Source of the DNA: Hymenobacter edaphi
GTDB taxonomy: Bacteria; Bacteroidota; Bacteroidia; Cytophagales; Hymenobacteraceae
DNA length: 64,000 nucleotides
Direction of reading: 5' to 3'
Assembly: GCF_003258365.1 (NCBI RefSeq)
Contig: NZ_QHKM01000001.1
Location: 1 to 64,000, forward strand
Of this stretch, positions 1 through 64,000 are shown piece after piece. The stretch's first letter is position 1. The number at the start of each line of letters is the position of its first letter. The translations under genes were made by a program, and so were the position numbers. The notes below the pieces were generated by a model. It was given only the letters and a program-made list of their open reading frames with translations, was not told the origin of the DNA and did no database searches.

Positions 1-14
1 TGACAACTCCCAAC

Positions 15-710
15 ATGTACCAAGACCTGAAACAGGCCTGCTACGAGGCCAACATGCAGCTGCCCCGGCTCGGGCTGGTGCTCTTCACCTTCGGCAACGC
101 CTCGGTGGTGGACCGCGACAACCGCGTTTTTGCCATCAAGCCCAGCGGCGTGCCCTACGAGACGCTGCGCCCCGCGGACATCGTCGTCGTGGACTTCGCC
201 AACCACATCGTGGAGGGCAGCAAGCGGCCCTCGTCGGATACCAAGACCCACGCGGTGCTCTACGCGCACTGGGAGCACCTCGGCGGCATCGTGCACACGC
301 ACAGCACCTACGCCACGGCCTGGGCCCAGGCCCAGCTCGACATTCCCCTGCTGGGCACCACCCACGCCGACCACCTCACCGTGGACGTGCCCTGCGCCCC
401 GCCCATGGCCGACCCGCTCATCCAGGGCGACTACGAGCACCAGACCGGCTGGCAGATCCTCAACGAGTTTCAGCAGCGCGGCCTCTCGCCCGCGGAGGTG
501 GAAATGGTGCTCATCGGCAACCACGCGCCCTTCACCTGGGGCACGACCGTGGCCAAAGCCGTCTACAACAGCGCCGTGCTCGAGGAAATTGCCCGCATGG
601 CCTACCTCAGCTGCACCCTGCGCCCCGGCGTGCCCCGCCTCAAGGACGCGCTCATCCGCAAGCACTACGAACGCAAGCACGGCGCCGGCTCTTACTACGG
701 GCAGAGCTAG
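15..710 (+). CDS. araD: L-ribulose-5-phosphate 4-epimerase
   Basis: Class II aldolase-fold epimerase that converts L-ribulose 5-phosphate to D-xylulose 5-phosphate, the last dedicated step of L-arabinose catabolism. The 231-residue length is typical. Visible motifs are GNAS at 27-30 and KPSG at 42-45 (phosphate binding), SSDT at 73-76, HTH with His94 and His96, and NH with His170. These match the zinc ligands known for E. coli AraD, with Asp75 as the equivalent of its Asp76. The first three bases of the window are TGA, so another gene, perhaps araB, may end 11 bases upstream in the same operon; this cannot be confirmed. araA follows after 255 bp that contain an inverted repeat. Confidence 0.96.
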   Translation: MYQDLKQACYEANMQLPRLGLVLFTFGNASVVDRDNRVFAIKPSGVPYETLRPADIVVVDFANHIVEGSKRPSSDTKTHAVLYAHWEHLGGIVHTHSTYATAWAQAQLDIPLLGTTHADHLTVDVPCAPPMADPLIQGDYEHQTGWQILNEFQQRGLSPAEVEMVLIGNHAPFTWGTTVAKAVYNSAVLEEIARMAYLSCTLRPGVPRLKDALIRKHYERKHGAGSYYGQS

Positions 711-735
711 CAACGGCAAGCTTCAACGTTACAGC

Positions 736-890
736 AGGCCGTCGTGTCGGCCACAGCCGAGACATCCCGCGGGCCGATGTTGCACGACAACACCAGTCTT
801 GTCATGCTTCGACTCCGCTCAGCACGACAAGACTGGCCGTCGAGATGTCCCGGCTGCGCTCGGAATGCCGTGCCGATGTCCGTTTCACAC
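736..890. repeat. Imperfect inverted repeat between araD and araA
   Basis: The two halves share, in opposite orientation, the blocks CAGCCG, GACATC and CAGTCTTGTC. The inner part is a perfect hairpin, CCAGTCTTGTC (804-814) against GACAAGACTGG. Its loop carries the phrase CTTCGACTCCGCTCAGCA, which resembles other intergenic repeats in this window. No gene was found here. It may be a REP- or MITE-like element, or a stem affecting expression of araA relative to araD. Confidence 0.5.
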
Positions 891-965
891 AAGCGCTAAT
901 TCAATACCACCCAACCTACCCGCGTGGCTGTCACCCTCAGCAGCGCGCCCAACTTTTTCCCTCTC

Positions 966-2456
966 ATGATTGACATTTCGAAGTACGAAGCCTGGTTTAT
1001 CACCGGCAGCCAGCACCTCTACGGCCCCGAAACCCTGGAGCAGGTGGCGCAGCACTCCCAGCAGATTGCCGAAGCCCTGGGCACGGCGCTGCCCATCAAG
1101 GTGGTGTACAAGCCGGTGCTGACCGGCCCCGACGAGATTTATAAGCTGATCCAGGAGGCCAATACCACTCCGAACTGCGTGGGCCTGATTGCCTGGATGC
1201 ACACCTTCTCGCCGGCCAAGATGTGGATCAACGGCCTGAAGATCCTGCAAAAGCCGCTGGCCCACCTGCACACGCAGTTCAACCGCGACATTCCGTGGTC
1301 GGACATCGACATGGACTTCATGAACACCAACCAATCGGCGCACGGCGACCGGGAGTTTGGCTTTATCGGGGCGCGCATGCGCATCAAGCGCAAGGTGGTG
1401 GTAGGCCACTGGCAGAGTGCCGACGTGCACGAGCGGCTGAGCATCTGGGCCCGCGCCGCCTGCGCCTGGGCCGACTGGCAGGGGGGGCGCATCGTGCGCT
1501 TCGGCGACAACATGCGCTACGTGGCCGTGACCGAGGGCGACAAAGTGGAGGCCGAAATCAAGTTTGGCTACTCCGTCAACACCTACGGCATCGGGGATTT
1601 GGTGGCCACCATCAACACCATCAGCGACGGCGAAATCGAGGAGCTGCTGCGCGACTACGAGGCCGAGTACCAGCTGGCCGACACGCTGCAGGACGGGGCC
1701 ACGTTCCGCTCCTCCCTGCGCGAGGCGGCCCGCATCGAGCTGGGCATGCGCCGCTTTCTGAAGGACACCAACGCCATCGGCTTCACCGACACTTTCGAGG
1801 ACCTGCACGGCATGGCCCAGCTGCCCGGCATTGCCACCCAGCGCCTGATGGCCGAGGGCTACGGCTTCGGCGGGGAAGGCGACTGGAAAACCTCGGCCCT
1901 GGTGCGCGCCATGAAGGTGATGGGCGCCGGCCTGCCCGGCGGCAACTCCTTTATGGAGGATTACACCTACCACTTCCAGCCCGGCAACGAGCAGGTGCTC
2001 GGCTCACACATGCTGGAAATCTGCCCGAGCATTGCCGAGGGCAAAGCCAAGGTGGAAGTGCACCCGCTGGGCATCGGCGGCAAGGCCGACCCGGTGCGCC
2101 TGGTATTCAACTGCCCCGCCGGCCCGGCCCTGAACGCCACCATCGTCGACCTTGGGCACCGCTTCCGCCTGGTGGTGAACGAAGTGGAGGCCGTGGCGCC
2201 CGAGCAGGAGCTGCCCAAGCTGCCCGTGGCCCGCGTGCTCTGGAAGGTGCAGCCCGACCTGGCCACCGGCGCGGCCGCCTGGATTTACGCCGGCGGCGCC
2301 CACCACACCGGCTACAGCCAGAACCTGACCACCGAATACCTCGAGGACTTCGCCGACATGGCCGGCATCGAGTGCGTGGTTATCGACGAGGACACCAAGC
2401 TGCGCCGCTTCAAAAACGAGCTGCGCTACAACGAGGTAGCCTTCAGCCCGCGCTAA
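966..2456 (+). CDS. araA: L-arabinose isomerase
   Basis: Isomerises L-arabinose to L-ribulose in the cytoplasm, first step of the isomerase route. The frame opens at 924, but the conserved protein begins at [11 protein letters not shown], giving 496 residues, close to E. coli AraA (500). The Mn-binding residues of the family can be placed: Glu304 in GGEGDWK, Glu331 in the EDYTYHF motif, His348 in GSHMLE, and one of His446/His447 in GGAHHTG. It is downstream of araD on the same strand and is followed at once by a strong rho-independent terminator, so it closes the araD-araA unit. Confidence 0.97.
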
Positions 2457-2463
2457 TACTTGG

Positions 2464-2496
2464 GCGTCGGCCGCGCCAGCGGCCGACGCTTTTTTT
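2464..2496 (+). terminator. Rho-independent terminator after araA
   Basis: Perfect 11-bp stem GCGTCGGCCGC (2464-2474) and GCGGCCGACGC (2479-2489), loop GCCA, followed by seven T residues. It starts 8 bases after the araA stop codon. Confidence 0.93.
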
Positions 2497-2728
2497 CGTC
2501 GCCTCAAGCGCACCCCGCTCCCCCCACAATACCTGAGTCGAGCACCGCTGCGGCCGCCCCCGGCCACAATTGGTGAGTGAATGGCCCCCGGCTGCGGCGC
2601 AGGGGTGCTTGGCCCGGGCCGGTCGGCCCCGCGCGGCTTCGGCCGCCCCTACCAAGGCGTTTTTTGAACCCCGGGCACTGGCCGTTTGGCCGGTTGCCAG
2701 CTCCCTTATTGCCTTCCCACAGCCCCGT

Positions 2729-4432
2729 ATGAACGCTTTCAACTCGCTCGACATAGCGGTTTTCCTTTTTTACCTCGTGGGCGTGTCAGCCTACGGCTAC
2801 TACGTCTACCGCAGCAAGCAGAAGGCGCAGATGGACACCAAGGACTACTTCCTGGCGGAAGGCTCGCTGACGTGGTGGGCCATCGGGGCCTCGATGATTG
2901 CCTCCAACATTTCGGCCGAGCAGTTCATCGGCATGTCGGGCAACGGCTTTACGGTGGGCGTGGCGGTGGCCGCCTACGAGTGGGTGGCGGCCATCGTGCT
3001 CATCATCGTGGCGGTGTTCTTCATGCCCATCTACCTGAAGCAGAAGATTTACACCATGCCGCAGTTCCTGGAGCAGCGCTACAACGCCACGCTGAGCCTG
3101 ATCATGAGCATCTTCTGGCTGTTCCTGTACGTGCTGGTCAACCTCACCTCCATTCTCTACCTCGGCGCGCTGGCCATCAGCAACCTGGTGGGCGGGGGCG
3201 GCAACGCCTTTCACCTCATCATGGTGGCCCTGGCCGTGTTTGCTCTCGTCATCACCCTAGGCGGCATGAAGGTGGTGGGCTACACCGACGTGATTCAGGT
3301 GGTGGTGCTCATCGTGGGGGGCCTGGCCACGACCTACCTGGCGCTGACCTTGGTCAGCGAAAAGTTTGGCCTCGGCCACAACGCCGTGGCGGGCTTCAAC
3401 ATGATGATGCAGGACGCGGGCGACCATTTTCACATGATCTTCGAGAAGCCCGCGCCGGGCGACCCGCAGGTGGAAATCAACAAGTACCTGATGTTGCCGG
3501 GCATTGCCATGTACCTGGCCGGGCAGTGGATCGTGAACCTGAACTACTGGGGCTGCAACCAGTACATCACGCAACGTGCCTTAGGTGCCGACCTCAAGAC
3601 GGCCCGCACCGGCATTCTGTTCGCCGGCCTCTTGAAGCTGTTGATGCCGGTGATTGTGATGCTGCCCGGCATTGCGGCTTACGTGCTGCACAAAAACGGC
3701 GGGCTGCAGGCCGAAATGAACTCAACGGGCTCCTTCAACCCCGACAACGCCTACTCGGCCATCCTCACCTTTTTGCCCAACGGCCTGAAGGGCCTTTCGC
3801 TGGCCGCGCTGACGGCCGCCATCGTGGCCTCGTTGGCCGGCAAGGCCAACTCGATTTCCACCATCTTCACCCTCGACATCTACAAGCGCTACCTGCGCCC
3901 GGAGTCGGACGAGAAAAAGCTGGTGTGGGTGGGCCGCATGACGGTGCTGGTGGCCATGCTGCTGGCCGTGGCCCTGACCTGGCAGGACTTGCTGGGCATC
4001 GGCGGGGAAGGCGGCTTCACCTACATTCAGAAGTACACCGGCTTTATCTCGCCGGGCATCGTGGCGGTGTTCATCCTGGGCTTGTTCTGGCAGCGCACCA
4101 CCGCGCCGGCCGCCATTGCCGGCATCCTGTCGGGTTTCCTGCTCTCGGTGTTCTTCAACAACTACGCCCCGGCCGTCTTCGGCCACGAGACGCTGTTTTA
4201 CACGGCCTTCCCCAACGGCAAGGGCGGCTACGAAATTCCCTTCCTGATCTGCATGGGCCTCTCCTTCGCCTTCACCTTCGCGCTGATGGTGGGCATGAGC
4301 CTGGCCGGGCCGGTGGTCAACCCCCGCGCCCTGCACTTCGACGCGCGCATCTTCAAGGTCAGCCCCGCGGTGATGTCGCTTATCGTGGTGACCATGCTCA
4401 TGATTACCGCCCTCTACGTGAAGTTCTGGTAA
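2729..4432 (+). CDS. Sodium/sugar symporter, SSS family
   Basis: Inner-membrane solute:sodium symporter of 567 residues, built almost wholly from hydrophobic helices in the order expected for the SglT-like sugar branch of the family. The open frame begins at 2570, but the conserved N-terminus is MNAFNSLDIAVF at 2729, and the preceding 53 residues have no membrane character. Conserved family sections include the ASNISAEQFIGMSG stretch in the second helix region and a polar loop near KDYFLAEG. Its place between araA and two secreted arabinan-degrading enzymes suggests arabinose or a related pentose as substrate; that assignment is inference from context. Confidence 0.9.
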   Translation: MNAFNSLDIAVFLFYLVGVSAYGYYVYRSKQKAQMDTKDYFLAEGSLTWWAIGASMIASNISAEQFIGMSGNGFTVGVAVAAYEWVAAIVLIIVAVFFMPIYLKQKIYTMPQFLEQRYNATLSLIMSIFWLFLYVLVNLTSILYLGALAISNLVGGGGNAFHLIMVALAVFALVITLGGMKVVGYTDVIQVVVLIVGGLATTYLALTLVSEKFGLGHNAVAGFNMMMQDAGDHFHMIFEKPAPGDPQVEINKYLMLPGIAMYLAGQWIVNLNYWGCNQYITQRALGADLKTARTGILFAGLLKLLMPVIVMLPGIAAYVLHKNGGLQAEMNSTGSFNPDNAYSAILTFLPNGLKGLSLAALTAAIVASLAGKANSISTIFTLDIYKRYLRPESDEKKLVWVGRMTVLVAMLLAVALTWQDLLGIGGEGGFTYIQKYTGFISPGIVAVFILGLFWQRTTAPAAIAGILSGFLLSVFFNNYAPAVFGHETLFYTAFPNGKGGYEIPFLICMGLSFAFTFALMVGMSLAGPVVNPRALHFDARIFKVSPAVMSLIVVTMLMITALYVKFW

Positions 4433-4654
4433 GTCCGCCGGCACGGCTCCGGCCCGTCATCTGTTTACTACTTCCAACTCCACGGAGGCGCGGCTGCTCA
4501 GGCGGCCTGTCCAGAAAGTCTAGCGCGGCAAGCTCAGCATGACGCTCCTTGTTTAGCTCGGACGAATTTCCTGAGAAGTTACTCCGGCGGCCCGCCCCCG
4601 TGCTGCTTTCCCCTCGTCTACTCGCTCCCATGTACCACAACCAACATTCCCACC
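4433..4654. other. Intergenic stretch with REP-like remnant
   Basis: No gene is seen in these 222 bases between the symporter and the GH43 gene. They contain CAAGCTCAGCATGACG (near 4530), a phrase also present at the end of the inverted-repeat element at 12093-12297 and, in part, at 22240-22254. No clear promoter or operator was recognised. Confidence 0.45.
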
Positions 4655-6427
4655 ATGACCCCAACCCCTACCACGCCGCGCCCGACCCGGGTGGGCCGAC
4701 CCTCTTTTGCCGCCGCTGAGCGCCTGGCCCGCGGCCTGCGCCTGCTCGTGCTGCTGCTCGCACTAAGCGCCCTGAGTAGCCCCGGCGCCCACGCCCTGCA
4801 GGGCAACGACAACTGCCACGACCCGTCGAGCATCGTCAAGGACGGCGGCAAATACTGGGTTTTCACCACCGGCACGGGCATCTACGGCATGTACTCCACC
4901 GATTTGGTGACCTGGCAGTCGGGGCCGCGGCCGGTGTTCGAGGCCGGGCAGTACCCGAGCTGGATCAACGGCCGGGTGCCCGGCTTCTCCGGTGACTTCT
5001 GGGCCCCGGAGTGCGTGTACCGCAACGGCAAGTTCTACCTGTACTACTCGGTGTCCACCTTCGGCTCCAGCGTGTCGACCATCGGGCTGGCCACGAACGT
5101 GACGCTGGACCCCGCCAGTCCCAACTACCAGTGGATCGACCAGGGCGAGGTGGTATCGAGCACCACGGGCAGCGCCTGCAACGCCATCGACCCGGCCGTG
5201 GTGACTGACGCCAGCGGCGGGCTGTGGATGAGCTACGGCTCGTTTTTCAAGGGCCTGGGCCTCATCAAGCTCGACGCCACTACCGGCAAGCGCTCCGGCA
5301 CGAGCTTCTACTGGCTGGCCGGCAACCTGGCCGCCGACGGCGTGAGCCGCAGCAACAGCGGCAGCGAGGCGCCCTACATCGTGCGCAACGGCGGCTACTA
5401 CTACCTGTTCCTCAACAAGGGCGCCTGCTGCCAGGGCTCGAGCAGCACCTACTACATCCAGGTGGGCCGCTCCACCAGCGTCACCGGCCCCTACCTCGAC
5501 CGTAACGGCGTGGACATGAACCGCAACGGCGGCACCACGCTCATTGCCACTCAGGGCAATTACGTGGGCCCGGGCCACGTGGGGCTGTTCGTCGAGGGCG
5601 GCGCCAACTACCTCAGCCACCACTACTACGACAGCAATCAGAACGGCCGCGCCCGCCTGAGCGTGGGCAACCTGGGCTGGGACGGCGCCGCCTGGCCCTT
5701 CATTACCCGCGACTGGCTGGCCGCCGGCCGCTACACGCTCACCAACCAGAACAGCGGCCAGGTGTGGGATGCCTGGGGCTGCAGCGGCGTGCAGGGCCAG
5801 GCCATTGCTCAGGGCACCGCGGCCGGCCTCAACTGCCAGCAGTGGAACCTGACGCCCGTCGGCAACGGCGAGTACAAGATTACCTCGGCCGTGGGGGCGG
5901 GCTTGGCCGCCGACGTCATCGGCAACAACCCCAACAACGGCGCCAAGCTGAACCTGTACCCCTACAGCGGGGCGGCCAACCAGCGCTTCAAGATCGAGCG
6001 CAGCGCGGGCGGCGGCTACGTGCTGGCCTCCGTCAACGGCAACCGCGTGGTGGAGGTGCCGGCCTGCGCCACCACGGCCGGCGTGCAGCTGGCCCTCTAC
6101 GACTACCTCGGCAACGCCTGCCAGAAGTGGACCATTGCGCCCGCCCCGGCGGCCCGCGCCCTGGCCACCGCCGCGCCGACAGCGGCTTTATTTAGCGTGT
6201 ACCCCAACCCGCTTACCGGGCGCCGCTTCGTGGTGGCGCTGGACGCGGAGTTGGCCGCCGCGCCCGTCGGCATCCGCCTGACTGACCTGCGCGGCCGCAC
6301 GGTGTACGCCCGCCGCAGCACCGGGCAGGCCTCGGTGGCAGTGGAAGCCGACCTGCCGGCCGGCCTCTACGTACTGCACGTGGAAGGCGCAGCGGGCAGC
6401 CAGACGCAGAAAGTGGTTGTGCCTTAG
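4655..6427 (+). CDS. GH43 endo-arabinanase with ricin-type lectin and T9SS tail
   Basis: Secreted 590-residue enzyme predicted to cut alpha-1,5-arabinan. Residues 1-48 form a long signal peptide. The GH43 five-bladed propeller runs from about 50 to 350, with the expected catalytic residues: Asp56 in CHDPSS (base), Asp179 in NAIDPAVV (pKa modulator) and Glu238 in GSEAPYIV (acid). Residues about 356-495 form a ricin-B-like lectin domain with repeated QxW-type signatures (QQWNL, QKWTI). Residues 512-590 are a T9SS C-terminal sorting domain starting at SVYPNPL. The closest family pattern is the endo-arabinanase type. GH127 follows after 97 bp, so the two probably share a transcript. Confidence 0.92.
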   Translation: MTPTPTTPRPTRVGRPSFAAAERLARGLRLLVLLLALSALSSPGAHALQGNDNCHDPSSIVKDGGKYWVFTTGTGIYGMYSTDLVTWQSGPRPVFEAGQYPSWINGRVPGFSGDFWAPECVYRNGKFYLYYSVSTFGSSVSTIGLATNVTLDPASPNYQWIDQGEVVSSTTGSACNAIDPAVVTDASGGLWMSYGSFFKGLGLIKLDATTGKRSGTSFYWLAGNLAADGVSRSNSGSEAPYIVRNGGYYYLFLNKGACCQGSSSTYYIQVGRSTSVTGPYLDRNGVDMNRNGGTTLIATQGNYVGPGHVGLFVEGGANYLSHHYYDSNQNGRARLSVGNLGWDGAAWPFITRDWLAAGRYTLTNQNSGQVWDAWGCSGVQGQAIAQGTAAGLNCQQWNLTPVGNGEYKITSAVGAGLAADVIGNNPNNGAKLNLYPYSGAANQRFKIERSAGGGYVLASVNGNRVVEVPACATTAGVQLALYDYLGNACQKWTIAPAPAARALATAAPTAALFSVYPNPLTGRRFVVALDAELAAAPVGIRLTDLRGRTVYARRSTGQASVAVEADLPAGLYVLHVEGAAGSQTQKVVVP

Positions 6428-6524
6428 CTTGTTGTCCGACCGGGCCGCGCTCCGCTGGGGCGGCAATACATGGGACCCGCTGCTGGCGCAGCGCGGCCCG
6501 GCGAAACGCTCATTCCCCTGCTCC

Positions 6525-8600
6525 ATGACCTTACCCTTGTCTCACTGCTGCCGGAGCGCCGCGCTGTGGCTGGTCGCCGCCGCCCCGGCGCTGGCCCAGC
6601 CCGCCAAACCCGCCCGGCCCGCCGATTACCCCATTCAGGCCGTGTCGTTTACCCGGGTGAAGCTGGCCGACAACTTCTGGCTGCCGCGGCTCAAGACCAA
6701 CACCGAGGTGACCATCCCGGCCTCGTTTCAGCGCTGCGAGGCCACCAACCGGGTCAAGAACTTCGAAATGGCGGCGGCCCGCACGGGTAAGTTTGCCACC
6801 ATCTTTCCCTTCGACGACACCGACATCTACAAGACCCTGGAAGGCGCCGCGTACTCGCTCCAGCTCTACCCCGACGAAAAGCTCGACCAGTACATGGACG
6901 CGCTCATTGCCAAGGTGGCCGCGGCCCAGGAGCCCGACGGCTACCTCTACACCGCCCGCACCATCGACCCGGCGCACCCCCACGACTGGGCCGGGCCCGA
7001 GCGGTGGGTCAAGGAGCGGGAGCTCAGCCACGAGCTCTACAACGCCGGCCACCTCTACGAAGCCGCCGTGGCCCACTACGAGGCCACCGGCAAGAAAACC
7101 CTGCTCACCATTGCCCTGAAAAACGCCGATTTGGTGTGCTCGGTGTTCGGGCCGGGCAAGCGCGCCGTGGCGCCCGGCCACGAAATCGTGGAAATGGGGC
7201 TGGTGAAGCTCTACCGCGTCACGGGCAAGCCCGAGTACCTGCGCACGGCCCGGTTTTTTCTGGAGCAGCGCGGGCAGCACTCCGGCTACGACGCCAAGAG
7301 TCCCGACCCCTGGCGCAACGGCTCGTACTGGCAGGACCACCAGCCCGTGGTGGCCCAGAAGGAGGCCGTGGGCCACGCCGTGCGCGCCGAATACTTGTAC
7401 TCCGCCATGGCCGACGTGGCCGCGCTGACCGGTGACCAGCGGATGCTGGCGGCCGTGGACTCCATCTGGCAGAACATGGTCGGCAAAAAGCTGTACGTGA
7501 CGGGGGGCACCGGCGCGGTGCCCGGCGGGGAGCGGTTCGGGGGCAACTACGAGCTGCCCAACGCCACGGCCTACAACGAAACCTGCGCTGCGGTGGCCAA
7601 CGTGTACTGGAACCAGCGCATGTTCCTGCTCCACGGCGAGGCCAAGTACATCGACGTGCTGGAGAAGGTGCTCTACAACGGCCTGATTTCGGGCGTAGGG
7701 CTCGACGGCAAGTCGTTCTTCTACTCCAACGCCCTGCAGATCAAGAACTCAGCGAGCTTTCCGCAGACCGAGCCCCAGCGCGCCGGCTGGTTCGACTGCT
7801 CCTGCTGCCCCACCAACCTGGCCCGGCTGTTTCCGGCCCTGCCCGGCTACGTCTACGCCCAGCGCGGCCGCGACGTGTACGCCAACCTCTTCATCAGCGG
7901 CACGACCGACCTGACCGTCGATAAACAGGCCGTGCGCGTCACCCAGCAGCACAACTACCCCTGGGACGGGCAGCTGAAGTTTACCGTCAGTCCCGCCACG
8001 GCCACCGAGTTCAACCTGCTGCTGCGCCTGCCCGGCTGGGCCCGGGGCGAGGCCCTGCCCTCCGACCTCTACCGCTTTGCCGACGCCCCGGCCGCCCCGG
8101 CCATCGGCATCCGCGTAAACGGGCAGCCGGTGCGCTACGCCATGCGCAACGGCTACGCCGTGCTGGCGCGCAAGTGGCGCAAAAACGACGTGGTGGAGCT
8201 TGTGCTGCCCATGGACGTGCGCCAGGTGCTGGCCAATCCCCGCGTGGTGGACAACCAGGGCAAAGTGGCTCTGCAGCGCGGCCCGCTGGTGTACTGCGCT
8301 GAATGGAAGGATAACAACGGCAAAGCCAGCAACCTGCTTGTGCCCGCCGCCACCGCCTTCACCGCCCGCTACCAGCCCGCCGAGCTCAACGGCATCGTGC
8401 AGCTCACCGCCACCGTGCCCGCCGTGCAGGTCGATGCGGGCAGCAACAGCATCAGCACCGCCCGCCAGACGCTGACGGCCATTCCCTACTACGCCTGGGC
8501 CAACCGCGGCCCCGGCGAAATGACCGTGTGGTTTCCCGCCCGCATCCTCGACGTGGACCTGGTAACGCGCCCGGCCCTGCAGGCTGAGCAGAAGAAGTAA
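6525..8600 (+). CDS. GH127 beta-L-arabinofuranosidase
   Basis: Retaining exo-enzyme that removes beta-L-arabinofuranose, as found on plant hydroxyproline-rich proteins and some pectins. The frame is open from 6417, but a signal peptide begins at MTLPLSHCC (6525) and ends near ALAQPA, giving 691 residues. The zinc-thiolate site typical of GH127 is visible: Glu352 and Cys354 in YNETCA, then Cys425, Cys427 and Cys428 in the CSCCPTN motif. Bifidobacterial HypBA1 uses the same set, with the last Cys pair containing the nucleophile. It lies in the plus-strand transport/arabinanase cluster and ends before a bidirectional terminator. Confidence 0.93.
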   Translation: MTLPLSHCCRSAALWLVAAAPALAQPAKPARPADYPIQAVSFTRVKLADNFWLPRLKTNTEVTIPASFQRCEATNRVKNFEMAAARTGKFATIFPFDDTDIYKTLEGAAYSLQLYPDEKLDQYMDALIAKVAAAQEPDGYLYTARTIDPAHPHDWAGPERWVKERELSHELYNAGHLYEAAVAHYEATGKKTLLTIALKNADLVCSVFGPGKRAVAPGHEIVEMGLVKLYRVTGKPEYLRTARFFLEQRGQHSGYDAKSPDPWRNGSYWQDHQPVVAQKEAVGHAVRAEYLYSAMADVAALTGDQRMLAAVDSIWQNMVGKKLYVTGGTGAVPGGERFGGNYELPNATAYNETCAAVANVYWNQRMFLLHGEAKYIDVLEKVLYNGLISGVGLDGKSFFYSNALQIKNSASFPQTEPQRAGWFDCSCCPTNLARLFPALPGYVYAQRGRDVYANLFISGTTDLTVDKQAVRVTQQHNYPWDGQLKFTVSPATATEFNLLLRLPGWARGEALPSDLYRFADAPAAPAIGIRVNGQPVRYAMRNGYAVLARKWRKNDVVELVLPMDVRQVLANPRVVDNQGKVALQRGPLVYCAEWKDNNGKASNLLVPAATAFTARYQPAELNGIVQLTATVPAVQVDAGSNSISTARQTLTAIPYYAWANRGPGEMTVWFPARILDVDLVTRPALQAEQKK

Positions 8601-8678
8601 GCGGCGGCGGAATCCTTGGGCTGAAGCCGAGTGCTGTGCTGCGGGCCGGTTCAGAAGCTGCTACTTACTGAGGCGTAA

Positions 8679-8720
8679 GGCTGCGCTCAGCAGGGTCCTG
8701 CTTCGGCTGCGCTCAGCAGG
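8679..8720. repeat. 16-bp direct repeat downstream of GH127
   Basis: GGCTGCGCTCAGCAGG occurs at 8679-8694 and again at 8705-8720. The phrase resembles the other CGCTCAGC-type intergenic repeats of this window. Function unknown. Confidence 0.6.
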
Positions 8721-8742
8721 ACATAGGCCTAAACCCAGACCA

Positions 8743-8798
8743 GCCCGAAACCGAAAGCGCGGCGGCCAGTTCTGGCCGCCGCGCTTTCGGTTTCGGGC
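8743..8798. terminator. Bidirectional terminator between GH127 and transaldolase
   Basis: Perfect palindrome with 27-bp arms (8743-8769 and 8772-8798) and almost no loop, lying between two convergent genes. The GAAACCGAAAGCG/CGCTTTCGGTTTC arms provide a long stem on either strand. There is no T run, so rho-independent action is likely but not certain. Confidence 0.8.
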
Positions 8799-8809
8799 AA
8801 GGAGTAGGG

Positions 8810-9967
8810 CTAGCTTGCCGGTTGGGCTTCCGGCTCGGCCAGGGCTTGCAGCCGCTGCGTTTCCAGCACGGCCAGCAGCTTGCCGAAGGGCTCGGTAAAC
8901 TTCTGCGCGCCCTCGCGCTCCAGCTGCTCGGCCGTGGCCTCCACGTCGATGCCCAGCTGGCGCAGCCCATCCAGCACGTCGAGGGGCAAAGGCTCGGCCA
9001 GGCGGGCAGCGGGCTGGCCCTTGGCGCGGTAGAGGTCCAGGGTTTCCACCGGGATGGTGTTGACGGTGTCGGGGCCGATGAGCGCCTCCACGTACTTCAG
9101 GTCGTCGTAGCGCGGGTTTTTGTTGCCGGTGCTGGCCCAGAGCAGGCGCTGGGGCCGGGCGCCGTAGGCCCGCAGGGTCTGCCAGCGCGGGCCGGCCACA
9201 ATTTCCCGGTACACCTGGTAGGCTTCCTTGGCGCTGGCAATGGCCACCTGCCCCACCAGTTGCCGGGCCAGTTCCGCGTCGGGGCCGCTGGCCGCGGCCA
9301 GTTGCTCCAGCCGCGGGTCCAGCAGCACGTCGATGCGCGAGAGGAAGAAGCTGGCCACCGAGTCGAGGCGCTGCACGGGCTGGCCGGTCTGCACCCGGTC
9401 TTCCAGGCCCAGCAGGTAGGCCTGGGCCACGGCCCGGTACCGCTCCACGCTGAAAATCAGCGTCACGTTCACGTTGACCCCGGCCGCAATCAGCTGGCGG
9501 ATGGCGGGCAGCCCGGCTTTGGTGGCCGGCACCTTGATCATCAGGTTGGGCCGGCCGACGGTTCGCCAGTAGTGCAGCCCTTCGGCCACGGTGCCCGCCG
9601 TGTCGTGAATCAGCGCGGGCGACACTTCCAGGCTCACGTAGCCGTCACTGCCGTAGTCGGGCTGGTCATAGAGCGGGCGCAGCAGGTCGCAGGCCCGCTG
9701 CACGTCGGCCACGGCCAGCGCGGCGTAAATCTGCTCGGCCGAGTGGCCCTGTCGGGCCAGCGCCTGGATGTCGGCGGCGTAGTCCTGACTGCCGGCAATG
9801 GCTTTTTCGAAGATGGCCGGGTTGGAGGTCACGCCGCGCAGCCCGTCCTCGTCGACGAGGCGTTGCAGCCCGCCGTTGTGCAGGATGTTGCGGCGGATGT
9901 AGTCCAGCCAGATGCTCTGCCCAAAGCCGTGCACGGCCTGGAGCGGGTTCATTGACGAAGTCGTCAT
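8810..9967 (-). CDS. tal: Transaldolase
   Basis: Transfers a dihydroxyacetone unit between sugar phosphates in the non-oxidative pentose phosphate pathway. It has 385 residues from the ATG at 9967, longer than E. coli TalB and in line with the larger transaldolase subfamily. The Schiff-base lysine is at about residue 145 in [12 protein letters not shown], and the substrate-loop motif GVTSNPAIF lies near 46-54. It starts 24 bases after transketolase on the same strand and is clearly in the same operon. Linked to the arabinanase genes, it would drain xylulose 5-phosphate made from arabinose. Confidence 0.95.
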
Positions 9968-9991
9968 CAAAGGGAAGAATAGGTAAGCAAA

Positions 9992-12043
9992 TCAGGACAG
10001 CACCTGCTTGGGCTCGACGCCGGCCGGCTGGCCTTGCAGCACCAGCCGGGCCTGTTGCACCACGTTGTCGACGGTGAAGCCGAAGTACTCCAGCACCTCC
10101 TCGCCCGGCCCGGAGGCGCCGAAGCTGTTCAGGGCCACCACGGTGCCCTCGTCGCCGGCGTACTTGTGCCAGCCCATGGGCGAGCCGGCCTCGATGGCCA
10201 CACGCATCCGTACGGCCGGCGGCAGCACCTGCTGGCGGTAGGCGCGGTCCTGCTGCTCAAACAGCTCCCAGGACGGCATGCTGACCACCCGCGTCGGGGT
10301 GCCCTCGGCTTCGAGCTGCGCCTGGGCCTGCAGGGCCAGCGTTACTTCCGAGCCCGTAGCCATTAGGATAAGCTGCGGCTGCCCGCCCGCGGCTTCCCGC
10401 AGGATGTAGGCGCCGCGCGCTACGCCCTCACGGGCCGAGCCAAACCGGCTTTGGTCGAGCACCGGCAGCTTCTGGCGCGAGAGAATCAGCACCACCGGCG
10501 ACTTGGGCGTGGTCAGGGCTACGCGCCAGGCTTCCACGGTTTCGTTGGCGTCGGCCGGGCGCAGCACCACGATGTTCGGAATGCTGCGCAGGGCGGCCAC
10601 CTGCTCCACCGGCTGGTGGGTGGGGCCGTCCTCGCCCAGGGCAATGCTGTCGTGGGTAAACACGAAAGTGGCGGCCGACTCGGCCAGGGCCGTCAGGCGG
10701 ATGGCGCCGCGCATGTAGTCGGAAAAGGTGAGGAAGGTGCCGCCGTAGGGGCGCACGCCGCCGTGCTGGGCCAGCCCGTTCAGGGCCGCGCCCATGGCGT
10801 GCTCACGCACGCCCCACCACACGTTGCGGTGCTCGTAGCTGCCCGGCTGAAAGCTCGCGGCTTCGCTGGTGGGCATTTCGTTGGAGCTGGCCAGGTCGGC
10901 CGAGCCGCCGAACAGGTAGGGCACGGTTTGCTTGAGCGCGTTGAGCGCCTTGCCCGAGGCCTGGCGGGTGGCCAGGGCGCCGTCGGCGGCGGTAAAAACG
11001 GGCAACGAGGCGTCCCAGCCCGCAGGGAGTTCCCCCGCGAACGAAGCCCGAAACAGTTCCCACTCCGCCTGGAACTTCTGCCGGTACGCCTCTGATTGCC
11101 CTTGCCACTCGGCTTGCAGGGCAGCCCCGCGCTGGCCGGGCTCGGCCAGGTGGGGCCGCACCTCGGCGGGCACCACGAAGGAGGCCGCCGGATCGAAGCC
11201 GAAAAACGTTTTGGCCTGGCGCAGGTTGTCGGGCCCGAGCGGGGCGCCGTGCACCTTGCTGCTGCCCTGTTGGGGGCTGCCGTAGCCGATGATGGTTTTG
11301 ACGGAAATCAGCGAAGGCCGCGTGGTTTCGGCCTGGGCCGCCCGGATGGCCGCCTCGATGGCGTCCAGGTCGTTGCCGTCGGTTACGCGCTGGGTGTGCC
11401 AGCCGTAGGCCTCAAAGCGGGCCAGCGCGTCCTCGGTGTACGAGAGGCTGGTGGGCCCGTCGAGGCTGATGTCGTTGTCGTCGTAGAGGTAGATGAGCTT
11501 GCCCAGCTGCAGGTGCCCGGCCAGCGAAGCCGCTTCGGCGGCAATGCCCTCCATCAGGTCCCCGTCGCTGACGATGGCGTAGGTGTAGTGGTCGACCAGC
11601 GCGTGACCCGGGCGGTTGTACACCGCGGCCAGGTGCGCTTCGGCCATGGCCATGCCCACCCCGTTGGCGAAGCCCTGGCCCAGTGGCCCGGTGGTGACTT
11701 CCACGCCCGGCGTTATGTTGCTCTCGGGGTGGCCCGGCGTGCGGGAGTGCAGCTGCCGGAACGCCTTCAGGTCGTCGAGCGAGAGGTCGTAGCCGTAGAG
11801 GTGCAGCAGGCTGTAGAGCAAGGCCGAGCCGTGCCCGGCCGACAGCACAAACCGGTCCCGGTTGGGCCACTGCGGGTCCTGCGGATTGAAGCGCAGAAAG
11901 CGCGAGAACAGCACGTAGGCCATGGGCGCTGCGCCCAGCGGCAGGCCCGGGTGGCCGGAGTTGGCCGCCTGCACCATGTCCGCCGACAGCAGCCGGATGG
12001 TGTTGACGCTCCGCTCCGCCAGGGAAGTCGAGGTGTGAGTCAT
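9992..12043 (-). CDS. tkt: Transketolase
   Basis: Full-length single-chain TPP-dependent transketolase of 683 residues. The diphosphate/Mg motif is VSDGDLMEG (Asp160, Asp162) continuing to [10 protein letters not shown]. The N-terminal SGHPGLPLG and the later [13 protein letters not shown] (cofactor-activating Glu) are intact. It works with transaldolase just downstream. Upstream are an inverted-repeat element and, beyond it, a LacI-type operator at 12319-12334, before the convergently oriented end of a GH43 gene on the same strand. The gene is therefore probably controlled by the arabinan regulator and may also be reached by read-through from GH51-GH43-GH43. Confidence 0.97.
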
Positions 12044-12092
12044 CTTAATCAGGGAAAGAAGGTCGGAAAACGGGTAGGGGGTATTCGTTGCA

Positions 12093-12297
12093 CGTCATGC
12101 TGAGCTTGTCGAAGCATCTCTACCGCTTCGTTGCGCCTGGTGTGCGCCTCACCCCCCGGCCCCCTCTCCGAAAAGGAGAGGGGGAGCCAGACGAAGCGGT
12201 AGGAAGTAGATTCGGGTGTTCAGCTTTCCTCTGAATGACGTTCTGATTGTGTCGTTCAACGAAGCAGTAGAGATGCTTCGACAAGCTCAGCATGACG
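12093..12297. mobile_element. MITE-like element with 41-bp terminal inverted repeats
   Basis: The ends 12093-12133 and 12257-12297 are inverted copies with one mismatch in 41 bp. They contain the core CGAAGCATCTCTACCGCTTCG (here one T or C variable). The 123-bp centre has its own hairpin, CCCCTCTCC (12161-12169) and GGAGAGGGG, and a further CGAAGCGGTAG copy near 12191. No coding sequence is present. A transposase-dependent miniature element or REP-type repeat is the likely nature. It lies inside the tkt promoter region. Confidence 0.7.
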
Positions 12298-12318
12298 GCC
12301 TTTTTGCTCAGTAGCTCA

Positions 12319-12334
12319 ACACAAACGATTGTGT
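12319..12334. promoter_or_regulatory. LacI-type operator upstream of tkt-tal
   Basis: ACACAAACGATTGTGT is a pseudopalindrome with one mismatched pair and the central CG typical of LacI-family sites. A near-identical site lies before GH51 (16617-16635). It is about 275 bases upstream of the tkt start codon and just after the GH43 stop, so tkt-tal is the most likely target. Confidence 0.72.
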
Positions 12335-12355
12335 TTGCGCGGCAAAAAAACGTGG

Positions 12356-13414
12356 TTACGGCTGCACTACGGGCCAGCCGGCCGCATCCCAGCCAAGCTT
12401 TTCCAGGCGCAGCTTGGAGCGGCCTTGGTCAGCCGCGTCGTAGCCATGGAACACCAAGTAGTCCGCGCCGTCGAAGGTGTAGACGGAGTTGTGGCCCAGG
12501 CCGTACCAGTTTTTGTCGCCGCTGAGCACGGGGGTGCCGCCGCCTTGCTCCAGGGGCAGGCCGGCCCGGTCGAGGTAGGGGCCGGTTACGGCCTTGGAGC
12601 GGCCCACCACGATGCGGTAGGTGCTCTGCGGACCGCGGCAGCAGTAGTCGAAGGAGGTGAAGAGGTAGTAGTAGCCGTTTTTACGGAAGATGAACGGCGC
12701 TTCGATGGCTCCGTCGCCGGGCTGGGCGTCGGGCAGCTTCGGGTCGCGGGGGCGGCTGGCCAGGGTGCGCCACTGTTCGGGCTGGGCGGGGGCGCGCAGG
12801 TCGGGGCGCAGCTGCACCAGCTTGATGCCGCCCCAGAAGGAGCCGAAGCTCAGCCAGGGCGTGCCCGCTTCGTCGCGGATCAGGTTGGGGTCGATGGCGT
12901 TCCAGTTGTCGCGCCCCGGCACCGACTGCAGCACCTTGCCCTGGTCTTCCCAGCGAAAATCCGGGGAGCGAGGGTCCAGGGTTTTGTTCGTGGCCAGCCC
13001 GATGCAGGAGGTGTTCTTGCCGAAAGCCGAGACGGAGTAGAACAGGTAGTAGCGCCCGTTGTGAAAGGAAATGTCGGGCGCCCAGATGTGGTCCTTGAAG
13101 CCCGGCACGGCCTGCTGGGCCCAGGCCGGCGGGGTGGCAAACACCGGCGCCTCGGCCTGCCAGGTTTTGCGGTCCTTGGACGACCACACCGCAATGCCGC
13201 GGCCGGTGCAGAACAGGTAGTAGGTGCCGTTCTGCTGCGCCATTACCGGGTCGTGGGCCGGAATCAGCGCCGGCGTTTTGGTCTGAGCCGCCGTGGGTTG
13301 CGCCGGGGCCGGCGGCGTCGTTTGGGCGGAGCCCGGCCGGGTGGCCAGGCCCAGCAGCAAGGTCAGCGCCAGCAGGCGGCCCGGCGTGGTGAGCGAAGAC
13401 GGGGAGTAGCTCAT
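12356..13414 (-). CDS. GH43 endo-alpha-1,5-L-arabinanase
   Basis: Secreted 352-residue single-domain GH43 enzyme predicted to cleave the arabinan backbone. A signal peptide ends near GSAQT (about 30). Catalytic residues are Asp55 in AHDPVM, Asp175 in NAIDPNLI and Glu238 in AIEAPFIF. It is clearly related to the GH43 domain encoded at 4655-6427 (shared WAPD/WAPE, IGLATN and NAIDP blocks), but lacks the lectin and T9SS tail. It begins 7 bases after the preceding GH43 stop and is the third gene of the GH51-GH43-GH43 unit. Confidence 0.92.
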   Translation of the reverse strand: MSYSPSSLTTPGRLLALTLLLGLATRPGSAQTTPPAPAQPTAAQTKTPALIPAHDPVMAQQNGTYYLFCTGRGIAVWSSKDRKTWQAEAPVFATPPAWAQQAVPGFKDHIWAPDISFHNGRYYLFYSVSAFGKNTSCIGLATNKTLDPRSPDFRWEDQGKVLQSVPGRDNWNAIDPNLIRDEAGTPWLSFGSFWGGIKLVQLRPDLRAPAQPEQWRTLASRPRDPKLPDAQPGDGAIEAPFIFRKNGYYYLFTSFDYCCRGPQSTYRIVVGRSKAVTGPYLDRAGLPLEQGGGTPVLSGDKNWYGLGHNSVYTFDGADYLVFHGYDAADQGRSKLRLEKLGWDAAGWPVVQP

Positions 13415-13421
13415 ACCGCTT

Positions 13422-14429
13422 TTACTGCACCGGTTTGACGCCCTCCGAGGTCATCTGCACCCGCTTCATCGTGCCGTCCTGGTTGTAGTACAGGTAGTCG
13501 ATGCACACGGAGCGGCGGAACGAGCCCCCGTCGGTGGGGATGCTGCCGTTGTGGTAGATGAAGTAGCTCTGCCCCTTGAAGTCGATGATGGCCTGGTGGT
13601 TGGTGTTGGAGTTGCCGGCCACCTCGTTCAGCAGGCCCTTGAACTCCCAGGGCCCCTCGGGGCTGCGGCTCATGGCGTAGGCTATTTTCTCCGGAAACTG
13701 GTAGGCATAACTCAGGTAGTACCAGCCGTTGCGCTTATGTAACCAGGGCGCTTCGGTGAAGCTGGGCAGGGTCTTGATCTGGTTGATCGGCCCGTCCAGC
13801 TCGGTCATGTTGGGCTTGAGTTTGGCCCAGTAGCAGATGGTGTTGCCCCAGTACAGGTAGGCCTGCCCCTTGTCGTCGATGAACACGGTGGGGTCAATAT
13901 CGTCCCAGCTGATTTTGGCGTCCGTGGTCATGTTGTTGGTAATCAGCGCCGAGCCGCGGGCATCCTTGAAGGGCCCGGTGGGGCTGTCCGACACGGCCAC
14001 GCCGATGGCCTTGCCCGGCACCGTGCCGTGCTCCACGGCCGCGTACCAGTAGAACTTGCCGCCGCGCTCCACCACCTGCGAGGCCCAGGCGTCGTCCTTG
14101 GCCCAGCCGAACGCCTTCACGTTGAGCGGCGACGGGTGCTCTTTCCAGTTGACCATGTCGGTGGAGGAAAAGCACAGCCACTCGTGCATCACGTAGCGCT
14201 GCTCGGGCGCCGGGGCCTCGTCGTGGCCGGCGTAGAGGTACACCGTGCCCTTGTGCACCAGCGCCGCCGGGTCGGCCGTGTACTTGTGCTTGATGACGGG
14301 GTTGCGGGGCGCCGGGGGCGCGGGCAGTTGCTGGGCCTGGCTCAGGCCAGCTACAGCCAGCAGCCCGGTGAGCAGCAGGGGGCGCAGCCCACTGGCCGCG
14401 CGCCCCCGCAAGGAAATCTGCTTGTTCAT
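13422..14429 (-). CDS. GH43 alpha-L-arabinofuranosidase or beta-xylosidase
   Basis: Secreted 335-residue GH43 enzyme of a different subfamily from its neighbours. A signal peptide ends near SQAQQ. The propeller shows Asp53 in YTADPA, Asp179 in DDIDPTVF and Glu226 in FTEAPWL as the catalytic triad. Many relatives carry a C-terminal CBM6; this one stops at the end of the catalytic domain. In an arabinan locus, removal of arabinose side chains is the most likely role, but specificity in this family cannot be read from sequence. Gaps of 6 and 7 bp on either side place it in one operon with GH51 and the endo-arabinanase. Confidence 0.88.
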   Translation of the reverse strand: MNKQISLRGRAASGLRPLLLTGLLAVAGLSQAQQLPAPPAPRNPVIKHKYTADPAALVHKGTVYLYAGHDEAPAPEQRYVMHEWLCFSSTDMVNWKEHPSPLNVKAFGWAKDDAWASQVVERGGKFYWYAAVEHGTVPGKAIGVAVSDSPTGPFKDARGSALITNNMTTDAKISWDDIDPTVFIDDKGQAYLYWGNTICYWAKLKPNMTELDGPINQIKTLPSFTEAPWLHKRNGWYYLSYAYQFPEKIAYAMSRSPEGPWEFKGLLNEVAGNSNTNHQAIIDFKGQSYFIYHNGSIPTDGGSFRRSVCIDYLYYNQDGTMKRVQMTSEGVKPVQ

Positions 14430-14435
14430 GGCCGC

Positions 14436-16508
14436 TTAGCGTTTGCCGGGAATGCGCAGAGTGGTAAAGGAGTAGGGCGCCAGCGTGTAGCTCACCTTGG
14501 GCGAGGCCACCTGGAAGCTTTCCTCCTTGGGCGCCACGTTGGTGGGCTGCTCCAGGCTGTTCACCGCGTTCAGGTCGGTCGAAGCCAGCACGATGGCCTT
14601 GCCGGCTTTGCCCAGCTTTTTGGCGCCCTGCAGGTTCAGCGTCACGGGGCGGGCCTGGGCCGAGTAGTTCACCAGCTTCACCACGATGTCGCCGGTTTGG
14701 GCGTCGACCACGGCGCTGCTGAAGAGGTTGTCGTCGCCGTTCTTGGCACCCGCGCCGCGCTGCACCGGCAGCACCGCGCTGCCGCGGTTGGTGCCGAACA
14801 GCTTCTGCACGTAGTAGTTGGGCGTGCCGTAGGCGCGCAGGTTGTCAAACCAGATCATGTCCGGCGTCCACTGCCAGGCATCGACGTGGGCGAAGAGCGG
14901 CGCGTACGAGGCCATAACCACCACGTCGGCGTTGCGCTCGAGCCCGGTCATGAACGCGGCCTCCGAAATGGCGCAGTCCCAGCTGTTCTTGTTGTCGGGC
15001 GAGCCGATGGCCACGCTCTGGGCGGCGTACTCGCCGGCGAAAATCTTGGGCCCGGTGCGGGCGTAGCTGTCGTAGCGGCCGGCGTTCTGGCGGAACCACT
15101 CCGGCTTGGCGTAGTAATGCTCGTCGATGAGGTCGGCCTTTAGCTCGCCCAGGCGCTTGGATGCGGCCGTAAACAAATCCCCGTCGGGGCTGGGGCCGGC
15201 GCTGCTCACAATCTTGATGTCGGGATACTTGGCGCGCAGGGCCTTGGCAAACGGCTCGTAGCGCTCCAGGTACTGCGGCCCCCACTGCTCGTTGCCGATG
15301 CCCAGGTACTTCAGGTTGAAGGAGGCCGGGTGGCCCATGGCGGCGCGCTTGGCCCCCCAGGGCGAGCTGACGGGCCCGTTGGCAAACTCCACCAGATCAA
15401 GCGCGTCCTGGATAAAGATGTCCAGCGACACGTCCCCGGTGCCGGGACCGGCTTCGCCCGCGTTGGGGCCGCCGGCGCGGCTCATGGGCGCCAGCTCACC
15501 GGAGTTGAACTGGCAGGCCATGCCCACGTTCAGCACCGGCAGCGGCTCGGCGCCGATGTCCTCCGAGAGCTGGAAGTACTCGAAGAAGCCTAGTCCGAAC
15601 GACTGGTAGTAGTCGGGCGTGGAGCGGTGCCTAAACTCCATGTTCCAGCGGTTCACCAGCGGCGTGCGCGCGCCCACGTCGCCGATGGTGGTCTTCCACT
15701 GGTAACGCTCGGCCAGGGTGCGGCCCTCCACGATGCAGCCGCCGGGAAAACGCAGAAAACCCGGCTGCATGTCCTTCAGCAGCTGCACCAGATCGGGGCG
15801 CAAGCCGTTGGGGCGCTGGTTGTAGGTATCCTTGGGAAACAGCGACACCACGTCCAGGTCGACCACCCCGGCTCCGTCCAGGGAAATGTCGAGGTGGGCC
15901 TTGGCCGTGGTGCCGGTGGGGCGTAGCGCCACTTTGTACTGCTTCCACTCGCTCGTCAGCCCGGTAATCTTGGTTTCGGCCAGCGCCTCGCCTTTCTCGT
16001 TTTCCAGCCGCACCAGCAGGCCGCTGAGGTTGCTGCCGGCCGGGCGCCGGGCGTACAGCGAGAGGGTGTACTCGGCGCCCTGCTTTACGCCCATACCGCG
16101 GAAACCCTCGTTACTCACCCCCGCGTCGGCATTGGCCGTGCGGGTGCCGATGCGCAGGTAGTGCGGGTTGGCGGCGCTGAGGGGCTGCTGGCTCATCACC
16201 GCGTAGGTTTCCAGCGTGAAGCCGCCCTTGCGCGCCTTCCAGCCCACCAGGGCCTGATCGGGCACTTCAAACGACTTGTTTTTCACCAGCTCCGGGTACA
16301 GCCCGCCGTCGGCGGCGAAGTTGATGTCTTCGAAGAACAGGCCGTACATGGTCTTGGACACCGGCGCGCCGGGTTTATCGACCTGCACGGTGATGGTGTT
16401 GCTGGCCGAAGGGGCCTGGGCTTGCACCAGCGCCGGCGCGGCTACTGCGCCGGCCAGGGCCAGCGGCAGCGCCCGCAACGCAACGCGAACGGGAGAAGCA
16501 GTCAGCAT
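14436..16508 (-). CDS. GH51 alpha-L-arabinofuranosidase
   Basis: Retaining alpha-L-arabinofuranosidase of 690 residues. The frame is open to 16610, but MLTASPVRVALR at 16508 begins a normal signal peptide ending near VQAQA. An N-terminal carbohydrate-binding-like beta domain (about 35-250) precedes the catalytic barrel. The acid/base is Glu407 in IGNEQWGPQ and the nucleophile is Glu493 in FAGEYA. A C-terminal beta-sandwich closes the protein. It is the first gene of the minus-strand arabinan operon and is divergent from the LacI regulator, with two operator-like palindromes in the shared 359-bp control region. Confidence 0.94.
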   Translation of the reverse strand: MLTASPVRVALRALPLALAGAVAAPALVQAQAPSASNTITVQVDKPGAPVSKTMYGLFFEDINFAADGGLYPELVKNKSFEVPDQALVGWKARKGGFTLETYAVMSQQPLSAANPHYLRIGTRTANADAGVSNEGFRGMGVKQGAEYTLSLYARRPAGSNLSGLLVRLENEKGEALAETKITGLTSEWKQYKVALRPTGTTAKAHLDISLDGAGVVDLDVVSLFPKDTYNQRPNGLRPDLVQLLKDMQPGFLRFPGGCIVEGRTLAERYQWKTTIGDVGARTPLVNRWNMEFRHRSTPDYYQSFGLGFFEYFQLSEDIGAEPLPVLNVGMACQFNSGELAPMSRAGGPNAGEAGPGTGDVSLDIFIQDALDLVEFANGPVSSPWGAKRAAMGHPASFNLKYLGIGNEQWGPQYLERYEPFAKALRAKYPDIKIVSSAGPSPDGDLFTAASKRLGELKADLIDEHYYAKPEWFRQNAGRYDSYARTGPKIFAGEYAAQSVAIGSPDNKNSWDCAISEAAFMTGLERNADVVVMASYAPLFAHVDAWQWTPDMIWFDNLRAYGTPNYYVQKLFGTNRGSAVLPVQRGAGAKNGDDNLFSSAVVDAQTGDIVVKLVNYSAQARPVTLNLQGAKKLGKAGKAIVLASTDLNAVNSLEQPTNVAPKEESFQVASPKVSYTLAPYSFTTLRIPGKR

Positions 16509-16616
16509 GGATTGTGGGAATGACGGGTGTGGGAAAGTAGAACCGGGCCCAGCCGTCGGCCGCGAGTAAACCGCGGGCCGTGCGGCGGTAAGCCGGACCA
16601 ATATTAACAAGTTGTT

Positions 16617-16635
16617 TTCACAAACGATTGTGTAA
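16617..16635. promoter_or_regulatory. LacI-type operator of the GH51-GH43-GH43 operon
   Basis: TTCACAAACGATTGTGTAA, with the same CAAACGATTG core (16621-16630) as the site at 12319. It lies 109 bases upstream of the GH51 start codon, just upstream of a candidate -7 box. Confidence 0.75.
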
Positions 16636-16837
16636 AGCGCAATTTATTCTTCGGCCCTCCGCCGCTTACCCCCTTTCAACCGGGGCTGATCTGCTTACTG
16701 GCCTGACTGGCCCTGATTCTCTACGTTTACTGAAACCTACCGCAGCGAGGATAGAAACAGCTTGCCCTTCAAGCCGTAGGGCCACGCGTCTAGGTCTGCC
16801 TCGTCGCAGTGCTATTTATCTGCGGCTTTGTTTATCT

Positions 16838-16857
16838 TTACACAAAGCATTGTGTAA
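16838..16857. promoter_or_regulatory. LacI-type operator overlapping the lacI promoter
   Basis: TTACACAAAGCATTGTGTAA is a 20-base palindrome with one mismatched pair. It ends 10 bases before the lacI start codon and overlaps the candidate -7 box TATCTTTA, so autoregulation is likely. Confidence 0.75.
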
Positions 16858-16867
16858 CCATTGTTGT

Positions 16868-17971
16868 ATGGCTCCCCGGAAAAAAGCTACCTCCGTGCCA
16901 AATTCCCCCGTATCCATGGCCGATTTGGCCCGGGAGCTGGGCGTATCGATGACCACCGTTTCGCGGGCCCTGAGCGACCATTTCAGCATCGGGCCCGAGA
17001 TGAAGCTCAAGGTGCAGAAGCTGGCCAAGAAGTACAACTACCAGCCCAACCGCATGGCCTCGGCCCTGCGCAAGGGGCAAAGCAAACTGCTGGGCATCAT
17101 CGTGCCCTACCTGGAAGGCCGCTTTTTCCCCAAGGTGGTGCGCGGCATGGAAACGGCCGCCAGCCGCGCCGGCTACAACGTGGTCATCTGTCAGTCGAAC
17201 GAGGACTTGACCCACGAGCGGCGCAACATCGAGTCCTTGCTCAGCGCCCAGGTGGCCGGCATCCTGGTCTCCGTTTCGCGCACCACCGACGACTTCCGCC
17301 ACTTCGAGAAAGTGCGCGGGCGCGGGCTGCCGCTGGTGTTTTTCGACCGCATGATGCCCGGCGACGCCCTCAACGCCGTCGTGCTCGACGACCGGGAAGG
17401 CGGCTACTTGGCGACCCGCCACCTGCTGGCCCAGGGCGGCCGCCGCGTGGCCCACTTCGGCGGCCTGCAGCAGTTGACCATCTACCGCAACCGCTACCAG
17501 GGCTACCGCGACGCGCTGGCGGAGGCCGGCTTGCCCGTAGAAGAGGAGCTAACCTATTTCGGCGACAACACCGAAGAGGCCGGCGCCGAAGCCATGCGCC
17601 GCTGGCTGGCCCTGCCCAATCCGCCCGACGCCGTGTTTGCCGCCGGCGACTACGCCGCCCTCGGGGCCATGCAGGAAGCCGAACGGCAGGGCCTGGTGGT
17701 ACCCACTGATATGGCCGTCGGTGGTTTCAGCAACGAAACGTTTACCCCCATTGCCAAGCCTTCCATCACCACCGTCGACCAGCGCTGCGATGAGATGGGG
17801 CAGGCAGCGGTGCGGCTGCTGCTGGAGCTCATCGACGCGCAGGCCCAGGGCCTCGACTTTGCTTCCCGGCAGCTCGTGCTCCGGCCGGAGCTGATCATTC
17901 GAGAGTCCTCGCAGCGTCTGGGCCGCCTCAGCCCCACGCCCGAGCCGCTGGCTGATGCCGCCGTGCAGTAA
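16868..17971 (+). CDS. LacI-family regulator of the arabinan locus
   Basis: DNA-binding repressor of 367 residues. The frame is open from 16628, but the operator and promoter occupy the upstream part and the protein proper begins at MAPRKKATSV (16868). The helix-turn-helix is at about 17-45, with recognition helix SMTTVSRALSD. The hinge sequence is NRMASALRKG, and a periplasmic-binding-protein-like effector domain follows (LGIIVPYLEGRFF onward). It is divergent from the GH51 operon. The predicted inducer is arabinose or an arabino-oligosaccharide, by context only. The GH43 lipoprotein gene follows 95 bp downstream. A paralogue with the same architecture is encoded at 46202-47245. Confidence 0.93.
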   Translation: MAPRKKATSVPNSPVSMADLARELGVSMTTVSRALSDHFSIGPEMKLKVQKLAKKYNYQPNRMASALRKGQSKLLGIIVPYLEGRFFPKVVRGMETAASRAGYNVVICQSNEDLTHERRNIESLLSAQVAGILVSVSRTTDDFRHFEKVRGRGLPLVFFDRMMPGDALNAVVLDDREGGYLATRHLLAQGGRRVAHFGGLQQLTIYRNRYQGYRDALAEAGLPVEEELTYFGDNTEEAGAEAMRRWLALPNPPDAVFAAGDYAALGAMQEAERQGLVVPTDMAVGGFSNETFTPIAKPSITTVDQRCDEMGQAAVRLLLELIDAQAQGLDFASRQLVLRPELIIRESSQRLGRLSPTPEPLADAAVQ

Positions 17972-18066
17972 CACGCCGGCTCCATTCGCGCGGTAAGGCC
18001 AGGGCGCCGGGTGGTCGCGCTGGCGGCACGTCTTCACTCTGTTCAAGAGGAAATAGCCCTTTCCTG

Positions 18067-19719
18067 ATGCCTGCACCTCTCTTTCCCGCCCGCGTGTTCC
18101 CATTTTTCCGCCTTTCCCTCGCCGCCCCGCTGCTGACCGCGGGTATGCTGGGCCTGCTGCCTGCCTGCCGGCAGCCCGCCGCGCCGTCGCACAAAACGAC
18201 CGCGCCGAAACAGGCTGCGGCTCCGCCCGCTACGGTCGCCGCCCCCATCAGCAACCCCGTGCTGCCCGGCGACTACCCCGACCCGTCCGTCGACAAACTG
18301 GGCGACACGTATTGGGCTTCGGCCACTACCTCCAACTGGGGGCCGATCTTTCCGTTGCTCAGGTCCAAGAACCTGAGCGAGTGGGAGCTGGTCGGCCACG
18401 TCTTCCCCGATAAGCTGCCCGCCTGGGCCGACTACTACTTCTGGGCGCCCGAAATCAGCTTCGAGAAGGGCAAAACCTACATCTACTACACCGCTCACAA
18501 GCGCGGCGGCAACCTCTGCGTGGCCGTGGCCAGCGCCGACCGGCCCGAAGGCCCCTACACCGACCACGGCCCGCTGGTAGGGCAGGAGGTTGGCTCCATC
18601 GACGGCTTCCCGATGCGCGACGAAAACGGGGTGCTCTACCTGATCTGGAAGGAAGACGGTAACAGCCGCAACCGGCCCACGCCTATCTGGGCCCAGCAGC
18701 TGAGCGAGGACCGCAAAAGCCTGCTGGGGCAGCCGCGGGAGCTGTTTCGCAACGACCAGCGCTGGGAGGGCAACCTGGTGGAGGGCGTCTCCATGGTCCG
18801 CCGCGGCGACTATTTCTACGCCTTCTACGCCGGCAACGGCTGCTGCGGCAATGCCTGCACCTACGGCACCGGCGTAGCCCGCGCCAAAAAGCTGCTCGGC
18901 CCCTGGGAAAAGTACGCGCAGAACCCGGTGATGCTCAGCAACGATACCTGGAAGTGCCCCGGCCACGGCAGCGTGACGCAGCGCAACGGGCAATGGTTTC
19001 TCCTGCACCACGCCTACCACAACCGCGGTTGGGAGTACGTGGGCCGGCAGGGCGTGCTCAGCGAATTCCGCTGGACGGCTGCTGGCTGGCCCGAATTTAT
19101 CAACCAGCGCACGTCGGGCACCCCCGGCGTGCCCACCACCCAGAGCCGGCAGGCCGTCCGGGACGAGTTCGAAGGCCGCGCACTGGGCCGTGCCTGGCAG
19201 TGGCCCGTCGAAGCCAAGCCCACCTTCGCCCTGAAAGACGGGCAGCTGCGCCTCACGGCCCGCCCCGATGCCGGCGGGGCCGCGCTCGGCCACCCCGTTT
19301 ACACTGCGGATTTCACGGCCTCGACCACGCTGCTGGCGGCCAGCCAGCTACCCGCCGGCGCCGCGGCCGGCCTGGCCGCCCTGGGTGACCCGGAAAACAC
19401 GCTGGCCCTGACCGCCGGCGGCGGCAAGCTGCAGCTCTGGCAGCTGGAAAAGGGCAAGCGCCGGGTGCTGGGCGAAACGGTCTTACCGGCCGTGCCGGCC
19501 GTCACGCTGCGCCTGGAAGCGCAGGGCGGCAAGCAGTACCGCTTCAGCTACAGCACCGACGGCGGCAAGGCCTGGCAGCCCCTGCCCGCGGGCAACGCGC
19601 CCATCGACGGCGCCTACCTGCCGCCCTGGGACCGGGGCGTGCGCGCCGGCGTGCTGGCGCTGGGGCCAGCTACAGTAACGGCCGCCTTTGACGACTTCGT
19701 GCTGGATGGTAAGCCGTAA
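18067..19719 (+). CDS. GH43 lipoprotein with C-terminal beta-sandwich domain
   Basis: Predicted lipid-anchored 550-residue glycosidase. The N-terminal signal ends in a lipobox-like LLPAC, so the mature protein would start at Cys36. The GH43 propeller spans about 60-360, with Asp in DYPDPSV (general base), Asp in GSIDGFP (modulator) and Glu in NLVEGVSM (acid). Residues about 370-550 form a second beta-sandwich (DEFEGRALGRAWQW onward) like the C-terminal domain that shapes the active site in GH43 beta-xylosidases and exo-acting arabinosidases. It probably trims oligosaccharides at the cell surface or in the periplasm. It lies downstream of lacI and may be co-transcribed with it. Confidence 0.88.
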   Translation: MPAPLFPARVFPFFRLSLAAPLLTAGMLGLLPACRQPAAPSHKTTAPKQAAAPPATVAAPISNPVLPGDYPDPSVDKLGDTYWASATTSNWGPIFPLLRSKNLSEWELVGHVFPDKLPAWADYYFWAPEISFEKGKTYIYYTAHKRGGNLCVAVASADRPEGPYTDHGPLVGQEVGSIDGFPMRDENGVLYLIWKEDGNSRNRPTPIWAQQLSEDRKSLLGQPRELFRNDQRWEGNLVEGVSMVRRGDYFYAFYAGNGCCGNACTYGTGVARAKKLLGPWEKYAQNPVMLSNDTWKCPGHGSVTQRNGQWFLLHHAYHNRGWEYVGRQGVLSEFRWTAAGWPEFINQRTSGTPGVPTTQSRQAVRDEFEGRALGRAWQWPVEAKPTFALKDGQLRLTARPDAGGAALGHPVYTADFTASTTLLAASQLPAGAAAGLAALGDPENTLALTAGGGKLQLWQLEKGKRRVLGETVLPAVPAVTLRLEAQGGKQYRFSYSTDGGKAWQPLPAGNAPIDGAYLPPWDRGVRAGVLALGPATVTAAFDDFVLDGKP

Positions 19720-19746
19720 CGCTTAATACATTCGATTATTAAGCGT
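19719..19746. terminator. Palindrome at the end of the GH43 lipoprotein gene
   Basis: ACGCTTAATA (19719-19728) and TATTAAGCGT (19737-19746) are perfect inverted repeats with an 8-base spacer, overlapping the stop codon. The stem is AT-rich and has no T run, so it could be a weak terminator or a protein-binding palindrome. Confidence 0.45.
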
Positions 19747-19916
19747 CGCTGGTTAATTCAGGGATTGACGGGCAACGGAACGTGCTTAATCTACACGACG
19801 GTATTGTGGTTGACCACCAGCCCGTCCTTGCGCAAGCCCATCCCGCTCTTCCTGGGGAGCAGGAGAGCCACGGCGGCACGACCAGAAACGATTATTGCTC
19901 AAGGGAACAGCGGCGT

Positions 19917-19950
19917 TGGCCAGGCCCTGGCGGTGGTTAGGGCCTGGCCA
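19917..19950. terminator. Hairpin downstream of purK
   Basis: Perfect 12-bp stem TGGCCAGGCCCT (19917-19928) and AGGGCCTGGCCA (19939-19950) with a 10-base loop, 55 bases beyond the purK stop on the minus strand. No T run. Otherwise the 285 bases between the GH43 lipoprotein gene and purK hold nothing recognisable. Confidence 0.5.
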
Positions 19951-20004
19951 GCAGCAGGTCGAGAAGCACCGGTTATCCGCCTGATCAAGTTCAGACAATG
20001 GCCC

Positions 20005-21255
20005 CTAGATGGCGTCCAGCCCCGGCAAGCCGAGCAGATCGGCGGCGCGGCGCGCCACAGTTTTGACACCGGCGACGTCCGGACCGGTGATGGTCAGGTG
20101 GCCCATCTTGCGGCCTGGGCGTGCGTCCAACTTGCCGTACAGGTGCAGGTGCGTACCCGGCAGGCTCAGCACGCCCTGCCAGTCCGGCTCCTGTAGCTGC
20201 CCGTTGGCGTCAAACCACACCTCACCCAGCAGGTTGAGCATGATGGCCGGGGAATGGTGGCGCGGCTGCGGCAGGGGCAAGCCCGCCATAGCATGGACCT
20301 GCAGGTCAAACTGCGACGCGTCGCAGGCGTCCAGGGTATAGTGGCCGCTGTTGTGCGGGCGCGGGGCCATTTCGTTGACCACCAGGCCGCCGTGCGCGCT
20401 GCCGTCGTCCACCACAAAAAACTCAATGCACAGCACCCCGACGTAGCCCAGATGCTGCGCGATGGAAACGGCCGCCTCGCGGGCTCTGGTGGCCAGGACG
20501 GGCGGCAGATTGTCTTCGTAGGCGTGGGTCACGGCCAGAATGCCGTCGACGTGCACGTTGCGCTGCGGAGCGAAGCTGACCACTTGCCCGTCCCAGCCGC
20601 GCGCTACCAGCACCGAACACTCGGCGGTGAGCGGCAGCATCTTTTCCAGCACGCAGGCGACGCCGCCCAACGCCGTCCAGGCGGCGGCCAGCTCTGCGGC
20701 GGTCCTGACGCGGACCTGGCCCTTGCCGTCGTAGCCCATGCGCGCGGTTTTCAGGATGCCGGGCAGCAAATCCGCCCGGTCGGCCTGCACGGCCTGCAGC
20801 TGGGTCGGCGTTTCAATCACCGCGTAGGGCCCGCAGGTCACCCCCGACACGGCCGCGCAGGCCGCGAAGTGGGCTTTTTCCTCAATGCGGTTTTGGGCAA
20901 TGCCCACCGCGCCCGCGCCCGGTGCCACGGGGCGAGTCTGCGCCAGCGTTTGCAGAACCAGGGCCGGCACGTTCTCAAACTCGGTGGTAATGGCCTGGCA
21001 CAGCTGCGCCAGCTGCGCCAGCCCGGTCGGGTCGTCGTAGCTGGTCCGGATGTGATGGTGACTCACCAGTCCGGCCGGGCTTTGCGCGTCCGGGTCCAGC
21101 ACGGCGGTGAAGTACCCCAGGCGCTGGGCGGCGTGCACAAACATGCGCCCCAGCTGGCCGCCGCCCAACACGCCCAAGGTAGCGCGCTGGCCCGCGGCGT
21201 CCACACTGCCCGGGTAAATTGGCATCATGGCTGCAACGTGAATTTCGTCGTTCAT
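20005..21255 (-). CDS. purK: N5-carboxyaminoimidazole ribonucleotide synthase
   Basis: ATP-grasp enzyme that carboxylates aminoimidazole ribonucleotide in purine synthesis; 416 residues. The N-terminal nucleotide fold carries [11 protein letters not shown] and the ATP-grasp region contains [12 protein letters not shown] and [14 protein letters not shown]. The start at 21255 overlaps the purE stop by the four bases ATGA, which favours this start over the internal Met10 or Met11 and indicates translational coupling. PurE immediately upstream uses its product. Confidence 0.96.
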
Positions 21256-21785
21256 ACCGGCAGCTTCATGGCGCGGGCGGCTTCCGTTTGTTCGGCGCGA
21301 AACGCCAGCAGCTTGGCCGCCAGGTCCGCATCGTGCAGGGCCAGCAGGCTGACGGCAAACAGCGCCGCATTGGCCGCCCCGGCATTGCCAATAGCAAACG
21401 TGGCTACCGGTATTCCTTTGGGCATTTGCACGATGCTGTGCAGCGAATCCACCCCCTGCAAGTGGCGGCTGGCTACCGGCACGCCCAGCACGGGCACCGT
21501 CGTTTTGGCAGCTAGCATGCCCGGCAGGTGGGCCGCCCCGCCCGCGCCGGCAATGATGGCCTGCAAGCCGCGCGGACCGGCTTGTTCGGCGTAGGCAAAC
21601 AGGTCGTCGGGCATGCGGTGGGCCGACACCACGCGCGCTTCGTGGGCCACGCCAAAGTCCGTGAGAATCTGCACGGCGTACTGCATGGTGTCCCAGTCGC
21701 TGCTGGAGCCCATGACCACGCCGATAAGCGGCTTGCCTAGGGCGTCGCTCGGGGTGGAGGTATCGGAGGTGAAAAGGGTACTCAT
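21252..21785 (-). CDS. purE: N5-carboxyaminoimidazole ribonucleotide mutase
   Basis: Class I PurE of 177 residues, which rearranges N5-CAIR to CAIR for purine synthesis. Family motifs are [10 protein letters not shown] near the N-terminus, [17 protein letters not shown] and GNAGAANAA. The open frame extends to 21842, but its first 19 codons come from the repeat sequence next to the gene, so the ATG at 21785 is chosen. It is coupled to purK by a 4-base overlap. Confidence 0.95.
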
Positions 21786-21810
21786 CGAAAAATGCTTTGT
21801 GTCTGCTTGC

Positions 21811-21831
21811 CGAAGCATCTTTACCGCTTCG
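21811..21831. repeat. Left copy of the repeat core flanking the small AT-rich gene
   Basis: The 21-bp core begins CGAAGCATCTTTACC and is perfectly inverted at 22218-22238. It differs by one base from the core of the 12093-12297 element. Confidence 0.8.
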
Positions 21832-21844
21832 TTGGGGTTCAAGA

Positions 21845-22189
21845 TTAGCTGCGTTTTAGTCCATAAGACATGACGCCAATCTTGTTGAACTTCATAGCCT
21901 TTGTAAACGAGGTATTGCAGAGCAATATGTCTGTCGATATCAAAAGCTCACTCACCTTCTCTAGCGCTTCTGCTAAAGTTGACAAGTATGAGTCGTGACG
22001 TCCGATAACGACATACACCTCTTCTTGATCGAAGAGCGAACGTGCACATTCCGCAACCTCTTCTGCTTTGTACTCATTTGCCTGTGCATGATTCAAGCCC
22101 ACATAAATCAAGTCTGACCATTCGATATTAGTTAATCGATGTTGGCTGGAAATGAAGATGTTTCTTGAATCCATAGACTTAGACTCCAT
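21845..22189 (-). CDS. Small hypothetical protein, AT-rich, repeat-flanked
   Basis: A 114-residue protein I do not recognise, starting at the ATG at 22189 (a second ATG at 22174 is possible; the frame upstream has only TTG). There is no signal peptide or membrane segment. The sequence is mixed alpha/beta in appearance, with a stretch [20 protein letters not shown] suggesting a strand-turn-helix unit. The gene is far richer in A and T than everything around it and uses codons avoided by its neighbours, which points to recent acquisition. It sits between purE and pyrC and is enclosed by inverted copies of a repeat core at 21811-21831 and 22218-22238. Coding status is likely but unproven. Confidence 0.6.
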
Positions 22190-22208
22190 AAGCTTTTTTA
22201 GAATCAAC

Positions 22209-22247
22209 TGAGCCCCGCGAAGCGGTAAAGATGCTTCGCGGGGCTCA
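22209..22247. repeat. Hairpin repeat, right flank of the small AT-rich gene
   Basis: Perfect 15-bp stem TGAGCCCCGCGAAGC (22209-22223) and its complement (22233-22247) around a 9-base loop. It includes the inverted 21-bp repeat core at 22218-22238 and continues into CAGCATGAC, also seen at the end of the 12093-12297 element. It lies just beyond the pyrC stop and could act as a terminator for pyrC on the minus strand, although no T run follows. Confidence 0.75.
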
Positions 22248-22264
22248 GCATGACTTTCTGCGTA

Positions 22265-23542
22265 TCAGCGCTCCAGCAGGATTTCCGGGCCCAGAATCAC
22301 CAGGTCTACCCGGCCTTTCAGCGTCTGGTCGATGAAGGGCGTGTTCTGGGATTTGGATTTCATGAACTCCTTCGTGAAGGTCGTTTCCGCTTCGGTATCG
22401 AACAGCACGCACTCGGCTTGCTGGCCGACCTCGATGGTGGGCACCGGCAGGCCCATCAGGCGGCGGGGCTCGGCCGAATAGCGCTTCACCACCAGGTCCC
22501 AGCCGAACTTCTCGGGCCGCACGAAGTAGTGGTAGAGCGACACCAGGGCTGTATCCAGGCCGGTGATGCCGTTGGGGGCGCTGATGAAATCCTGGGCTTT
22601 TTCGTAGGGCGTGTGCGGCGCGTGGTCCGTGGCAATGAGGTCGAATACGCCTTCCTTGAGCCCTTCGAGCAGCGCGTCACAATCGGCCTGCGTGCGCAGC
22701 GGCGGGTTCATCTTGTAGTTCGTGTCATAGTCGCCGATGTGCTCGTCGGTGAACAGCAGGTGGTGCGGGGCCACTTCGGCCGTGACTTTCACGTCGCCGC
22801 GGGACTTCCACCAGCGGATGGTTTCCATGCCGAGCTTGCTGGACACGTGCTGGATGTGAATGTGGGCGCCCGCCGCCCGGGCCAGGCGAATGTCGCGGTC
22901 AATGATGATTTCCTCCGCGCAGGCCGGCGAACCTTTGATGCCGAGCCGGTAGCTCATCACGCCTTCGTTGAGGGCGCGCGGCCCGGCCAGCTCCGGCACC
23001 TCGCAGTGGCTGGCGAAAAACATCCCGAACTCGGTGGCGTACTGCATGGCCCGCAGCAGCACGGCCGGGTCGTTGGTGGTGTCCCCGTCGTCGGTCAGCA
23101 TTTGCACGCCGAGCATGCGCATGCCGTCGATTTCGGCCAACTCCTTGCCCTCGCGGTTCTTGGTGACGCAGCCGGAAGTGTACACCGGAATGCGGGAGCG
23201 GAGTTTGGCATTGTCCAGCACGGCCGCCACCACCGCCGCCGAGTCGATGGCCGGACGGGTGTTCGGCATCATCACCACGCCGGTCACGCCGCCGTTGATG
23301 GCCGCTTCGCTGCCCGTGGTAATGGTTTCCTTGTTCTCGAAGCCCGGGGCGCGGAAATGCACGTGGGCATCAAACATGGCCGGCATCAGCACCCGGCCGC
23401 GCGCGTCGATGACGCGGGCGCCCTCGGGAACGGCAAGGCCGGTGCCGATTTCCTGAATTTTTCCTTCGACAATCAGGACGTCGCCCTCGCGTAGTGCAGG
23501 TGAATGTTCGGAGGCGATGCGGGCGTTTTGCAGGAGGAGCAT
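22265..23542 (-). CDS. pyrC: Dihydroorotase
   Basis: Zinc amidohydrolase of 425 residues that closes carbamoyl-aspartate to dihydroorotate. The ATG at 23542 (MLLLQNARIAS) is preferred to an upstream one at 23569. Metal-site motifs are DAHVHFR, HCE in the FASHCEVPE region, IQHVSS and ATDHAPH, and MMPNTRPA carries the substrate-binding Asn. The size and HxH-first layout fit the class I (long) dihydroorotases. It lies 146 bp downstream of pyrB on the same strand and is probably in the same operon. Confidence 0.95.
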   Translation of the reverse strand: MLLLQNARIASEHSPALREGDVLIVEGKIQEIGTGLAVPEGARVIDARGRVLMPAMFDAHVHFRAPGFENKETITTGSEAAINGGVTGVVMMPNTRPAIDSAAVVAAVLDNAKLRSRIPVYTSGCVTKNREGKELAEIDGMRMLGVQMLTDDGDTTNDPAVLLRAMQYATEFGMFFASHCEVPELAGPRALNEGVMSYRLGIKGSPACAEEIIIDRDIRLARAAGAHIHIQHVSSKLGMETIRWWKSRGDVKVTAEVAPHHLLFTDEHIGDYDTNYKMNPPLRTQADCDALLEGLKEGVFDLIATDHAPHTPYEKAQDFISAPNGITGLDTALVSLYHYFVRPEKFGWDLVVKRYSAEPRRLMGLPVPTIEVGQQAECVLFDTEAETTFTKEFMKSKSQNTPFIDQTLKGRVDLVILGPEILLER

Positions 23543-23688
23543 GAAGGGTTGATTTCGGTAAACGGGCAAGGGAAGGGTGGGAGGTCCGGGCTATCGGAGC
23601 TGCAAAGAAAGAACGGAATCAGCTGCCGCCGGCGTGCAAGGCACGAGCCGTGGAGCTAGCCCGCTGTCGTGCGGCGGCCAGGACCGGG

Positions 23689-24669
23689 CTAGGCCGTCAG
23701 GTGCGGAAGCTGCGCGAAAGACCGCTCGAACGTCGGCTCCGACTTCGGGGCTTCGCCGCCCGGCGTGAGCCAGTCGAGCACGGCCATCCGGATGGCAATG
23801 CCGTTTTCGACCTGGTTGTTGATCAGGCTTCGCTCATAATCCATGACGGCGTCGCACAGCTCGACTCCGCGGTTCACGGGGCCGGGGTGCATGATGTAGA
23901 GGCCGCGCTGGCGAATTTCCGCCAGCCGGTCGTTGGTGATGCCGTAGATCCGGTGGTATTCCCGCAGGCTGGGGAAAAACTGCACGTCCTGGCGCTCCAT
24001 CTGCACGCGCAGCAGGTACACCACGTCGGGCGCCCAGGCCATGGCCTCTTCGTAGTTGGTGAAGCGGCGGATGTTTTCCGGGCCATATTTGGGCACCAAC
24101 GAGCCCGGACCGAGGTAGGCCACGTCGAGGCCCAGCTTTTTCAGCAAAGTGCTGGTGGAGCGCGCGACGCGAGAATGGAGAATATCCCCGATGATGAGGA
24201 CTTTTTTGCCCACGGGATTGGGGAATTTCTCCCGGATGGTGAAGGCGTCCAGCAGGGCCTGGGTGGGGTGCGCGTGCGCCCCGTCGCCGGCATTGATGAC
24301 GGAAGCCTTGGTGAGGCGGGCAATCATGCCGGGCAGGCCCGAGCGGCCGTGGCGGACGACGATGTAGTCGGTGCGCATGGCCTGGAGCGTTTCGACCGTC
24401 TCGCGCACCGATTCGCCCTTGGTGATGGAGGACTGGGCGATGTCGAAATTCGTCACCTCGGCAGAGAGGCGCTTGGCCGCGACTTCGAAGGAGGTGTGCG
24501 TGCGGGTGCTGGGCTCGTAAAAGAGCATGAGCACGGACTTGCCCTCGAGGGAGGGGACTTTCTTCACCGAGCTGGTGAACTGTTCCTTAAAGGACGTGGA
24601 CTGGTCGAGCAGGAACTCGATTTCCTCGCGGTGAAGAGATGCAATGTCGAGCAGGTCTTTACGGGCCAT
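23689..24669 (-). CDS. pyrB: Aspartate carbamoyltransferase catalytic subunit
   Basis: First committed step of pyrimidine synthesis; 326 residues. The carbamoyl-phosphate site STRTHTSFE, the HPTQALLDAF motif, LLRVQMERQ and the HPGPVNRG substrate loop are all intact. No pyrI regulatory subunit gene is next to it. It is the first gene after a long leader with an intrinsic terminator (24891-24918), so expression may be controlled by attenuation. Confidence 0.96.
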   Translation of the reverse strand: MARKDLLDIASLHREEIEFLLDQSTSFKEQFTSSVKKVPSLEGKSVLMLFYEPSTRTHTSFEVAAKRLSAEVTNFDIAQSSITKGESVRETVETLQAMRTDYIVVRHGRSGLPGMIARLTKASVINAGDGAHAHPTQALLDAFTIREKFPNPVGKKVLIIGDILHSRVARSTSTLLKKLGLDVAYLGPGSLVPKYGPENIRRFTNYEEAMAWAPDVVYLLRVQMERQDVQFFPSLREYHRIYGITNDRLAEIRQRGLYIMHPGPVNRGVELCDAVMDYERSLINNQVENGIAIRMAVLDWLTPGGEAPKSEPTFERSFAQLPHLTA

Positions 24670-24890
24670 ACCGGAGTGGAGGAAAAGTGAGGTCGTCTGG
24701 CTAAAACGGACGGTGTGAAGGCTGATCTACTGCTGCCCAGGCCGGAGACGCGGGCGGCCGGCGCGGGCTGCGGGGCTGGGGGCCGCTGCCACGCTTGAGG
24801 GCGAGGAGGCTGGCGTTCAAGGGCAGTTTGCGGGGCGTGCTTGAGTTACGGCGTGGCTGCGGGGCGGCCGCCGACGAACCCGACGGACAT

Positions 24891-24918
24891 AAAAAAACCG
24901 TTTCGAAATCCGAAACGG
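24891..24918 (-). terminator. Intrinsic terminator in the pyrB leader
   Basis: On the minus strand the stem CCGTTTCG/CGAAACGG (8 bp, 5-base loop) is followed by seven T residues. It lies 222 bases before the pyrB start codon and not after any gene, as expected of an attenuator or the end of a small RNA. Confidence 0.85.
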
Positions 24919-25061
24919 TAGCGGGGCAACACCCAGAAAAAACAACGGAAATGCCAGCGGCAAAATCGGGAGAACCGATGGGGGCGAGGACCTTCTGGCC
25001 CCCTCGCGGTTCCTTGCCGAGCACGGCCCCGCGCTTCATCAACGAGTTTTTTGGTTGAAGC
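24891..25061 (-). ncRNA. Candidate structured leader or small RNA upstream of pyrB
   Basis: About 170 nt from the predicted start site to the intrinsic terminator. Besides the terminator stem it can form GCTTCA...TGAAGC near its 5' end and a two-part hairpin: outer GAACCG (24972-24977) with CGGTTC, and inner GGGGGC (24980-24985) with GCCCCC (24998-25003). An open frame starting at ATG 25039 runs through the terminator to 24701 and could be a leader peptide, but its sequence is not convincing. No known riboswitch class was recognised. Confidence 0.5.
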
Positions 25062-25067
25062 ACGGTG

Positions 25068-25097
25068 CAAAGCTACGGCAATGTTACGCCCGCCAAT
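25068..25097 (-). promoter_or_regulatory. Bacteroidota-type promoter of the pyrB leader
   Basis: Minus-strand TAGCTTTG (25075 to 25068) is an exact match to the TAnnTTTG -7 box of Bacteroidota. ATTGG, a partial TTTG -33 box, lies 18 bases upstream (about 25093-25097). Transcription would start near 25061. Confidence 0.65.
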
Positions 25098-25463
25098 TCA
25101 TCGGCAATGTTAATTTTTTTCCACCGCGGGTTTCTCAACTTTTGTTTTCGGGCTAAGGGGCTGAACGACGCATTCTTTGTCATGCTTTTCGGCATCAAAA
25201 CAAATGATGGCTCGCGTAACCAATTGCTTTGCAAGTACAAGCCAGCTTACTTTGGCTCTTTGTTCCACTGCCCTGGCTGGCGGGCCGCCACTCTCCGGCG
25301 GCCAGCAGCACCTGAAATACCCCACCCGGCCGCTGCCCCTGCGGGGTTCCGGCTGAAACGTGGGGAAAGTCGATTTCTCCCGGTACGTGCGGCCTTGCCA
25401 AGCCCCGCCGCACCTCTCATGGAGTAGGGACCGGTTTAAGGGGCAGCAAAGGGCGCGGCAAGG
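25098..25463. other. Intergenic stretch between pyrD and the pyrB promoter
   Basis: No convincing gene. An AT-richer part (25098-25270) may hold upstream promoter elements, and a short GGCCGCC/GGCGGCC hairpin lies near 25281-25302. No terminator with a T run was found after pyrD. Confidence 0.4.
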
Positions 25464-26498
25464 CTACTCCTGAATCAACGCCTTATTGATCCGACTCACC
25501 AGCGCCGGCCCTTCGTAAATAAAGCCCGTGTAAAGCTGCACCAGCGACGCGCCCGCTGCTAGTTTTTCCTGCGCATCGGCCGCCGAGTGGATGCCGCCGG
25601 CGCCGATGATAGGCAACTCGCCCCGGCTGCGCTGGTGCAGGTAGCGAATTACTTCGGTGGCCCGCGCCCGCAGTGGCCGCCCGCTCAGGCCACCCGCCCC
25701 CAACGCCGCCACCTGCCCGGCATCCGTGACCAAGCCCTCCCGGCTGATGGTGGTATTGGTCGAAACGAGCCCGCTGAGCTTGGTTTCGCGGGCAATATCG
25801 AGAATGTCGTCCAGTTGCGAATCCGTCAGGTCCGGGGCTATTTTCAGCAGCAGGGGGCGCGGTTGGGCGCGGCTCAGGTTCCGTTCCTGCACGCGCTGAA
25901 GCAAGTCGATCAGGGGTTTTTTCTCCTGCAGCTGACGTAGGTTGGGCGTGTTGGGCGAGCTGACGTTCACCACAAAGTAGTCGACTACCTCTGCCAGCGC
26001 CTCAAAGCAGGCCACATAGTCCTCGGCGGCCCGTTCGTTGGGCGTGTCCTTGTTCTTGCCAATATTGCCGCCGATGAGCAGCTGCCGGTTCTGGCGCCGC
26101 GCCAGCCGCGCGGCTACGGCCGCCGCGCCGTCGTTGTTGAAGCCCATGCGGTTCACCAAGGCCTCGTCCTGCGGCAGGCGGAACAGGCGCGGCTGCGGGT
26201 TGCCGGGCTGCGGCCGGGGCGTTACCGTGCCAATCTCCACAAACCCAAAGCCCAGCGTCGCTAGCTCATCGGTAAGGGTTGCATTCTTATCAAGCCCCGC
26301 CGCCAAACCCACCGGGTTCGGAAACTTTAGCCCGAATACCTCTCGGGCCAAGCTTGGGTGCTGAAAGTCGTACAAACCCCGTAGCACGGCCTTAGCGCCC
26401 GGCACGCGGGCAGCCCGCCGCAGGTTATCGAAAACAAAGTGGTGGGCGCGCTCGGCGTCGAGGTTAAACAGTGCAGGTTTGACGAGTGCCTTGTACAT
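25464..26498 (-). CDS. pyrD: Dihydroorotate dehydrogenase (quinone), class 2
   Basis: Membrane-associated flavoenzyme of 344 residues that oxidises dihydroorotate to orotate with quinone. The frame runs up to 26678, but the conserved N-terminal helix begins at MYKALVKPALFNLDAERAH (26498). Class 2 marks are the N-terminal membrane-binding helix region, GLAAGLDKNA, VNVSSPNTPNLR (catalytic Ser) and IGAGGIHSAADA with GFIYEGP near the C-terminus. It is transcribed in the same direction as pyrB-pyrC, but nearly 800 bp and a separate promoter lie between them. Confidence 0.95.
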   Translation of the reverse strand: MYKALVKPALFNLDAERAHHFVFDNLRRAARVPGAKAVLRGLYDFQHPSLAREVFGLKFPNPVGLAAGLDKNATLTDELATLGFGFVEIGTVTPRPQPGNPQPRLFRLPQDEALVNRMGFNNDGAAAVAARLARRQNRQLLIGGNIGKNKDTPNERAAEDYVACFEALAEVVDYFVVNVSSPNTPNLRQLQEKKPLIDLLQRVQERNLSRAQPRPLLLKIAPDLTDSQLDDILDIARETKLSGLVSTNTTISREGLVTDAGQVAALGAGGLSGRPLRARATEVIRYLHQRSRGELPIIGAGGIHSAADAQEKLAAGASLVQLYTGFIYEGPALVSRINKALIQE

Positions 26499-26910
26499 GT
26501 GCGATGGTAGCCGGTCCACAACTTGCGCGGTCGAGGCGGCGGGAGTGGGGGGGATAGGTCCAGGGTGAGCTGGAGGGGGTGGCAAGCGAAGATAGCCGGG
26601 TTTTCTGGTGTTGGTCGGATTGAGCTGTATAAGGGCGCGGGGCTTGACGGCCGGGAAGAGGATAGACGACGGCGTCATTTGGCAGCGCCTTCCTGCTGCG
26701 CGGTCGGATAATCAATCGTCGGGATTGACGAGGTGAAGGCCGCAATCTGGCCGCTTGGCCTAGAACGGTGGCCCGTAGCGGCTGGAAGACCTCGTTTCCG
26801 CAAACGCGTGTTTAGCAAGCCCAGTGCCCGGCAAATTGCCGAAGTGGTACTTAAAAAACGCGCAGACGCGGCTCAATCTAGGCGCTTTGCTTTTAGTGTA
26901 TACTTGCTTG
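26499..26910. other. Intergenic stretch upstream of pyrD and of the broken gene
   Basis: Divergent control region of 412 bases. No gene, hairpin or clear promoter was recognised. The composition becomes more AT-rich towards 26911, matching the decayed gene that follows. Confidence 0.4.
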
Positions 26911-27345
26911 ATGGATAAGCGAGGTAAACTTAATGCTATAATCAACTCCTGTGAGCTTGTCTTTGGGCGTGGGGCCGCCAGCAGTTGGAAACATAGTGAT
27001 TTTGTCGACCTAAGCCGTGATATTCTGCGCGATACAAAAACTAATATCAGCCCGAATACGCTTAAGCGTATTTTGGAAAGATTTCCGTTGACGACGACTA
27101 TTGGCCGCAGCAGGCTACTATTGAAGCGCTTGAGCGATTTTGCGGCTACTCCACGCAAGAAGCCACTCGGTCCCGTTTAATCCAGGTTTCTCAACATTAA
27201 GAGTTTGTGCCGGTTGTTGAACCGCCTGCGGCTATTGCCATAGAACCTGTTGCCGGCCCTAAACCTGGGAGCTTCAACAAGCGCAAAGCCGGGTTTGCTC
27301 TAGCGGCTATTATCCTGGCCTTTCTGGGCCTGCTAACCTTAAAAC
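26911..27345 (+). pseudogene. Broken conserved Bacteroidota membrane protein
   Basis: Starts at ATG 26911 with MDKRGKLNAIINSCELVFGR and continues in frame to about 27071. There a run of four T (27071-27074) appears to lack one T: restoring it gives FGKISVDDDYWPQQ and then ATIEALERFCGYSTQEATRS, a natural continuation. That second frame is interrupted by TAA at 27198-27200, then continues with EFVPVVEPPAAIA and a membrane-spanning segment FALAAIILAFLGLLTL, before running into unrelated DNA near 27346. The N-terminal pattern resembles a family of unknown function that I recall from cytophagales. At least one frameshift, one nonsense codon and a truncation make it non-functional. Confidence 0.75.
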
Positions 27346-27746
27346 CGCGAAACCTTCCGGGCCGATGCCGGCTGTAAGGGCAAGCGGGTGCTGCTCGATT
27401 TCGAAGGCATCATGCTCAACGGGGAAGTCTGGCTGAACGGCCAGAAAATCGGGCGGACCGACTACGGCTACTTGGGCTTTGAATCGGACATTGCTGCGGT
27501 GCTCCGCTACGACGCCGACAACGTGGTGGCCGTGCGGGCCTCGACGGGCGAAACCGGCAGCTCCCGCTGGTACACCGGCGGCGGGCTGTTTCGGGATGTG
27601 CACTTGGTGGTGAAAGACACGCTGCACAACGGCTTTGCCATGGCCATTCTGCGGGCTGGTCAGAAAGCAGGACTGTAAAACTGAAAGTCAGCGCGGCGGG
27701 CCTGAAAGGCGTTGATAAAACCTTGCGCGTCGGCTCGGGCCGGTAG
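27346..27746 (+). pseudogene. Remnant of a GH2 glycosidase, internally deleted
   Basis: From about 27346 the frame encodes TFRADAGCKGKRVLLDFEG, then a typical GH2 sugar-binding jelly-roll (VWLNGQKIGRTDYGYLGFE, SRWYTGGGLFRDVHLV). Right after VVKDTLH (about 27630) it jumps to NGFAMAILRAGQKAG, which resembles the extreme C-terminus of large GH2 enzymes; the catalytic barrel is absent. One base is also missing near 27672: restoring the frame gives TVKLKVSAAGLKGVDKTLRV and a stop at 27744. The piece abuts the preceding pseudogene with no spacer. Confidence 0.75.
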
Positions 27747-27885
27747 GGCGGGGCCGCTGGGGTAAGCGGTTAGCCCATCGAACAATCAGGCCGAGCGCAG
27801 CGAACCGAAGGTCGATGCAGGCAAGCAGGACGTTCAACGGGCTTTCTGGCCGCCCAGCCGGGGTATTGGACTGGGGGCCAGAGGT
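27747..27885. other. Short spacer with repeat-like phrase
   Basis: Contains GAGCGCAGCGAACCGAAGGTCGA (split here as GAGCGCAGCGAACC and GAAGGTCGA) near 27792-27815, resembling GAGCAGAGCGAACC...CAGGTCGA near 48196-48217. No gene seen. Confidence 0.45.
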
Positions 27886-30800
27886 TCAGCGCACGGCTTT
27901 GTTGTTATCGGTTAAATTCCAGTCAATGAGCAGATGGCGGGGGTCGAACCCAGCTGTAGCGGGGCGGTGCGGTACGGACAACACAATCGTCTGCCGGCCG
28001 GATTTGATCCGGTGCTTTTGCAGGTAGAGCGGCTTGCCGACCTGCTTACCCGCTTCGGCGGGGGCGAAGACACCGATTTCCACCCACTCCTGCATCGGGC
28101 GTTGCGTCTCGGTGCCGATGCTGTCCACCACCTGCTTGCTGGCCTGCAGGGTGAGCGTGAGCTGCCAGGTACCGCCTTTGAGCTGCTTGGCGGTGGCGGC
28201 TTCCGTCGTCAGCTCCCAAAAGGTATTGGCCCGGAACAAGTCGTGCAGCAGCGGTTGGAGCGAGTCGGGCGTGGCCAGCTGCAGCTCCCGGTAGAGGTCC
28301 AGCGACGTGGGCCGGGGCAGCGTGCCGGGGCGGTGGTGCGCCAGCAAGTTCCGCAGCGCCCCGTTGACCCGGTCCCGGCCCATGTACTGGCTCAGGGCGT
28401 ACAGCGCCAGGGGGCCTTTGCGGTAGTTCTGGTAAAAGTCGCCATCAGCCTGCAGCAGCGGCTTGGCCGCCCGGGTGCGCGGAGTTTCGTTTTCTTCCCG
28501 CAGAAAACGCAGCAGCGCCTGCAGGTGCTCAGCACCGTACTGATCTTCCAGCATGCCCATGGCCGAGTACCACGCCAGGCTTTCGGTAATCAGGCCGGCG
28601 CCTTCCACGTAGGCCTGTTTGAGCTGGTTGCCCCACCACTGATGCGCTACCTCGTGCGCCACCACGGCCGTCACCAGGTCGAAGCCCCGCTCATCAGCCT
28701 GCGGATTCAGCAGGAAAAAGCCCTCCTCCGCCGTGATGTCGATGGGCGCGGCGTGGTGCCCGAAGGCGTAGCTGGGATGGGCCACGAAGCGGAGCTGCCG
28801 GTGCGGGTAGGGCCCGAACTGCGTGGCGTAATAGGCCAGCGACGCCTGGGCGCTGCGGACCATGCGCGCCGGGTTCTGCGTCTGCCCCGGGGGGTAATAA
28901 ACCTGGATGGCAACGGCCTGCCCCGGGCCGGCCGCGGGGTTGGGCCATTGCCCTTCCTGCACCGCGTAGTTGGCCGAGAAAATGGCGTATTCATTCCGAA
29001 TGGGCGCATCCGTAGCGTAGTGGAAGTAGCGGCGCCCGCTCTGAGTCCAGGTCCGGCGCAGGGTGCCCGGCGCCACCACCGTCTGGCCCGCATCCGTACC
29101 CACAATGGCCTCGAAGCGGATTTGCTCGGCAAAGGGAGCGTAGCGGCGGGCGGCCACATCGTAGAGCGAGTAGGTAGCGGGCCGGGGCGGAAGGCCATAG
29201 GCTTTGCGGGGACCGGCCTCGTCCAGTTCCCGGTAGGGCTGGTACCCGATAACGGGAAGCCACTCCAGGTTCCGGAAGCTGGTGCCATTTGCCAGCACCT
29301 GCGCGTCGGCGCCGTCGTTGGAAAAGCCCCGCGCCCGGTGTTTTACTTGGAAGCGCAGGCGCAGCGTGTCGCCGGGGGGCAGGGGCTGCGCCAACGCGTA
29401 GATGCGGTGGCCCAGCGCCGCGTCGACGAGCACCGGCCTGGCGGGCTGGCTGAAGTGCACCGCGGTGGTTGCCACGCCGGCGCCCGTTCCCAGGTGAACC
29501 GAGTCGATGGGTACCTGGCTGTTATTTACCAGCAGATAGGTGCCCTGCAGGTCGACCGCCCGCTGCCGGGGGTAGATTGCGACCTGCAGGTTTACGCCGG
29601 TCAGCACGGGCTGGGGAGTGTGCTGGTAGCGGCGGTAGCGCTGCTCGTAGGCCGCCCGCTGCGCCGTGGCGGCGGCGCGGCTGGTGTAATCGTGCAGCAC
29701 GTTGGTGTTGTAGAAAATAAACCCGCCGCCCGCCAGGATGCCTGCCCCGGCCGCCGCCGAAACCAGAACGGCAGAACCCGTGAAGCGTCGCCGCGCCAGC
29801 TGGAGCCGGGCGGCCCCGCTGCCTTCCCGGCCCCGCACCCAGAACAGCATTGCCAGCACGGCCAGCAGCAGCGCCCACGCCACCCAGTAGCCCTTAAACC
29901 ACAGCCAGGGAGCCAGCGTCGGCCCGAAGCCGGCCATGTCGGTGTACGTCCAGGGCGGGGCGGCGCCGAAGATGAGCAGCTTGTGCTCGATGCCCAGCGT
30001 AGGCGCAAAGCACATGAACCCGTAGACCAGCAGGGCCACCAGATGCCCCACAAACTTCTGATTCACCAGCACGTGCACGGTGAGGGCCAGCAGGGCCAGC
30101 AGCAGGCAGTCGATTAGCTGCAGTCCGAACAGGGCCCGCACGTACAGGCCGATTTCAGGGGCAGCACCACCGATGGCCGTCTGGGCCACCAGGCCCGCCG
30201 TCATCAGGAAGGCCAGCCACACCACCAACACCAGGGCCAGCGCCAGAAACCGGCTTAGGAAAAGTACCCACTCGGGCACCGGCGCCGCGTTGGCCATGTC
30301 GCTCAGGCCGGTTTCCCGTTCCCGCCACACCAGCTCGCCGGCATAGAAAATAAGGAGCAACACGATGAGGACCCAGAAAGCGGCCGGCCCCGCCAGCGGC
30401 GCGGTCAGGTACTCCAGCACAAAGTCGGTGCGGGGCAGCAGGGGCACGCCCCGGCCCTTCAGGTTCCCGGGGATGGTCAGGCCGATCAACAGGGCCAGCA
30501 GGGCCAGCAGGGGAAGACCGGCCTTGCTTTTGGCGAGTTGCAGAAAGGACTTCCAGGTGATGAGGCGCAACTGGCGCAGCTCGGTGGCCCAGCCGTACGT
30601 TCCCCGGGCCGGCGGCAGCGCTTCCCCGGAGCCCCAGTTCAGTTTTTCCCAGGCCGCCACTGCGGCGGGCAGCGGTTTACCCGCCGGCGGTTTGTGGCCG
30701 GTTTCGGGCAGCACAAACTGAAACCGGAAGTAGGTAAACGCGAGCAGGCCCAGCGAAATGCCGAACCACAGGAGGCGGTTGGCGAGAAAGGAGCCCTCCA

Positions 30801-31500
30801 GCAGCAAAAAACGCGTGTTTTTCTCCTGCGGGCTCCAGTCAACGGACAGATGGCTCAGCACCGGGCCAAAACTCATCGGGTCGGCCAGATTGCCCCATTC
30901 GCCCCCTTTCTCCAGCAGCGGCCAGATCGTGTAGGCCGCCGCGAACAGGGCCGCTCCGACCAGGTAGCTGGCCAGGGCCCGGCGGCTGAGCGCCGCCGCC
31001 GAAAATTGCATGGCCGTCGCGAAAAAGGCGTTGGGCAGCGCAATAAAGCAAAAGGTAGTCAGGTAGGGGGCCACCCGGAACGGCCCCAGAATCTCGGCTT
31101 CTACCCCGGCAAAGTGCATGGCCAGCAGCATTCCCACCGGGATGGCGAGCAGCTGAAAGGCGCTGAGGGCAAAGGCGGCCAGGTAGCGCCCGCCCAGGTA
31201 GGCGGCTTTGCTGGCGGGGGCCGCGTAGGTGAGCAAATGCATGCGGGTCTGCACGTCGCGGGCCGCCGCCTCGCCGGCCACGGAGGCGCCTATCACCAGC
31301 CAAAACACGCAGCAGATAACCGTGACGGCTGCCATGACGATGGGCGCATTCAGCAGAATGTACCCGTCCCGCGCATCGGAGGCATAGTTGGCAATGACCA
31401 CCAGAAACGTGATGAGCAACAGGACCCCGAAGTAGAGCCAGGTGGTGGCCCGGCGCAGCTGGTAGCGGAATTCCAGCGCAAAAATCCGTTGGAACTTCAT
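27886..31500 (-). CDS. ABC-2 permease fused to M1-family metallopeptidase
   Basis: Inner-membrane fusion protein of 1204 residues. The frame stays open to 32412, but the ATG at 31500 overlaps the ATPase stop by four bases (ATGA), fixing the start. The N-terminal half has about twelve membrane helices in two ABC-2-type groups (first near residues 20-240, second near 370-600). The C-terminal third is an M1 aminopeptidase-like domain with zinc site HEVAH (His949, Glu950, His953) and Glu973 in LITESLAWY. The His-to-Glu spacing is one residue longer than the textbook HEXXH-X18-E. The ATPase partner lies just upstream. Such fusions occur in Bacteroidota; the substrate is unknown. Confidence 0.9.
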   Translation of the reverse strand: MKFQRIFALEFRYQLRRATTWLYFGVLLLITFLVVIANYASDARDGYILLNAPIVMAAVTVICCVFWLVIGASVAGEAAARDVQTRMHLLTYAAPASKAAYLGGRYLAAFALSAFQLLAIPVGMLLAMHFAGVEAEILGPFRVAPYLTTFCFIALPNAFFATAMQFSAAALSRRALASYLVGAALFAAAYTIWPLLEKGGEWGNLADPMSFGPVLSHLSVDWSPQEKNTRFLLLEGSFLANRLLWFGISLGLLAFTYFRFQFVLPETGHKPPAGKPLPAAVAAWEKLNWGSGEALPPARGTYGWATELRQLRLITWKSFLQLAKSKAGLPLLALLALLIGLTIPGNLKGRGVPLLPRTDFVLEYLTAPLAGPAAFWVLIVLLLIFYAGELVWRERETGLSDMANAAPVPEWVLFLSRFLALALVLVVWLAFLMTAGLVAQTAIGGAAPEIGLYVRALFGLQLIDCLLLALLALTVHVLVNQKFVGHLVALLVYGFMCFAPTLGIEHKLLIFGAAPPWTYTDMAGFGPTLAPWLWFKGYWVAWALLLAVLAMLFWVRGREGSGAARLQLARRRFTGSAVLVSAAAGAGILAGGGFIFYNTNVLHDYTSRAAATAQRAAYEQRYRRYQHTPQPVLTGVNLQVAIYPRQRAVDLQGTYLLVNNSQVPIDSVHLGTGAGVATTAVHFSQPARPVLVDAALGHRIYALAQPLPPGDTLRLRFQVKHRARGFSNDGADAQVLANGTSFRNLEWLPVIGYQPYRELDEAGPRKAYGLPPRPATYSLYDVAARRYAPFAEQIRFEAIVGTDAGQTVVAPGTLRRTWTQSGRRYFHYATDAPIRNEYAIFSANYAVQEGQWPNPAAGPGQAVAIQVYYPPGQTQNPARMVRSAQASLAYYATQFGPYPHRQLRFVAHPSYAFGHHAAPIDITAEEGFFLLNPQADERGFDLVTAVVAHEVAHQWWGNQLKQAYVEGAGLITESLAWYSAMGMLEDQYGAEHLQALLRFLREENETPRTRAAKPLLQADGDFYQNYRKGPLALYALSQYMGRDRVNGALRNLLAHHRPGTLPRPTSLDLYRELQLATPDSLQPLLHDLFRANTFWELTTEAATAKQLKGGTWQLTLTLQASKQVVDSIGTETQRPMQEWVEIGVFAPAEAGKQVGKPLYLQKHRIKSGRQTIVLSVPHRPATAGFDPRHLLIDWNLTDNNKAVR

Positions 31501-32453
31501 AGCGCTACCTCCTCCGCTTTCAGTTGCCGGCTGGCCGGGCCGAGGCAGCCGGTCAGGGCGCTGAAATAGACGTCCTCCAGATCCGGCTCCACCGGCTCGA
31601 ACCCGGGGGCGGGCCGGGCCGGGCTGTGCACGTGCACCAGGGTGCGGCCGCTCAGCAGCTTGGCCGAAATGATCCGGTGCTCCTGCGCCAGCGCGGGCAG
31701 GGCGTGTTTGTCGGTCAGCTTGCGCCAGATCTGGCCTTGCAGCGCCGCCACGGCCGCCAGCGGCTGGGCCTCCAGCAGAATCCGGCCCTGGTTGATGATG
31801 GCCATGTTCGTGCACAGCTCCGCCACGTCCGCCACGATGTGCGTGGAGAGAATCACGACGCTGTTTTCCCCCAGTTCGCTGAGCAGGTTCAGGAAACGCA
31901 CCCGCTCGGCCGGGTCCAGGCCCGCCGTGGGCTCGTCCACAATCAGCAGGCGGGGGTTGCCCAGCAGGGCCACCGCCACGCCGAAGCGCTGCTTCATGCC
32001 CCCGGAGTAGCCGCCCAGGTTCTGCTTGCGCTTGTCCCACAGATTGGTTTGCCGGAGCAGCGCCTCGGTGGTTTCGCGGCGCACCGTCCGGTCGGTGATG
32101 CCCTTGAGCACCGCGAAGTAGTCGAGCAGCTCCTGCGCGCTGGCTTTGGGGTACACCCCGAACTCCTGGGGCAGGTAGCCCAGCGTCTGGCGCACCGCCT
32201 CCTTCTGCTGCACCACGTCGATGTCGCCCAGCAGCAGCTGCCCGGAATCGGGCTCCTGCAGGGTGGCGAGCGTGCGCATCAGGGTTGATTTGCCGGCGCC
32301 GTTCGGGCCTAGCAGCCCGTACATGCCCGGCGGAATATCCAGCGACACATTCTGCAGGGCCTGCACGCCATTCGCATACCGTTTGGAGACGTTGCGGATG
32401 GTCAGGCCACACGGGGGCTTTACCACGGTATCGGATGTGCTTCGGTTCAACAT
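31497..32453 (-). CDS. ABC transporter ATP-binding protein
   Basis: Cytoplasmic ATPase of 318 residues. The frame opens earlier, but MLNRSTSDTV at 32453 precedes the first conserved strand. Walker A is GPNGAGKS (about 49-56), the signature is YSGGMKQR, Walker B is LLIVDEPTAGLDP, and the switch His is in LSTHIVAD. The C-terminal extension (about 230-318) is of the type found in ABC-2 exporters. It is translationally coupled to the permease/peptidase fusion and divergent from the LytS-type kinase, 238 bp away. Confidence 0.95.
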   Translation of the reverse strand: MLNRSTSDTVVKPPCGLTIRNVSKRYANGVQALQNVSLDIPPGMYGLLGPNGAGKSTLMRTLATLQEPDSGQLLLGDIDVVQQKEAVRQTLGYLPQEFGVYPKASAQELLDYFAVLKGITDRTVRRETTEALLRQTNLWDKRKQNLGGYSGGMKQRFGVAVALLGNPRLLIVDEPTAGLDPAERVRFLNLLSELGENSVVILSTHIVADVAELCTNMAIINQGRILLEAQPLAAVAALQGQIWRKLTDKHALPALAQEHRIISAKLLSGRTLVHVHSPARPAPGFEPVEPDLEDVYFSALTGCLGPASRQLKAEEVAL

Positions 32454-32691
32454 GTAAGAGGAGGGAAGTGGAGCACCCAGGCCGAGGCCTGCTGATGCTA
32501 ATTCAGTCCAAAGCAATTCCGGCCGCCTCGGACGGCGAAAACCGATATGCTGATGCGGTGAAGTAATCGACCAAGTCGGGGTTTGCTTCCGCCAACGCGC
32601 TGGCCGGCTCCTTTTCCCCGCCCGTAGATTCGCCCGGGCCGCTGGTCGAAACGGAGGGCCCGGGCCGGGACGGAAAAGGCAACTTTGTGCT

Positions 32692-33717
32692 ATGGAGCGC
32701 GTCAAAAAAATCTTCTGGCTGATTCACCTGTCCGTTTGGGTCCTGTTCACCTTGCTGGCCGGCCTGCAGCTGGGCAGCGAAGGTGATGCCTACTGGCTTA
32801 GCACGACGGCGGGGTTTATTGCGACCTGCCTGTATATCTTCTACAGTCATTTCGGCCTGCTGACCTGGTACACGGGCCAGCGAAAAGACCGGGGCTACTG
32901 GCTCCGACTGGCGGGAATCGGGTTAACCGGGCCCTTGCCCTTCCTGCTCGTCCACCAAAAGCCGTTTGATTCAGATTATTATCTGATGCACCTGGTCACG
33001 ACGGTTCCCATCTTTCTCTTCCTGAGCTGGCTGGCCCGGGTCACCGAGACGCTGGTGCTGAACACCATCAAGAAAGAGCAGCTGGAAAAGCAGGCCGTGG
33101 AGGCGGAATTACATTATCTGAAGTCGCAGATCAACCCGCACTTCCTCTTCAATACCCTCAACAACATTCACACGCTGGTGTACAAACAGGCCCCGGCCGC
33201 CCCGGAGGCGGTGGTGCAGCTGGCCTCGCTGATGCGCTACATGATTTACGAGTCCAATGCCGCCACCGTGCCGCTGACCCGGGAAATGGACTATTTGCGG
33301 GACTACGTGAGCTTGCAGCAGCTGCGCTACAAGAACAGTCCGGTGGTCGACCTGCAGCTGGACGGGGCGGCGGAATCCTGCTACATTGCCCCCCTGCTGT
33401 TCATTCACCTGCTGGAAAACGCCTACAAACACAGCCCCGCCCGGCTGGCGCCCGGCGACCTGCGGGTGCGGGTGGCCGTCAACGAGGACACGCTGACGTT
33501 TTGCGTGCAGAACCCCGTAGCGCCCCCAACGGCTAATCCGCTGGAAGAGCCGGGGGGCATCGGGCTGCCCAACGTGCGCAAAAGGCTGGCGCTGCTGTAT
33601 CCGGGCCAGCATACGCTCACCATTCAGAACACCGGCGCCACCTTTACGGTCACGCTCACCATTCACGGCCTTCACGCCCCGGCTCATGAAAGACAAGCTC
33701 ACCTGCTACATCATTGA
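32692..33717 (+). CDS. LytS-type sensor histidine kinase
   Basis: Membrane sensor kinase of 341 residues. Four hydrophobic segments lie between about 8 and 125, followed by a short coiled linker. The His_kinase motif INPHFLFN has His150 as phosphoacceptor, and the ATPase domain shows LLENAYKHS (N box) and GGIGLPNVRKRL (G box). No extracellular sensor domain is visible, so it may read a membrane signal or the neighbouring transporter. It overlaps the LytTR regulator gene by 32 bases. Confidence 0.94.
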   Translation: MERVKKIFWLIHLSVWVLFTLLAGLQLGSEGDAYWLSTTAGFIATCLYIFYSHFGLLTWYTGQRKDRGYWLRLAGIGLTGPLPFLLVHQKPFDSDYYLMHLVTTVPIFLFLSWLARVTETLVLNTIKKEQLEKQAVEAELHYLKSQINPHFLFNTLNNIHTLVYKQAPAAPEAVVQLASLMRYMIYESNAATVPLTREMDYLRDYVSLQQLRYKNSPVVDLQLDGAAESCYIAPLLFIHLLENAYKHSPARLAPGDLRVRVAVNEDTLTFCVQNPVAPPTANPLEEPGGIGLPNVRKRLALLYPGQHTLTIQNTGATFTVTLTIHGLHAPAHERQAHLLHH

Positions 33718-34414
33718 GGACGAGCATCTGGCCCAGGAAATACTGGAGGAGTACATCCGCAAGGTGTCGTTTCTGGAGCTGAAAGGGTGCTTCATGAGCC
33801 CCCTGGAAGCCGCCGGACCTTTGGCGGCCGACAAACCCGATCTGCTGTTTCTGGACATCAACATGCCGGATCTGGATGGGCTCAGCTTTATTCCGATGCT
33901 GAATCCCAAGCCCATGATCATCCTCACGACGGCCTATGATCAGTACGCGCTGAAGGCGTACGATCTGGAGGTCAAGGACTACCTGCTCAAACCCTTCACG
34001 TTCGAGCGGTTTTACAAGGGCGTTTTGCGCCTGTACCAGGAGCAAAGCCCCCGCCCGGCCCTGGACAAGCCGGGGGAAAAAGCGGAGCCGAAGCCGGAGC
34101 AGGAGTATATCTTTCTCAAGGTGGGCCACCGCATTCAGAAGGTGGCAGTCCGCGACATTCTCTTTGCGGAGGGCATGAAAGACTACCTGCGCATTCATAC
34201 CACCGACGAGAAGCTGATGACGCTGCTCAGCTTTGCCAAGCTGGAAGAGCTGTTGCCCGCCCCGGATTTTGTCCGCGTGCACCGCTCCTTTCTGGTCGCC
34301 GTCGACAAAATCGACCACATCGAGAAAAACCGGATTCAGATTGCCGACCAGGTTATTCCCATCAGCGACACCTATGCCGAGGCTTTTTACAAAATGCTGA
34401 GGGGGTTCCACTAG
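33686..34414 (+). CDS. LytTR response regulator
   Basis: Two-domain regulator of 242 residues. The receiver domain (about 1-120) has the acidic pair Glu11-Asp12, phosphoacceptor Asp57 in LFLDINMPD and Lys in YLLKPF. The LytTR DNA-binding domain (about 140-242) includes GHRIQKVAVRDILFAEGMKDY and VRVHRSFLV. It overlaps the kinase gene upstream and is divergent from the ABC/M1 operon, the likely but unproven target. Confidence 0.95.
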   Translation: MKDKLTCYIIEDEHLAQEILEEYIRKVSFLELKGCFMSPLEAAGPLAADKPDLLFLDINMPDLDGLSFIPMLNPKPMIILTTAYDQYALKAYDLEVKDYLLKPFTFERFYKGVLRLYQEQSPRPALDKPGEKAEPKPEQEYIFLKVGHRIQKVAVRDILFAEGMKDYLRIHTTDEKLMTLLSFAKLEELLPAPDFVRVHRSFLVAVDKIDHIEKNRIQIADQVIPISDTYAEAFYKMLRGFH

Positions 34415-34455
34415 GGCGGCGGCGGGCCCAGGTGCGGCGTAAGGCCCCAAACGAA

Positions 34456-34486
34456 ACAAGCCCACCCGGTTTCCGGGTGGGCTTGT
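34456..34486. terminator. Bidirectional hairpin between LytTR gene and icd
   Basis: Perfect 14-bp stem ACAAGCCCACCCGG (34456-34469) and its complement (34473-34486), loop TTT, between convergent genes. No T run on either side. Confidence 0.75.
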
Positions 34487-34503
34487 AAGGGCCGGCGGCG
34501 GGC

Positions 34504-35736
34504 TTATTTGCCGAGCTTGGCTTTCAGGTTGGTGTCCAGGGCTTCCAGGAACTCCTCGGTGTAGAGGTAGTCGCGGCCGTGCTCCACCTTGTTGCCGTGG
34601 ATGCAGACGGCCAGGTCCTTGGTCATCTTGCCGCTTTCCACGGTTTCGATGCACACGGCTTCGAGGGCCTTGCAGAAGTCAATCAGCTCCTGGTTGCCGT
34701 CGAGGATGCCGCGGAACTCCAGGCCGCGCGTCCAGGCGAAGATGCTGGCAATCGGGTTGGTGGAGGTGGGCTTGCCCTTCTGATGGTCGCGGTAGTGGCG
34801 CGTCACGGTGCCGTGGGCGGCTTCGGCTTCCATCGTCTTGCCGTCGGGCGTCACCAGCGTGGAGGTCATCAGGCCCAACGAGCCGAAGCCCTGCGCCACG
34901 GTGTCGCTCTGCACGTCGCCGTCGTAGTTTTTGCAGGCCCACACGAAGTTGCCGTTCCACTTCAGCGCCGAGGCCACCATGTCGTCGATCAGGCGGTGCT
35001 CGTAGGTGATGCCGGCTTCCTGGAACTTGGCTTGGTAGTCCTGCTCGTAGATTTCCTGGAAGATGTCCTTGAAGCGGCCGTCGTACTTCTTCAGGATGGT
35101 GTTCTTGGTGCTCAGGTACAGCGGCCAGCCCTTCATCAGGGCCTGGTTGAAGCAGGCGTGGGCGAAGCCGCGGATGCTTTCGTCGGTGTTGTACATGGCC
35201 AGGGCCACGCCGTCGCTCTTGAAGTTGAACACCTCAAACGACTGCGCCTCGCCGCCGTCCTCCGGCTGGAAGGTGATGGTGAGCTTGCCCTTGCCCTTGG
35301 TCACGAAGTCGGTGGCGCGGTACTGGTCGCCGAAGGCGTGGCGGCCGATGCAGATGGGCGCGGTCCAGTTCGGCACCAGGCGCGGCACGTTCTGCATCAC
35401 GATAGGCTCGCGGAACACGGTGCCGTCCAGGATGTTGCGGATGGTGCCGTTCGGCGACTTCCACATCTGCTTCAGGTTGAACTCCTTCACCCGCTCCTCG
35501 TCGGGGGTGATGGTGGCGCACTTGATGCCCACGCCGTACTGCTTGATGGCGTTGGCCGCGTCGATGGTCACCTGGTCGTTGGTTTCATCGCGGTACTCAA
35601 TCCCGAGGTCGTAGTACTTGATGTCCAGCTCCAGGTAGGGGGTAATGAGCTTGTCCTTGATGAATTTCCAGATGATGCGCGTCATTTCGTCGCCATCCAG
35701 CTCCACAACGGGGTTTGCTACCTTGATTTTGCTCAT
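34504..35736 (-). CDS. icd: Isocitrate dehydrogenase (NADP)
   Basis: TCA-cycle enzyme of 410 residues oxidising isocitrate to 2-oxoglutarate. It belongs to the type shared with eukaryotic homodimeric enzymes: [14 protein letters not shown] at the start, [19 protein letters not shown] (substrate loop), [13 protein letters not shown] and the [11 protein letters not shown] coenzyme region. It stands alone, with convergent and unrelated neighbours. The 234 bases upstream contain GC-rich palindromic stretches but no clear promoter. Confidence 0.96.
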
Positions 35737-35970
35737 TTCAGCAGTTGAAGGGGGTTGTTGTTTGATTCAGCGGGTGAGCCCACGGCCCACCGGTGGCGGC
35801 CCCGGCGCCGACGGCGTCGTTTCCGGGGCTAAACTTAAGGCAGATTTGCTAGTCGGCCGCGGCGGGTGTGTTCCGCCCGGCCCGGCCGCGGCGCCGGGCC
35901 GCACCGCCGGCGCCGAAGCCGGCGCCGATGCAAGGCACGCAGGCGGCTGATCATAAGGGTGTTGGCCTGG

Positions 35971-36681
35971 CTACGCCGCGGCTGGCCGGAAGCGGTACTT
36001 CAGCCACACCACGTCGTGGTCGAGGGGCTGCACCTGGGTCAGGTGCAGGCGCGTGGCCGGGCCTTTGCGCAGGTACTCGCTGACTTCGAAGGTGGTCGGC
36101 GACCGGGGCGTGCCGTCGGCTATGGGCAGCAGCAGCAGGCTCAGCTCGTCGATGAGGCCGGCATTGAGCAGGGAGCCGTTCAGGTGCCCGCCGCCCTCCA
36201 GCATCAGCGTCTGGATGGGAAACAGCGCGGCCAGCTGCTCCAGGGCCGCGGCAAAATCAATTTCCGTGGCGCCGGCAAACAGGTAGGAAATGCGCCGGCG
36301 CTGCAGGTAATGAAGATAGGCGTCGCTCACCTGCTCGGTCAGCACCTCGATGATATGGTCGCCGCCGGTGGTGTTGGCGTCCCAGCCGAGCTTGCCGTGG
36401 GCATCGACGGCAATGGCAAAGGAGCGGGCCTGCGCGTCGCCGATAAACGGCTCCCGCGCTATCGGCTGCGGGGCCGGCAGCAGCTCGGGCTGTACCCCGC
36501 CCGAGAAGTCGCGCTCCATGGTGATGCGCCCGCACATCCAGGCCTGGCTGGTGAAGGTGTCGTGGTACTGCTCGAAATACCCGGCGAAGGTGCGGGTCAG
36601 CTCCGCGTCGCGCCAGTTGGCCGAGAGGATTTTGCCGTCCACCGAGGACATCATGTGGCAGATGACGTAGGGTCGTTTCAT
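35971..36681 (-). CDS. RibD/dihydrofolate-reductase-fold reductase
   Basis: Cytoplasmic protein of 236 residues with the RibD C-terminal/DHFR-like fold: N-terminal PYVICHMMSSVDGKI, central AWMCGRITMERDF, and TLMLEGGGHLNGSLL followed by LIDELSLLLLPI. The deaminase half of RibD is absent and no riboflavin genes are adjacent, so it is likely a stand-alone NAD(P)H-dependent reductase with unknown substrate. Confidence 0.88.
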   Translation of the reverse strand: MKRPYVICHMMSSVDGKILSANWRDAELTRTFAGYFEQYHDTFTSQAWMCGRITMERDFSGGVQPELLPAPQPIAREPFIGDAQARSFAIAVDAHGKLGWDANTTGGDHIIEVLTEQVSDAYLHYLQRRRISYLFAGATEIDFAAALEQLAALFPIQTLMLEGGGHLNGSLLNAGLIDELSLLLLPIADGTPRSPTTFEVSEYLRKGPATRLHLTQVQPLDHDVVWLKYRFRPAAA

Positions 36682-36775
36682 GGGTCTGGCATTGGTTAGG
36701 CCTCCTGATACGGCACTGGCGGCCCCGCGGGTAGAGGGCCGGGCGCCCGGGCCGCCCCGGCGGTGCCCAAACGCG

Positions 36776-36806
36776 AGGGGCTACGCAGCGCCGCTGCGTA
36801 GCCCCT
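36776..36806. terminator. Hairpin downstream of the efflux operon
   Basis: AGGGGCTACGCAGCG (36776-36790) and CGCTGCGTAGCCCCT (36792-36806) are perfect complements, 32 bases beyond the outer-membrane factor stop on the minus strand. No T run. Confidence 0.65.
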
Positions 36807-36837
36807 GGTGCCTGGTAGCGGCCTGATGCGAAGGCGG

Positions 36838-38274
36838 TTAGCGCCAGCCGCCGCCCAGAGCCCGGTACACGTTCACCGTAGCGTTCATCTGCTGCATCTT
36901 GGTTTCGATCAGGTCGAACTTCGATTCCAGGGCGTCGCGCTGGGTGAAGAGCACTTCCGTGTAATCGGCGCGGGCCGAGCGGAAAAGGCTGTTGGAAATC
37001 GTGGTCGACTCGTTCAGGGCCTGCACTTCCCGGGTTTTTTCGCCGTAGCTCTTTTCCAGGTTGTTGATGCTGGCCAGCTGGTTGGACACCTCGAGGTAGG
37101 CGTTGAGCACCGTGCGCTCGTACTGGTACACGGCCTGGGTCTGGCGGGCATTGGTACTGTAGTAGAGCGCTTTGATGCCGTTTTTGTTGATCAGCGGCGC
37201 GGCCAGGTCGCCGGCCAGCGAGAGGAGCAGCGACTCGGGCATGGTGGTGAGCAGAGCCGGATTGAACGCCTGCAGGCCCACGGCGCCGGTGATGCGCAGC
37301 GCGGGGTAGAAGTTGGCGCGGGCCACCTGCACGTCCAGCCGGGCGGCGGCCAGGTTCTGCTCGGCCTGCCGGATGTCGGGCCGGTTCTGCAGCAGCTGCG
37401 CGGGCACGCCGCCCCGAAGGGCCTGCGGCACCAGGTCGTTGAACGAGGCGTCGTCGCGCGCAATCGGCTGGGGGTAGCGGCCGGCCAGGAAGTTGAGGCG
37501 GTTTTCGGTTTCGACGATGCGCTGCTGGATGCTGTACTGAATGCTCTGGGTGTGGTGCAGCTGGGCCTCAAAACGGCGCACGGCCAGCTCGGTGGTGCGC
37601 GCCGATTCCTTCTGCAGCTTCACTAGCTCCAGCGCGTTGCGCTGAATGTCGATGTTCTGCCGGACGATGAGCAGCTGGTTGTCGAGGGCCAGCAGCTCGT
37701 AGTACGCGGTGGCCATTTCGGCCACCAGGTTGGTCACCGTGAAGTTTTGGCCTTCCACGGAAGCCAAGTAGCGCAGCGTGGCGGCCTGGCGGGCGTTGCG
37801 CAGCTTGTGCCAGATGTCCACCTCCCAGCTGGCAAACGCGCCCACCCGGAAATCCGTCAGCGGGTCGGGCGTGCGGCGGGCGGGCCGGATGTCGACGTTT
37901 TCCTCCGTGGCGCCCTGAATGGTGTAGCGGCCCACCTTTTCGGCTCCGGCGGCGGCGCCCAGGCCCACCGTGGGCAGGTACTCGCCCTTGCGGGCCCGCA
38001 CCTCCTGCCGGGCAATGTCGATTTCCTGCCGCGTGATGTTCAGCTCCTGGTTGCGCTGCAGGGCCGTGTCGATGAGGGCCACCAGGTTCGGGTCGGTGAA
38101 AAACTGCCGCCACGACACCCGGGCCGCGTTGGTCGAGTCTGCGGGGGCGCCGGCGTAGCTCACCGGCACGGTCTTGTTCGCGTTTTTCTGCACCAGGGTC
38201 GGCGTTTTGCAGCTCGCCACCGCTAAAGCCAGCACGGCCGCGCCCAGGCCCTGATAAATACGTTTCTTAAGCAT
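36838..38274 (-). CDS. RND efflux outer-membrane factor, TolC/OprM family
   Basis: Outer-membrane channel lipoprotein of 478 residues. The ATG at 38274 gives a lipoprotein signal ending LAVASC, with Cys22 lipidated; the upstream start at 38295 is TTG. Two repeats of the outer-membrane efflux domain are visible, the second beginning near PAQLLQNRPDIRQAEQNLAAARLDV. The gene overlaps the end of the RND pump gene by 8 bases and is the last gene of the acrA-acrB-oprM-like operon. Confidence 0.94.
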   Translation of the reverse strand: MLKKRIYQGLGAAVLALAVASCKTPTLVQKNANKTVPVSYAGAPADSTNAARVSWRQFFTDPNLVALIDTALQRNQELNITRQEIDIARQEVRARKGEYLPTVGLGAAAGAEKVGRYTIQGATEENVDIRPARRTPDPLTDFRVGAFASWEVDIWHKLRNARQAATLRYLASVEGQNFTVTNLVAEMATAYYELLALDNQLLIVRQNIDIQRNALELVKLQKESARTTELAVRRFEAQLHHTQSIQYSIQQRIVETENRLNFLAGRYPQPIARDDASFNDLVPQALRGGVPAQLLQNRPDIRQAEQNLAAARLDVQVARANFYPALRITGAVGLQAFNPALLTTMPESLLLSLAGDLAAPLINKNGIKALYYSTNARQTQAVYQYERTVLNAYLEVSNQLASINNLEKSYGEKTREVQALNESTTISNSLFRSARADYTEVLFTQRDALESKFDLIETKMQQMNATVNVYRALGGGWR

Positions 38275-41200
38275 GCGACTCAGCAATTTCTTCAACTAAA
38301 ACGTGGGGCTCGAACTCGGACAGCGGGTGCTCGTTCTCGTCGTGGATCAGCTTGCGGCCGTCGGCCAGCGTGCCGAAGATGTAGTACAGCCCCGGCACGA
38401 TGATGACGCCGAAAATCGTCCCGAACAGCATCCCGCCCAGGGCCGAAGTGCCGATGGTGCGGTTGCCGATGGCGCCCGCGCCGTGGGCCAGCACCAGCGG
38501 AATCAAACCGGCAATGAAGGCGAAGGAAGTCATCAGGATGGGCCGGAAGCGCACCTTGGCGCCTTCAATGGCCGCCGCGCGCACCGTCATGCCCTCCTCG
38601 CGCTTCTGCACCGCAAATTCCACGATGAGCACCGCGTTCTTGCCCAATAGCCCCACCAGCATCACCAGCCCCACCTGGGCGTAGATGTTGTTGGCCAGCC
38701 CCATCCCCTTGATGAGCAGGAAGGAGCCGAAGATGCCCGCCGGCAGGGAGAAGATGACGGCCAGCGGCAGCAGGAAGCTTTCGTACTGGGCGGCCAGCAC
38801 CAGGTACACGAAGGCCAGCACCACCAGGAAGATGTAGATGGCCTCGTTGCCGCGGCCCACCTCGTCCTTGGAGAGGCCGCCCCAGTCGATGTCGTAGCCG
38901 CGGGGCAGGGTTTTGGCGGCCACTTCCTGCACCGCCTTAAGGGCCTCGCCCGAGCTGTAGCCCGGGGCCGCGTCGCCGCGGATGGAGGCGGTGGGGTACA
39001 TGTTGTAGCGGTTGATTTCGTTGGCGCCCTGGCCCTTCACGATTTTCATGAAGGCCGAAAACGGTACCATCTCGCCCTTGTCGTTCTTCACCCACATGTC
39101 CAGGATGTCCTTGGGCAGGCGGCGGTACTCGGGCGAGGCCTGCACGAACACCTTGAAGAAGCGCTGGTACTTGATAAAGCCCAGCTCGTAGGTCGAGCCC
39201 ACCATGATGCTCAGGGTGTTCATGGCGTTGCCGATGCTCACGCCCTTCTGCATGGCCAGCTGGTTGTCGATCTGCAGCTCGTACTGCGGGTAGTTGGCCG
39301 AGAAGAAGGTAAAGAGGCCGGCCAGCTCCTTGCGCTTTTTCAGCTCGGTCATAAACTCCTCGTTCACCTTTTCCAGCGCCTTGTAGTCGCCGGTGCTGGT
39401 TTTGTCGAGCAGCTGCAGCTGGAAGCCGCCCGCCGCGCCGTAGCCCGGTACTGCCGGCGGCTCGAAGAACTCGATGGTCGCGCCCGGAATTTCCTTGGCC
39501 TTTTGCTCCAGCCCCTCCACGATGTCGTGAATCGACTGCTTGCGCTTGTCCCAGGGCTTGAGGTCGATGAGCAGGGTGCCGGCGTTGGAGCCGCGGCCCT
39601 CGGTCAGCACCTCGTAGCCGGCCAGCGAGGAAATGCTTTCCACCCCGGGCACTTCCTTGGCCAGCTTGGAGAGCTGCTGCGAAAGGGCGTTGGTGCGCTC
39701 CAGCGTCGAGCCGGGGGGCGTTTGGATGATGGCGTAGAGCATGCCCTGGTCTTCGGCCGGAATAAAGCCCGAGGGCAGCGTGGCCGAGATGCCGAAGATG
39801 CCGAAGCCGAACAGTGCCAGGATGCCGAAGGTGATAAGGCGGCGGTCGACTACCTTTTCCAGGAAGTTGGTGTAGTGGCCGGTCAGCTGCTCGAAGCCGC
39901 GGTTAAACCAGTCGATGAAGCGGTTGATGGGCGTTTTCTTGCGCGGCTGCCCGTGGGTGTTCTTCAGAATCATCGCGCAGAGCACCGGCGTCAGGGTCAA
40001 CGCCACGATGCCCGAAATGACGATGCTGGAGGCCATGGTGATGGAGAACTGCCGGTAGAAAATGCCCACCGGGCCGCTCATGAAGGCGACGGGCACGAAC
40101 ACGGCCGTCATCAGCACGGTAATGGCAATGATGGCGCCGCTGATTTCGCCCACCACCTCGCGCACCGCGCCGTAGGGCGAGAGGTGCTTTTCCTCCATCT
40201 TGGCGTGTACCGCCTCCACCACCACGATGGCGTCGTCGACCACGATACCGATGGCCAGCACCAGGGCGAAGAGCGTAATCATGTTGATGGTCATCCCGAA
40301 GGCCTGCATGGCAATGAAGGCCCCGACCAGGGACACCGGCACGGCAATAATGGGAATCAGCGTGCTGCGCCAGTCGCCCAGGAACAGGAACACCACCAGG
40401 GCCACCAGGATAAAGGCGTCGCGCAGGGTGTGAATCACGTTTTCCGTCGACGCGTCGAGGAAGTTCGACACGTCGTAGCTGATTTTGTAGTCCATGCCGG
40501 GGGGCATGGTTTTTTTCAGCTCCTCCAGCTTCGACTTCACGCGCTTAATCACGTCGGAGGCGTTCGAGCCGTAGGTTTGCTTGAGCACGATGGCGGCCGA
40601 AGGGTAGCCGTCGAGGTTGGAGTAGATGTCGTAGAACTCCGAGCCCAGCTCTACATTGGCCACGTCCTTGAGGCGCAGCGTCTCGCCATTCGAGTTGGCC
40701 CGGATGATGACGTTCTTATACTCCTCCACGTCGTTGAAGCGGCCCTTGTAGGTCAGCACGTACTCCAGCGCCGAGGCCTCCTTGCCGTCGGAGCGGCCGA
40801 TGCGGCCGGGGGAGCCGATGACGCTCTGGTCGTTCAGCGCCTCCATCACGTCGTCCACCGACAGGTTGTAGGCCCGCATGCGGTCGGGCTTCAGCCACAC
40901 GCGCATGGCGTATTGCCGGCTCCCGAGGATGCTGGCGCGCCCAATGCCGTCGATGCGCTGGATTTCGGGCAGCATGTTTACCCCGGCAAAGTTGAAGAGG
41001 TACCGCATGTCGGTATTCTTGTCCTTGCTGTAGAGGTTCACGTACATCAGCATGTTGGGCACCACGCGGTTGACCACCACGCCCTCGCGCTGCACCAGCA
41101 CCGGCAGGCGGTTCAGGATCTGCGCGATGCGCGTGTTCACGTTCACCACCGCCTGCTCCGGGTCAGTGCCGAGGTTGAACACGATCTGGATGTTGGCCTC

Positions 41201-41458
41201 GCCGGCCGATACGGCGTCGGAGGTCATGTACTTCATGCCGGGCACGCCGTTGATGGCCTGCTCCAGCGGAATGAGCACCGACTCGGTCAGCACTTTGGCG
41301 CTGGCGCCCGGGTAGGCCGTGCTCACCATCACCATGGGCGGCGAAATCTCCGGGAACTGGGAGTTCGGGAGGGTATTGATGGCCAGCACGCCCAGGAACA
41401 TGATGACCACCGATATGACGATGGCAAATACGGGCCGGCGAAGGAATCTACTGAACAT
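38267..41458 (-). CDS. RND efflux pump, AcrB/HAE1 family
   Basis: Proton-driven inner-membrane pump of 1063 residues for hydrophobic and amphiphilic compounds. The twelve-helix duplicated layout is intact. The proton-relay pair is visible in GIVVDDAIVVVE (TM4), and family marks include FPEISPPMV, GASAKVLTESV and a later GLLGKNAVLIVEFA. It lies between its adaptor (upstream) and outer-membrane channel (downstream). It could export drugs, bile-like compounds or metabolites; nothing here tells which. Confidence 0.96.
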   Translation of the reverse strand: MFSRFLRRPVFAIVISVVIMFLGVLAINTLPNSQFPEISPPMVMVSTAYPGASAKVLTESVLIPLEQAINGVPGMKYMTSDAVSAGEANIQIVFNLGTDPEQAVVNVNTRIAQILNRLPVLVQREGVVVNRVVPNMLMYVNLYSKDKNTDMRYLFNFAGVNMLPEIQRIDGIGRASILGSRQYAMRVWLKPDRMRAYNLSVDDVMEALNDQSVIGSPGRIGRSDGKEASALEYVLTYKGRFNDVEEYKNVIIRANSNGETLRLKDVANVELGSEFYDIYSNLDGYPSAAIVLKQTYGSNASDVIKRVKSKLEELKKTMPPGMDYKISYDVSNFLDASTENVIHTLRDAFILVALVVFLFLGDWRSTLIPIIAVPVSLVGAFIAMQAFGMTINMITLFALVLAIGIVVDDAIVVVEAVHAKMEEKHLSPYGAVREVVGEISGAIIAITVLMTAVFVPVAFMSGPVGIFYRQFSITMASSIVISGIVALTLTPVLCAMILKNTHGQPRKKTPINRFIDWFNRGFEQLTGHYTNFLEKVVDRRLITFGILALFGFGIFGISATLPSGFIPAEDQGMLYAIIQTPPGSTLERTNALSQQLSKLAKEVPGVESISSLAGYEVLTEGRGSNAGTLLIDLKPWDKRKQSIHDIVEGLEQKAKEIPGATIEFFEPPAVPGYGAAGGFQLQLLDKTSTGDYKALEKVNEEFMTELKKRKELAGLFTFFSANYPQYELQIDNQLAMQKGVSIGNAMNTLSIMVGSTYELGFIKYQRFFKVFVQASPEYRRLPKDILDMWVKNDKGEMVPFSAFMKIVKGQGANEINRYNMYPTASIRGDAAPGYSSGEALKAVQEVAAKTLPRGYDIDWGGLSKDEVGRGNEAIYIFLVVLAFVYLVLAAQYESFLLPLAVIFSLPAGIFGSFLLIKGMGLANNIYAQVGLVMLVGLLGKNAVLIVEFAVQKREEGMTVRAAAIEGAKVRFRPILMTSFAFIAGLIPLVLAHGAGAIGNRTIGTSALGGMLFGTIFGVIIVPGLYYIFGTLADGRKLIHDENEHPLSEFEPHVLVEEIAESHA

Positions 41459-41564
41459 GTTTATGCGCTTGTTGCTAGGGTAGGGGGGGAGGCGGGTAGG
41501 AGGGTAGGAGGCAGAGCACGTAACTCTTACCCTCCCACCCGCCTACCCTCATGCCCTTCAAATA

Positions 41565-42653
41565 CTACTCCGAGTAAGTTTTCAGGTGCGGAATCACCGC
41601 TTTCGGGTCTTCGTACTTGAAGTCGATTTTGTCGCCGTCTTTCACCTTGCGGATGCCTTCGAGCAAAATGTTGTCGCCCGCTTTCAGGCCGCCGGTGACG
41701 ACGAACAAATCCGGCATTTCGGCCCCCACGGTGACTTCCGTCTGGTGCACCCGCCGCTTGGCGTCGACCACGTAGACGAACTTCTTCTCCAGCACTTCAA
41801 AGGTGGCTTTCTGCGGGATGATGAGGGCGTTTTTCAGGGGCACGGTCATCAGCACCGAGCCGGTTTCGCCGTTGCGCAGCAGGCCCTTGGGGTTGGGGAA
41901 AGTGGCCCGGAAGGCGATGTTGCCGGTTTCGTTGTTGAAGTCGGCCTCGATGGTCTGCACCACACCGGGCTGGTCAAACACCTCGTTGTTGGCCATGCGC
42001 AGCCGCACGTTCAGCGGGCCAGCGGCCTGGGCGTGGGTTTTGTAGGCCAGGTACTCGGCCTCGGGCACGTTGTAGTACACCCACATCTTGCTGTTGTCCG
42101 ACAGGGTGGTCAGCAGGTCGCCCTCGTCGACGAGGCTGCCCAGCCGGGCCTGGAAGTGGTCCATGATGCCGCTGAACGGCGCCCGGATGGTGGTGAAACC
42201 CAGGTGCGTCTGGGCCAGGGACACTTCGGCGCGGGCCTTTTCCAGCTTGGCCTGCGACAGGGCCAGCTCGTTGGCCGACACCACGTTCTTGTCGGCCAGC
42301 TTCTTGGTGTTCTGGTACTCGATGCCCACGAACTTGGCCTCGGCCTCGGCTTTTTTCAGCTCGGCCTGGTAGAGCAGCGGCATGATCTGGAACATGAGCT
42401 GCCCCTGCTTCACTTGCTGCCCTTCATCGACGAAAATCTTCTGCAGGTAGCCTTTTTCCAGCGCCCGCAGCTCGATGTGCTGGATGGAGTGAATCTGGGC
42501 CACGTACTCCTTGGTAATGGTCGTGTCGCGCTGCAGTGGGCTGGTAACCAGGAATTTTACCTTTTCTTCCTTGGCCTCTTGGTGTTTCGAGCAGCTTGTG
42601 GTGCAATACCAGACAACCAGGCTCATCAGCATGAGCAGGAATGTTCTTTTCAT
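41565..42653 (-). CDS. RND efflux periplasmic adaptor, AcrA family
   Basis: Membrane-fusion protein of 362 residues. Although the frame continues upstream to 42890, the lipoprotein signal MKRTFLLMLMSLVVW...TTSC begins at 42653, with the lipidated Cys near 21. A lipoyl-like domain with ELRALEKGYLQKIFVDEG and a coiled hairpin (about 95-160) are followed by TTIRAPFSGIMD and beta-barrel and membrane-proximal domains. A 106-base gap containing an imperfect CT/AG-rich inverted repeat separates it from the pump gene. Confidence 0.94.
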   Translation of the reverse strand: MKRTFLLMLMSLVVWYCTTSCSKHQEAKEEKVKFLVTSPLQRDTTITKEYVAQIHSIQHIELRALEKGYLQKIFVDEGQQVKQGQLMFQIMPLLYQAELKKAEAEAKFVGIEYQNTKKLADKNVVSANELALSQAKLEKARAEVSLAQTHLGFTTIRAPFSGIMDHFQARLGSLVDEGDLLTTLSDNSKMWVYYNVPEAEYLAYKTHAQAAGPLNVRLRMANNEVFDQPGVVQTIEADFNNETGNIAFRATFPNPKGLLRNGETGSVLMTVPLKNALIIPQKATFEVLEKKFVYVVDAKRRVHQTEVTVGAEMPDLFVVTGGLKAGDNILLEGIRKVKDGDKIDFKYEDPKAVIPHLKTYSE

Positions 42654-43062
42654 GAGAATCTGGAAAGTGATTCTAGCGGATGTGGAGTGGTGGAGAAGTG
42701 CGCAAAACGGGGTGCCGGGCCGCTGCCTCGGGGCACCCGGCGGCTGCCGGGGATGCCCCGGCAGCCGCCGACGTAGCCGGCCGGGGGATATGCATGCGTT
42801 GTAAGCGGCCCTGCGCCCGCCGCCCGGCCTGCGCCCCCGGGGGCAATGCCCGCCCCGGCCTTGATCGGGGAAGACAAATTGGAGGGGCAAGAGCGGCGCG
42901 GCAGGGCTTAGGTGGTGAGTTGACGCTGCAAACCAAAGCAGGCAGGCATGAAGCGGATATGAAGCAAGGCGCTACCTGGCTGCCGCACTCCGGACATCCG
43001 CGGGCGCCGGGCGCAGCGACAAAAAGCCGGCGCGGGCGGGCCGCCGGAAATTTATGCGGTGC
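42654..43062. other. Upstream region of the efflux operon with a strong hairpin
   Basis: No gene seen. CGGCGGCTGCCGGGG (42738-42752) and its complement (42756-42770) form a 15-bp stem with a 3-base loop, 85 bases before the adaptor start codon. No Bacteroidota -7 box was found on the minus strand. Confidence 0.5.
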
Positions 43063-43137
43063 GAGTAGGGGTGATGGGGCCGATGGGTGTAGTACCCCAA
43101 ACGTTTGCAGCAGCCGGTCACAAACGTTTGGGGCTGC
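43063..43137 (+). promoter_or_regulatory. Promoter module with two LacI-type operators, SGNH/LamG gene
   Basis: Carries CAAACGTTTG at 43098-43107 and 43121-43130; both palindromes are perfect and their centres lie 23 bp apart. The preceding GAGTAGGGG...GGTGTAGTAC (43063-43095) aligns without gaps to 48564-48596 upstream of fecR. The second site is extended to CAAACGTTTGGGGC. About 270 bases separate it from the start codon at 43407. Confidence 0.75.
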
Positions 43138-43406
43138 GGCCGCTACTTCGGCGTGGTCCGGGGCCCACCCGGCGCCCTTTCCCAATCCTTGTTCAATGGC
43201 TCACCCATGCTTCCGCATTGCCCGGCCGAATCCCGGGCGTAGCCGCCGCCAGCGGCGGCTGCGCCTGGGTGGTGAAGCAAAAAGGCAGTCGGCAGTTGCG
43301 GGTGGTCGATTAGCAGGCTGTTCTGATGCAGCCCGCTCCCAACTGCTGACGGCCCGTCGCTGGCAACTCAAAACGGACAACTCCCACCCCTCTTTCCCCA
43401 ATTTTC

Positions 43407-46040
43407 ATGCGTAGACTGCTACTTCTACTGGCCTGGAGCGCCCTGATGGGGGGCGCGGCGCGGGCGCAGGCCGTGCGCTCGGTGCTGGCCGATTTCGGGC
43501 CCAACGACGTGACCAACGGCAACATCACGCCCAGCCCCGACGCCAACGGCAATTACTGGAACAACATCCTGAACCAGACCGGCGTGGCCGATACCTTCCG
43601 CCTGGTCGACCGCGCCAACGCGGCCACCGGCATCAAGCTCAAGGTGGGGGCCAACTTCCTCACCAACGGCATTGCCACCGGCGGCCTGCTCGCGCCCGAC
43701 CCGGCCTTGCTCGGCCAGTACGCCATTGCCACCGCCACCCAGGACTACTTCTTTCTGCAGGGCACCGGCGCCACCAGCGTGGGCACGCTGCGCCTCAGCG
43801 GGCTGGACCGCTCGAAGCGCTACGTGTTTCACCTCTTCGGCAGCCGCGTGGCCACCGCCGAAACCCGCGTGACGCAGTACAAGCTCACCGGCAGCACCGT
43901 CAACACCCTCACCCTGACCACCACCGGCCCGGGCGTGGGCGCGGGCGGCTACGCCGGCAACAACAACACGCTGGCGCACTCCGACACGCTCACGGCCGAC
44001 GCCAGCGGGGCCATCGTGCTCGAAGTCAGCAAGGCCGCCGGCTCGTTTGCCTACCTGAACCTGCTGCGCATCGACGTGGTGCCCGGGCGCCCCGCGGGGG
44101 TGAGCTACGCCTTCCAGAACACCGGCTTCGAGCTGGGTAACCTGAGCTTCTGGACGGCCACCGGCAACGCGGCCGGCGCCTCGGTAACCACCGTCACCAA
44201 ACACCTGGGCGCCTACGCGGCCCGGCTCAGCGGCGCCAGCGTGGGCCTGCAGCAGCAGATCAGCTACCGCCCCGCCGCGGGCGTGACGAGCTACCGCCTC
44301 AGCGGCTACTTGCTGAACCCCAGCGGCGCCGAGGCCCTGCGCGGTGCGCAGTCGGCCCACCTGGAGCTGCTCTACTACGACCAGGCCCTGGCGCTGCTCG
44401 GGCGCTTCCGCTCCGATTCGCTGGTGGCCGCCTCGCCCGCCAATGCCTGGACGCGCCTCGACGCCATCGGCACGATTCCGGCGGGCACGGCCTTCGTGCG
44501 GGCCGCCGCCGTGTGGCGCAACGCCGCCGGGGCCGCCGGCAGCGCCTACTTCGACGACCTGGAGCTGGCTCCCTACGTACCCCAGAACCCCTTTAAGCTG
44601 ACCTACATCGGCTCGTCGGGGGCCTACGGCACGGGTGCCACCAACAACCGCGGCTACACCACCCTCTACGCCGAGCTGCTGACGCGCCGCAACACCGCCG
44701 GCCGGGGCGCGCCCTGGGTGACGGCCAACGTGTGCGTACCCGGCAACAACACCGTGGACGTACTCGGCCGCTTCGAGCGCGACGTGCTGCCCCAGAACGG
44801 CCGGTACGTGATGATCGGGCTGGTGCTCGGCAACGAGGGCATCATCACCGGCGGGCAGGCCACCTTCAACCAGTTTCGCACCAACCTGATCCAGCTCATC
44901 ACCCTGGCCCGCGCCAACGGCCTGGTGCCCATCGTCAACAACGGCTACACCCGCAACGACTACACGGCCACCCAGTACACCTTCACCCGGCAGATGAACG
45001 CGCTGATCCACGGCTGGAACGTGCCCAGCGTGAACCTGCTCGGCGGCGTAGACGACGGCAACGGGCGCTGGGCCGAGGGCTACTGGTGGGACGCGCTGCA
45101 CCCCAACGACCGGGGCCACGCCGAGCTGTTGTACACCGTGGTGCCCTCGCTGCTGGACGCGCTGCACGCGGGCAAGGCCCTGCCGACCCGCCGCGCGAGC
45201 AGCGGTATCGTGCTGCGCAACGCCGCCACGGCCCCGGCCGACCTGATCCGCCTGACGCCCGAAGAGGTGGTGCACCCCTTCACCACTGCCTTGCGCTTCC
45301 GCACCGCGCAGGCCGGCCGCCTGGTGGAAGTGCAGGACAGCGCCGGCCTGAGCGCGGGCACCATCCGCATTGCCAGCAACGGCAAGGTGGTGTACCAGTC
45401 GGCCCGGGGCAACACCATCAGCGGCACGGTGACGGTGACGGACAACCGCTGGCACCAGCTGGTGCTGACCCACTACTACGCCCGCGGCGCCACCCAGCTC
45501 TACGTCGACAGCGTGCGCGAGGGCACCGTGCAGGAGCGCCTGCGCCCCACGCGCCTGGACCTTGGCGGCAACCAGGCCCCGGCCCGCCTGCAGCTGCGCG
45601 ACTGGCTGTTTTACCGCGCGGGCATGAACCAGGACGAAATCCGGGCCCTGGCCGCCGACTCGCTGCTCAAGTCCAGCCAGGAGCTGTACGCCCCGCTCGA
45701 CGGCCGCCGCGTGGTCAGCGCCGACTCGCTCACCAACCAGGCCCAGAGCCTGAACACGCTCACGCGCATCAGCAGCCCGCTGGCCGCGCGCGAATCGGCC
45801 CGGGCCGCCCTCGTCAGCCTCTACCCGAACCCGACCACCGGCGCGCTGACGCTGCAGGCCCCGCTGCACCTGGAGGGCGTGCCCGTGACGGTGTACGACC
45901 TGGCCGGCCGCGCTGTGCTGACGGCGCCGGTGCGCCACGGCCGCCTGAGCGTGGCCCGGCTGCCGGCGGGCATCTACACCCTGGCGTTGCGGCTGCCCGG
46001 CGAAACCATTCACAAGCGCCTGGTGAAGCTGGGCAACTAA
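43407..46040 (+). CDS. Multidomain T9SS protein with SGNH hydrolase and LamG domains
   Basis: Secreted protein of 877 residues. A signal peptide (about 1-21) precedes an unrecognised beta-rich domain (about 25-225) and a carbohydrate-binding-like domain (about 230-390). An SGNH/GDSL hydrolase domain follows (about 395-590), with IGSSGAYGTGATNN as the nucleophile block, LVLGNEG as the Asn block and WWDALHPNDRGH giving the Asp-His pair. A LamG-like sandwich (about 620-770) and a T9SS sorting domain from SLYPNPTTG (about 805) complete it. It is probably an esterase on acylated polysaccharide. The operators match those of the fecR-susCD promoter, placing it in that regulon. Confidence 0.85.
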   Translation: MRRLLLLLAWSALMGGAARAQAVRSVLADFGPNDVTNGNITPSPDANGNYWNNILNQTGVADTFRLVDRANAATGIKLKVGANFLTNGIATGGLLAPDPALLGQYAIATATQDYFFLQGTGATSVGTLRLSGLDRSKRYVFHLFGSRVATAETRVTQYKLTGSTVNTLTLTTTGPGVGAGGYAGNNNTLAHSDTLTADASGAIVLEVSKAAGSFAYLNLLRIDVVPGRPAGVSYAFQNTGFELGNLSFWTATGNAAGASVTTVTKHLGAYAARLSGASVGLQQQISYRPAAGVTSYRLSGYLLNPSGAEALRGAQSAHLELLYYDQALALLGRFRSDSLVAASPANAWTRLDAIGTIPAGTAFVRAAAVWRNAAGAAGSAYFDDLELAPYVPQNPFKLTYIGSSGAYGTGATNNRGYTTLYAELLTRRNTAGRGAPWVTANVCVPGNNTVDVLGRFERDVLPQNGRYVMIGLVLGNEGIITGGQATFNQFRTNLIQLITLARANGLVPIVNNGYTRNDYTATQYTFTRQMNALIHGWNVPSVNLLGGVDDGNGRWAEGYWWDALHPNDRGHAELLYTVVPSLLDALHAGKALPTRRASSGIVLRNAATAPADLIRLTPEEVVHPFTTALRFRTAQAGRLVEVQDSAGLSAGTIRIASNGKVVYQSARGNTISGTVTVTDNRWHQLVLTHYYARGATQLYVDSVREGTVQERLRPTRLDLGGNQAPARLQLRDWLFYRAGMNQDEIRALAADSLLKSSQELYAPLDGRRVVSADSLTNQAQSLNTLTRISSPLAARESARAALVSLYPNPTTGALTLQAPLHLEGVPVTVYDLAGRAVLTAPVRHGRLSVARLPAGIYTLALRLPGETIHKRLVKLGN

Positions 46041-46069
46041 CCCGGCCCGGGGCGGCCAACAACAGAAAA

Positions 46070-46100
46070 GGCGGCTGCCCGGTTGGGCAGCCGCCATTTT
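46070..46100. terminator. Bidirectional terminator between SGNH/LamG gene and lacI
   Basis: Perfect 11-bp stem GGCGGCTGCCC (46070-46080) and GGGCAGCCGCC (46085-46095), loop GGTT, with ATTTT after it on the plus strand and CTTTTCTG on the minus strand. It lies between convergent genes. Confidence 0.88.
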
Positions 46101-46201
46101 GCATACGGGCCACGGGCAGAAGCAGCGCCAGGCTTTCACCCGCGGCCGCCAGACCACCGCACCAGGTGCCACACGCAAGCATGAGGCCGGGCCGCGCGGC
46201 G

Positions 46202-47245
46202 CTACTTCCGCGGCTTGCGCAAGGACGACTCGCGCACCAGCAATTGGGGCTTGAGCACCACGTTGCGGGGCTGGGGCTGGCGGTGCTCGGCGGTGTGGTG
46301 CAGCATCTGCTGCAGCAGGCGCACGGCCGAAATGCCCATCGTCTCGCAGCCCTGGTCCACGCTGGTCAGGTTGGGCTCGGTGAGGGTGGTGAAGGTTTCG
46401 TTGCTGAAGCCGGCCACGGCCACGTCCTGGGGCACGCGCAGCCCGGCGGCCTTGATGACGCGCATGGCGCCCACGGCGGCCAGGTCGTTGGAGGCAAACA
46501 CGGCGTCGGGCGGGGCGGGCAGCTCGCGCAGCAGGCGCTGCATGGCCTCGGTGCCGCCGGCCTGGCTTTGCTCGCAGAACACGATGAGCTGCTCGTCGAG
46601 GGGCAGGCCGTGGTCGCGCAGCGCGTCGCGGTAGCCCTGGTGGCGGTTTTTGTGGATGCTCATGTGCAGCGGCCCCGAGAAGTGCGCAATGCGCCGGCAG
46701 CCCTGCTCGATCAGGTGCTGCACCACCTGGTAGGCGCCGGCGTGGTCGTCGAGCACCACGGCCGAAACGTTGGCCCCGCGGAAGTCCTCCACCACGCGGT
46801 CGAAGAACACCAGCGGCACGCCCTGCTGGCGCAGCTCCTCGAAGTGGCTGATGTCCTGGGTGGTATTGGCCAACGACACCATGATGCCCTCCACCTGGTT
46901 GTGGCGCAGCAGCTCGATGTTCTTTTTCTCCTGGGCCGCGTCCTCGTTGGATTGGCAGATCATCACCGTAAAGCCGGCCTTGCTGGCCTCGGTGGCAATG
47001 CCGTGCACCACCTGCGGGAAGAAGTGCCCGGTAATGTGGGGCACCAGCACGCCCAGCGTGTTGCTGCGCCCGCGGCGCAGGGCCGCCGCCAGCTGGTTGG
47101 GCTGGTAGTTCAGCTCCTGGGCCAGCTTGCGCACCCGGGCTTTGGTCGCCTCGCTCACCTCGCTGTGGTCGGCCAGGGCCCGCGACACGGTGGAGGGCGA
47201 CAGGTTGAGTTGTTTGGCCAGTTCCGTCAGGGACACCCGCTGCAT
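46202..47245 (-). CDS. LacI-family regulator of the second polysaccharide locus
   Basis: Repressor-type regulator of 347 residues and paralogue of the one at 16868-17971, with the same layout and strong similarity (shared LARxL-type HTH, QSNED, FFDR, GFSNETFT and RESS blocks). The helix-turn-helix lies at about 4-28, with recognition helix SPSTVSRALAD, then hinge NQLAAALRRGRS and the sugar-binding effector domain. At the two positions that read operator bases in LacI it has Pro-Ser where the arabinan regulator has Met-Thr. It is divergent from the ECF sigma gene. Likely targets are the CAAACGTTTGGGG sites at 43098-43130 and 48599-48631. Confidence 0.92.
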   Translation of the reverse strand: MQRVSLTELAKQLNLSPSTVSRALADHSEVSEATKARVRKLAQELNYQPNQLAAALRRGRSNTLGVLVPHITGHFFPQVVHGIATEASKAGFTVMICQSNEDAAQEKKNIELLRHNQVEGIMVSLANTTQDISHFEELRQQGVPLVFFDRVVEDFRGANVSAVVLDDHAGAYQVVQHLIEQGCRRIAHFSGPLHMSIHKNRHQGYRDALRDHGLPLDEQLIVFCEQSQAGGTEAMQRLLRELPAPPDAVFASNDLAAVGAMRVIKAAGLRVPQDVAVAGFSNETFTTLTEPNLTSVDQGCETMGISAVRLLQQMLHHTAEHRQPQPRNVVLKPQLLVRESSLRKPRK

Positions 47246-47478
47246 CGTCGTCGTTGGTTAAGTCAAGTTGCGCCGCGTGAAAACCCGCGCCGGCCGCTGG
47301 GGTTACGATTGCCCCGGTGGCGGCCAACGGCCCCACGGGCGCAGCACCGGGCCAAGTTACCGCCCCGCGCCCGATAATCGGCACGCCGAGTATCGGGCGG
47401 GTCCGAAATGGGATTCTGCCCCGCCACCCGCGTGATTTTTTTGTTAATTTTAGTGCCCTTTTTCAACCCTCCGCCCGA
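47246..47478. promoter_or_regulatory. Divergent region between lacI and ECF sigma gene
   Basis: Contains an inverted repeat CCCGATA...TATCGGG (about 47370-47397) and an AT-rich TTTTTTGTTAATTTTAG (about 47437-47453) just before the sigma gene, including TAATTTTA as a candidate -7 box. A partial site ACGATTG (47305-47311) is too weak to call an operator. Confidence 0.4.
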
Positions 47479-48075
47479 GTGGAAGTAGCGCGTGACTTTT
47501 CTGAACTGGACTGCCTCCGACGGCTGCGGCTGGGCGACGAGCGGGCCTTCGACGCGCTCTTCCGGCACTACAGCGCGCTGGTGTACCGCTTCGCCTACAG
47601 CTACCTCAAGGCCCGGCCCGAGGCCGAGGAAATCGTGCAGGAGTGCTTTCTGAAAATCTGGGAAAAGCGCGCGCAGATTCACGACGACGTGCCGCTGAAG
47701 GGCTACCTCTTCACGGTGGCCCACCACGCGGTGCTCAACCAGCTGCGGCGGCGCCAGCACCACCTGCGCTTCCAAGCCTACACCACGGCCGCCGCGCCGC
47801 AGCACGCCCAGGTGGGCAACGAGGCCGAGTTTGCCGAGCTGGAAACGCTCTACCGCTCGGCCCTGGAGCAGCTGCCGCCCAAGCGCCGCGAAATTTTCGA
47901 GCTGAGCCGGCAGCAGGGCCTCTCGTACCCCGAAATAGCCGCCCAGCTCAACCTCTCGGTGAAAACCGTGGAAGCGCAGATGTCGCACGCGCTGAAATTC
48001 ATGCGCGAGTATTTTCAGGCCCACGGCGAAGGCGCCGCCGGGCTGGTGCTGGTGCTGGCGGTGGCCGGGTGGTAA
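47479..48075 (+). CDS. ECF RNA polymerase sigma factor, FecI-like
   Basis: Sigma-70 family regulator of about 198 residues. The frame has an ATG only at 47317, which would add residues of no sigma character, so the GTG at 47479 (VEVARDFSELD) is preferred. Region 2 contains ALVYRFAYSYLKARPEAEEIVQ (shown here only as its two blocks ALVYRFAYSYL and AEEIVQECFLKIW), and region 4 has LPPKRREIFELSRQQG, then LSYPEIAAQLNLSVKTVEAQ. It belongs to the Bacteroidota type that pairs with FecR anti-sigma factors and SusC proteins. Here FecR lies 636 bases downstream instead of adjacent. Confidence 0.9.
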   Translation: MEVARDFSELDCLRRLRLGDERAFDALFRHYSALVYRFAYSYLKARPEAEEIVQECFLKIWEKRAQIHDDVPLKGYLFTVAHHAVLNQLRRRQHHLRFQAYTTAAAPQHAQVGNEAEFAELETLYRSALEQLPPKRREIFELSRQQGLSYPEIAAQLNLSVKTVEAQMSHALKFMREYFQAHGEGAAGLVLVLAVAGW

Positions 48076-48251
48076 CCGGGCGGTTGCGGGCGGTGAGGGA
48101 GTGGCGTCTGGCCCGCAATGCAGCACGTCAGGCCGAGGGCAGCCGAGGCATCCTCGCGGGCTGACCATTTACCTGAACGCAAGCCGCGTTATCCTGAGCA
48201 GAGCGAACCGCAGGTCGACGTAGTCAAGGACCTGGCTCGAACCATGACTGC

Positions 48252-48299
48252 TAAGCGCAGCCACCATGCCCAATCGTTTGGGCATGGTGGCTGCGCTTC
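48252..48299. promoter_or_regulatory. 21-bp perfect palindrome centred on a LacI-type core
   Basis: Arms 48253-48273 and 48278-48298 pair perfectly around TCGT. The centre reads GCCCAATCGTTTGGGC, whose CAATCGTTTG is the reverse complement of the CAAACGATTG core used elsewhere. It could be a hairpin ending the sigma transcript, an upstream operator, or both. No T run follows. Confidence 0.55.
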
Positions 48300-48563
48300 G
48301 ACGTTCACGCGCTCCTCAACAGCGTCTGCACTTCGTAGGCAGCGGCGGTGCAGGGCGCGACCCGGGTCTTGCGTCCTCGCTTGATGCGCGATATGCTCCG
48401 GGTGACGGGCTTTTTGTCCGTTCAACAGATCAATCAACGCCTGCGCAGCCATCCAGCTACCGGCCAAAAAGTGCTGTTCCAGCCCTGGCGGCCGCACTGA
48501 CGGCACAGCTGGCCGCACTTTATCGGGCTGAGACAGAACGCACTTGCATTTTTTTTCGGGGTA
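48300..48563. other. Intergenic stretch upstream of the fecR promoter
   Basis: No intact gene. On the minus strand, two frames between about 48320 and 48460 read ALIDLLNGQKARHPEHI and ISRIKRGRKTRVAP, protein-like but in different frames, perhaps a remnant. An A/T-rich stretch lies at about 48545-48557. Confidence 0.35.
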
Positions 48564-48638
48564 GAGTAGGGGGGATGCCCCCCAGCGGTGTAGTACTGCA
48601 AACGATTGGGGAATTCACTCCCAAACGTTTGGGGCGCC
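48564..48638 (+). promoter_or_regulatory. Promoter module with two LacI-type operators, fecR-susCD
   Basis: Carries CAAACGATTG (48599-48608) and CAAACGTTTG (48622-48631), centres 23 bp apart, after GAGTAGGGG...GGTGTAGTAC (48564-48596). The spacing and flanks are the same as in the module at 43063-43137. It lies 74 bases before the fecR start codon. Confidence 0.75.
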
Positions 48639-48711
48639 ACCCCGCCGCCGGCCGTGCGTGCCCGGCGCTGCATCACCCGGTAGCCCGCCCCTTTTCACCA
48701 GCCCCGACCCT

Positions 48712-49719
48712 ATGCCCCTGGATATTACCCAAGACCTTTTTACCCGCTACGTGCAGGGTGCCGCCACCGCGGCCGAATCCGACGCCGTGCGCGCCTGGCT
48801 GGCCCAGCCCGCCAACCAGTTGCTGGCCCAGCACTGGATGCGCCAGCACTGGGACGTGCTGGCCGACGCGCCCGCCCAGCCCCTGGCCGACGAGCCCGAC
48901 TACGACGACCTGCTGGTGAACCTGCACGAGCAGCTGGGCTTTAGCCGCGACGAGCTGCCGGTGGCCGCGCCCTGGTGGCGCCGCTGGGCCGCCGCCGCGG
49001 CCGTGGCCCTCACCGTGGGCGCGGGCGGCTGGCTGCTCTACTCGCAGCGCGCCGCCACGCCGCAGGAACTGGCCACCGACTACGGCCAGACGCGCACCGT
49101 GCAGCTGCCCGACGGCTCGGAGGTGACCCTGAACGGCCACTCCAAGCTGCACTACGCCCCGAAGTGGACCAGCGAAGGCCCCCGCGAGGTGTGGCTGGAA
49201 GGCGAGGCCTACTTTTCGGTGAAGCACCAGCCCAACCACCAGCGCTTTTTGGTGCACACCCAGGCCGGCTTCAACGTGGAAGTGCTCGGCACCAAGTTCA
49301 CCGTGTACCGCCGCCGCGAGCAGGCCCGCGTGGTGCTGCTCTCGGGCAAGGTGCGCATCGACTTCGAGGACCATAAGCGCCCCGACGTCATCCTGAAGCC
49401 CGGCGAGCTGGTGGAAACCCGCGACGCCCAGCCCGCGGCCGTGGTGCACAAGGCCGTGCGCACCGCCCCCTACGCCTCCTGGAAAGACGCCCGCCTGGTG
49501 CTCGACGAAACGAGCATCGGCGAGCTGGCCACCCGCCTGCAGGACACCTACGGCATCACGGTGGAGGTGCAGACGCCCGGCCTGACCGAGCGCAAAGTCA
49601 CCGGCTCCATGCCCGTGGGCGACCTGGACGTGCTGCTGCTGGCCCTGGAAGAAGCCTTCGACCTGCACGCCACCCGCGAGGGCAACCGCATCATCCTGGC
49701 CGACAAGGCCCGGCCCTAG
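48712..49719 (+). CDS. FecR-family anti-sigma factor
   Basis: Single-pass inner-membrane protein of 335 residues. The frame opens at 48658; the ATG at 48712 (MPLDITQDLFTRYV) starts the conserved cytoplasmic anti-sigma domain. One membrane helix lies near 86-104 (WAAAAAVALTVGAGGWLLY). The periplasmic FecR domain has TVQLPDGSEVTLNGHSKL and EVWLEGEAYFSV, and a C-terminal STN-like section follows (ETSIGELATRLQDTYGI). It should hold the ECF factor inactive until the SusC protein's N-terminal domain signals substrate. SusC follows 56 bases downstream. Confidence 0.94.
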   Translation: MPLDITQDLFTRYVQGAATAAESDAVRAWLAQPANQLLAQHWMRQHWDVLADAPAQPLADEPDYDDLLVNLHEQLGFSRDELPVAAPWWRRWAAAAAVALTVGAGGWLLYSQRAATPQELATDYGQTRTVQLPDGSEVTLNGHSKLHYAPKWTSEGPREVWLEGEAYFSVKHQPNHQRFLVHTQAGFNVEVLGTKFTVYRRREQARVVLLSGKVRIDFEDHKRPDVILKPGELVETRDAQPAAVVHKAVRTAPYASWKDARLVLDETSIGELATRLQDTYGITVEVQTPGLTERKVTGSMPVGDLDVLLLALEEAFDLHATREGNRIILADKARP

Positions 49720-49775
49720 ACCCATCGGCGGGCCGCCGCCCCACCTCCCGACGCCATTCCCACACTTTTTCTGAT

Positions 49776-52700
49776 ATGAACGAGTCCTCTACGCCCCTGG
49801 GCCGGCTGCTGACGCGCCCGACCACCCTCACGGCGGGCATTCTGCTGCAGGCGCTGCCCCTGGCCGCCTCCGCGCAGCTGCTGGCCGTCAACCACGCTGG
49901 CGGCCAGCACCCCGCGGTGGCGCCGGCCGTGGCCGAAAGCGTGGCCCTGAAGTCCCTGCTGCGGCAGTGGGAAACCGAGTACCGCGTCACCATCTTCTAC
50001 GAAAGCAACGTGGTGGGCAACAAGCGCGTGCTGCCGCAGGCCACCGGCTCGCTCGAAGACAAGCTCAGCGCCGTGCTCCCGCAGGCCGAGCTGCGCTTCA
50101 AGAAGCTGCGCGACGACTACTTCGTGGTGGTGAGCGAGCCGGCGGCCGGTGCCGCCAGCGCCACCCCCAGCGGCGCCGCCACGGCCGACGTAGCTGTATC
50201 GGGCCGCGTGACGGGCGCGGGCGGCGAGGCCCTGCCCGGCGTGACGGTGCTGGTGAAAGGCACCGCCATTGGCACGGCTACCAACGCCGACGGGCAGTTC
50301 GCGCTGAACGTGCCCGAGGGCAGCACCCTGGTCTTCACGGCCGTGGGCTACGTGCGCCAGGAAGTGCCGGTGAGCGGCGCGGCCTCGGGCCTGAGCATCA
50401 CCCTGCAGGAAGACCTGCAGGCGCTGAGCGAAGTAGTGGTAGTGGGCTACGGCACCCAGTCGCGCCAGGCGCTGACGACCTCCGTGGCCTCGGTGAGCAG
50501 CGAAGCCCTGGAGCGGCAGCCGGTGGCGGGCTTCGACCAGGCCCTGCAGGGCCAGGCGGCCGGCGTGCAGGTGACGGCGCCCTCCGGCGCGCCCGGCGCG
50601 GGCATCAACGTGCGCATCCGCGGCAACGCCACGGTGAGCCTGAACGCCTCGCCGCTCTACGTCATCGACGGGGTGCCGGTGCTCCCCACCTACGACCAGG
50701 AGCTGGGCGTGAGCGGGCAGCGCCCCAACCCGCTGAACGCGCTGAACCCGAACGACATCGAGAGCATCGACGTGCTGAAGGACGGCGCGGCGGCGGCCAT
50801 CTACGGCCTGCGCGCTTCCAACGGGGTGGTGGTCATCACCACCAAGCGCGGCAAGGTGGGCAAGGCCCAGGTGGGCTTCAGCATGTACTACGGCCGCCAG
50901 ACGCTGCGCAAAAAGCTGGACGTGCTCAACGGCCAGCAGTTTGCCGCCCTCTACAACGAGATGCGCGCCAACGACGGGCAGGACCCGGCCTACCGCCCCG
51001 ACACGGTGCGCACCACCGACTGGCAGGACGAGGTGTACCGCACGGCCAGCATCCAGAACTACCAGCTGAACGTGTCGGGCGGCACCGACAAGACCCGCTA
51101 CTACCTGGCCGGCGGCTACTTCAAGCAGGACGGCATCAGCCTGAACTCGGGCTTCAACCGCTACAACTTCAAGCTGAACCTGGACCAGCAGCTCGGTACG
51201 CGCTTTCGCGCCGGCACCAGCCTGAACCTGAGCCGCACGCTGAACAACAACAGCACCCGCAGCGAAAACGGGGCCGGCAGCTCGGGCACCGTGCTCGGCA
51301 CGCTGGCCTACATCCCGACGGTGCCGGTGCGCGCCGCCGACGGCTCGTACGCGCTGAACCCCTTCGCCCGCAACTTCGACAACCCGGTGGGCAACCTGCT
51401 GGAAAGCCGCAACCTGGCCACCATCTACCAGGTCATCGGCAACGTCTACGGCGAGCTGGACATTCTGAAAAACCTCACGCTGCGCTCCACGGCGGGCATT
51501 GATTTCCGCTCGCAGATCGAGAACGAGTTCTGGACCCGCGACTTCCCCGGCAACCCCGCCGACCCGGCCGCCCGGGGCCGCGCCCGCACCAGCACCAACC
51601 AGCAGGTAATCTGGCTGCAGGAAAACACGCTGACCTACCGGCCTGACCTGGGCGAGAAGCACGACCTGACCCTGCTGCTCGGCGAGTCGATGCAGGCTTC
51701 GGACCGCTTCACCTCCAGCGCTAGTGCTAATGGGTTTGCCACCAGCTCAGTGCCCTATCTGCTAGCCGGCTCAAAGTTTAGCGCGCCGAGCAGCTACGAA
51801 GACCAATGGGGCCTGGTGAGCTACTTCGGCCGCGCCATCTACAACTTCGACCGCCGTTACCTGCTCACCCTCAGCCTGCGCGCCGACGGCTCCTCGCGCT
51901 TCCGCGACGGGGAGAAGTTCGGCTACTTCCCGGCGGTGGGCCTGGGCTGGCGCGTGTCGGAAGAAAGCTTCTTCCCCAAGGGCAAGACCGTGTCGGAGCT
52001 GAAGCTGCGCGGCTCGTTCGGGGCCAACGGCAACCAGGAGTTCTACACCTACGCTCGGTTTCCGCGCTACAGCAGCAGCAACCTTACCTATCCCGGCGTG
52101 GGCACAAACGTAGCTGCGGGCGTGACGCAGACCGACATCGGCAACCTGGACCTGAAGTGGGAAACCACCAAACAGTACAACCTGGGCCTGGACGTAGGCA
52201 TGTTCGACGACCGGCTCACGCTGACCCTGGATGCCTACCGCAAAGACACCCGCGACCTGCTCACGGACGTGGACATTCCGCTGAGCACCGGCTCGAGCAA
52301 CACGAAAATCCTGCAGAACGTGGGCCGCATCCGTAACCACGGCGTGGAGCTGGGCCTGACCACCACCAACGTGCGGGCCGCCGACAACGGCTTCGGGTGG
52401 ACCACCAACCTGAACCTGACCATGAACCGCAACGAGGTGCTGGATCTGGGCCAGGTCATCAACACCGACGGGCGGGCGGTGGACCGCCGCCTGCCCAGCG
52501 GCAACGGCTTTACGCTGGTGGGCCAGCCGCTCGGCGTGTTCTACGGCTACCAGGTGCAGGGCATCTTCCAGAGCCAGGCGGAGGTCGACGAGGCGCCCTT
52601 CCAGGCCTCGGCCACCGCGGCCGGCGACATCCGCTTCCGCGACCTGAACGGCGACGGGAAAATCACCGACCTGGACCGCACCATCATCGGCAACCCCAAC

Positions 52701-53201
52701 CCCAAGGCCATTGGCGGGGTGACCAATACGTTTACCTACAAGGGCCTGGAGCTGAGCGTATTCTTCCAGGGTAGCTTCGGCAACGACGTGTACAACCAGA
52801 ACCGCGAGACGCTGGAATCGATGGCCAACCCCATCAACCAGACCACCCGCGTGCTGAACCGCTGGACGCCCACCAACCGCGACACCGACGTGCCCCGCGC
52901 CGTGCTGGCCGACCCCAACGGCAACGCCCGCTACTCGGACCGCTTTATCGAGGACGGCAGCTACGTGCGCCTGAAAAACCTCACGCTGGCCTACAACGTG
53001 CCCGCCGGCCTGACCCGGCGTGCCTACATCAGCGGCCTGCGCGTGTACGCCACCACCCAGAACCTGGTGACCTGGACCAAGTACTCCGGCTACGACCCGG
53101 AAGTCAGCTCCGACCCCTTCTCCACCACCGGCTTCGGCCGCGACTTCGGGGTGTACCCGCAGGCGCGCACCTACACCGTGGGCCTCAACGCCACGTTCTA
53201 A
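49776..53201 (+). CDS. SusC-like TonB-dependent receptor with STN signalling domain
   Basis: Outer-membrane oligosaccharide importer of 1141 residues. After the leader, an STN domain (about 50-120; SLLRQWETEYRVTIFYES) links it to FecR signalling. A carboxypeptidase-regulatory-like domain (about 130-215; GRVTGAGGEALPGVTVLVKG) and the plug (about 220-350; LSEVVVVGYGTQSR, IESIDVLKDGAAAAIYG) follow, then the beta-barrel, ending in an aromatic residue (NATF). Energy would come from TonB-ExbBD encoded elsewhere. The SusD gene begins 24 bases downstream. Confidence 0.96.
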   Translation: MNESSTPLGRLLTRPTTLTAGILLQALPLAASAQLLAVNHAGGQHPAVAPAVAESVALKSLLRQWETEYRVTIFYESNVVGNKRVLPQATGSLEDKLSAVLPQAELRFKKLRDDYFVVVSEPAAGAASATPSGAATADVAVSGRVTGAGGEALPGVTVLVKGTAIGTATNADGQFALNVPEGSTLVFTAVGYVRQEVPVSGAASGLSITLQEDLQALSEVVVVGYGTQSRQALTTSVASVSSEALERQPVAGFDQALQGQAAGVQVTAPSGAPGAGINVRIRGNATVSLNASPLYVIDGVPVLPTYDQELGVSGQRPNPLNALNPNDIESIDVLKDGAAAAIYGLRASNGVVVITTKRGKVGKAQVGFSMYYGRQTLRKKLDVLNGQQFAALYNEMRANDGQDPAYRPDTVRTTDWQDEVYRTASIQNYQLNVSGGTDKTRYYLAGGYFKQDGISLNSGFNRYNFKLNLDQQLGTRFRAGTSLNLSRTLNNNSTRSENGAGSSGTVLGTLAYIPTVPVRAADGSYALNPFARNFDNPVGNLLESRNLATIYQVIGNVYGELDILKNLTLRSTAGIDFRSQIENEFWTRDFPGNPADPAARGRARTSTNQQVIWLQENTLTYRPDLGEKHDLTLLLGESMQASDRFTSSASANGFATSSVPYLLAGSKFSAPSSYEDQWGLVSYFGRAIYNFDRRYLLTLSLRADGSSRFRDGEKFGYFPAVGLGWRVSEESFFPKGKTVSELKLRGSFGANGNQEFYTYARFPRYSSSNLTYPGVGTNVAAGVTQTDIGNLDLKWETTKQYNLGLDVGMFDDRLTLTLDAYRKDTRDLLTDVDIPLSTGSSNTKILQNVGRIRNHGVELGLTTTNVRAADNGFGWTTNLNLTMNRNEVLDLGQVINTDGRAVDRRLPSGNGFTLVGQPLGVFYGYQVQGIFQSQAEVDEAPFQASATAAGDIRFRDLNGDGKITDLDRTIIGNPNPKAIGGVTNTFTYKGLELSVFFQGSFGNDVYNQNRETLESMANPINQTTRVLNRWTPTNRDTDVPRAVLADPNGNARYSDRFIEDGSYVRLKNLTLAYNVPAGLTRRAYISGLRVYATTQNLVTWTKYSGYDPEVSSDPFSTTGFGRDFGVYPQARTYTVGLNATF

Positions 53202-53225
53202 GCCGCTTCCCACGCCTTCGTTCCC

Positions 53226-54689
53226 ATGAAAAAGCTAGTTATTCCCGTTCTCGCCCTCGCGCTGCTCGCCTCCGGCTGCAACGTGCTGGACAAGGAGCCG
53301 CTGACGACCCTGGCCCCGTCGAACTTCTTTAAGACCGCCGAAGACGCCGAAGCCTCGCTGGCGGCCGTGTACGACGGGCTGCAGGCCAAGGGCTGCTACG
53401 CCGAGGTGCTGATGCTGATGGGCACCATGCCCACCGACGACGGCGCCAGCGCCAACAACGACGTGGCGGTGCTGCGCACCATCAACTGGAACTCCTCGAC
53501 CGGGCAGGTGTACGACATGTACCGCGACGCCTACCAGGTCGTCAACCGCGCCAACGCCGTCATCAAGTACGTGCCCGGCATCAGCGGCATGAGCAGCGGC
53601 CGCCGCGACCAGATCATCGGCGAGGCGAAGTTTCTGCGGGCCCTGGCCTACTTCAACCTGGTGCGCCTCTACGGCGGAGTGCCGCTGCGCCTGGAGCCCA
53701 CCGAGAGCGGCGACCCGGCCATCCTGAACCTGCCCCGCGCCGCCGCCGACGAGGTGTACAATCTGATTGTGAGCGACCTGACGGCCGCCGCCGGGGCCGC
53801 GCCCGCGAGCAACCCCACCCGCGTGACCCGCGGCGCGGCCAACGCCCTGCTGGCCCGTGTGCAGCTGACCCGCCGCGACTGGGCCGCCGCCAAGACCGCC
53901 GCCGGCAACGTGCTCGGCGGGCAGGGCGGCTACACGCTCGCGCCGAGCTTCAACGCGCTGTTCCCGGCCGACAACCGGGGCGAGTCCATTTTCGAAATCC
54001 AGTTTTCGGGCAACACCGACGCGGGCACCTTCCACACCCTGCCCGACGTGGTGATGCCCAGCCCGCCGGCCACCTACGCCTTCCCCAAGTTCAACCGCCC
54101 CAGCGCCAACCTGCTGCAGGCCGCCGACACGGTGAACGACCTGCGCTGGAGCTTCCAGGGCAACACCAGCGCCGGGCGCAACTTCGCCAGCTTCGTGCGC
54201 CGCCCCGGCGGCGGCGACAACGGCGGCGACTTCTGCTACAAGTGGCGCAGCGACGGCAACAACTTCAACTCGCCCGACAACAGCTACCTGCTGCGCCTGG
54301 CCGACGTGCTGCTGATGTACGCCGAAGCCAGCAACGAGCAGGGCGGCCCCTCGCAGGACGTGCTCGACAAGCTGAACCCGGTGCGCCAGCGGGCCGGCCT
54401 GGCCCCGCTCACCATGAGCAGCCCGCAGCTGGCCAGCAAGCAGGCCCTGCGCCGCCAGATCGAGCTGCAGCGCCGCCTGGAGCTGGCCTTCGAGGGCGAG
54501 CGGTGGTTTGACCTGGTGCGCTACGCCCGCCACGAGCAGGCCGACCCGAGCGCCGACCACGCCTGGACGGCCCTCGACCAGATTCAGCAGCAGCGCAACG
54601 GCCGCCGCGACGAAAACTACCTGCAGCTGCCCATTCCGCTGAGCGAGCTGAACACCAACACCCAGATTCAGCAGAATCCGGGGTACTAG
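53226..54689 (+). CDS. SusD-like surface glycan-binding lipoprotein
   Basis: Outer-membrane lipoprotein of 487 residues that caps the SusC barrel and binds glycan. The signal ends LLASGC, with Cys18 lipidated, followed by a short negatively charged stretch. The TPR-rich SusD fold is seen in AEASLAAVYDGLQ, AKFLRALAYFNLVRLYGGVP and the C-terminal RRLELAFEGERWFDLVRY and LPIPLSELNTN motifs. It is co-transcribed with susC. Confidence 0.96.
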   Translation: MKKLVIPVLALALLASGCNVLDKEPLTTLAPSNFFKTAEDAEASLAAVYDGLQAKGCYAEVLMLMGTMPTDDGASANNDVAVLRTINWNSSTGQVYDMYRDAYQVVNRANAVIKYVPGISGMSSGRRDQIIGEAKFLRALAYFNLVRLYGGVPLRLEPTESGDPAILNLPRAAADEVYNLIVSDLTAAAGAAPASNPTRVTRGAANALLARVQLTRRDWAAAKTAAGNVLGGQGGYTLAPSFNALFPADNRGESIFEIQFSGNTDAGTFHTLPDVVMPSPPATYAFPKFNRPSANLLQAADTVNDLRWSFQGNTSAGRNFASFVRRPGGGDNGGDFCYKWRSDGNNFNSPDNSYLLRLADVLLMYAEASNEQGGPSQDVLDKLNPVRQRAGLAPLTMSSPQLASKQALRRQIELQRRLELAFEGERWFDLVRYARHEQADPSADHAWTALDQIQQQRNGRRDENYLQLPIPLSELNTNTQIQQNPGY

Positions 54690-55037
54690 GGCGCCTCTTG
54701 AGCGTCATGTGGAGCATGTCGCGACTCAAGCGCGGCCCCGCGGCACCTCGCGGGCTGAGGCCGGCTAGTCATTCCGGTTCAACCAGGCCGGCATGATCCG
54801 GCGAAATGCCCCGGCCTGACGGCCGGCGTGGCCGACGATAACGCACACCGTTTTAGCCGTTCCGGGGCAGCGGGGAACAGGGGAATAGCATAACCCTGCC
54901 CTGGGACGGTACTTTTTTGTGGAGAAGGGGAACTGCAGGGACCGGCAGCCGGTGGCCCGCCGCGAGGTGAGTGGCGCGACGACGCCACCGGCTGCCTTCC
55001 CGGCCCTCCGCCTCATCTTCCATCTGCTTTTGTTTCT
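54690..55037. other. Spacer between susD and the MFS gene, with inverted repeats
   Basis: No gene seen. CCCGCGGCACCTCGCGGG-like and CCGGC-rich palindromes occur at about 54736-54840. A clear 13-bp inverted repeat, GGCAGCCGGTGGC (54944-54956) and GCCACCGGCTGCC (54984-54996), lies 42 bases before the MFS start codon. An AT-rich spot ACTTTTTTGTGG (about 54911) may be part of a promoter. Confidence 0.45.
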
Positions 55038-56309
55038 ATGGCACCTGGCATTACCACGCTGGCTCCGGCCGACACCGCGGCCGCTCCGGCCACCGGCACC
55101 CAGCCGCGCTACACTTCGGCCCTGGCCTCGCTGACGGTGCTGTTCTTCATGATGGGCTTTATCACCTGCCTGAACGACATCCTGATTCCCTACCTGAAGG
55201 CCATCTTTCAGCTCAGCTACACCCAGGCCAACCTCATCAACCTCTGCTTTTTCGGGGCCTACTTCGTGATGGGCATTCCGGCGGGCCGGGTGGTGCAGCG
55301 CCTGGGCTACAAGGGGGGCATGCTGCTGGGTTTCGTGGTGGCGGCGCTGGGCTGTTTCCTGTTCTACCCCGCCGCCGATGCGCGCAGCTACCCGCTGTTC
55401 CTCGGCGCCCTGTTTGTGCTGGCCACGGGCGTGGTGCTGCTGCAGGTGGCCGGCAACCCCTACGTGGCCGTGCTCGGGCCCGCCCGCTCGGCGCCGGCCC
55501 GCCTCACGCTCACGCAGGCCTTCAACTCGCTGGGCACCACCGTGGCGCCGCTGCTGGGCGCGGCCCTCATTCTCTCGCGCCTGCCCGACCTCGACGCGGC
55601 CCGCGCCGCCGAGGCCATCGACGTGCGCGCCGTGCAGGTGCCCTACCTCTGCATCGGGGCGGTGCTCATCGGCATCAGCCTGCTGCTGGGGCGGATGAAG
55701 CTGCCCGTCATTCACCACGAAGAAGGGGCGGACGACCACGCCGGCCGCCGCGCCTGGCACTACCGCCACCTGGTGCTCGGCATGGTGGGCATCTTCGCCT
55801 ACGTGGGCGGGGAGGTGGCCATCGGCTCGCACATCGTGTCGTACCTGGGCCTGTCGGACGTGATGAACCTCTCGCCCAAAGCCGCCGGGGAGCAGATTGC
55901 CTACTACTGGGGCGGGGCCATGGTGGGCCGCTTCGCCGGGGCCTACGTGCTCAGCAAGGTGAACCCCGGCCGCCTGCTGGCCCTGACGGCGGTGGGGGCG
56001 GTGGCGCTGCTGCTCGCATCGATGCTCACGCGCGGCGAGCTGGCCATGTGGACGCTGCTGGCCGTGGGGCTGATGAACTCGATCATGTTCGCCACCATTT
56101 TCACCCTGGCCGTGGCCGGGCTCGGTCGCCACACCAGCGCCGCCTCGGGGCTGCTGAACGTGGCCATCGTGGGCGGGGCGGTGGTGCCCATGCTCTTCGG
56201 GCTGGTGGCCGATGCGGCCTCGCTGCGCCTGGCCCTGCTGCTGCCGGTGGCCTGCTACGTCTACATCATGTGGTACGGCCTGCAGGGCCACGCGCGCCGC
56301 GCCGCCTAA
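55038..56309 (+). CDS. Sugar MFS transporter, FucP/GluP-like
   Basis: Twelve-helix inner-membrane symporter of 423 residues resembling the glucose/galactose and fucose permease group of Bacteroidota: LTVLFFMMGFITCLNDILIPYL in the first helix (shown here as its two halves LTVLFFMMGFI and TCLNDILIPYL), AYFVMGIPAGRVVQRLGYKGG in the first loop, and TQAFNSLGTTVAPLLGA. It would take up the monosaccharide freed by the locus; if the substrate is a glucan, glucose. The next gene starts 29 bases downstream, so it is in the GH30 transcript. Confidence 0.9.
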   Translation: MAPGITTLAPADTAAAPATGTQPRYTSALASLTVLFFMMGFITCLNDILIPYLKAIFQLSYTQANLINLCFFGAYFVMGIPAGRVVQRLGYKGGMLLGFVVAALGCFLFYPAADARSYPLFLGALFVLATGVVLLQVAGNPYVAVLGPARSAPARLTLTQAFNSLGTTVAPLLGAALILSRLPDLDAARAAEAIDVRAVQVPYLCIGAVLIGISLLLGRMKLPVIHHEEGADDHAGRRAWHYRHLVLGMVGIFAYVGGEVAIGSHIVSYLGLSDVMNLSPKAAGEQIAYYWGGAMVGRFAGAYVLSKVNPGRLLALTAVGAVALLLASMLTRGELAMWTLLAVGLMNSIMFATIFTLAVAGLGRHTSAASGLLNVAIVGGAVVPMLFGLVADAASLRLALLLPVACYVYIMWYGLQGHARRAA

Positions 56310-56338
56310 GACTTCCTTCGCTTTTCCCCAACACGCCC

Positions 56339-57799
56339 GTGCCTACGCTTTCCTTCGTCCGTTTTCTTGCCTGCGCCGGCTTGGTGCTCGGTGCAGCCTT
56401 GGCGCCGCAGCCGGGCTTCGCCCAGGCGCCCGCCAAAGTCGGAACGGCCAAACCCGCCAAAGCCGGCCCCGCCGCCACGCTCTGGCTGACCACGCCCGAC
56501 CAGGCCCAGCTGCTGCGCGAGCAGCCCGGCAAGCTGGCCTTCCGGCCCGCCGCGGCGAAAACGACCGGCCCGGTTATCGAGCTGAACGACGCACAGCGCT
56601 ACCAGCGCATCGACGGCTTCGGCTACTGCCTCACGGGCGGCTCGGCCGAGCTGCTGCACCGCATGGGCGCGGCGGAGCGGGCCCAGCTGCTGCGCGAGCT
56701 GTTCGCCATCGACGGCACCAATATCGGCGTGAGCTACCTGCGCCTGAGCATCGGCGCCTCCGACCTCGACGCGCAGGTGTTCAGCTACGACGACCTGCCC
56801 GCCGGCCAGACCGACCCCGAGCTCAAGCACTTCAGTCTGCAGCCCGACCGCGCGCACCTGCTGCCGGTGCTCAAGGAAATCCTGGCCATCAACCCCCGGA
56901 TCAAGCTGCTCGGCTCGCCCTGGTCGCCGCCGCCGTGGATGAAAACCAACGGCGAATCGAAGGGCGGCTCGCTGAAGCCCGAGTGCTACGACGCCTACGC
57001 CCGCTACTTCGTGAAGTACGTGCAGGGCATGGCCCAGGAGGGCGTGCGCATCGATGCCATTACCATTCAGAACGAGCCGCTGCACCCGGGCAACAACCCC
57101 AGCCTGCTGATGCCGGCCGAGCAGCAGGCCGAGTTCATCAAGAAAGCCCTCGGCCCAGCCTTCAAAGCCGCCCGGCTCGACACGAAAATCATCGTGTACG
57201 ACCACAACTGCGACAAGCCCGAGTACCCGCTGACGATTCTGCGCGACCCGGAAGCGGCTCAGTACGTCGACGGCTCGGCCTTTCATATGTACGCCGGGCA
57301 GATCGAGGCGCTGAGCGCGGTGCACGACGCCTTCCCGCAGAAGAACGTGTACTTCACCGAGCAGTGGATCGGGGCGCCGGGCAAGTTTGCCGGCGACCTG
57401 GCCTGGCACGTGCGCACGCTCGTCATCGGGGCCACGCGCAACTGGGCCCGCACCGTGCTGGAGTGGAACCTGGCGGCCGACCCGCAGCAGAACCCACACA
57501 CGCCCGGCGGCTGCACCGAATGCCTCGGCGCCCTCACGCTGGACGGCAACGCGGTGACGCGCAACCCGGCCTACTACATCATCGGCCACGCCAGCAAGTG
57601 GGCCCGGCCCGGCTCGGTGCGCGTGGCCTCTACCGAGCCCGACAAGCTGCCCAACGTGGCCTTCCGCACGCCCGCGGGCCAGCACGTGCTCATCGTGCTC
57701 AACGACGCGGCCGCTCCGCAGCGCTTCCGCATCCGGCTCGGCGGGCGCGAAACGGCCGCGCAGCTGCCCGCCGGCGCGGTGGGCACCTACGTGTGGTAA
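56339..57799 (+). CDS. GH30 glycosidase, probable endo-beta-1,6-glucanase
   Basis: Secreted retaining glycosidase of 486 residues. The frame has no ATG close to the signal peptide, so the GTG at 56339 (PTLSFVRFLACAGL follows) is the likely start. The (beta/alpha)8 barrel has acid/base Glu246 in TIQNEPL and nucleophile Glu341 in YFTEQWIG, and a C-terminal beta domain ends GTYVW. GFGYCLTGGSAELL, YLRLSIGASDL and SPPPWMKTNG recall the GH30_3 enzymes of Bacteroidetes that act on beta-1,6-glucan; subfamily assignment is from memory and needs a search. Confidence 0.88.
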   Translation: MPTLSFVRFLACAGLVLGAALAPQPGFAQAPAKVGTAKPAKAGPAATLWLTTPDQAQLLREQPGKLAFRPAAAKTTGPVIELNDAQRYQRIDGFGYCLTGGSAELLHRMGAAERAQLLRELFAIDGTNIGVSYLRLSIGASDLDAQVFSYDDLPAGQTDPELKHFSLQPDRAHLLPVLKEILAINPRIKLLGSPWSPPPWMKTNGESKGGSLKPECYDAYARYFVKYVQGMAQEGVRIDAITIQNEPLHPGNNPSLLMPAEQQAEFIKKALGPAFKAARLDTKIIVYDHNCDKPEYPLTILRDPEAAQYVDGSAFHMYAGQIEALSAVHDAFPQKNVYFTEQWIGAPGKFAGDLAWHVRTLVIGATRNWARTVLEWNLAADPQQNPHTPGGCTECLGALTLDGNAVTRNPAYYIIGHASKWARPGSVRVASTEPDKLPNVAFRTPAGQHVLIVLNDAAAPQRFRIRLGGRETAAQLPAGAVGTYVW

Positions 57800-57843
57800 C
57801 GGCTTCAAAATTCCTGACTCACCCCTACACCCCAGTCATTCCC

Positions 57844-58953
57844 ATGAAAAAAGTATCTACTCTCGCGGCTGCGGCCGCCCTCTGCCTCGGCGCCCTCAGC
57901 GCCCAGGCGCAGTTCACCGTCAACGGCGTGCTGGCCCCGGCCGAAATCGGGACCGGCGCGGGCAAGTACCAGCTGGTGGGCAGCTACACCAACGCGCACT
58001 CCGTGGCCGACCGCGGCCTGAAGCAGCTCTACGTGGGCACCACCGCCACCACCCTGAACGTGATGCTGGTGGCCTCGCCCGAGAAAACCGACTACAACGC
58101 CCTGGTGCTCTACCTGGACGTGCCCAACAAGACCGGCATTGCGGCCGGCACCCGCCTGCCCGGCGGCGACGACACCTCCTCGCAGCTGCGCCACCGCCCC
58201 ACGCTCGACCTGCAGGCCGACTACGCCTTCCGCCTCACCGTGTCGCCGCTCTCCAACACGGGCACCTTCAACGTGTACCTGAGCAAGCTGGACTATACCG
58301 CGGTGCCCAACGCGGCCGGCCGCTACCCCGACAAATACCTCGGCCCGACCGACAAAACCGGGGCGCCGCTGAACGTATCGGACCCGACGACCAACCTCGT
58401 GGGGGCCAAGTTTGCCTACCGCACCACGACCAGCGTGGCCGCCAACACCACCACCGGCTGGGAGCTGGAGCTGCCGCTGGCCGCGCTGGGCGGGGCCAGC
58501 GCCAACGACGTGGTGAACATGCTGGCCGCCTACGTGGGCGACAACGGCGACTTTTACTCCGATGTGCTGCCGCAGGTGGCCGGCCAGACCACCGACCTGG
58601 GCACCGACCCGAATTTTGCGCTGATTGCCGGCCGCCAGAGCTTCGCTTACCAGGTGGGCAACGGCCCGCTGGCCAGCCGCGCCACCGCCGCGGCCCTGAA
58701 CCTGGAAGCCTACCCCAACCCCGTGACGGCCGTCAGCCAGCTGCGCTACGCCGTGGCCGGCGGCGCCCAGCCGGTGAGCGTGGAAGTGTACAACGCCCTG
58801 GGCCAGCAGGTGCTGCGCCTGCTCGACGCCGAGCAGCAGCCCGGCTCGCACGCTGCCTCGCTGGCCCCGCTGCGCCAGCTGGCGGCCGGCAGCTACCTGG
58901 TGAAACTGCGCGTGGGAACGCAGCTCACCAGCCGCCGCGTGGTGGTGCAGTAA
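57844..58953 (+). CDS. Secreted beta-sandwich protein with T9SS tail, unknown role
   Basis: Protein of 369 residues, start at ATG 57844 (the frame is open much earlier, but this begins a signal peptide MKKVSTLAAAAALCLG). Residues about 23-285 are beta-rich without a family I can name with certainty; the pattern (LKQLYVGTTATTLNVMLV, ALVLYLDVPNKTG, GWELELPLAALGG) resembles CBM9/DOMON-type sandwiches. A T9SS sorting domain starts at AYPNPVTA (about 300). No catalytic motif was seen. Placed between two GH30 genes, it may be a surface glycan-binding protein. Confidence 0.78.
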   Translation: MKKVSTLAAAAALCLGALSAQAQFTVNGVLAPAEIGTGAGKYQLVGSYTNAHSVADRGLKQLYVGTTATTLNVMLVASPEKTDYNALVLYLDVPNKTGIAAGTRLPGGDDTSSQLRHRPTLDLQADYAFRLTVSPLSNTGTFNVYLSKLDYTAVPNAAGRYPDKYLGPTDKTGAPLNVSDPTTNLVGAKFAYRTTTSVAANTTTGWELELPLAALGGASANDVVNMLAAYVGDNGDFYSDVLPQVAGQTTDLGTDPNFALIAGRQSFAYQVGNGPLASRATAAALNLEAYPNPVTAVSQLRYAVAGGAQPVSVEVYNALGQQVLRLLDAEQQPGSHAASLAPLRQLAAGSYLVKLRVGTQLTSRRVVVQ

Positions 58954-58971
58954 TGCGCCCGCGGCAGGGCC

Positions 58972-59009
58972 GAACGACCGGGCGGCCCCCCAGGGGTGCC
59001 CGGTCGTTC
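58972..59009. terminator. Hairpin between the T9SS protein and the second GH30
   Basis: GAACGACCGGGC (58972-58983) and GCCCGGTCGTTC (58998-59009) are perfect complements, with an inner CCCC/GGGG pairing in the loop. No T run directly follows, so partial termination or mRNA protection is possible. Confidence 0.6.
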
Positions 59010-59047
59010 TAAGCCCGCTGTCTTTTCTGCCTTTTTCCGTTTCTCCG

Positions 59048-60532
59048 ATGATGATTGCCCGCATGTTTGCCCTGAACCCGAAGCGCGCGGCCCGCCTGGC
59101 CCTGGCGGGCCTGCTGCTGGCCGCCGGTGCCTGCCAGGAAAAGGACCCCCAGCCCGCCCCCGACCCCGAACCGCCCGTGGTGGTGCCCAGCGGCCCCTCG
59201 CAGGTGGCGTTCTGGCTGACCAACGGCGACCGGTCGGCGCAGTTTCGCCGGCAGACGACGCGGCTGAACTTCGCCCCGCTGGCCAACCAGAACCCGACCA
59301 TTGTGGTCGACACCACCCAGCAGTACCAGGACATCGACGGCTTCGGCTTCACCTTGACGGGCGGCAGCGCCTACGTCCTCAACCGCATGAGCAGCACGGC
59401 CCGCGCCGGCCTGCTGCGCGAGCTGTTTGCCACCGACAGCACCTGGCTGGGCGTGAGCTACCTGCGCCTGAGCATCGGCGCCTCCGACCTGAGCGACCGG
59501 GTGTTCACCTACAACGACCTGCCCGCCGGCCAGACCGACGAGCCGATGGCGCAGTTCAGCCTGCAGCCCGAGCGCGCCGACCTGCTGCCGGTGCTCAAGG
59601 AAATTCTGGCCATCAACCCCGGCATCAAAATCCTCGGCTCGCCCTGGACGGCCCCGTCGTGGATGAAAACCAACGGCAGCCCCATCAACGGCTCGCTCAA
59701 GCCCCAGTACTACGCCGCCTACGCGCGCTACTTCGTGAAGTACGTGCAGCAGATGCAGGCCGAGGGCGTGCGCATCGACGCGGTGACCGTGCAGAACGAG
59801 CCGCTGAACCCCTACAACGAGCCGAGCATGGTGATGTCGGCCGCCGACCAGGCCACCTTCGTGCGGGACCACCTCGGGCCGGCGTTTCAGGCCAATAATA
59901 TCAGCACCAAAATCATTGCCTACGACCACAACGCCGACGCGGCCGGCCTGAGCTACGTCAACGCGGTGCTCGGCGACGCGGGCGCCCGCAGCTACCTCGA
60001 CGGCTCGGCGTTTCACCTCTACGAAAACAGCAACATCGCCAACCTTTCCACGATTCACAACGCCTTCCCGGCGAAGAACGTGTACTTCACCGAGCAGTAC
60101 GTCAACGCCAGCGGCAACTTCGCGGCCGACCTCAAGTGGCACGTTGACAACCTGCTGATCGGGGCCCCGCGCAACTGGAGCCGCAATGTGCTGGAGTGGA
60201 ACCTGGCCGCCGACGCCGGCAACGGCCCGCGCACCAACGGCGGCTGCAGCACCTGCCTGCCGGCCGTGACGGTGAGCGGCAACGCGGTGACGCGCAACCA
60301 GGCCTACTACGTCATTGCCCACGCCAGCAAGTTTGTGCGCCCCGGCTCGGTGCGCATCGGCTCCAACACGCCCGGCGAGCTGCCCAACGTGGCCTACAAA
60401 ACGCCCGCCGGCAAAAAGGTGCTCGTCGTGCTGAACACCGCGTCGGCGCCGCGCACCTTCAACATCGGCTACCGCGGCAAGCAGGTGGCCACCACGCTCA
60501 ACGCCGGCTCGGTGGGCACCTACGTGTGGTAG
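59048..60532 (+). CDS. GH30 glycosidase lipoprotein
   Basis: Probable lipid-anchored glycosidase of 494 residues. The signal peptide ends LLLAAGAC, with lipidated Cys29, followed by a Pro-rich acidic linker typical of surface lipoproteins. The barrel matches the previous GH30 closely, with acid/base Glu251 in TVQNEPL and nucleophile Glu349 in YFTEQY, and the same GTYVW C-terminus. It is probably a cell-surface endo-enzyme cutting the polymer before SusCD uptake. The ATG at 59048 is used; Met6 is an alternative. Confidence 0.9.
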   Translation: MMIARMFALNPKRAARLALAGLLLAAGACQEKDPQPAPDPEPPVVVPSGPSQVAFWLTNGDRSAQFRRQTTRLNFAPLANQNPTIVVDTTQQYQDIDGFGFTLTGGSAYVLNRMSSTARAGLLRELFATDSTWLGVSYLRLSIGASDLSDRVFTYNDLPAGQTDEPMAQFSLQPERADLLPVLKEILAINPGIKILGSPWTAPSWMKTNGSPINGSLKPQYYAAYARYFVKYVQQMQAEGVRIDAVTVQNEPLNPYNEPSMVMSAADQATFVRDHLGPAFQANNISTKIIAYDHNADAAGLSYVNAVLGDAGARSYLDGSAFHLYENSNIANLSTIHNAFPAKNVYFTEQYVNASGNFAADLKWHVDNLLIGAPRNWSRNVLEWNLAADAGNGPRTNGGCSTCLPAVTVSGNAVTRNQAYYVIAHASKFVRPGSVRIGSNTPGELPNVAYKTPAGKKVLVVLNTASAPRTFNIGYRGKQVATTLNAGSVGTYVW

Positions 60533-60698
60533 GGCCGCGCCACTAGGTCCCCATCGGCCGCGGGCTGTGGCGCCCGGGCCGTAAGGGCCCCGGGCAGGAC
60601 CGGCCGCTCAGCCGACTTTTGCCGGGCCTTCCGACGTCCGGCCGGGGCCTTGCGCCGCTCGGCGCGGGGGCGCTTCGACCTTGCTTGTTCCATTGCCC

Positions 60699-62687
60699 AT
60701 GTCCTCCCGAACCCCGCTCCTCGTCGTGTTGGCCGCCCTGGCCGCCAGCCTGCCCGCCGCCAGCGCCGTGCGCCTGGCCCGCCTCGTGGGCGACCATATG
60801 GTGCTGCAGCGCGGCCAGCCGCTGCCCGTCTGGGGCTGGGCCGACGCGGGCGAAGCCGTGACGGTGAGCTGGCGCGGCCGCACCTATGCCGCCACCGCGA
60901 GCGGCCCGGCCGGGCGCTGGACGGTGACGCTGCCCGCCACGCCCGCCGGCGGCCCCTACGAGCTGACGGTGCGGGGCCGCAACCAGCTCACCGTGCGCGA
61001 CGTGCTGGTGGGCGACGTGTGGCTGGCCGCGGGCCAGTCGAACATGGAGTGGCCGGTGGCCGACGCGCTCAATGCCCCGGCCGAAATAGCCGGGGCCGTC
61101 TTTCCGCGCATCCGCCGCCTCGACGTGCCCAACGAGGCCGCGCTGACCCCGCAAACGGACTTCGGCGGGGTGGGCTGGCAGCCCTGCTCCCCCGGTACGG
61201 TGGGCGGGTTTTCGGCCGTGGCGTACTTTTTTGCCCGCGAGCTGCACCAGCGCTACCAAGTGCCCATCGGCCTGATTACGGCGGAGTGGGGCGGCACCCC
61301 CGCCGAATCGTGGATAAGCGCCCAAACGCTGCGCCAGCTGCCGGACTTCGCCGACAGGGTAGGGGCGGTGCAGGCCCTGACGGGCAGCATTGCCGACCGG
61401 CAGGCCGACTACGAGGCGCGCACCCAAGCCTGGCAGGCCAGCCCCGCCGGCCAGGACCAAGGCTTGGCCGGCGGCCAGGCCCGCTGGGCCGACCCCGCCC
61501 TGGACGCCGGCAGCTGGCCCCCGATGACGCTGCCCGGCTACTGGGAAAGCCAGGCCGAGGCCCTGCGCACCTTCGACGGCACGGTGTGGCTGCGGCGCGA
61601 AGTGACGCTAACCGCCGCCGAAGCCGCCCAGCCCGCCACCCTGGGCCTGGCCCGCATCGACGACCAGGACTCGACCTGGGTGAACGGCGTGGCGGTGGGC
61701 GGCACCCGCGGCTACCTGCCCAACCGCCGCTACGCGGTGCCCGCCGGCGTGCTGCGCCCGGGCCGCAACGTGGTGACGGTGCGCGTGGTGGATACCGGCG
61801 GGGGCGGCGGCATCTGGGGCAGCGCGGCCGATCTGTTTCTGACCACTGCCAGCCGCACGCTGCCCCTGGCCGGGCCCTGGCAGTACCGCGTGCCCTACGA
61901 CGCGGCCAGCCGGCCGCTGGCGCCCTTTCCCGGCGGGCCGAGCCAGGTGCCCACGCTGCTGTTCAACGGCCAGATCTACCCGCTGGTCCCGTACGCGCTC
62001 AAGGGCGTCATCTGGTACCAGGGCGAGTCGAACGCCGACCGCGCGGCGCAGTACCGCGCGCTGTTTCCGGCCCTGATCCGGGACTGGCGCGCCCGGTGGC
62101 AGCGGCCCGCGCTGCCCTTTCTCTTCGTGCAGCTGGCCGGCTACCTGCCGCCCGCCACCGCCGAGCCGGCCGAAAGCAGTTGGGCCGAGCTGCGCGAGGC
62201 CCAGCAGCTGGCGCTGGCCCTGCCCGCCACCGGCATGGCCACCGCCATCGACGTGGGCGACTCGACCGACATTCACCCGCGCGACAAGCAGACGGTGGGC
62301 CGCCGCCTGGCCCTGCAGGCCCGCCGCGTGGCCTACGGCGAGGCCGCCGTCGTGGCCAGCGGGCCGGTGTTCGAGCGGCTGACCATCAGCGGCAGCACCG
62401 TGCGCCTGACGTTCAGCAACCCCGGCCACGACCTGGTGCTGCGCGACGCCGGCGGGCCCTACCTGAAGGGTTTTGCCCTGGCCGGGGCCGACCGCCGCTT
62501 TGTGTGGGCCCGGGGCGAGGTGCAGGGCCGCAGCATCGTGCTGCGCAGCCCCGAGGTGCCCCGCCCGGTGGCCGTGCGCTACGCCTGGGGCAACCTGCCC
62601 TTTCTCAACCTCTACAACCGCGAGGGGCTGCCCGCGCCGCCCTTCCGCACCGACCAGTGGCCCGGCCTGACGACGGGCCGGCCCTAA
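60699..62687 (+). CDS. Sialate-O-acetylesterase-type carbohydrate esterase
   Basis: Secreted SGNH-fold esterase of 662 residues. MSSRTPLLVVLAAL at 60699 starts a signal peptide (the frame itself opens 18 bases earlier). The catalytic serine is in AAGQSNMEWP and the matching His in STDIHPRDKQ; WYQGESNAD is the usual middle motif. A jelly-roll insertion (about 280-410, with LGLARIDDQDSTWVNGVAVG) splits the catalytic domain, as in other members. In a polysaccharide locus the probable substrate is an O-acetylated glycan, not sialic acid. Confidence 0.9.
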   Translation: MSSRTPLLVVLAALAASLPAASAVRLARLVGDHMVLQRGQPLPVWGWADAGEAVTVSWRGRTYAATASGPAGRWTVTLPATPAGGPYELTVRGRNQLTVRDVLVGDVWLAAGQSNMEWPVADALNAPAEIAGAVFPRIRRLDVPNEAALTPQTDFGGVGWQPCSPGTVGGFSAVAYFFARELHQRYQVPIGLITAEWGGTPAESWISAQTLRQLPDFADRVGAVQALTGSIADRQADYEARTQAWQASPAGQDQGLAGGQARWADPALDAGSWPPMTLPGYWESQAEALRTFDGTVWLRREVTLTAAEAAQPATLGLARIDDQDSTWVNGVAVGGTRGYLPNRRYAVPAGVLRPGRNVVTVRVVDTGGGGGIWGSAADLFLTTASRTLPLAGPWQYRVPYDAASRPLAPFPGGPSQVPTLLFNGQIYPLVPYALKGVIWYQGESNADRAAQYRALFPALIRDWRARWQRPALPFLFVQLAGYLPPATAEPAESSWAELREAQQLALALPATGMATAIDVGDSTDIHPRDKQTVGRRLALQARRVAYGEAAVVASGPVFERLTISGSTVRLTFSNPGHDLVLRDAGGPYLKGFALAGADRRFVWARGEVQGRSIVLRSPEVPRPVAVRYAWGNLPFLNLYNREGLPAPPFRTDQWPGLTTGRP

Positions 62688-62916
62688 GCCGGCGGCCGCG
62701 CCGTCGAGCCAGACCTTCATGCCGGCTTATTCCGCCGCAACCCTGCTGCCCACGGCGCCGCCCGCGCTGCTGCCGCGCCCGGGCGCAAGCCCTGAAAAAG
62801 CAGCGGCGGGACGCCGGCAGCCCCCGCGCTGATTGCCCCCGCTTCCCTGTTGCACGCCTTCGCTCCGCCTTTCCGCCCCGCTGGGGGCATTTCCACAACC
62901 CAAACCCTTTACGCGT

Positions 62917-64000
62917 ATGCAACACGTTTCCCGCTTACTCCTCGGCCTGCTGGCCGCGGGCTGGAGCCTGCACGCCGCCCCGGTGGCGGCCCAGACGGTG
63001 AACCTGTGGATGACCACCGGTGACCAAAGCAAGCTGCTGCAGCAGCAGGCCAGCACCGGCTTCGCGGCCAACACCGGCACGGCCAGCACCACCATTACCG
63101 TGAGCGACGGCACAACCTACCAGACCATCGACGGCTTCGGGGCTTCGATGACGGGCTCGTCGGCGTACCTGCTGAACCAGAAGATGTCGGCCGCCCAGCG
63201 CGACGCGCTGCTCAACGAGCTGTTCAGCGGCTCGGGCATCCGGCTCACGTTTCTGCGCCACAGCATGGGGGCCTCGGACTTTTCGGCCTACGGCAACTAC
63301 ACCTACGACGACAAGCCCAGCGGCCAGACCGACCCGAACCTGACCTCGTTCAGTCTCGGCGCCGACCTCACCGACGTGGTGCCGATGCTCAAGGCCGCGC
63401 GCACCCGCAACGGCGCCATCAAGGTGATGGGCACCCCGTGGACGGCCCCGCCCTGGATGAAGGAGCAGTATCAGTGGGCCGGCGGCTGGCTGAGCACCGC
63501 CTGGTACCAGACTTACGCCAACTACTTCGTGAAGTACGTGCAGGCCATGCAGGCCCAGGGCGTGCCGGTGTACGCGGTGACGCTGCAGAACGAGCCGCTG
63601 TTTGCCGCGCCCTACGCCTCCATGCGCATGGACCCGGGCAACCAGGCCGCCTTCCTGAAAAACAACATCGGGCCGGCTTTCCAAAGCGCGGGCATCACCA
63701 CCAAGCTGGTGGTGTACGACCACAACTGGGACAACCCGAATAACTACGTGCAGTCGGTATTTGCCGACGCGGCGGCCGCGCAGTACGCCGCCGGCTCGGC
63801 CTGGCACGGCTACTCGCCCACCAGCGGCATTCCAAACCAGACCACCGTGCACAACGCCTACCCCGGCAAGGACCTGTGGTTTACCGAAGTCACGGGCTCG
63901 GTGGGCTCCAGCTTCGCCGGCGACCTGAAGTGGCACCTCTCCAACATCATCATCGGTACGACCCGCAACTGGGCCAAGGCGGCGCTGGAGTGGAACCTGG
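62917..64000 (+). CDS. GH30 glycosidase, third copy, cut by window end
   Basis: The first 361 codons of a secreted GH30 enzyme; the rest lies beyond the window. A signal peptide ends near APVAAQT. The acid/base is Glu226 in TLQNEPLF and the nucleophile Glu324 in WFTEVTGS. It differs from the two upstream copies: GFGASMTGSSAYLL and LTFLRHSMGASDF replace their counterparts, and MKEQYQWAGG replaces MKTNG, which suggests another subfamily or a different subsite preference. The spacer of 229 bases upstream holds no recognisable element. Confidence 0.88.
   Translation, partial: MQHVSRLLLGLLAAGWSLHAAPVAAQTVNLWMTTGDQSKLLQQQASTGFAANTGTASTTITVSDGTTYQTIDGFGASMTGSSAYLLNQKMSAAQRDALLNELFSGSGIRLTFLRHSMGASDFSAYGNYTYDDKPSGQTDPNLTSFSLGADLTDVVPMLKAARTRNGAIKVMGTPWTAPPWMKEQYQWAGGWLSTAWYQTYANYFVKYVQAMQAQGVPVYAVTLQNEPLFAAPYASMRMDPGNQAAFLKNNIGPAFQSAGITTKLVVYDHNWDNPNNYVQSVFADAAAAQYAAGSAWHGYSPTSGIPNQTTVHNAYPGKDLWFTEVTGSVGSSFAGDLKWHLSNIIIGTTRNWAKAALEWNL

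Follow-up and report, generated by a model that had tools for sequence, protein, structure and literature searches.

In a 64,000-nt stretch of Hymenobacter edaphi DNA (the window), two LacI-family repressors, P0001 and P0002, probably act on operators with a shared core, with P0002 forming a roadblock over an ECF-sigma promoter and thereby imposing a two-signal control. The operators would have the common core CAAACG.TTG, with those of the two repressors differing chiefly at half-site position 6. P0001 (Thr16) would act through cACAAACGNTTGTg sites to repress transketolase, the genes for arabinose and arabinan use and the P0001 gene itself. P0002 (Ser16) would most likely repress the neighboring SusCD/GH30 polysaccharide locus by occupying a pair of operators, spaced 23 bp apart, that directly adjoins a conserved promoter box. 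This box is probably read by the neighboring ECF sigma factor, which FecR would hold until an outer-membrane receptor senses substrate, such that transcription would need both release of the sigma factor (the outside signal) and release of the LacI protein (the inside sugar). The operators, their spacing, the box, the gene neighborhoods and their conservation are established at the level of sequence (Table 1).

Table 1. Features of the window; a point in the strand column marks features without orientation.
Feature	Coordinates	Strand	Remarks
TGTG-class operator ACACAAACGATTGTGT	12319-12334	.	275 bp 5' of transketolase gene (start 12043, minus strand)
TGTG-class operator TCACAAACGATTGTGT	16618-16633	.	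between arabinofuranosidase gene (14439-16610, minus) and P0001 (plus)
GC-centered operator ACACAAAGCATTGTGT	16840-16855	.	end 12 bp before P0001 start codon; likely autoregulatory
P0001, LacI-family repressor, recognition pair Met-Thr	16868-17971	+	putative arabinose/arabinan regulator
Putative promoter box AGTAGGGG-N14-GGTGTAGTAC	43064-43095	+	upstream of GDSL gene
Pair operator 1, CCCCAAACGTTTGCAG	43095-43110	.	5' of GDSL gene
Pair operator 2, TCACAAACGTTTGGGG	43118-43133	.	23 bp from operator 1, 5' of GDSL gene
GDSL-lipase-like protein with Por sorting tail	43407-46040	+	
P0002, LacI-family repressor, recognition pair Pro-Ser	46202-47245	-	
ECF sigma factor	47317-48075	+	
Perfect hairpin with 21-nt arms, resembling dispersed repeat family	48253-48298	.	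holds core match at 48271
Putative promoter box AGTAGGGG-N14-GGTGTAGTAC	48565-48596	+	upstream of fecR
Pair operator 1, CTGCAAACGATTGGGG	48596-48611	.	5' of fecR
Pair operator 2, TCCCAAACGTTTGGGG	48619-48634	.	23 bp from operator 1, 5' of fecR
FecR-type anti-sigma factor	48712-49719	+	domain found in 48658-49713
SusC-like TonB receptor	49776-53201	+	
SusD-like lipoprotein	53226-54689	+	

Both proteins exceed the PF00356, PF13377 and PF00532 cut-offs (LacI-type HTH plus periplasmic-binding-protein-like domain), which bears out their assignment to the LacI family in an earlier note on this DNA, and every operator site named in that note is present in the window at its coordinates. Six of the seven operators in Table 1 are even palindromes with a central CG, and the seventh (16840-16855) is GC-centered. 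Counting both orientations, the window has the core CAAACGWTTG at 7 distinct places; 300 dinucleotide shuffles averaged 0.15 and never exceeded 3, and none of them contained a 23-bp operator pair. When 1 mismatch was allowed, the window gave 16 strand matches and the shuffles averaged 5.26, the largest value being 14. Genome-wide, the core has 32 forward and 22 reverse matches, compared with 4 and 7 for the reversed control. These matches occupy 38 distinct places, 3 of them inside rough gene calls. The core match at 48271 is probably not an operator, and we rejected it as one because it lies in a perfect 46-bp hairpin; this window copy is one base shorter than the repeat family that it resembles and is not itself among the 12 family matches. 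A further candidate, C21:685944, was set aside because it matches the dispersed repeat family with the same arms.

P0001 appears to be an arabinose/arabinan repressor that is conserved in Hymenobacter. The 6.04-Mb genome has 7 places that match its 16-base operator with ≤2 mismatches, and the reversed control gave 2 and 2 matches. Within the window, TGTG sites precede transketolase and surround P0001 and the GH43/arabinofuranosidase cluster; elsewhere, P0001-type sites are found 5' of an aldose epimerase gene (C8) and, on C12, ahead of a SusC gene that has SusD and two GH43 genes behind it, and one site (C12:9603) precedes a gene that is cut by the contig end and has no Pfam match. Related sites within 700 bp upstream were found for 42 of the 54 P0001 orthologues (the other 12 have none by this criterion), the CG-centered ones mostly between about -210 and -490 relative to the AA-15 codon. 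A same-class site also lies 5' of the Pfam-identified transketolase gene of L210, and those in L212 and L213 precede genes sharing first residues with it. The genomic places and the orthologue upstream sites agree with the earlier note's placing of the TGTG sites in the arabinan cluster, and these sites look like a conserved arabinose regulon.

The GC-centered site immediately before P0001 is likely an autoregulatory operator, with a swapped center that probably weakens binding. Sites of this form occur in 22 of 54 P0001 orthologues and in none of the 116 Ser-class proteins. It is unlikely that the element acts instead as a hairpin in the leader RNA of P0001: it could fold into an 8-bp stem closed by a 4-nt loop and ends 12 bp before the start codon, but the folding of the leader is ordinary (z -0.90; 34 of 200 shuffles did as well or better), the arms of the element equal operator arms, and the central GC is kept in the divergent copies L089 and L216 despite their changed flanks.

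The earlier note had derived both proteins from the duplication of one ancestral regulator, with TGTG against GGGG, read by Met-Thr and Pro-Ser, respectively, splitting the regulons. The flanks and the two recognition residues do differ, but we consider this account very improbable on the grounds of both the protein phylogeny and the sites. P0001 and P0002 are 51% identical, and the claim that they differ exactly at these two residues holds inside the recognition helix only, as 29 of 59 positions of their DNA-binding domains differ. The genome encodes 11 PF00356 proteins, and paralogue distances were taken from a FastTree tree of 172 proteins. Among the paralogues of its own genome, P0001 is closest to L026 (Val-Ser), at a distance of 1.257 as against 1.598 for P0002, and P0002 is closest to L025 (Pro-Ser; 0.693), so that P0001 and P0002 are not mutually nearest among the genome's paralogues, and this argues against a duplication that produced this pair.

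The flanks likewise do not separate the regulons in the proposed way. In the two window pairs GGGG is mostly one-sided and position 6 is mixed (5 of the 8 half-sites carry C, 2 carry G and 1 carries A), and we therefore rejected it as a regulon signature. CCCCAAACGWTTGGGG has no perfect match anywhere in the genome and, with ≤2 mismatches, 7 forward and 10 reverse matches compared with 2 and 1 for the control. A core lies in the 700 bp upstream of 12 of the 41 Pro-Ser proteins; position 6 is G on both sides of at least one site in 9 of these, on one side only in 2, and on neither in 1 (L114), and a C at this position on both sides was seen for none of the 12, ruling against a simple code in which Pro-Ser specifies GGGG. 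Ser-type upstream sites are mostly PurR-like GCAAACG rather than GGGG. Orthologues of P0001 with Leu-Thr, Thr-Thr or Val-Thr still retain TGTG, and in G011, which has the same module as the window, position 6 is G in 3 of 4 half-sites (read by eye). Footprinting of the relatives L133-L146 (71 to 75%; 12 of the 14 are Pro-Ser and share the same first residues) gave no CAAACG palindrome among the matches listed.

The two operator classes differ at one base, half-site position 6, which is A with Thr16 and G with Ser16. Among P0001 orthologues (the Thr16 class) it is A in 85 of 98 CG-centered half-sites, and in the Ser16 class, where a site within 700 bp upstream was found for 25 of 116 proteins and by this criterion for none of the other 91, it is G in 57 of 72. 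In the published LacI code, as given by Camas et al. 2010 (PMC2978694), AA-15 and AA-16 read NT-5 and NT-4, and NT-6 is assigned to AA-20; NT-5 and NT-4 are C,A in both operator classes and the difference is at NT-6, contrary to the idea that the two residues read the flank. Arg20 is common to P0001 and P0002 and is found in 54 of 54 Thr16-class proteins, and the TVSR rule that pairs Arg at AA-20 with G at NT-6 agrees with the Ser16 class but not with the Thr16 class. Our sites resemble the published scheme in the TVSR group, in C,A at NT-5,NT-4 and in AA-16 being the strongest specificity residue, and depart from it in that Thr/Ser at AA-16 goes with NT-6. This residue tracks NT-6, but through one evolutionary change only in the 172-protein tree. 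A distant set (L234-L273) contained Ser16 and three Ala-Ala proteins (L245, L250 and L257) but no Thr16, which leaves a single Thr/Ser change, too few for phylogeny to establish the role of AA-16.

Each of the two GGGG places contains a pair of operators with a spacing of exactly 23 bp, inside a larger block that aligns gap-free, in the order conserved box and then two operators. The GGGG sites are part of a putative composite promoter in an ECF sigma/FecR/SusCD locus, whose ECF sigma, FecR anti-sigma, SusC and SusD genes stand together at 47317-54689. In a search of 150 family genomes, the 23-bp pair (1 mismatch) was present at 9 places, in 7 of the genomes, and nowhere in the reversed control; the box directly precedes the first operator at 7 of these places and is absent from two pairs (G004 and G007). 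For the box pattern (1 mismatch), 13 of the 150 genomes together yielded 16 matches, compared with 8 in the reversed control; 11 of the 16 (all 6 perfect matches and 5 others, in eight genomes) belong to the module or the same gene setting, and 5 true-strand matches fall in other gene settings. A looser promoter scan at 5 mismatches returned mostly noise. A same-type ECF sigma gene is found in the locus in 7 of the 8 box genomes scanned for it, the exception being G148, which has the block and no sigma gene found within 20 kb; outside the window, the gene is present in G002, G073, G064, G011, G138 and G091. In G138 and G091 the box follows the sigma gene by about 20 bp, precedes a fecR-like gene (by first residues) and is not accompanied by operators. 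The box is probably a promoter read by the neighboring ECF sigma factor; this use of the box, the pairing of protein and site and the two-signal logic are our inferences.

In the window, as in G002, P0002 is located between the two operator pairs; G002 has P0002 (99%) in one group with sigma, fecR, SusC, SusD and the GDSL gene. Only 2 of the 8 window-pair half-sites have the G that a Ser16 protein would lead one to expect, which counts against our main reading. It is possible, although we think it considerably less probable, that the pairs are bound by another Ser-class LacI protein (e.g., L025, Pro-Ser) or by several core-sharing paralogues. The genome holds 10 Ser16 LacI proteins, position 6 is G on at least one side in 25 of the 38 core places, and gene calling placed no LacI gene within about 10 kb of the pairs in G073, G064 and G148, so that there a paralogue in trans would have to act. 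The position of P0002 between the pairs speaks against this, as does a Pro-Ser relative (74%) in G144 that adjoins a dinB-type polymerase gene (PF00817); the pair in G148 also adjoins such a gene (PF00817), and those in G073 and G064 adjoin genes with the same first residues. Also against the main reading, the next P0002 orthologue (G006, 94%) has neither such a locus nor an operator pair nearby.

Our assessment is evenly balanced on a broader form of the roadblock model, in which a LacI repressor over an ECF-sigma promoter, with paired operators 23 bp apart, would make both an outside glycan (through receptor, FecR and sigma) and an inside sugar (through LacI) necessary, the operator pair would be gained or lost independently of the promoter (as in the box-only G138 and G091), and Thr or Ser at AA-16 would switch the position-6 base outside the published LacI code. 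Plant-sugar genes may thus need two signals to turn on, and the boxes with and without operators (the latter in G138 and G091) would make the two layers of control separable experimentally. Predicting the ECF-sigma promoters of sugar loci in Bacteroidota is difficult, and the comparative evidence here marks a candidate box; with the Thr16/Ser16 pair, one could test directly which residue of a LacI protein reads base 6.

Several known systems share features with this arrangement. The LacI-family local sugar regulators surveyed previously (PMC4052901) are similar in domain make-up, local sugar-gene regulation, autoregulation and even palindromes, the last found for 1,251 of 1,303 factors (CG center 1,173, different 49, degenerate 29); unlike these, the sites of P0001 carry A at position 6 although the protein has Arg20, and the own-gene operator is GC-centered. 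LacI-family AraR repressors (PMC10766802, PMC5928203) also control arabinose/arabinan genes. Bacteroides polysaccharide loci (PMC3878776) similarly bring together ECF sigma, anti-sigma, SusC and SusD, and the prediction of ECF promoters is called challenging in the same source; unlike in those loci, a LacI-type operator pair here abuts the putative ECF promoter box. In Bacteroides thetaiotaomicron, AraR of the NrtR family (PMC4666351, PMC3878776) likewise controls arabinose/arabinan genes in a member of the Bacteroidota, whereas here a LacI-family protein seems to hold this role, and P0001 would offer a Hymenobacter arabinose regulator from a family other than that of the Bacteroides one.

The window, which takes up the initial 64 kb of contig C11 in a genome of 6.04 Mb, encodes two LacI-family repressors, P0001 and P0002, with the recognition pairs (AA-15/AA-16) Met-Thr and Pro-Ser, respectively. 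The two proteins share 51% identity, and the nearest named relative found for P0001 is a Hymenobacter gummosus protein (97% identity). The earlier note had them arise by duplication of one regulator, a reading not borne out by a genome with 11 PF00356 proteins. The sites it described do hold up. Allowing up to two mismatches, ACACAAACGWTTGTGT gave 12 strand matches at 7 places genome-wide; its reversed control gave 2 and 2. At one mismatch this 16-mer is present in 5 of the 8 genomes of the genus.

Operators and related features by contig or locus
Feature	Contig or locus	Position	Strand	Setting
TGTG site	C8	30795		Upstream of aldose epimerase gene running off the contig
TGTG sites	C11	12319, 16618, 16840		Within the window
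TGTG sites	C12	1770, 1795		Upstream of SusC-like gene, then SusD and two GH43 genes
Pair formed by the two preceding sites	C12 (L054)	1770-1810		Spaced 25 bp, 5' of SusC gene
TGTG site	C12	9603		Upstream of contig-end-truncated gene without Pfam match
P0001	C11	16868-17971	plus	LacI-family
P0002	C11	46202-47245	minus	LacI-family
Hairpin, 46 bp	C11	48253-48298
Operator pair, 23 bp	L203 (G004)	9912-9944		5' of amylase-like gene
Operator pair, 23 bp	L204 (G007)	9921-9953		5' of amylase-like gene

The window opens with araD-like and araA genes, and in the family genome G002 a gene row assigned by Pfam to an FGGY sugar kinase, an araD-like class II aldolase and araA stands between an epimerase-like gene, whose first residues match those of the C8 gene, and a Met-Thr LacI gene; the C8 end therefore probably joins the araD-like/araA operon of the window. 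The arrangement in G006 resembles that of G002, judged by first residues. TGTG-class sites also lie 5' of a transketolase gene (Pfam) in locus L210 and of genes sharing its first residues in L212 and L213. The L054 operators adjoin fragments at the C12 contig end that look transposase-like from their first residues.

The two GGGG places align without gaps across ~70 bp and form a module in which the box AGTARGGG-N14-GGTGTARTAC is followed by 2 bases, a core, 13 bases and a second core. With one mismatch allowed, 7 of the 150 family genomes contain CAAWCGWTTG-N13-CAAWCGWTTG, at 9 places in total (control, 0); the box precedes it twice in the window, twice in G002 and once each in G148, G073 and G064. 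The pairs of G004 and G007, which have no box and different upstream sequence, adjoin an amylase gene (Pfam for G007), and here the 23-bp spacing recurs outside the sigma-linked locus. For the box at one mismatch, 13 of the 150 genomes yielded 16 matches (reversed control, 8); 11 of the 16, including all 6 perfect ones, represent the module or its setting (two each in the window, G002 and G073; one each in G064, G148, G011, G138 and G091). Four others fall within called genes (G149, G046, G062, G037), and that of G060 is noncoding, with neither sigma motif nor operator. Operator spacing is 22 bp in G011, the second operator is degraded in the second G073 copy, and no operators were found at the box in G138 and G091.

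One type of ECF sigma gene is present at the locus in the window, G002, G073, G064, G011, G138 and G091 (Pfam in the window, G073 and G011) and absent from the G148 locus scanned. The box lies ~20 bp 3' of this gene in G064, G073 (second copy), G011, G138 and G091, and the gene after it is fecR-like by first residues in several of these five genomes. In the window, a 490-bp gap containing a hairpin separates the sigma gene from the box. This perfect hairpin with 21-nt arms resembles the dispersed repeats AAGCGCAGCCACC..., a family whose pattern gave 12 strand matches genome-wide at up to three mismatches (reversed control, 0); the window copy is one base shorter and is outside those 12. Most likely, SusC-FecR signalling would release the ECF sigma factor to read the box, and a LacI protein on the paired operators abutting it would block initiation until released by an intracellular sugar. 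Downstream GH30 and esterase-like genes suggest an acetylated plant glycan as substrate. The components belong to known families; it is their arrangement that is unusual.

P0002 is fairly likely to be the protein acting on the operator pairs. Its gene is flanked by the two pairs both in the window and in G002; in the latter, an extra, very long reading frame separates the second pair from the GDSL gene. Counting against it, G006 has P0002 (94%) without the locus, and the pairs in G073, G064 and G148 have no LacI gene called within ~10 kb; each of these three genomes has a 72-73% relative elsewhere. A Pro-Ser relative in G144 adjoins a dinB-type gene, at the position that the pair occupies in those three genomes. 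The surroundings of the dinB-type polymerase gene look like an insertion hot spot, with differing sugar-locus parts or a LacI gene standing there from genome to genome (L200, L201, L202, L141).

For 173 distinct LacI proteins drawn from all available loci, cores were sought in the 700 bp 5' of the AA-15 codon, with one mismatch permitted in a CG-centred core and no mismatch in a GC-centred one. P0001 orthologues, 54 of the 55 proteins with Thr at AA-16 (L304 was dropped), had an upstream site in 42 of 54 cases, with position 6 of the CG-centred half-sites being A in 85, G in 7, C in 3 and T in 3. Proteins with Ser at AA-16 had a site in 25 of 116 cases (Pro-Ser 12/41, Val-Ser 8/31, Ala-Ser 2/31, Cys-Ser 2/2, Lys-Ser 1/4; remaining pairs, 0/7 within the 700 bp), and their half-sites read G 57, T 8, A 6 and C 1; the two Ala-Ala proteins had none within that distance. 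A block, TAGATTGCG...GAATTCCCATCTA, found upstream of many of the LacI genes L133-L146, has no LacI-type core in the part listed.

The GC-centred CAAWGCWTTG lies 101-125 bases 5' of the AA-15 codon in 22 of 54 P0001 orthologues and upstream of 0 of 116 Ser-class proteins in the same scan; the window copy stops 12 bp short of the P0001 start codon. The GC centre is kept despite altered flanks in the L089 copy and the L216 copy (TACGCAAAGCGTTGCGTA, outside the strict count). An RNA hairpin is a possible explanation, but the leader fold is ordinary (z, -0.90), and we read the element as an autoregulatory operator with lower affinity.

The proposal that Met-Thr and Pro-Ser read the TGTG and GGGG flanks and so separate the regulons fails as stated: with Thr at AA-16, the A flank accompanies Met, Leu, Thr or Val at AA-15 alike. 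Within the first 60 positions only AA-16 separates the classes completely. Since AA-1, 4, 5, 15 and 29 do so nearly completely and the Thr/Ser split is a single change on the tree, the link of AA-16 to base 6 is a correlation resting on one event. In the code of Camas et al. (PMC2978694), AA-15/AA-16 are tied to NT-5/NT-4, and G at NT-6 to Arg at AA-20. NT-5,NT-4 are C,A in both operators and AA-20 is Arg in both classes; the Ser class agrees with the published code, whereas the Thr class departs from it.
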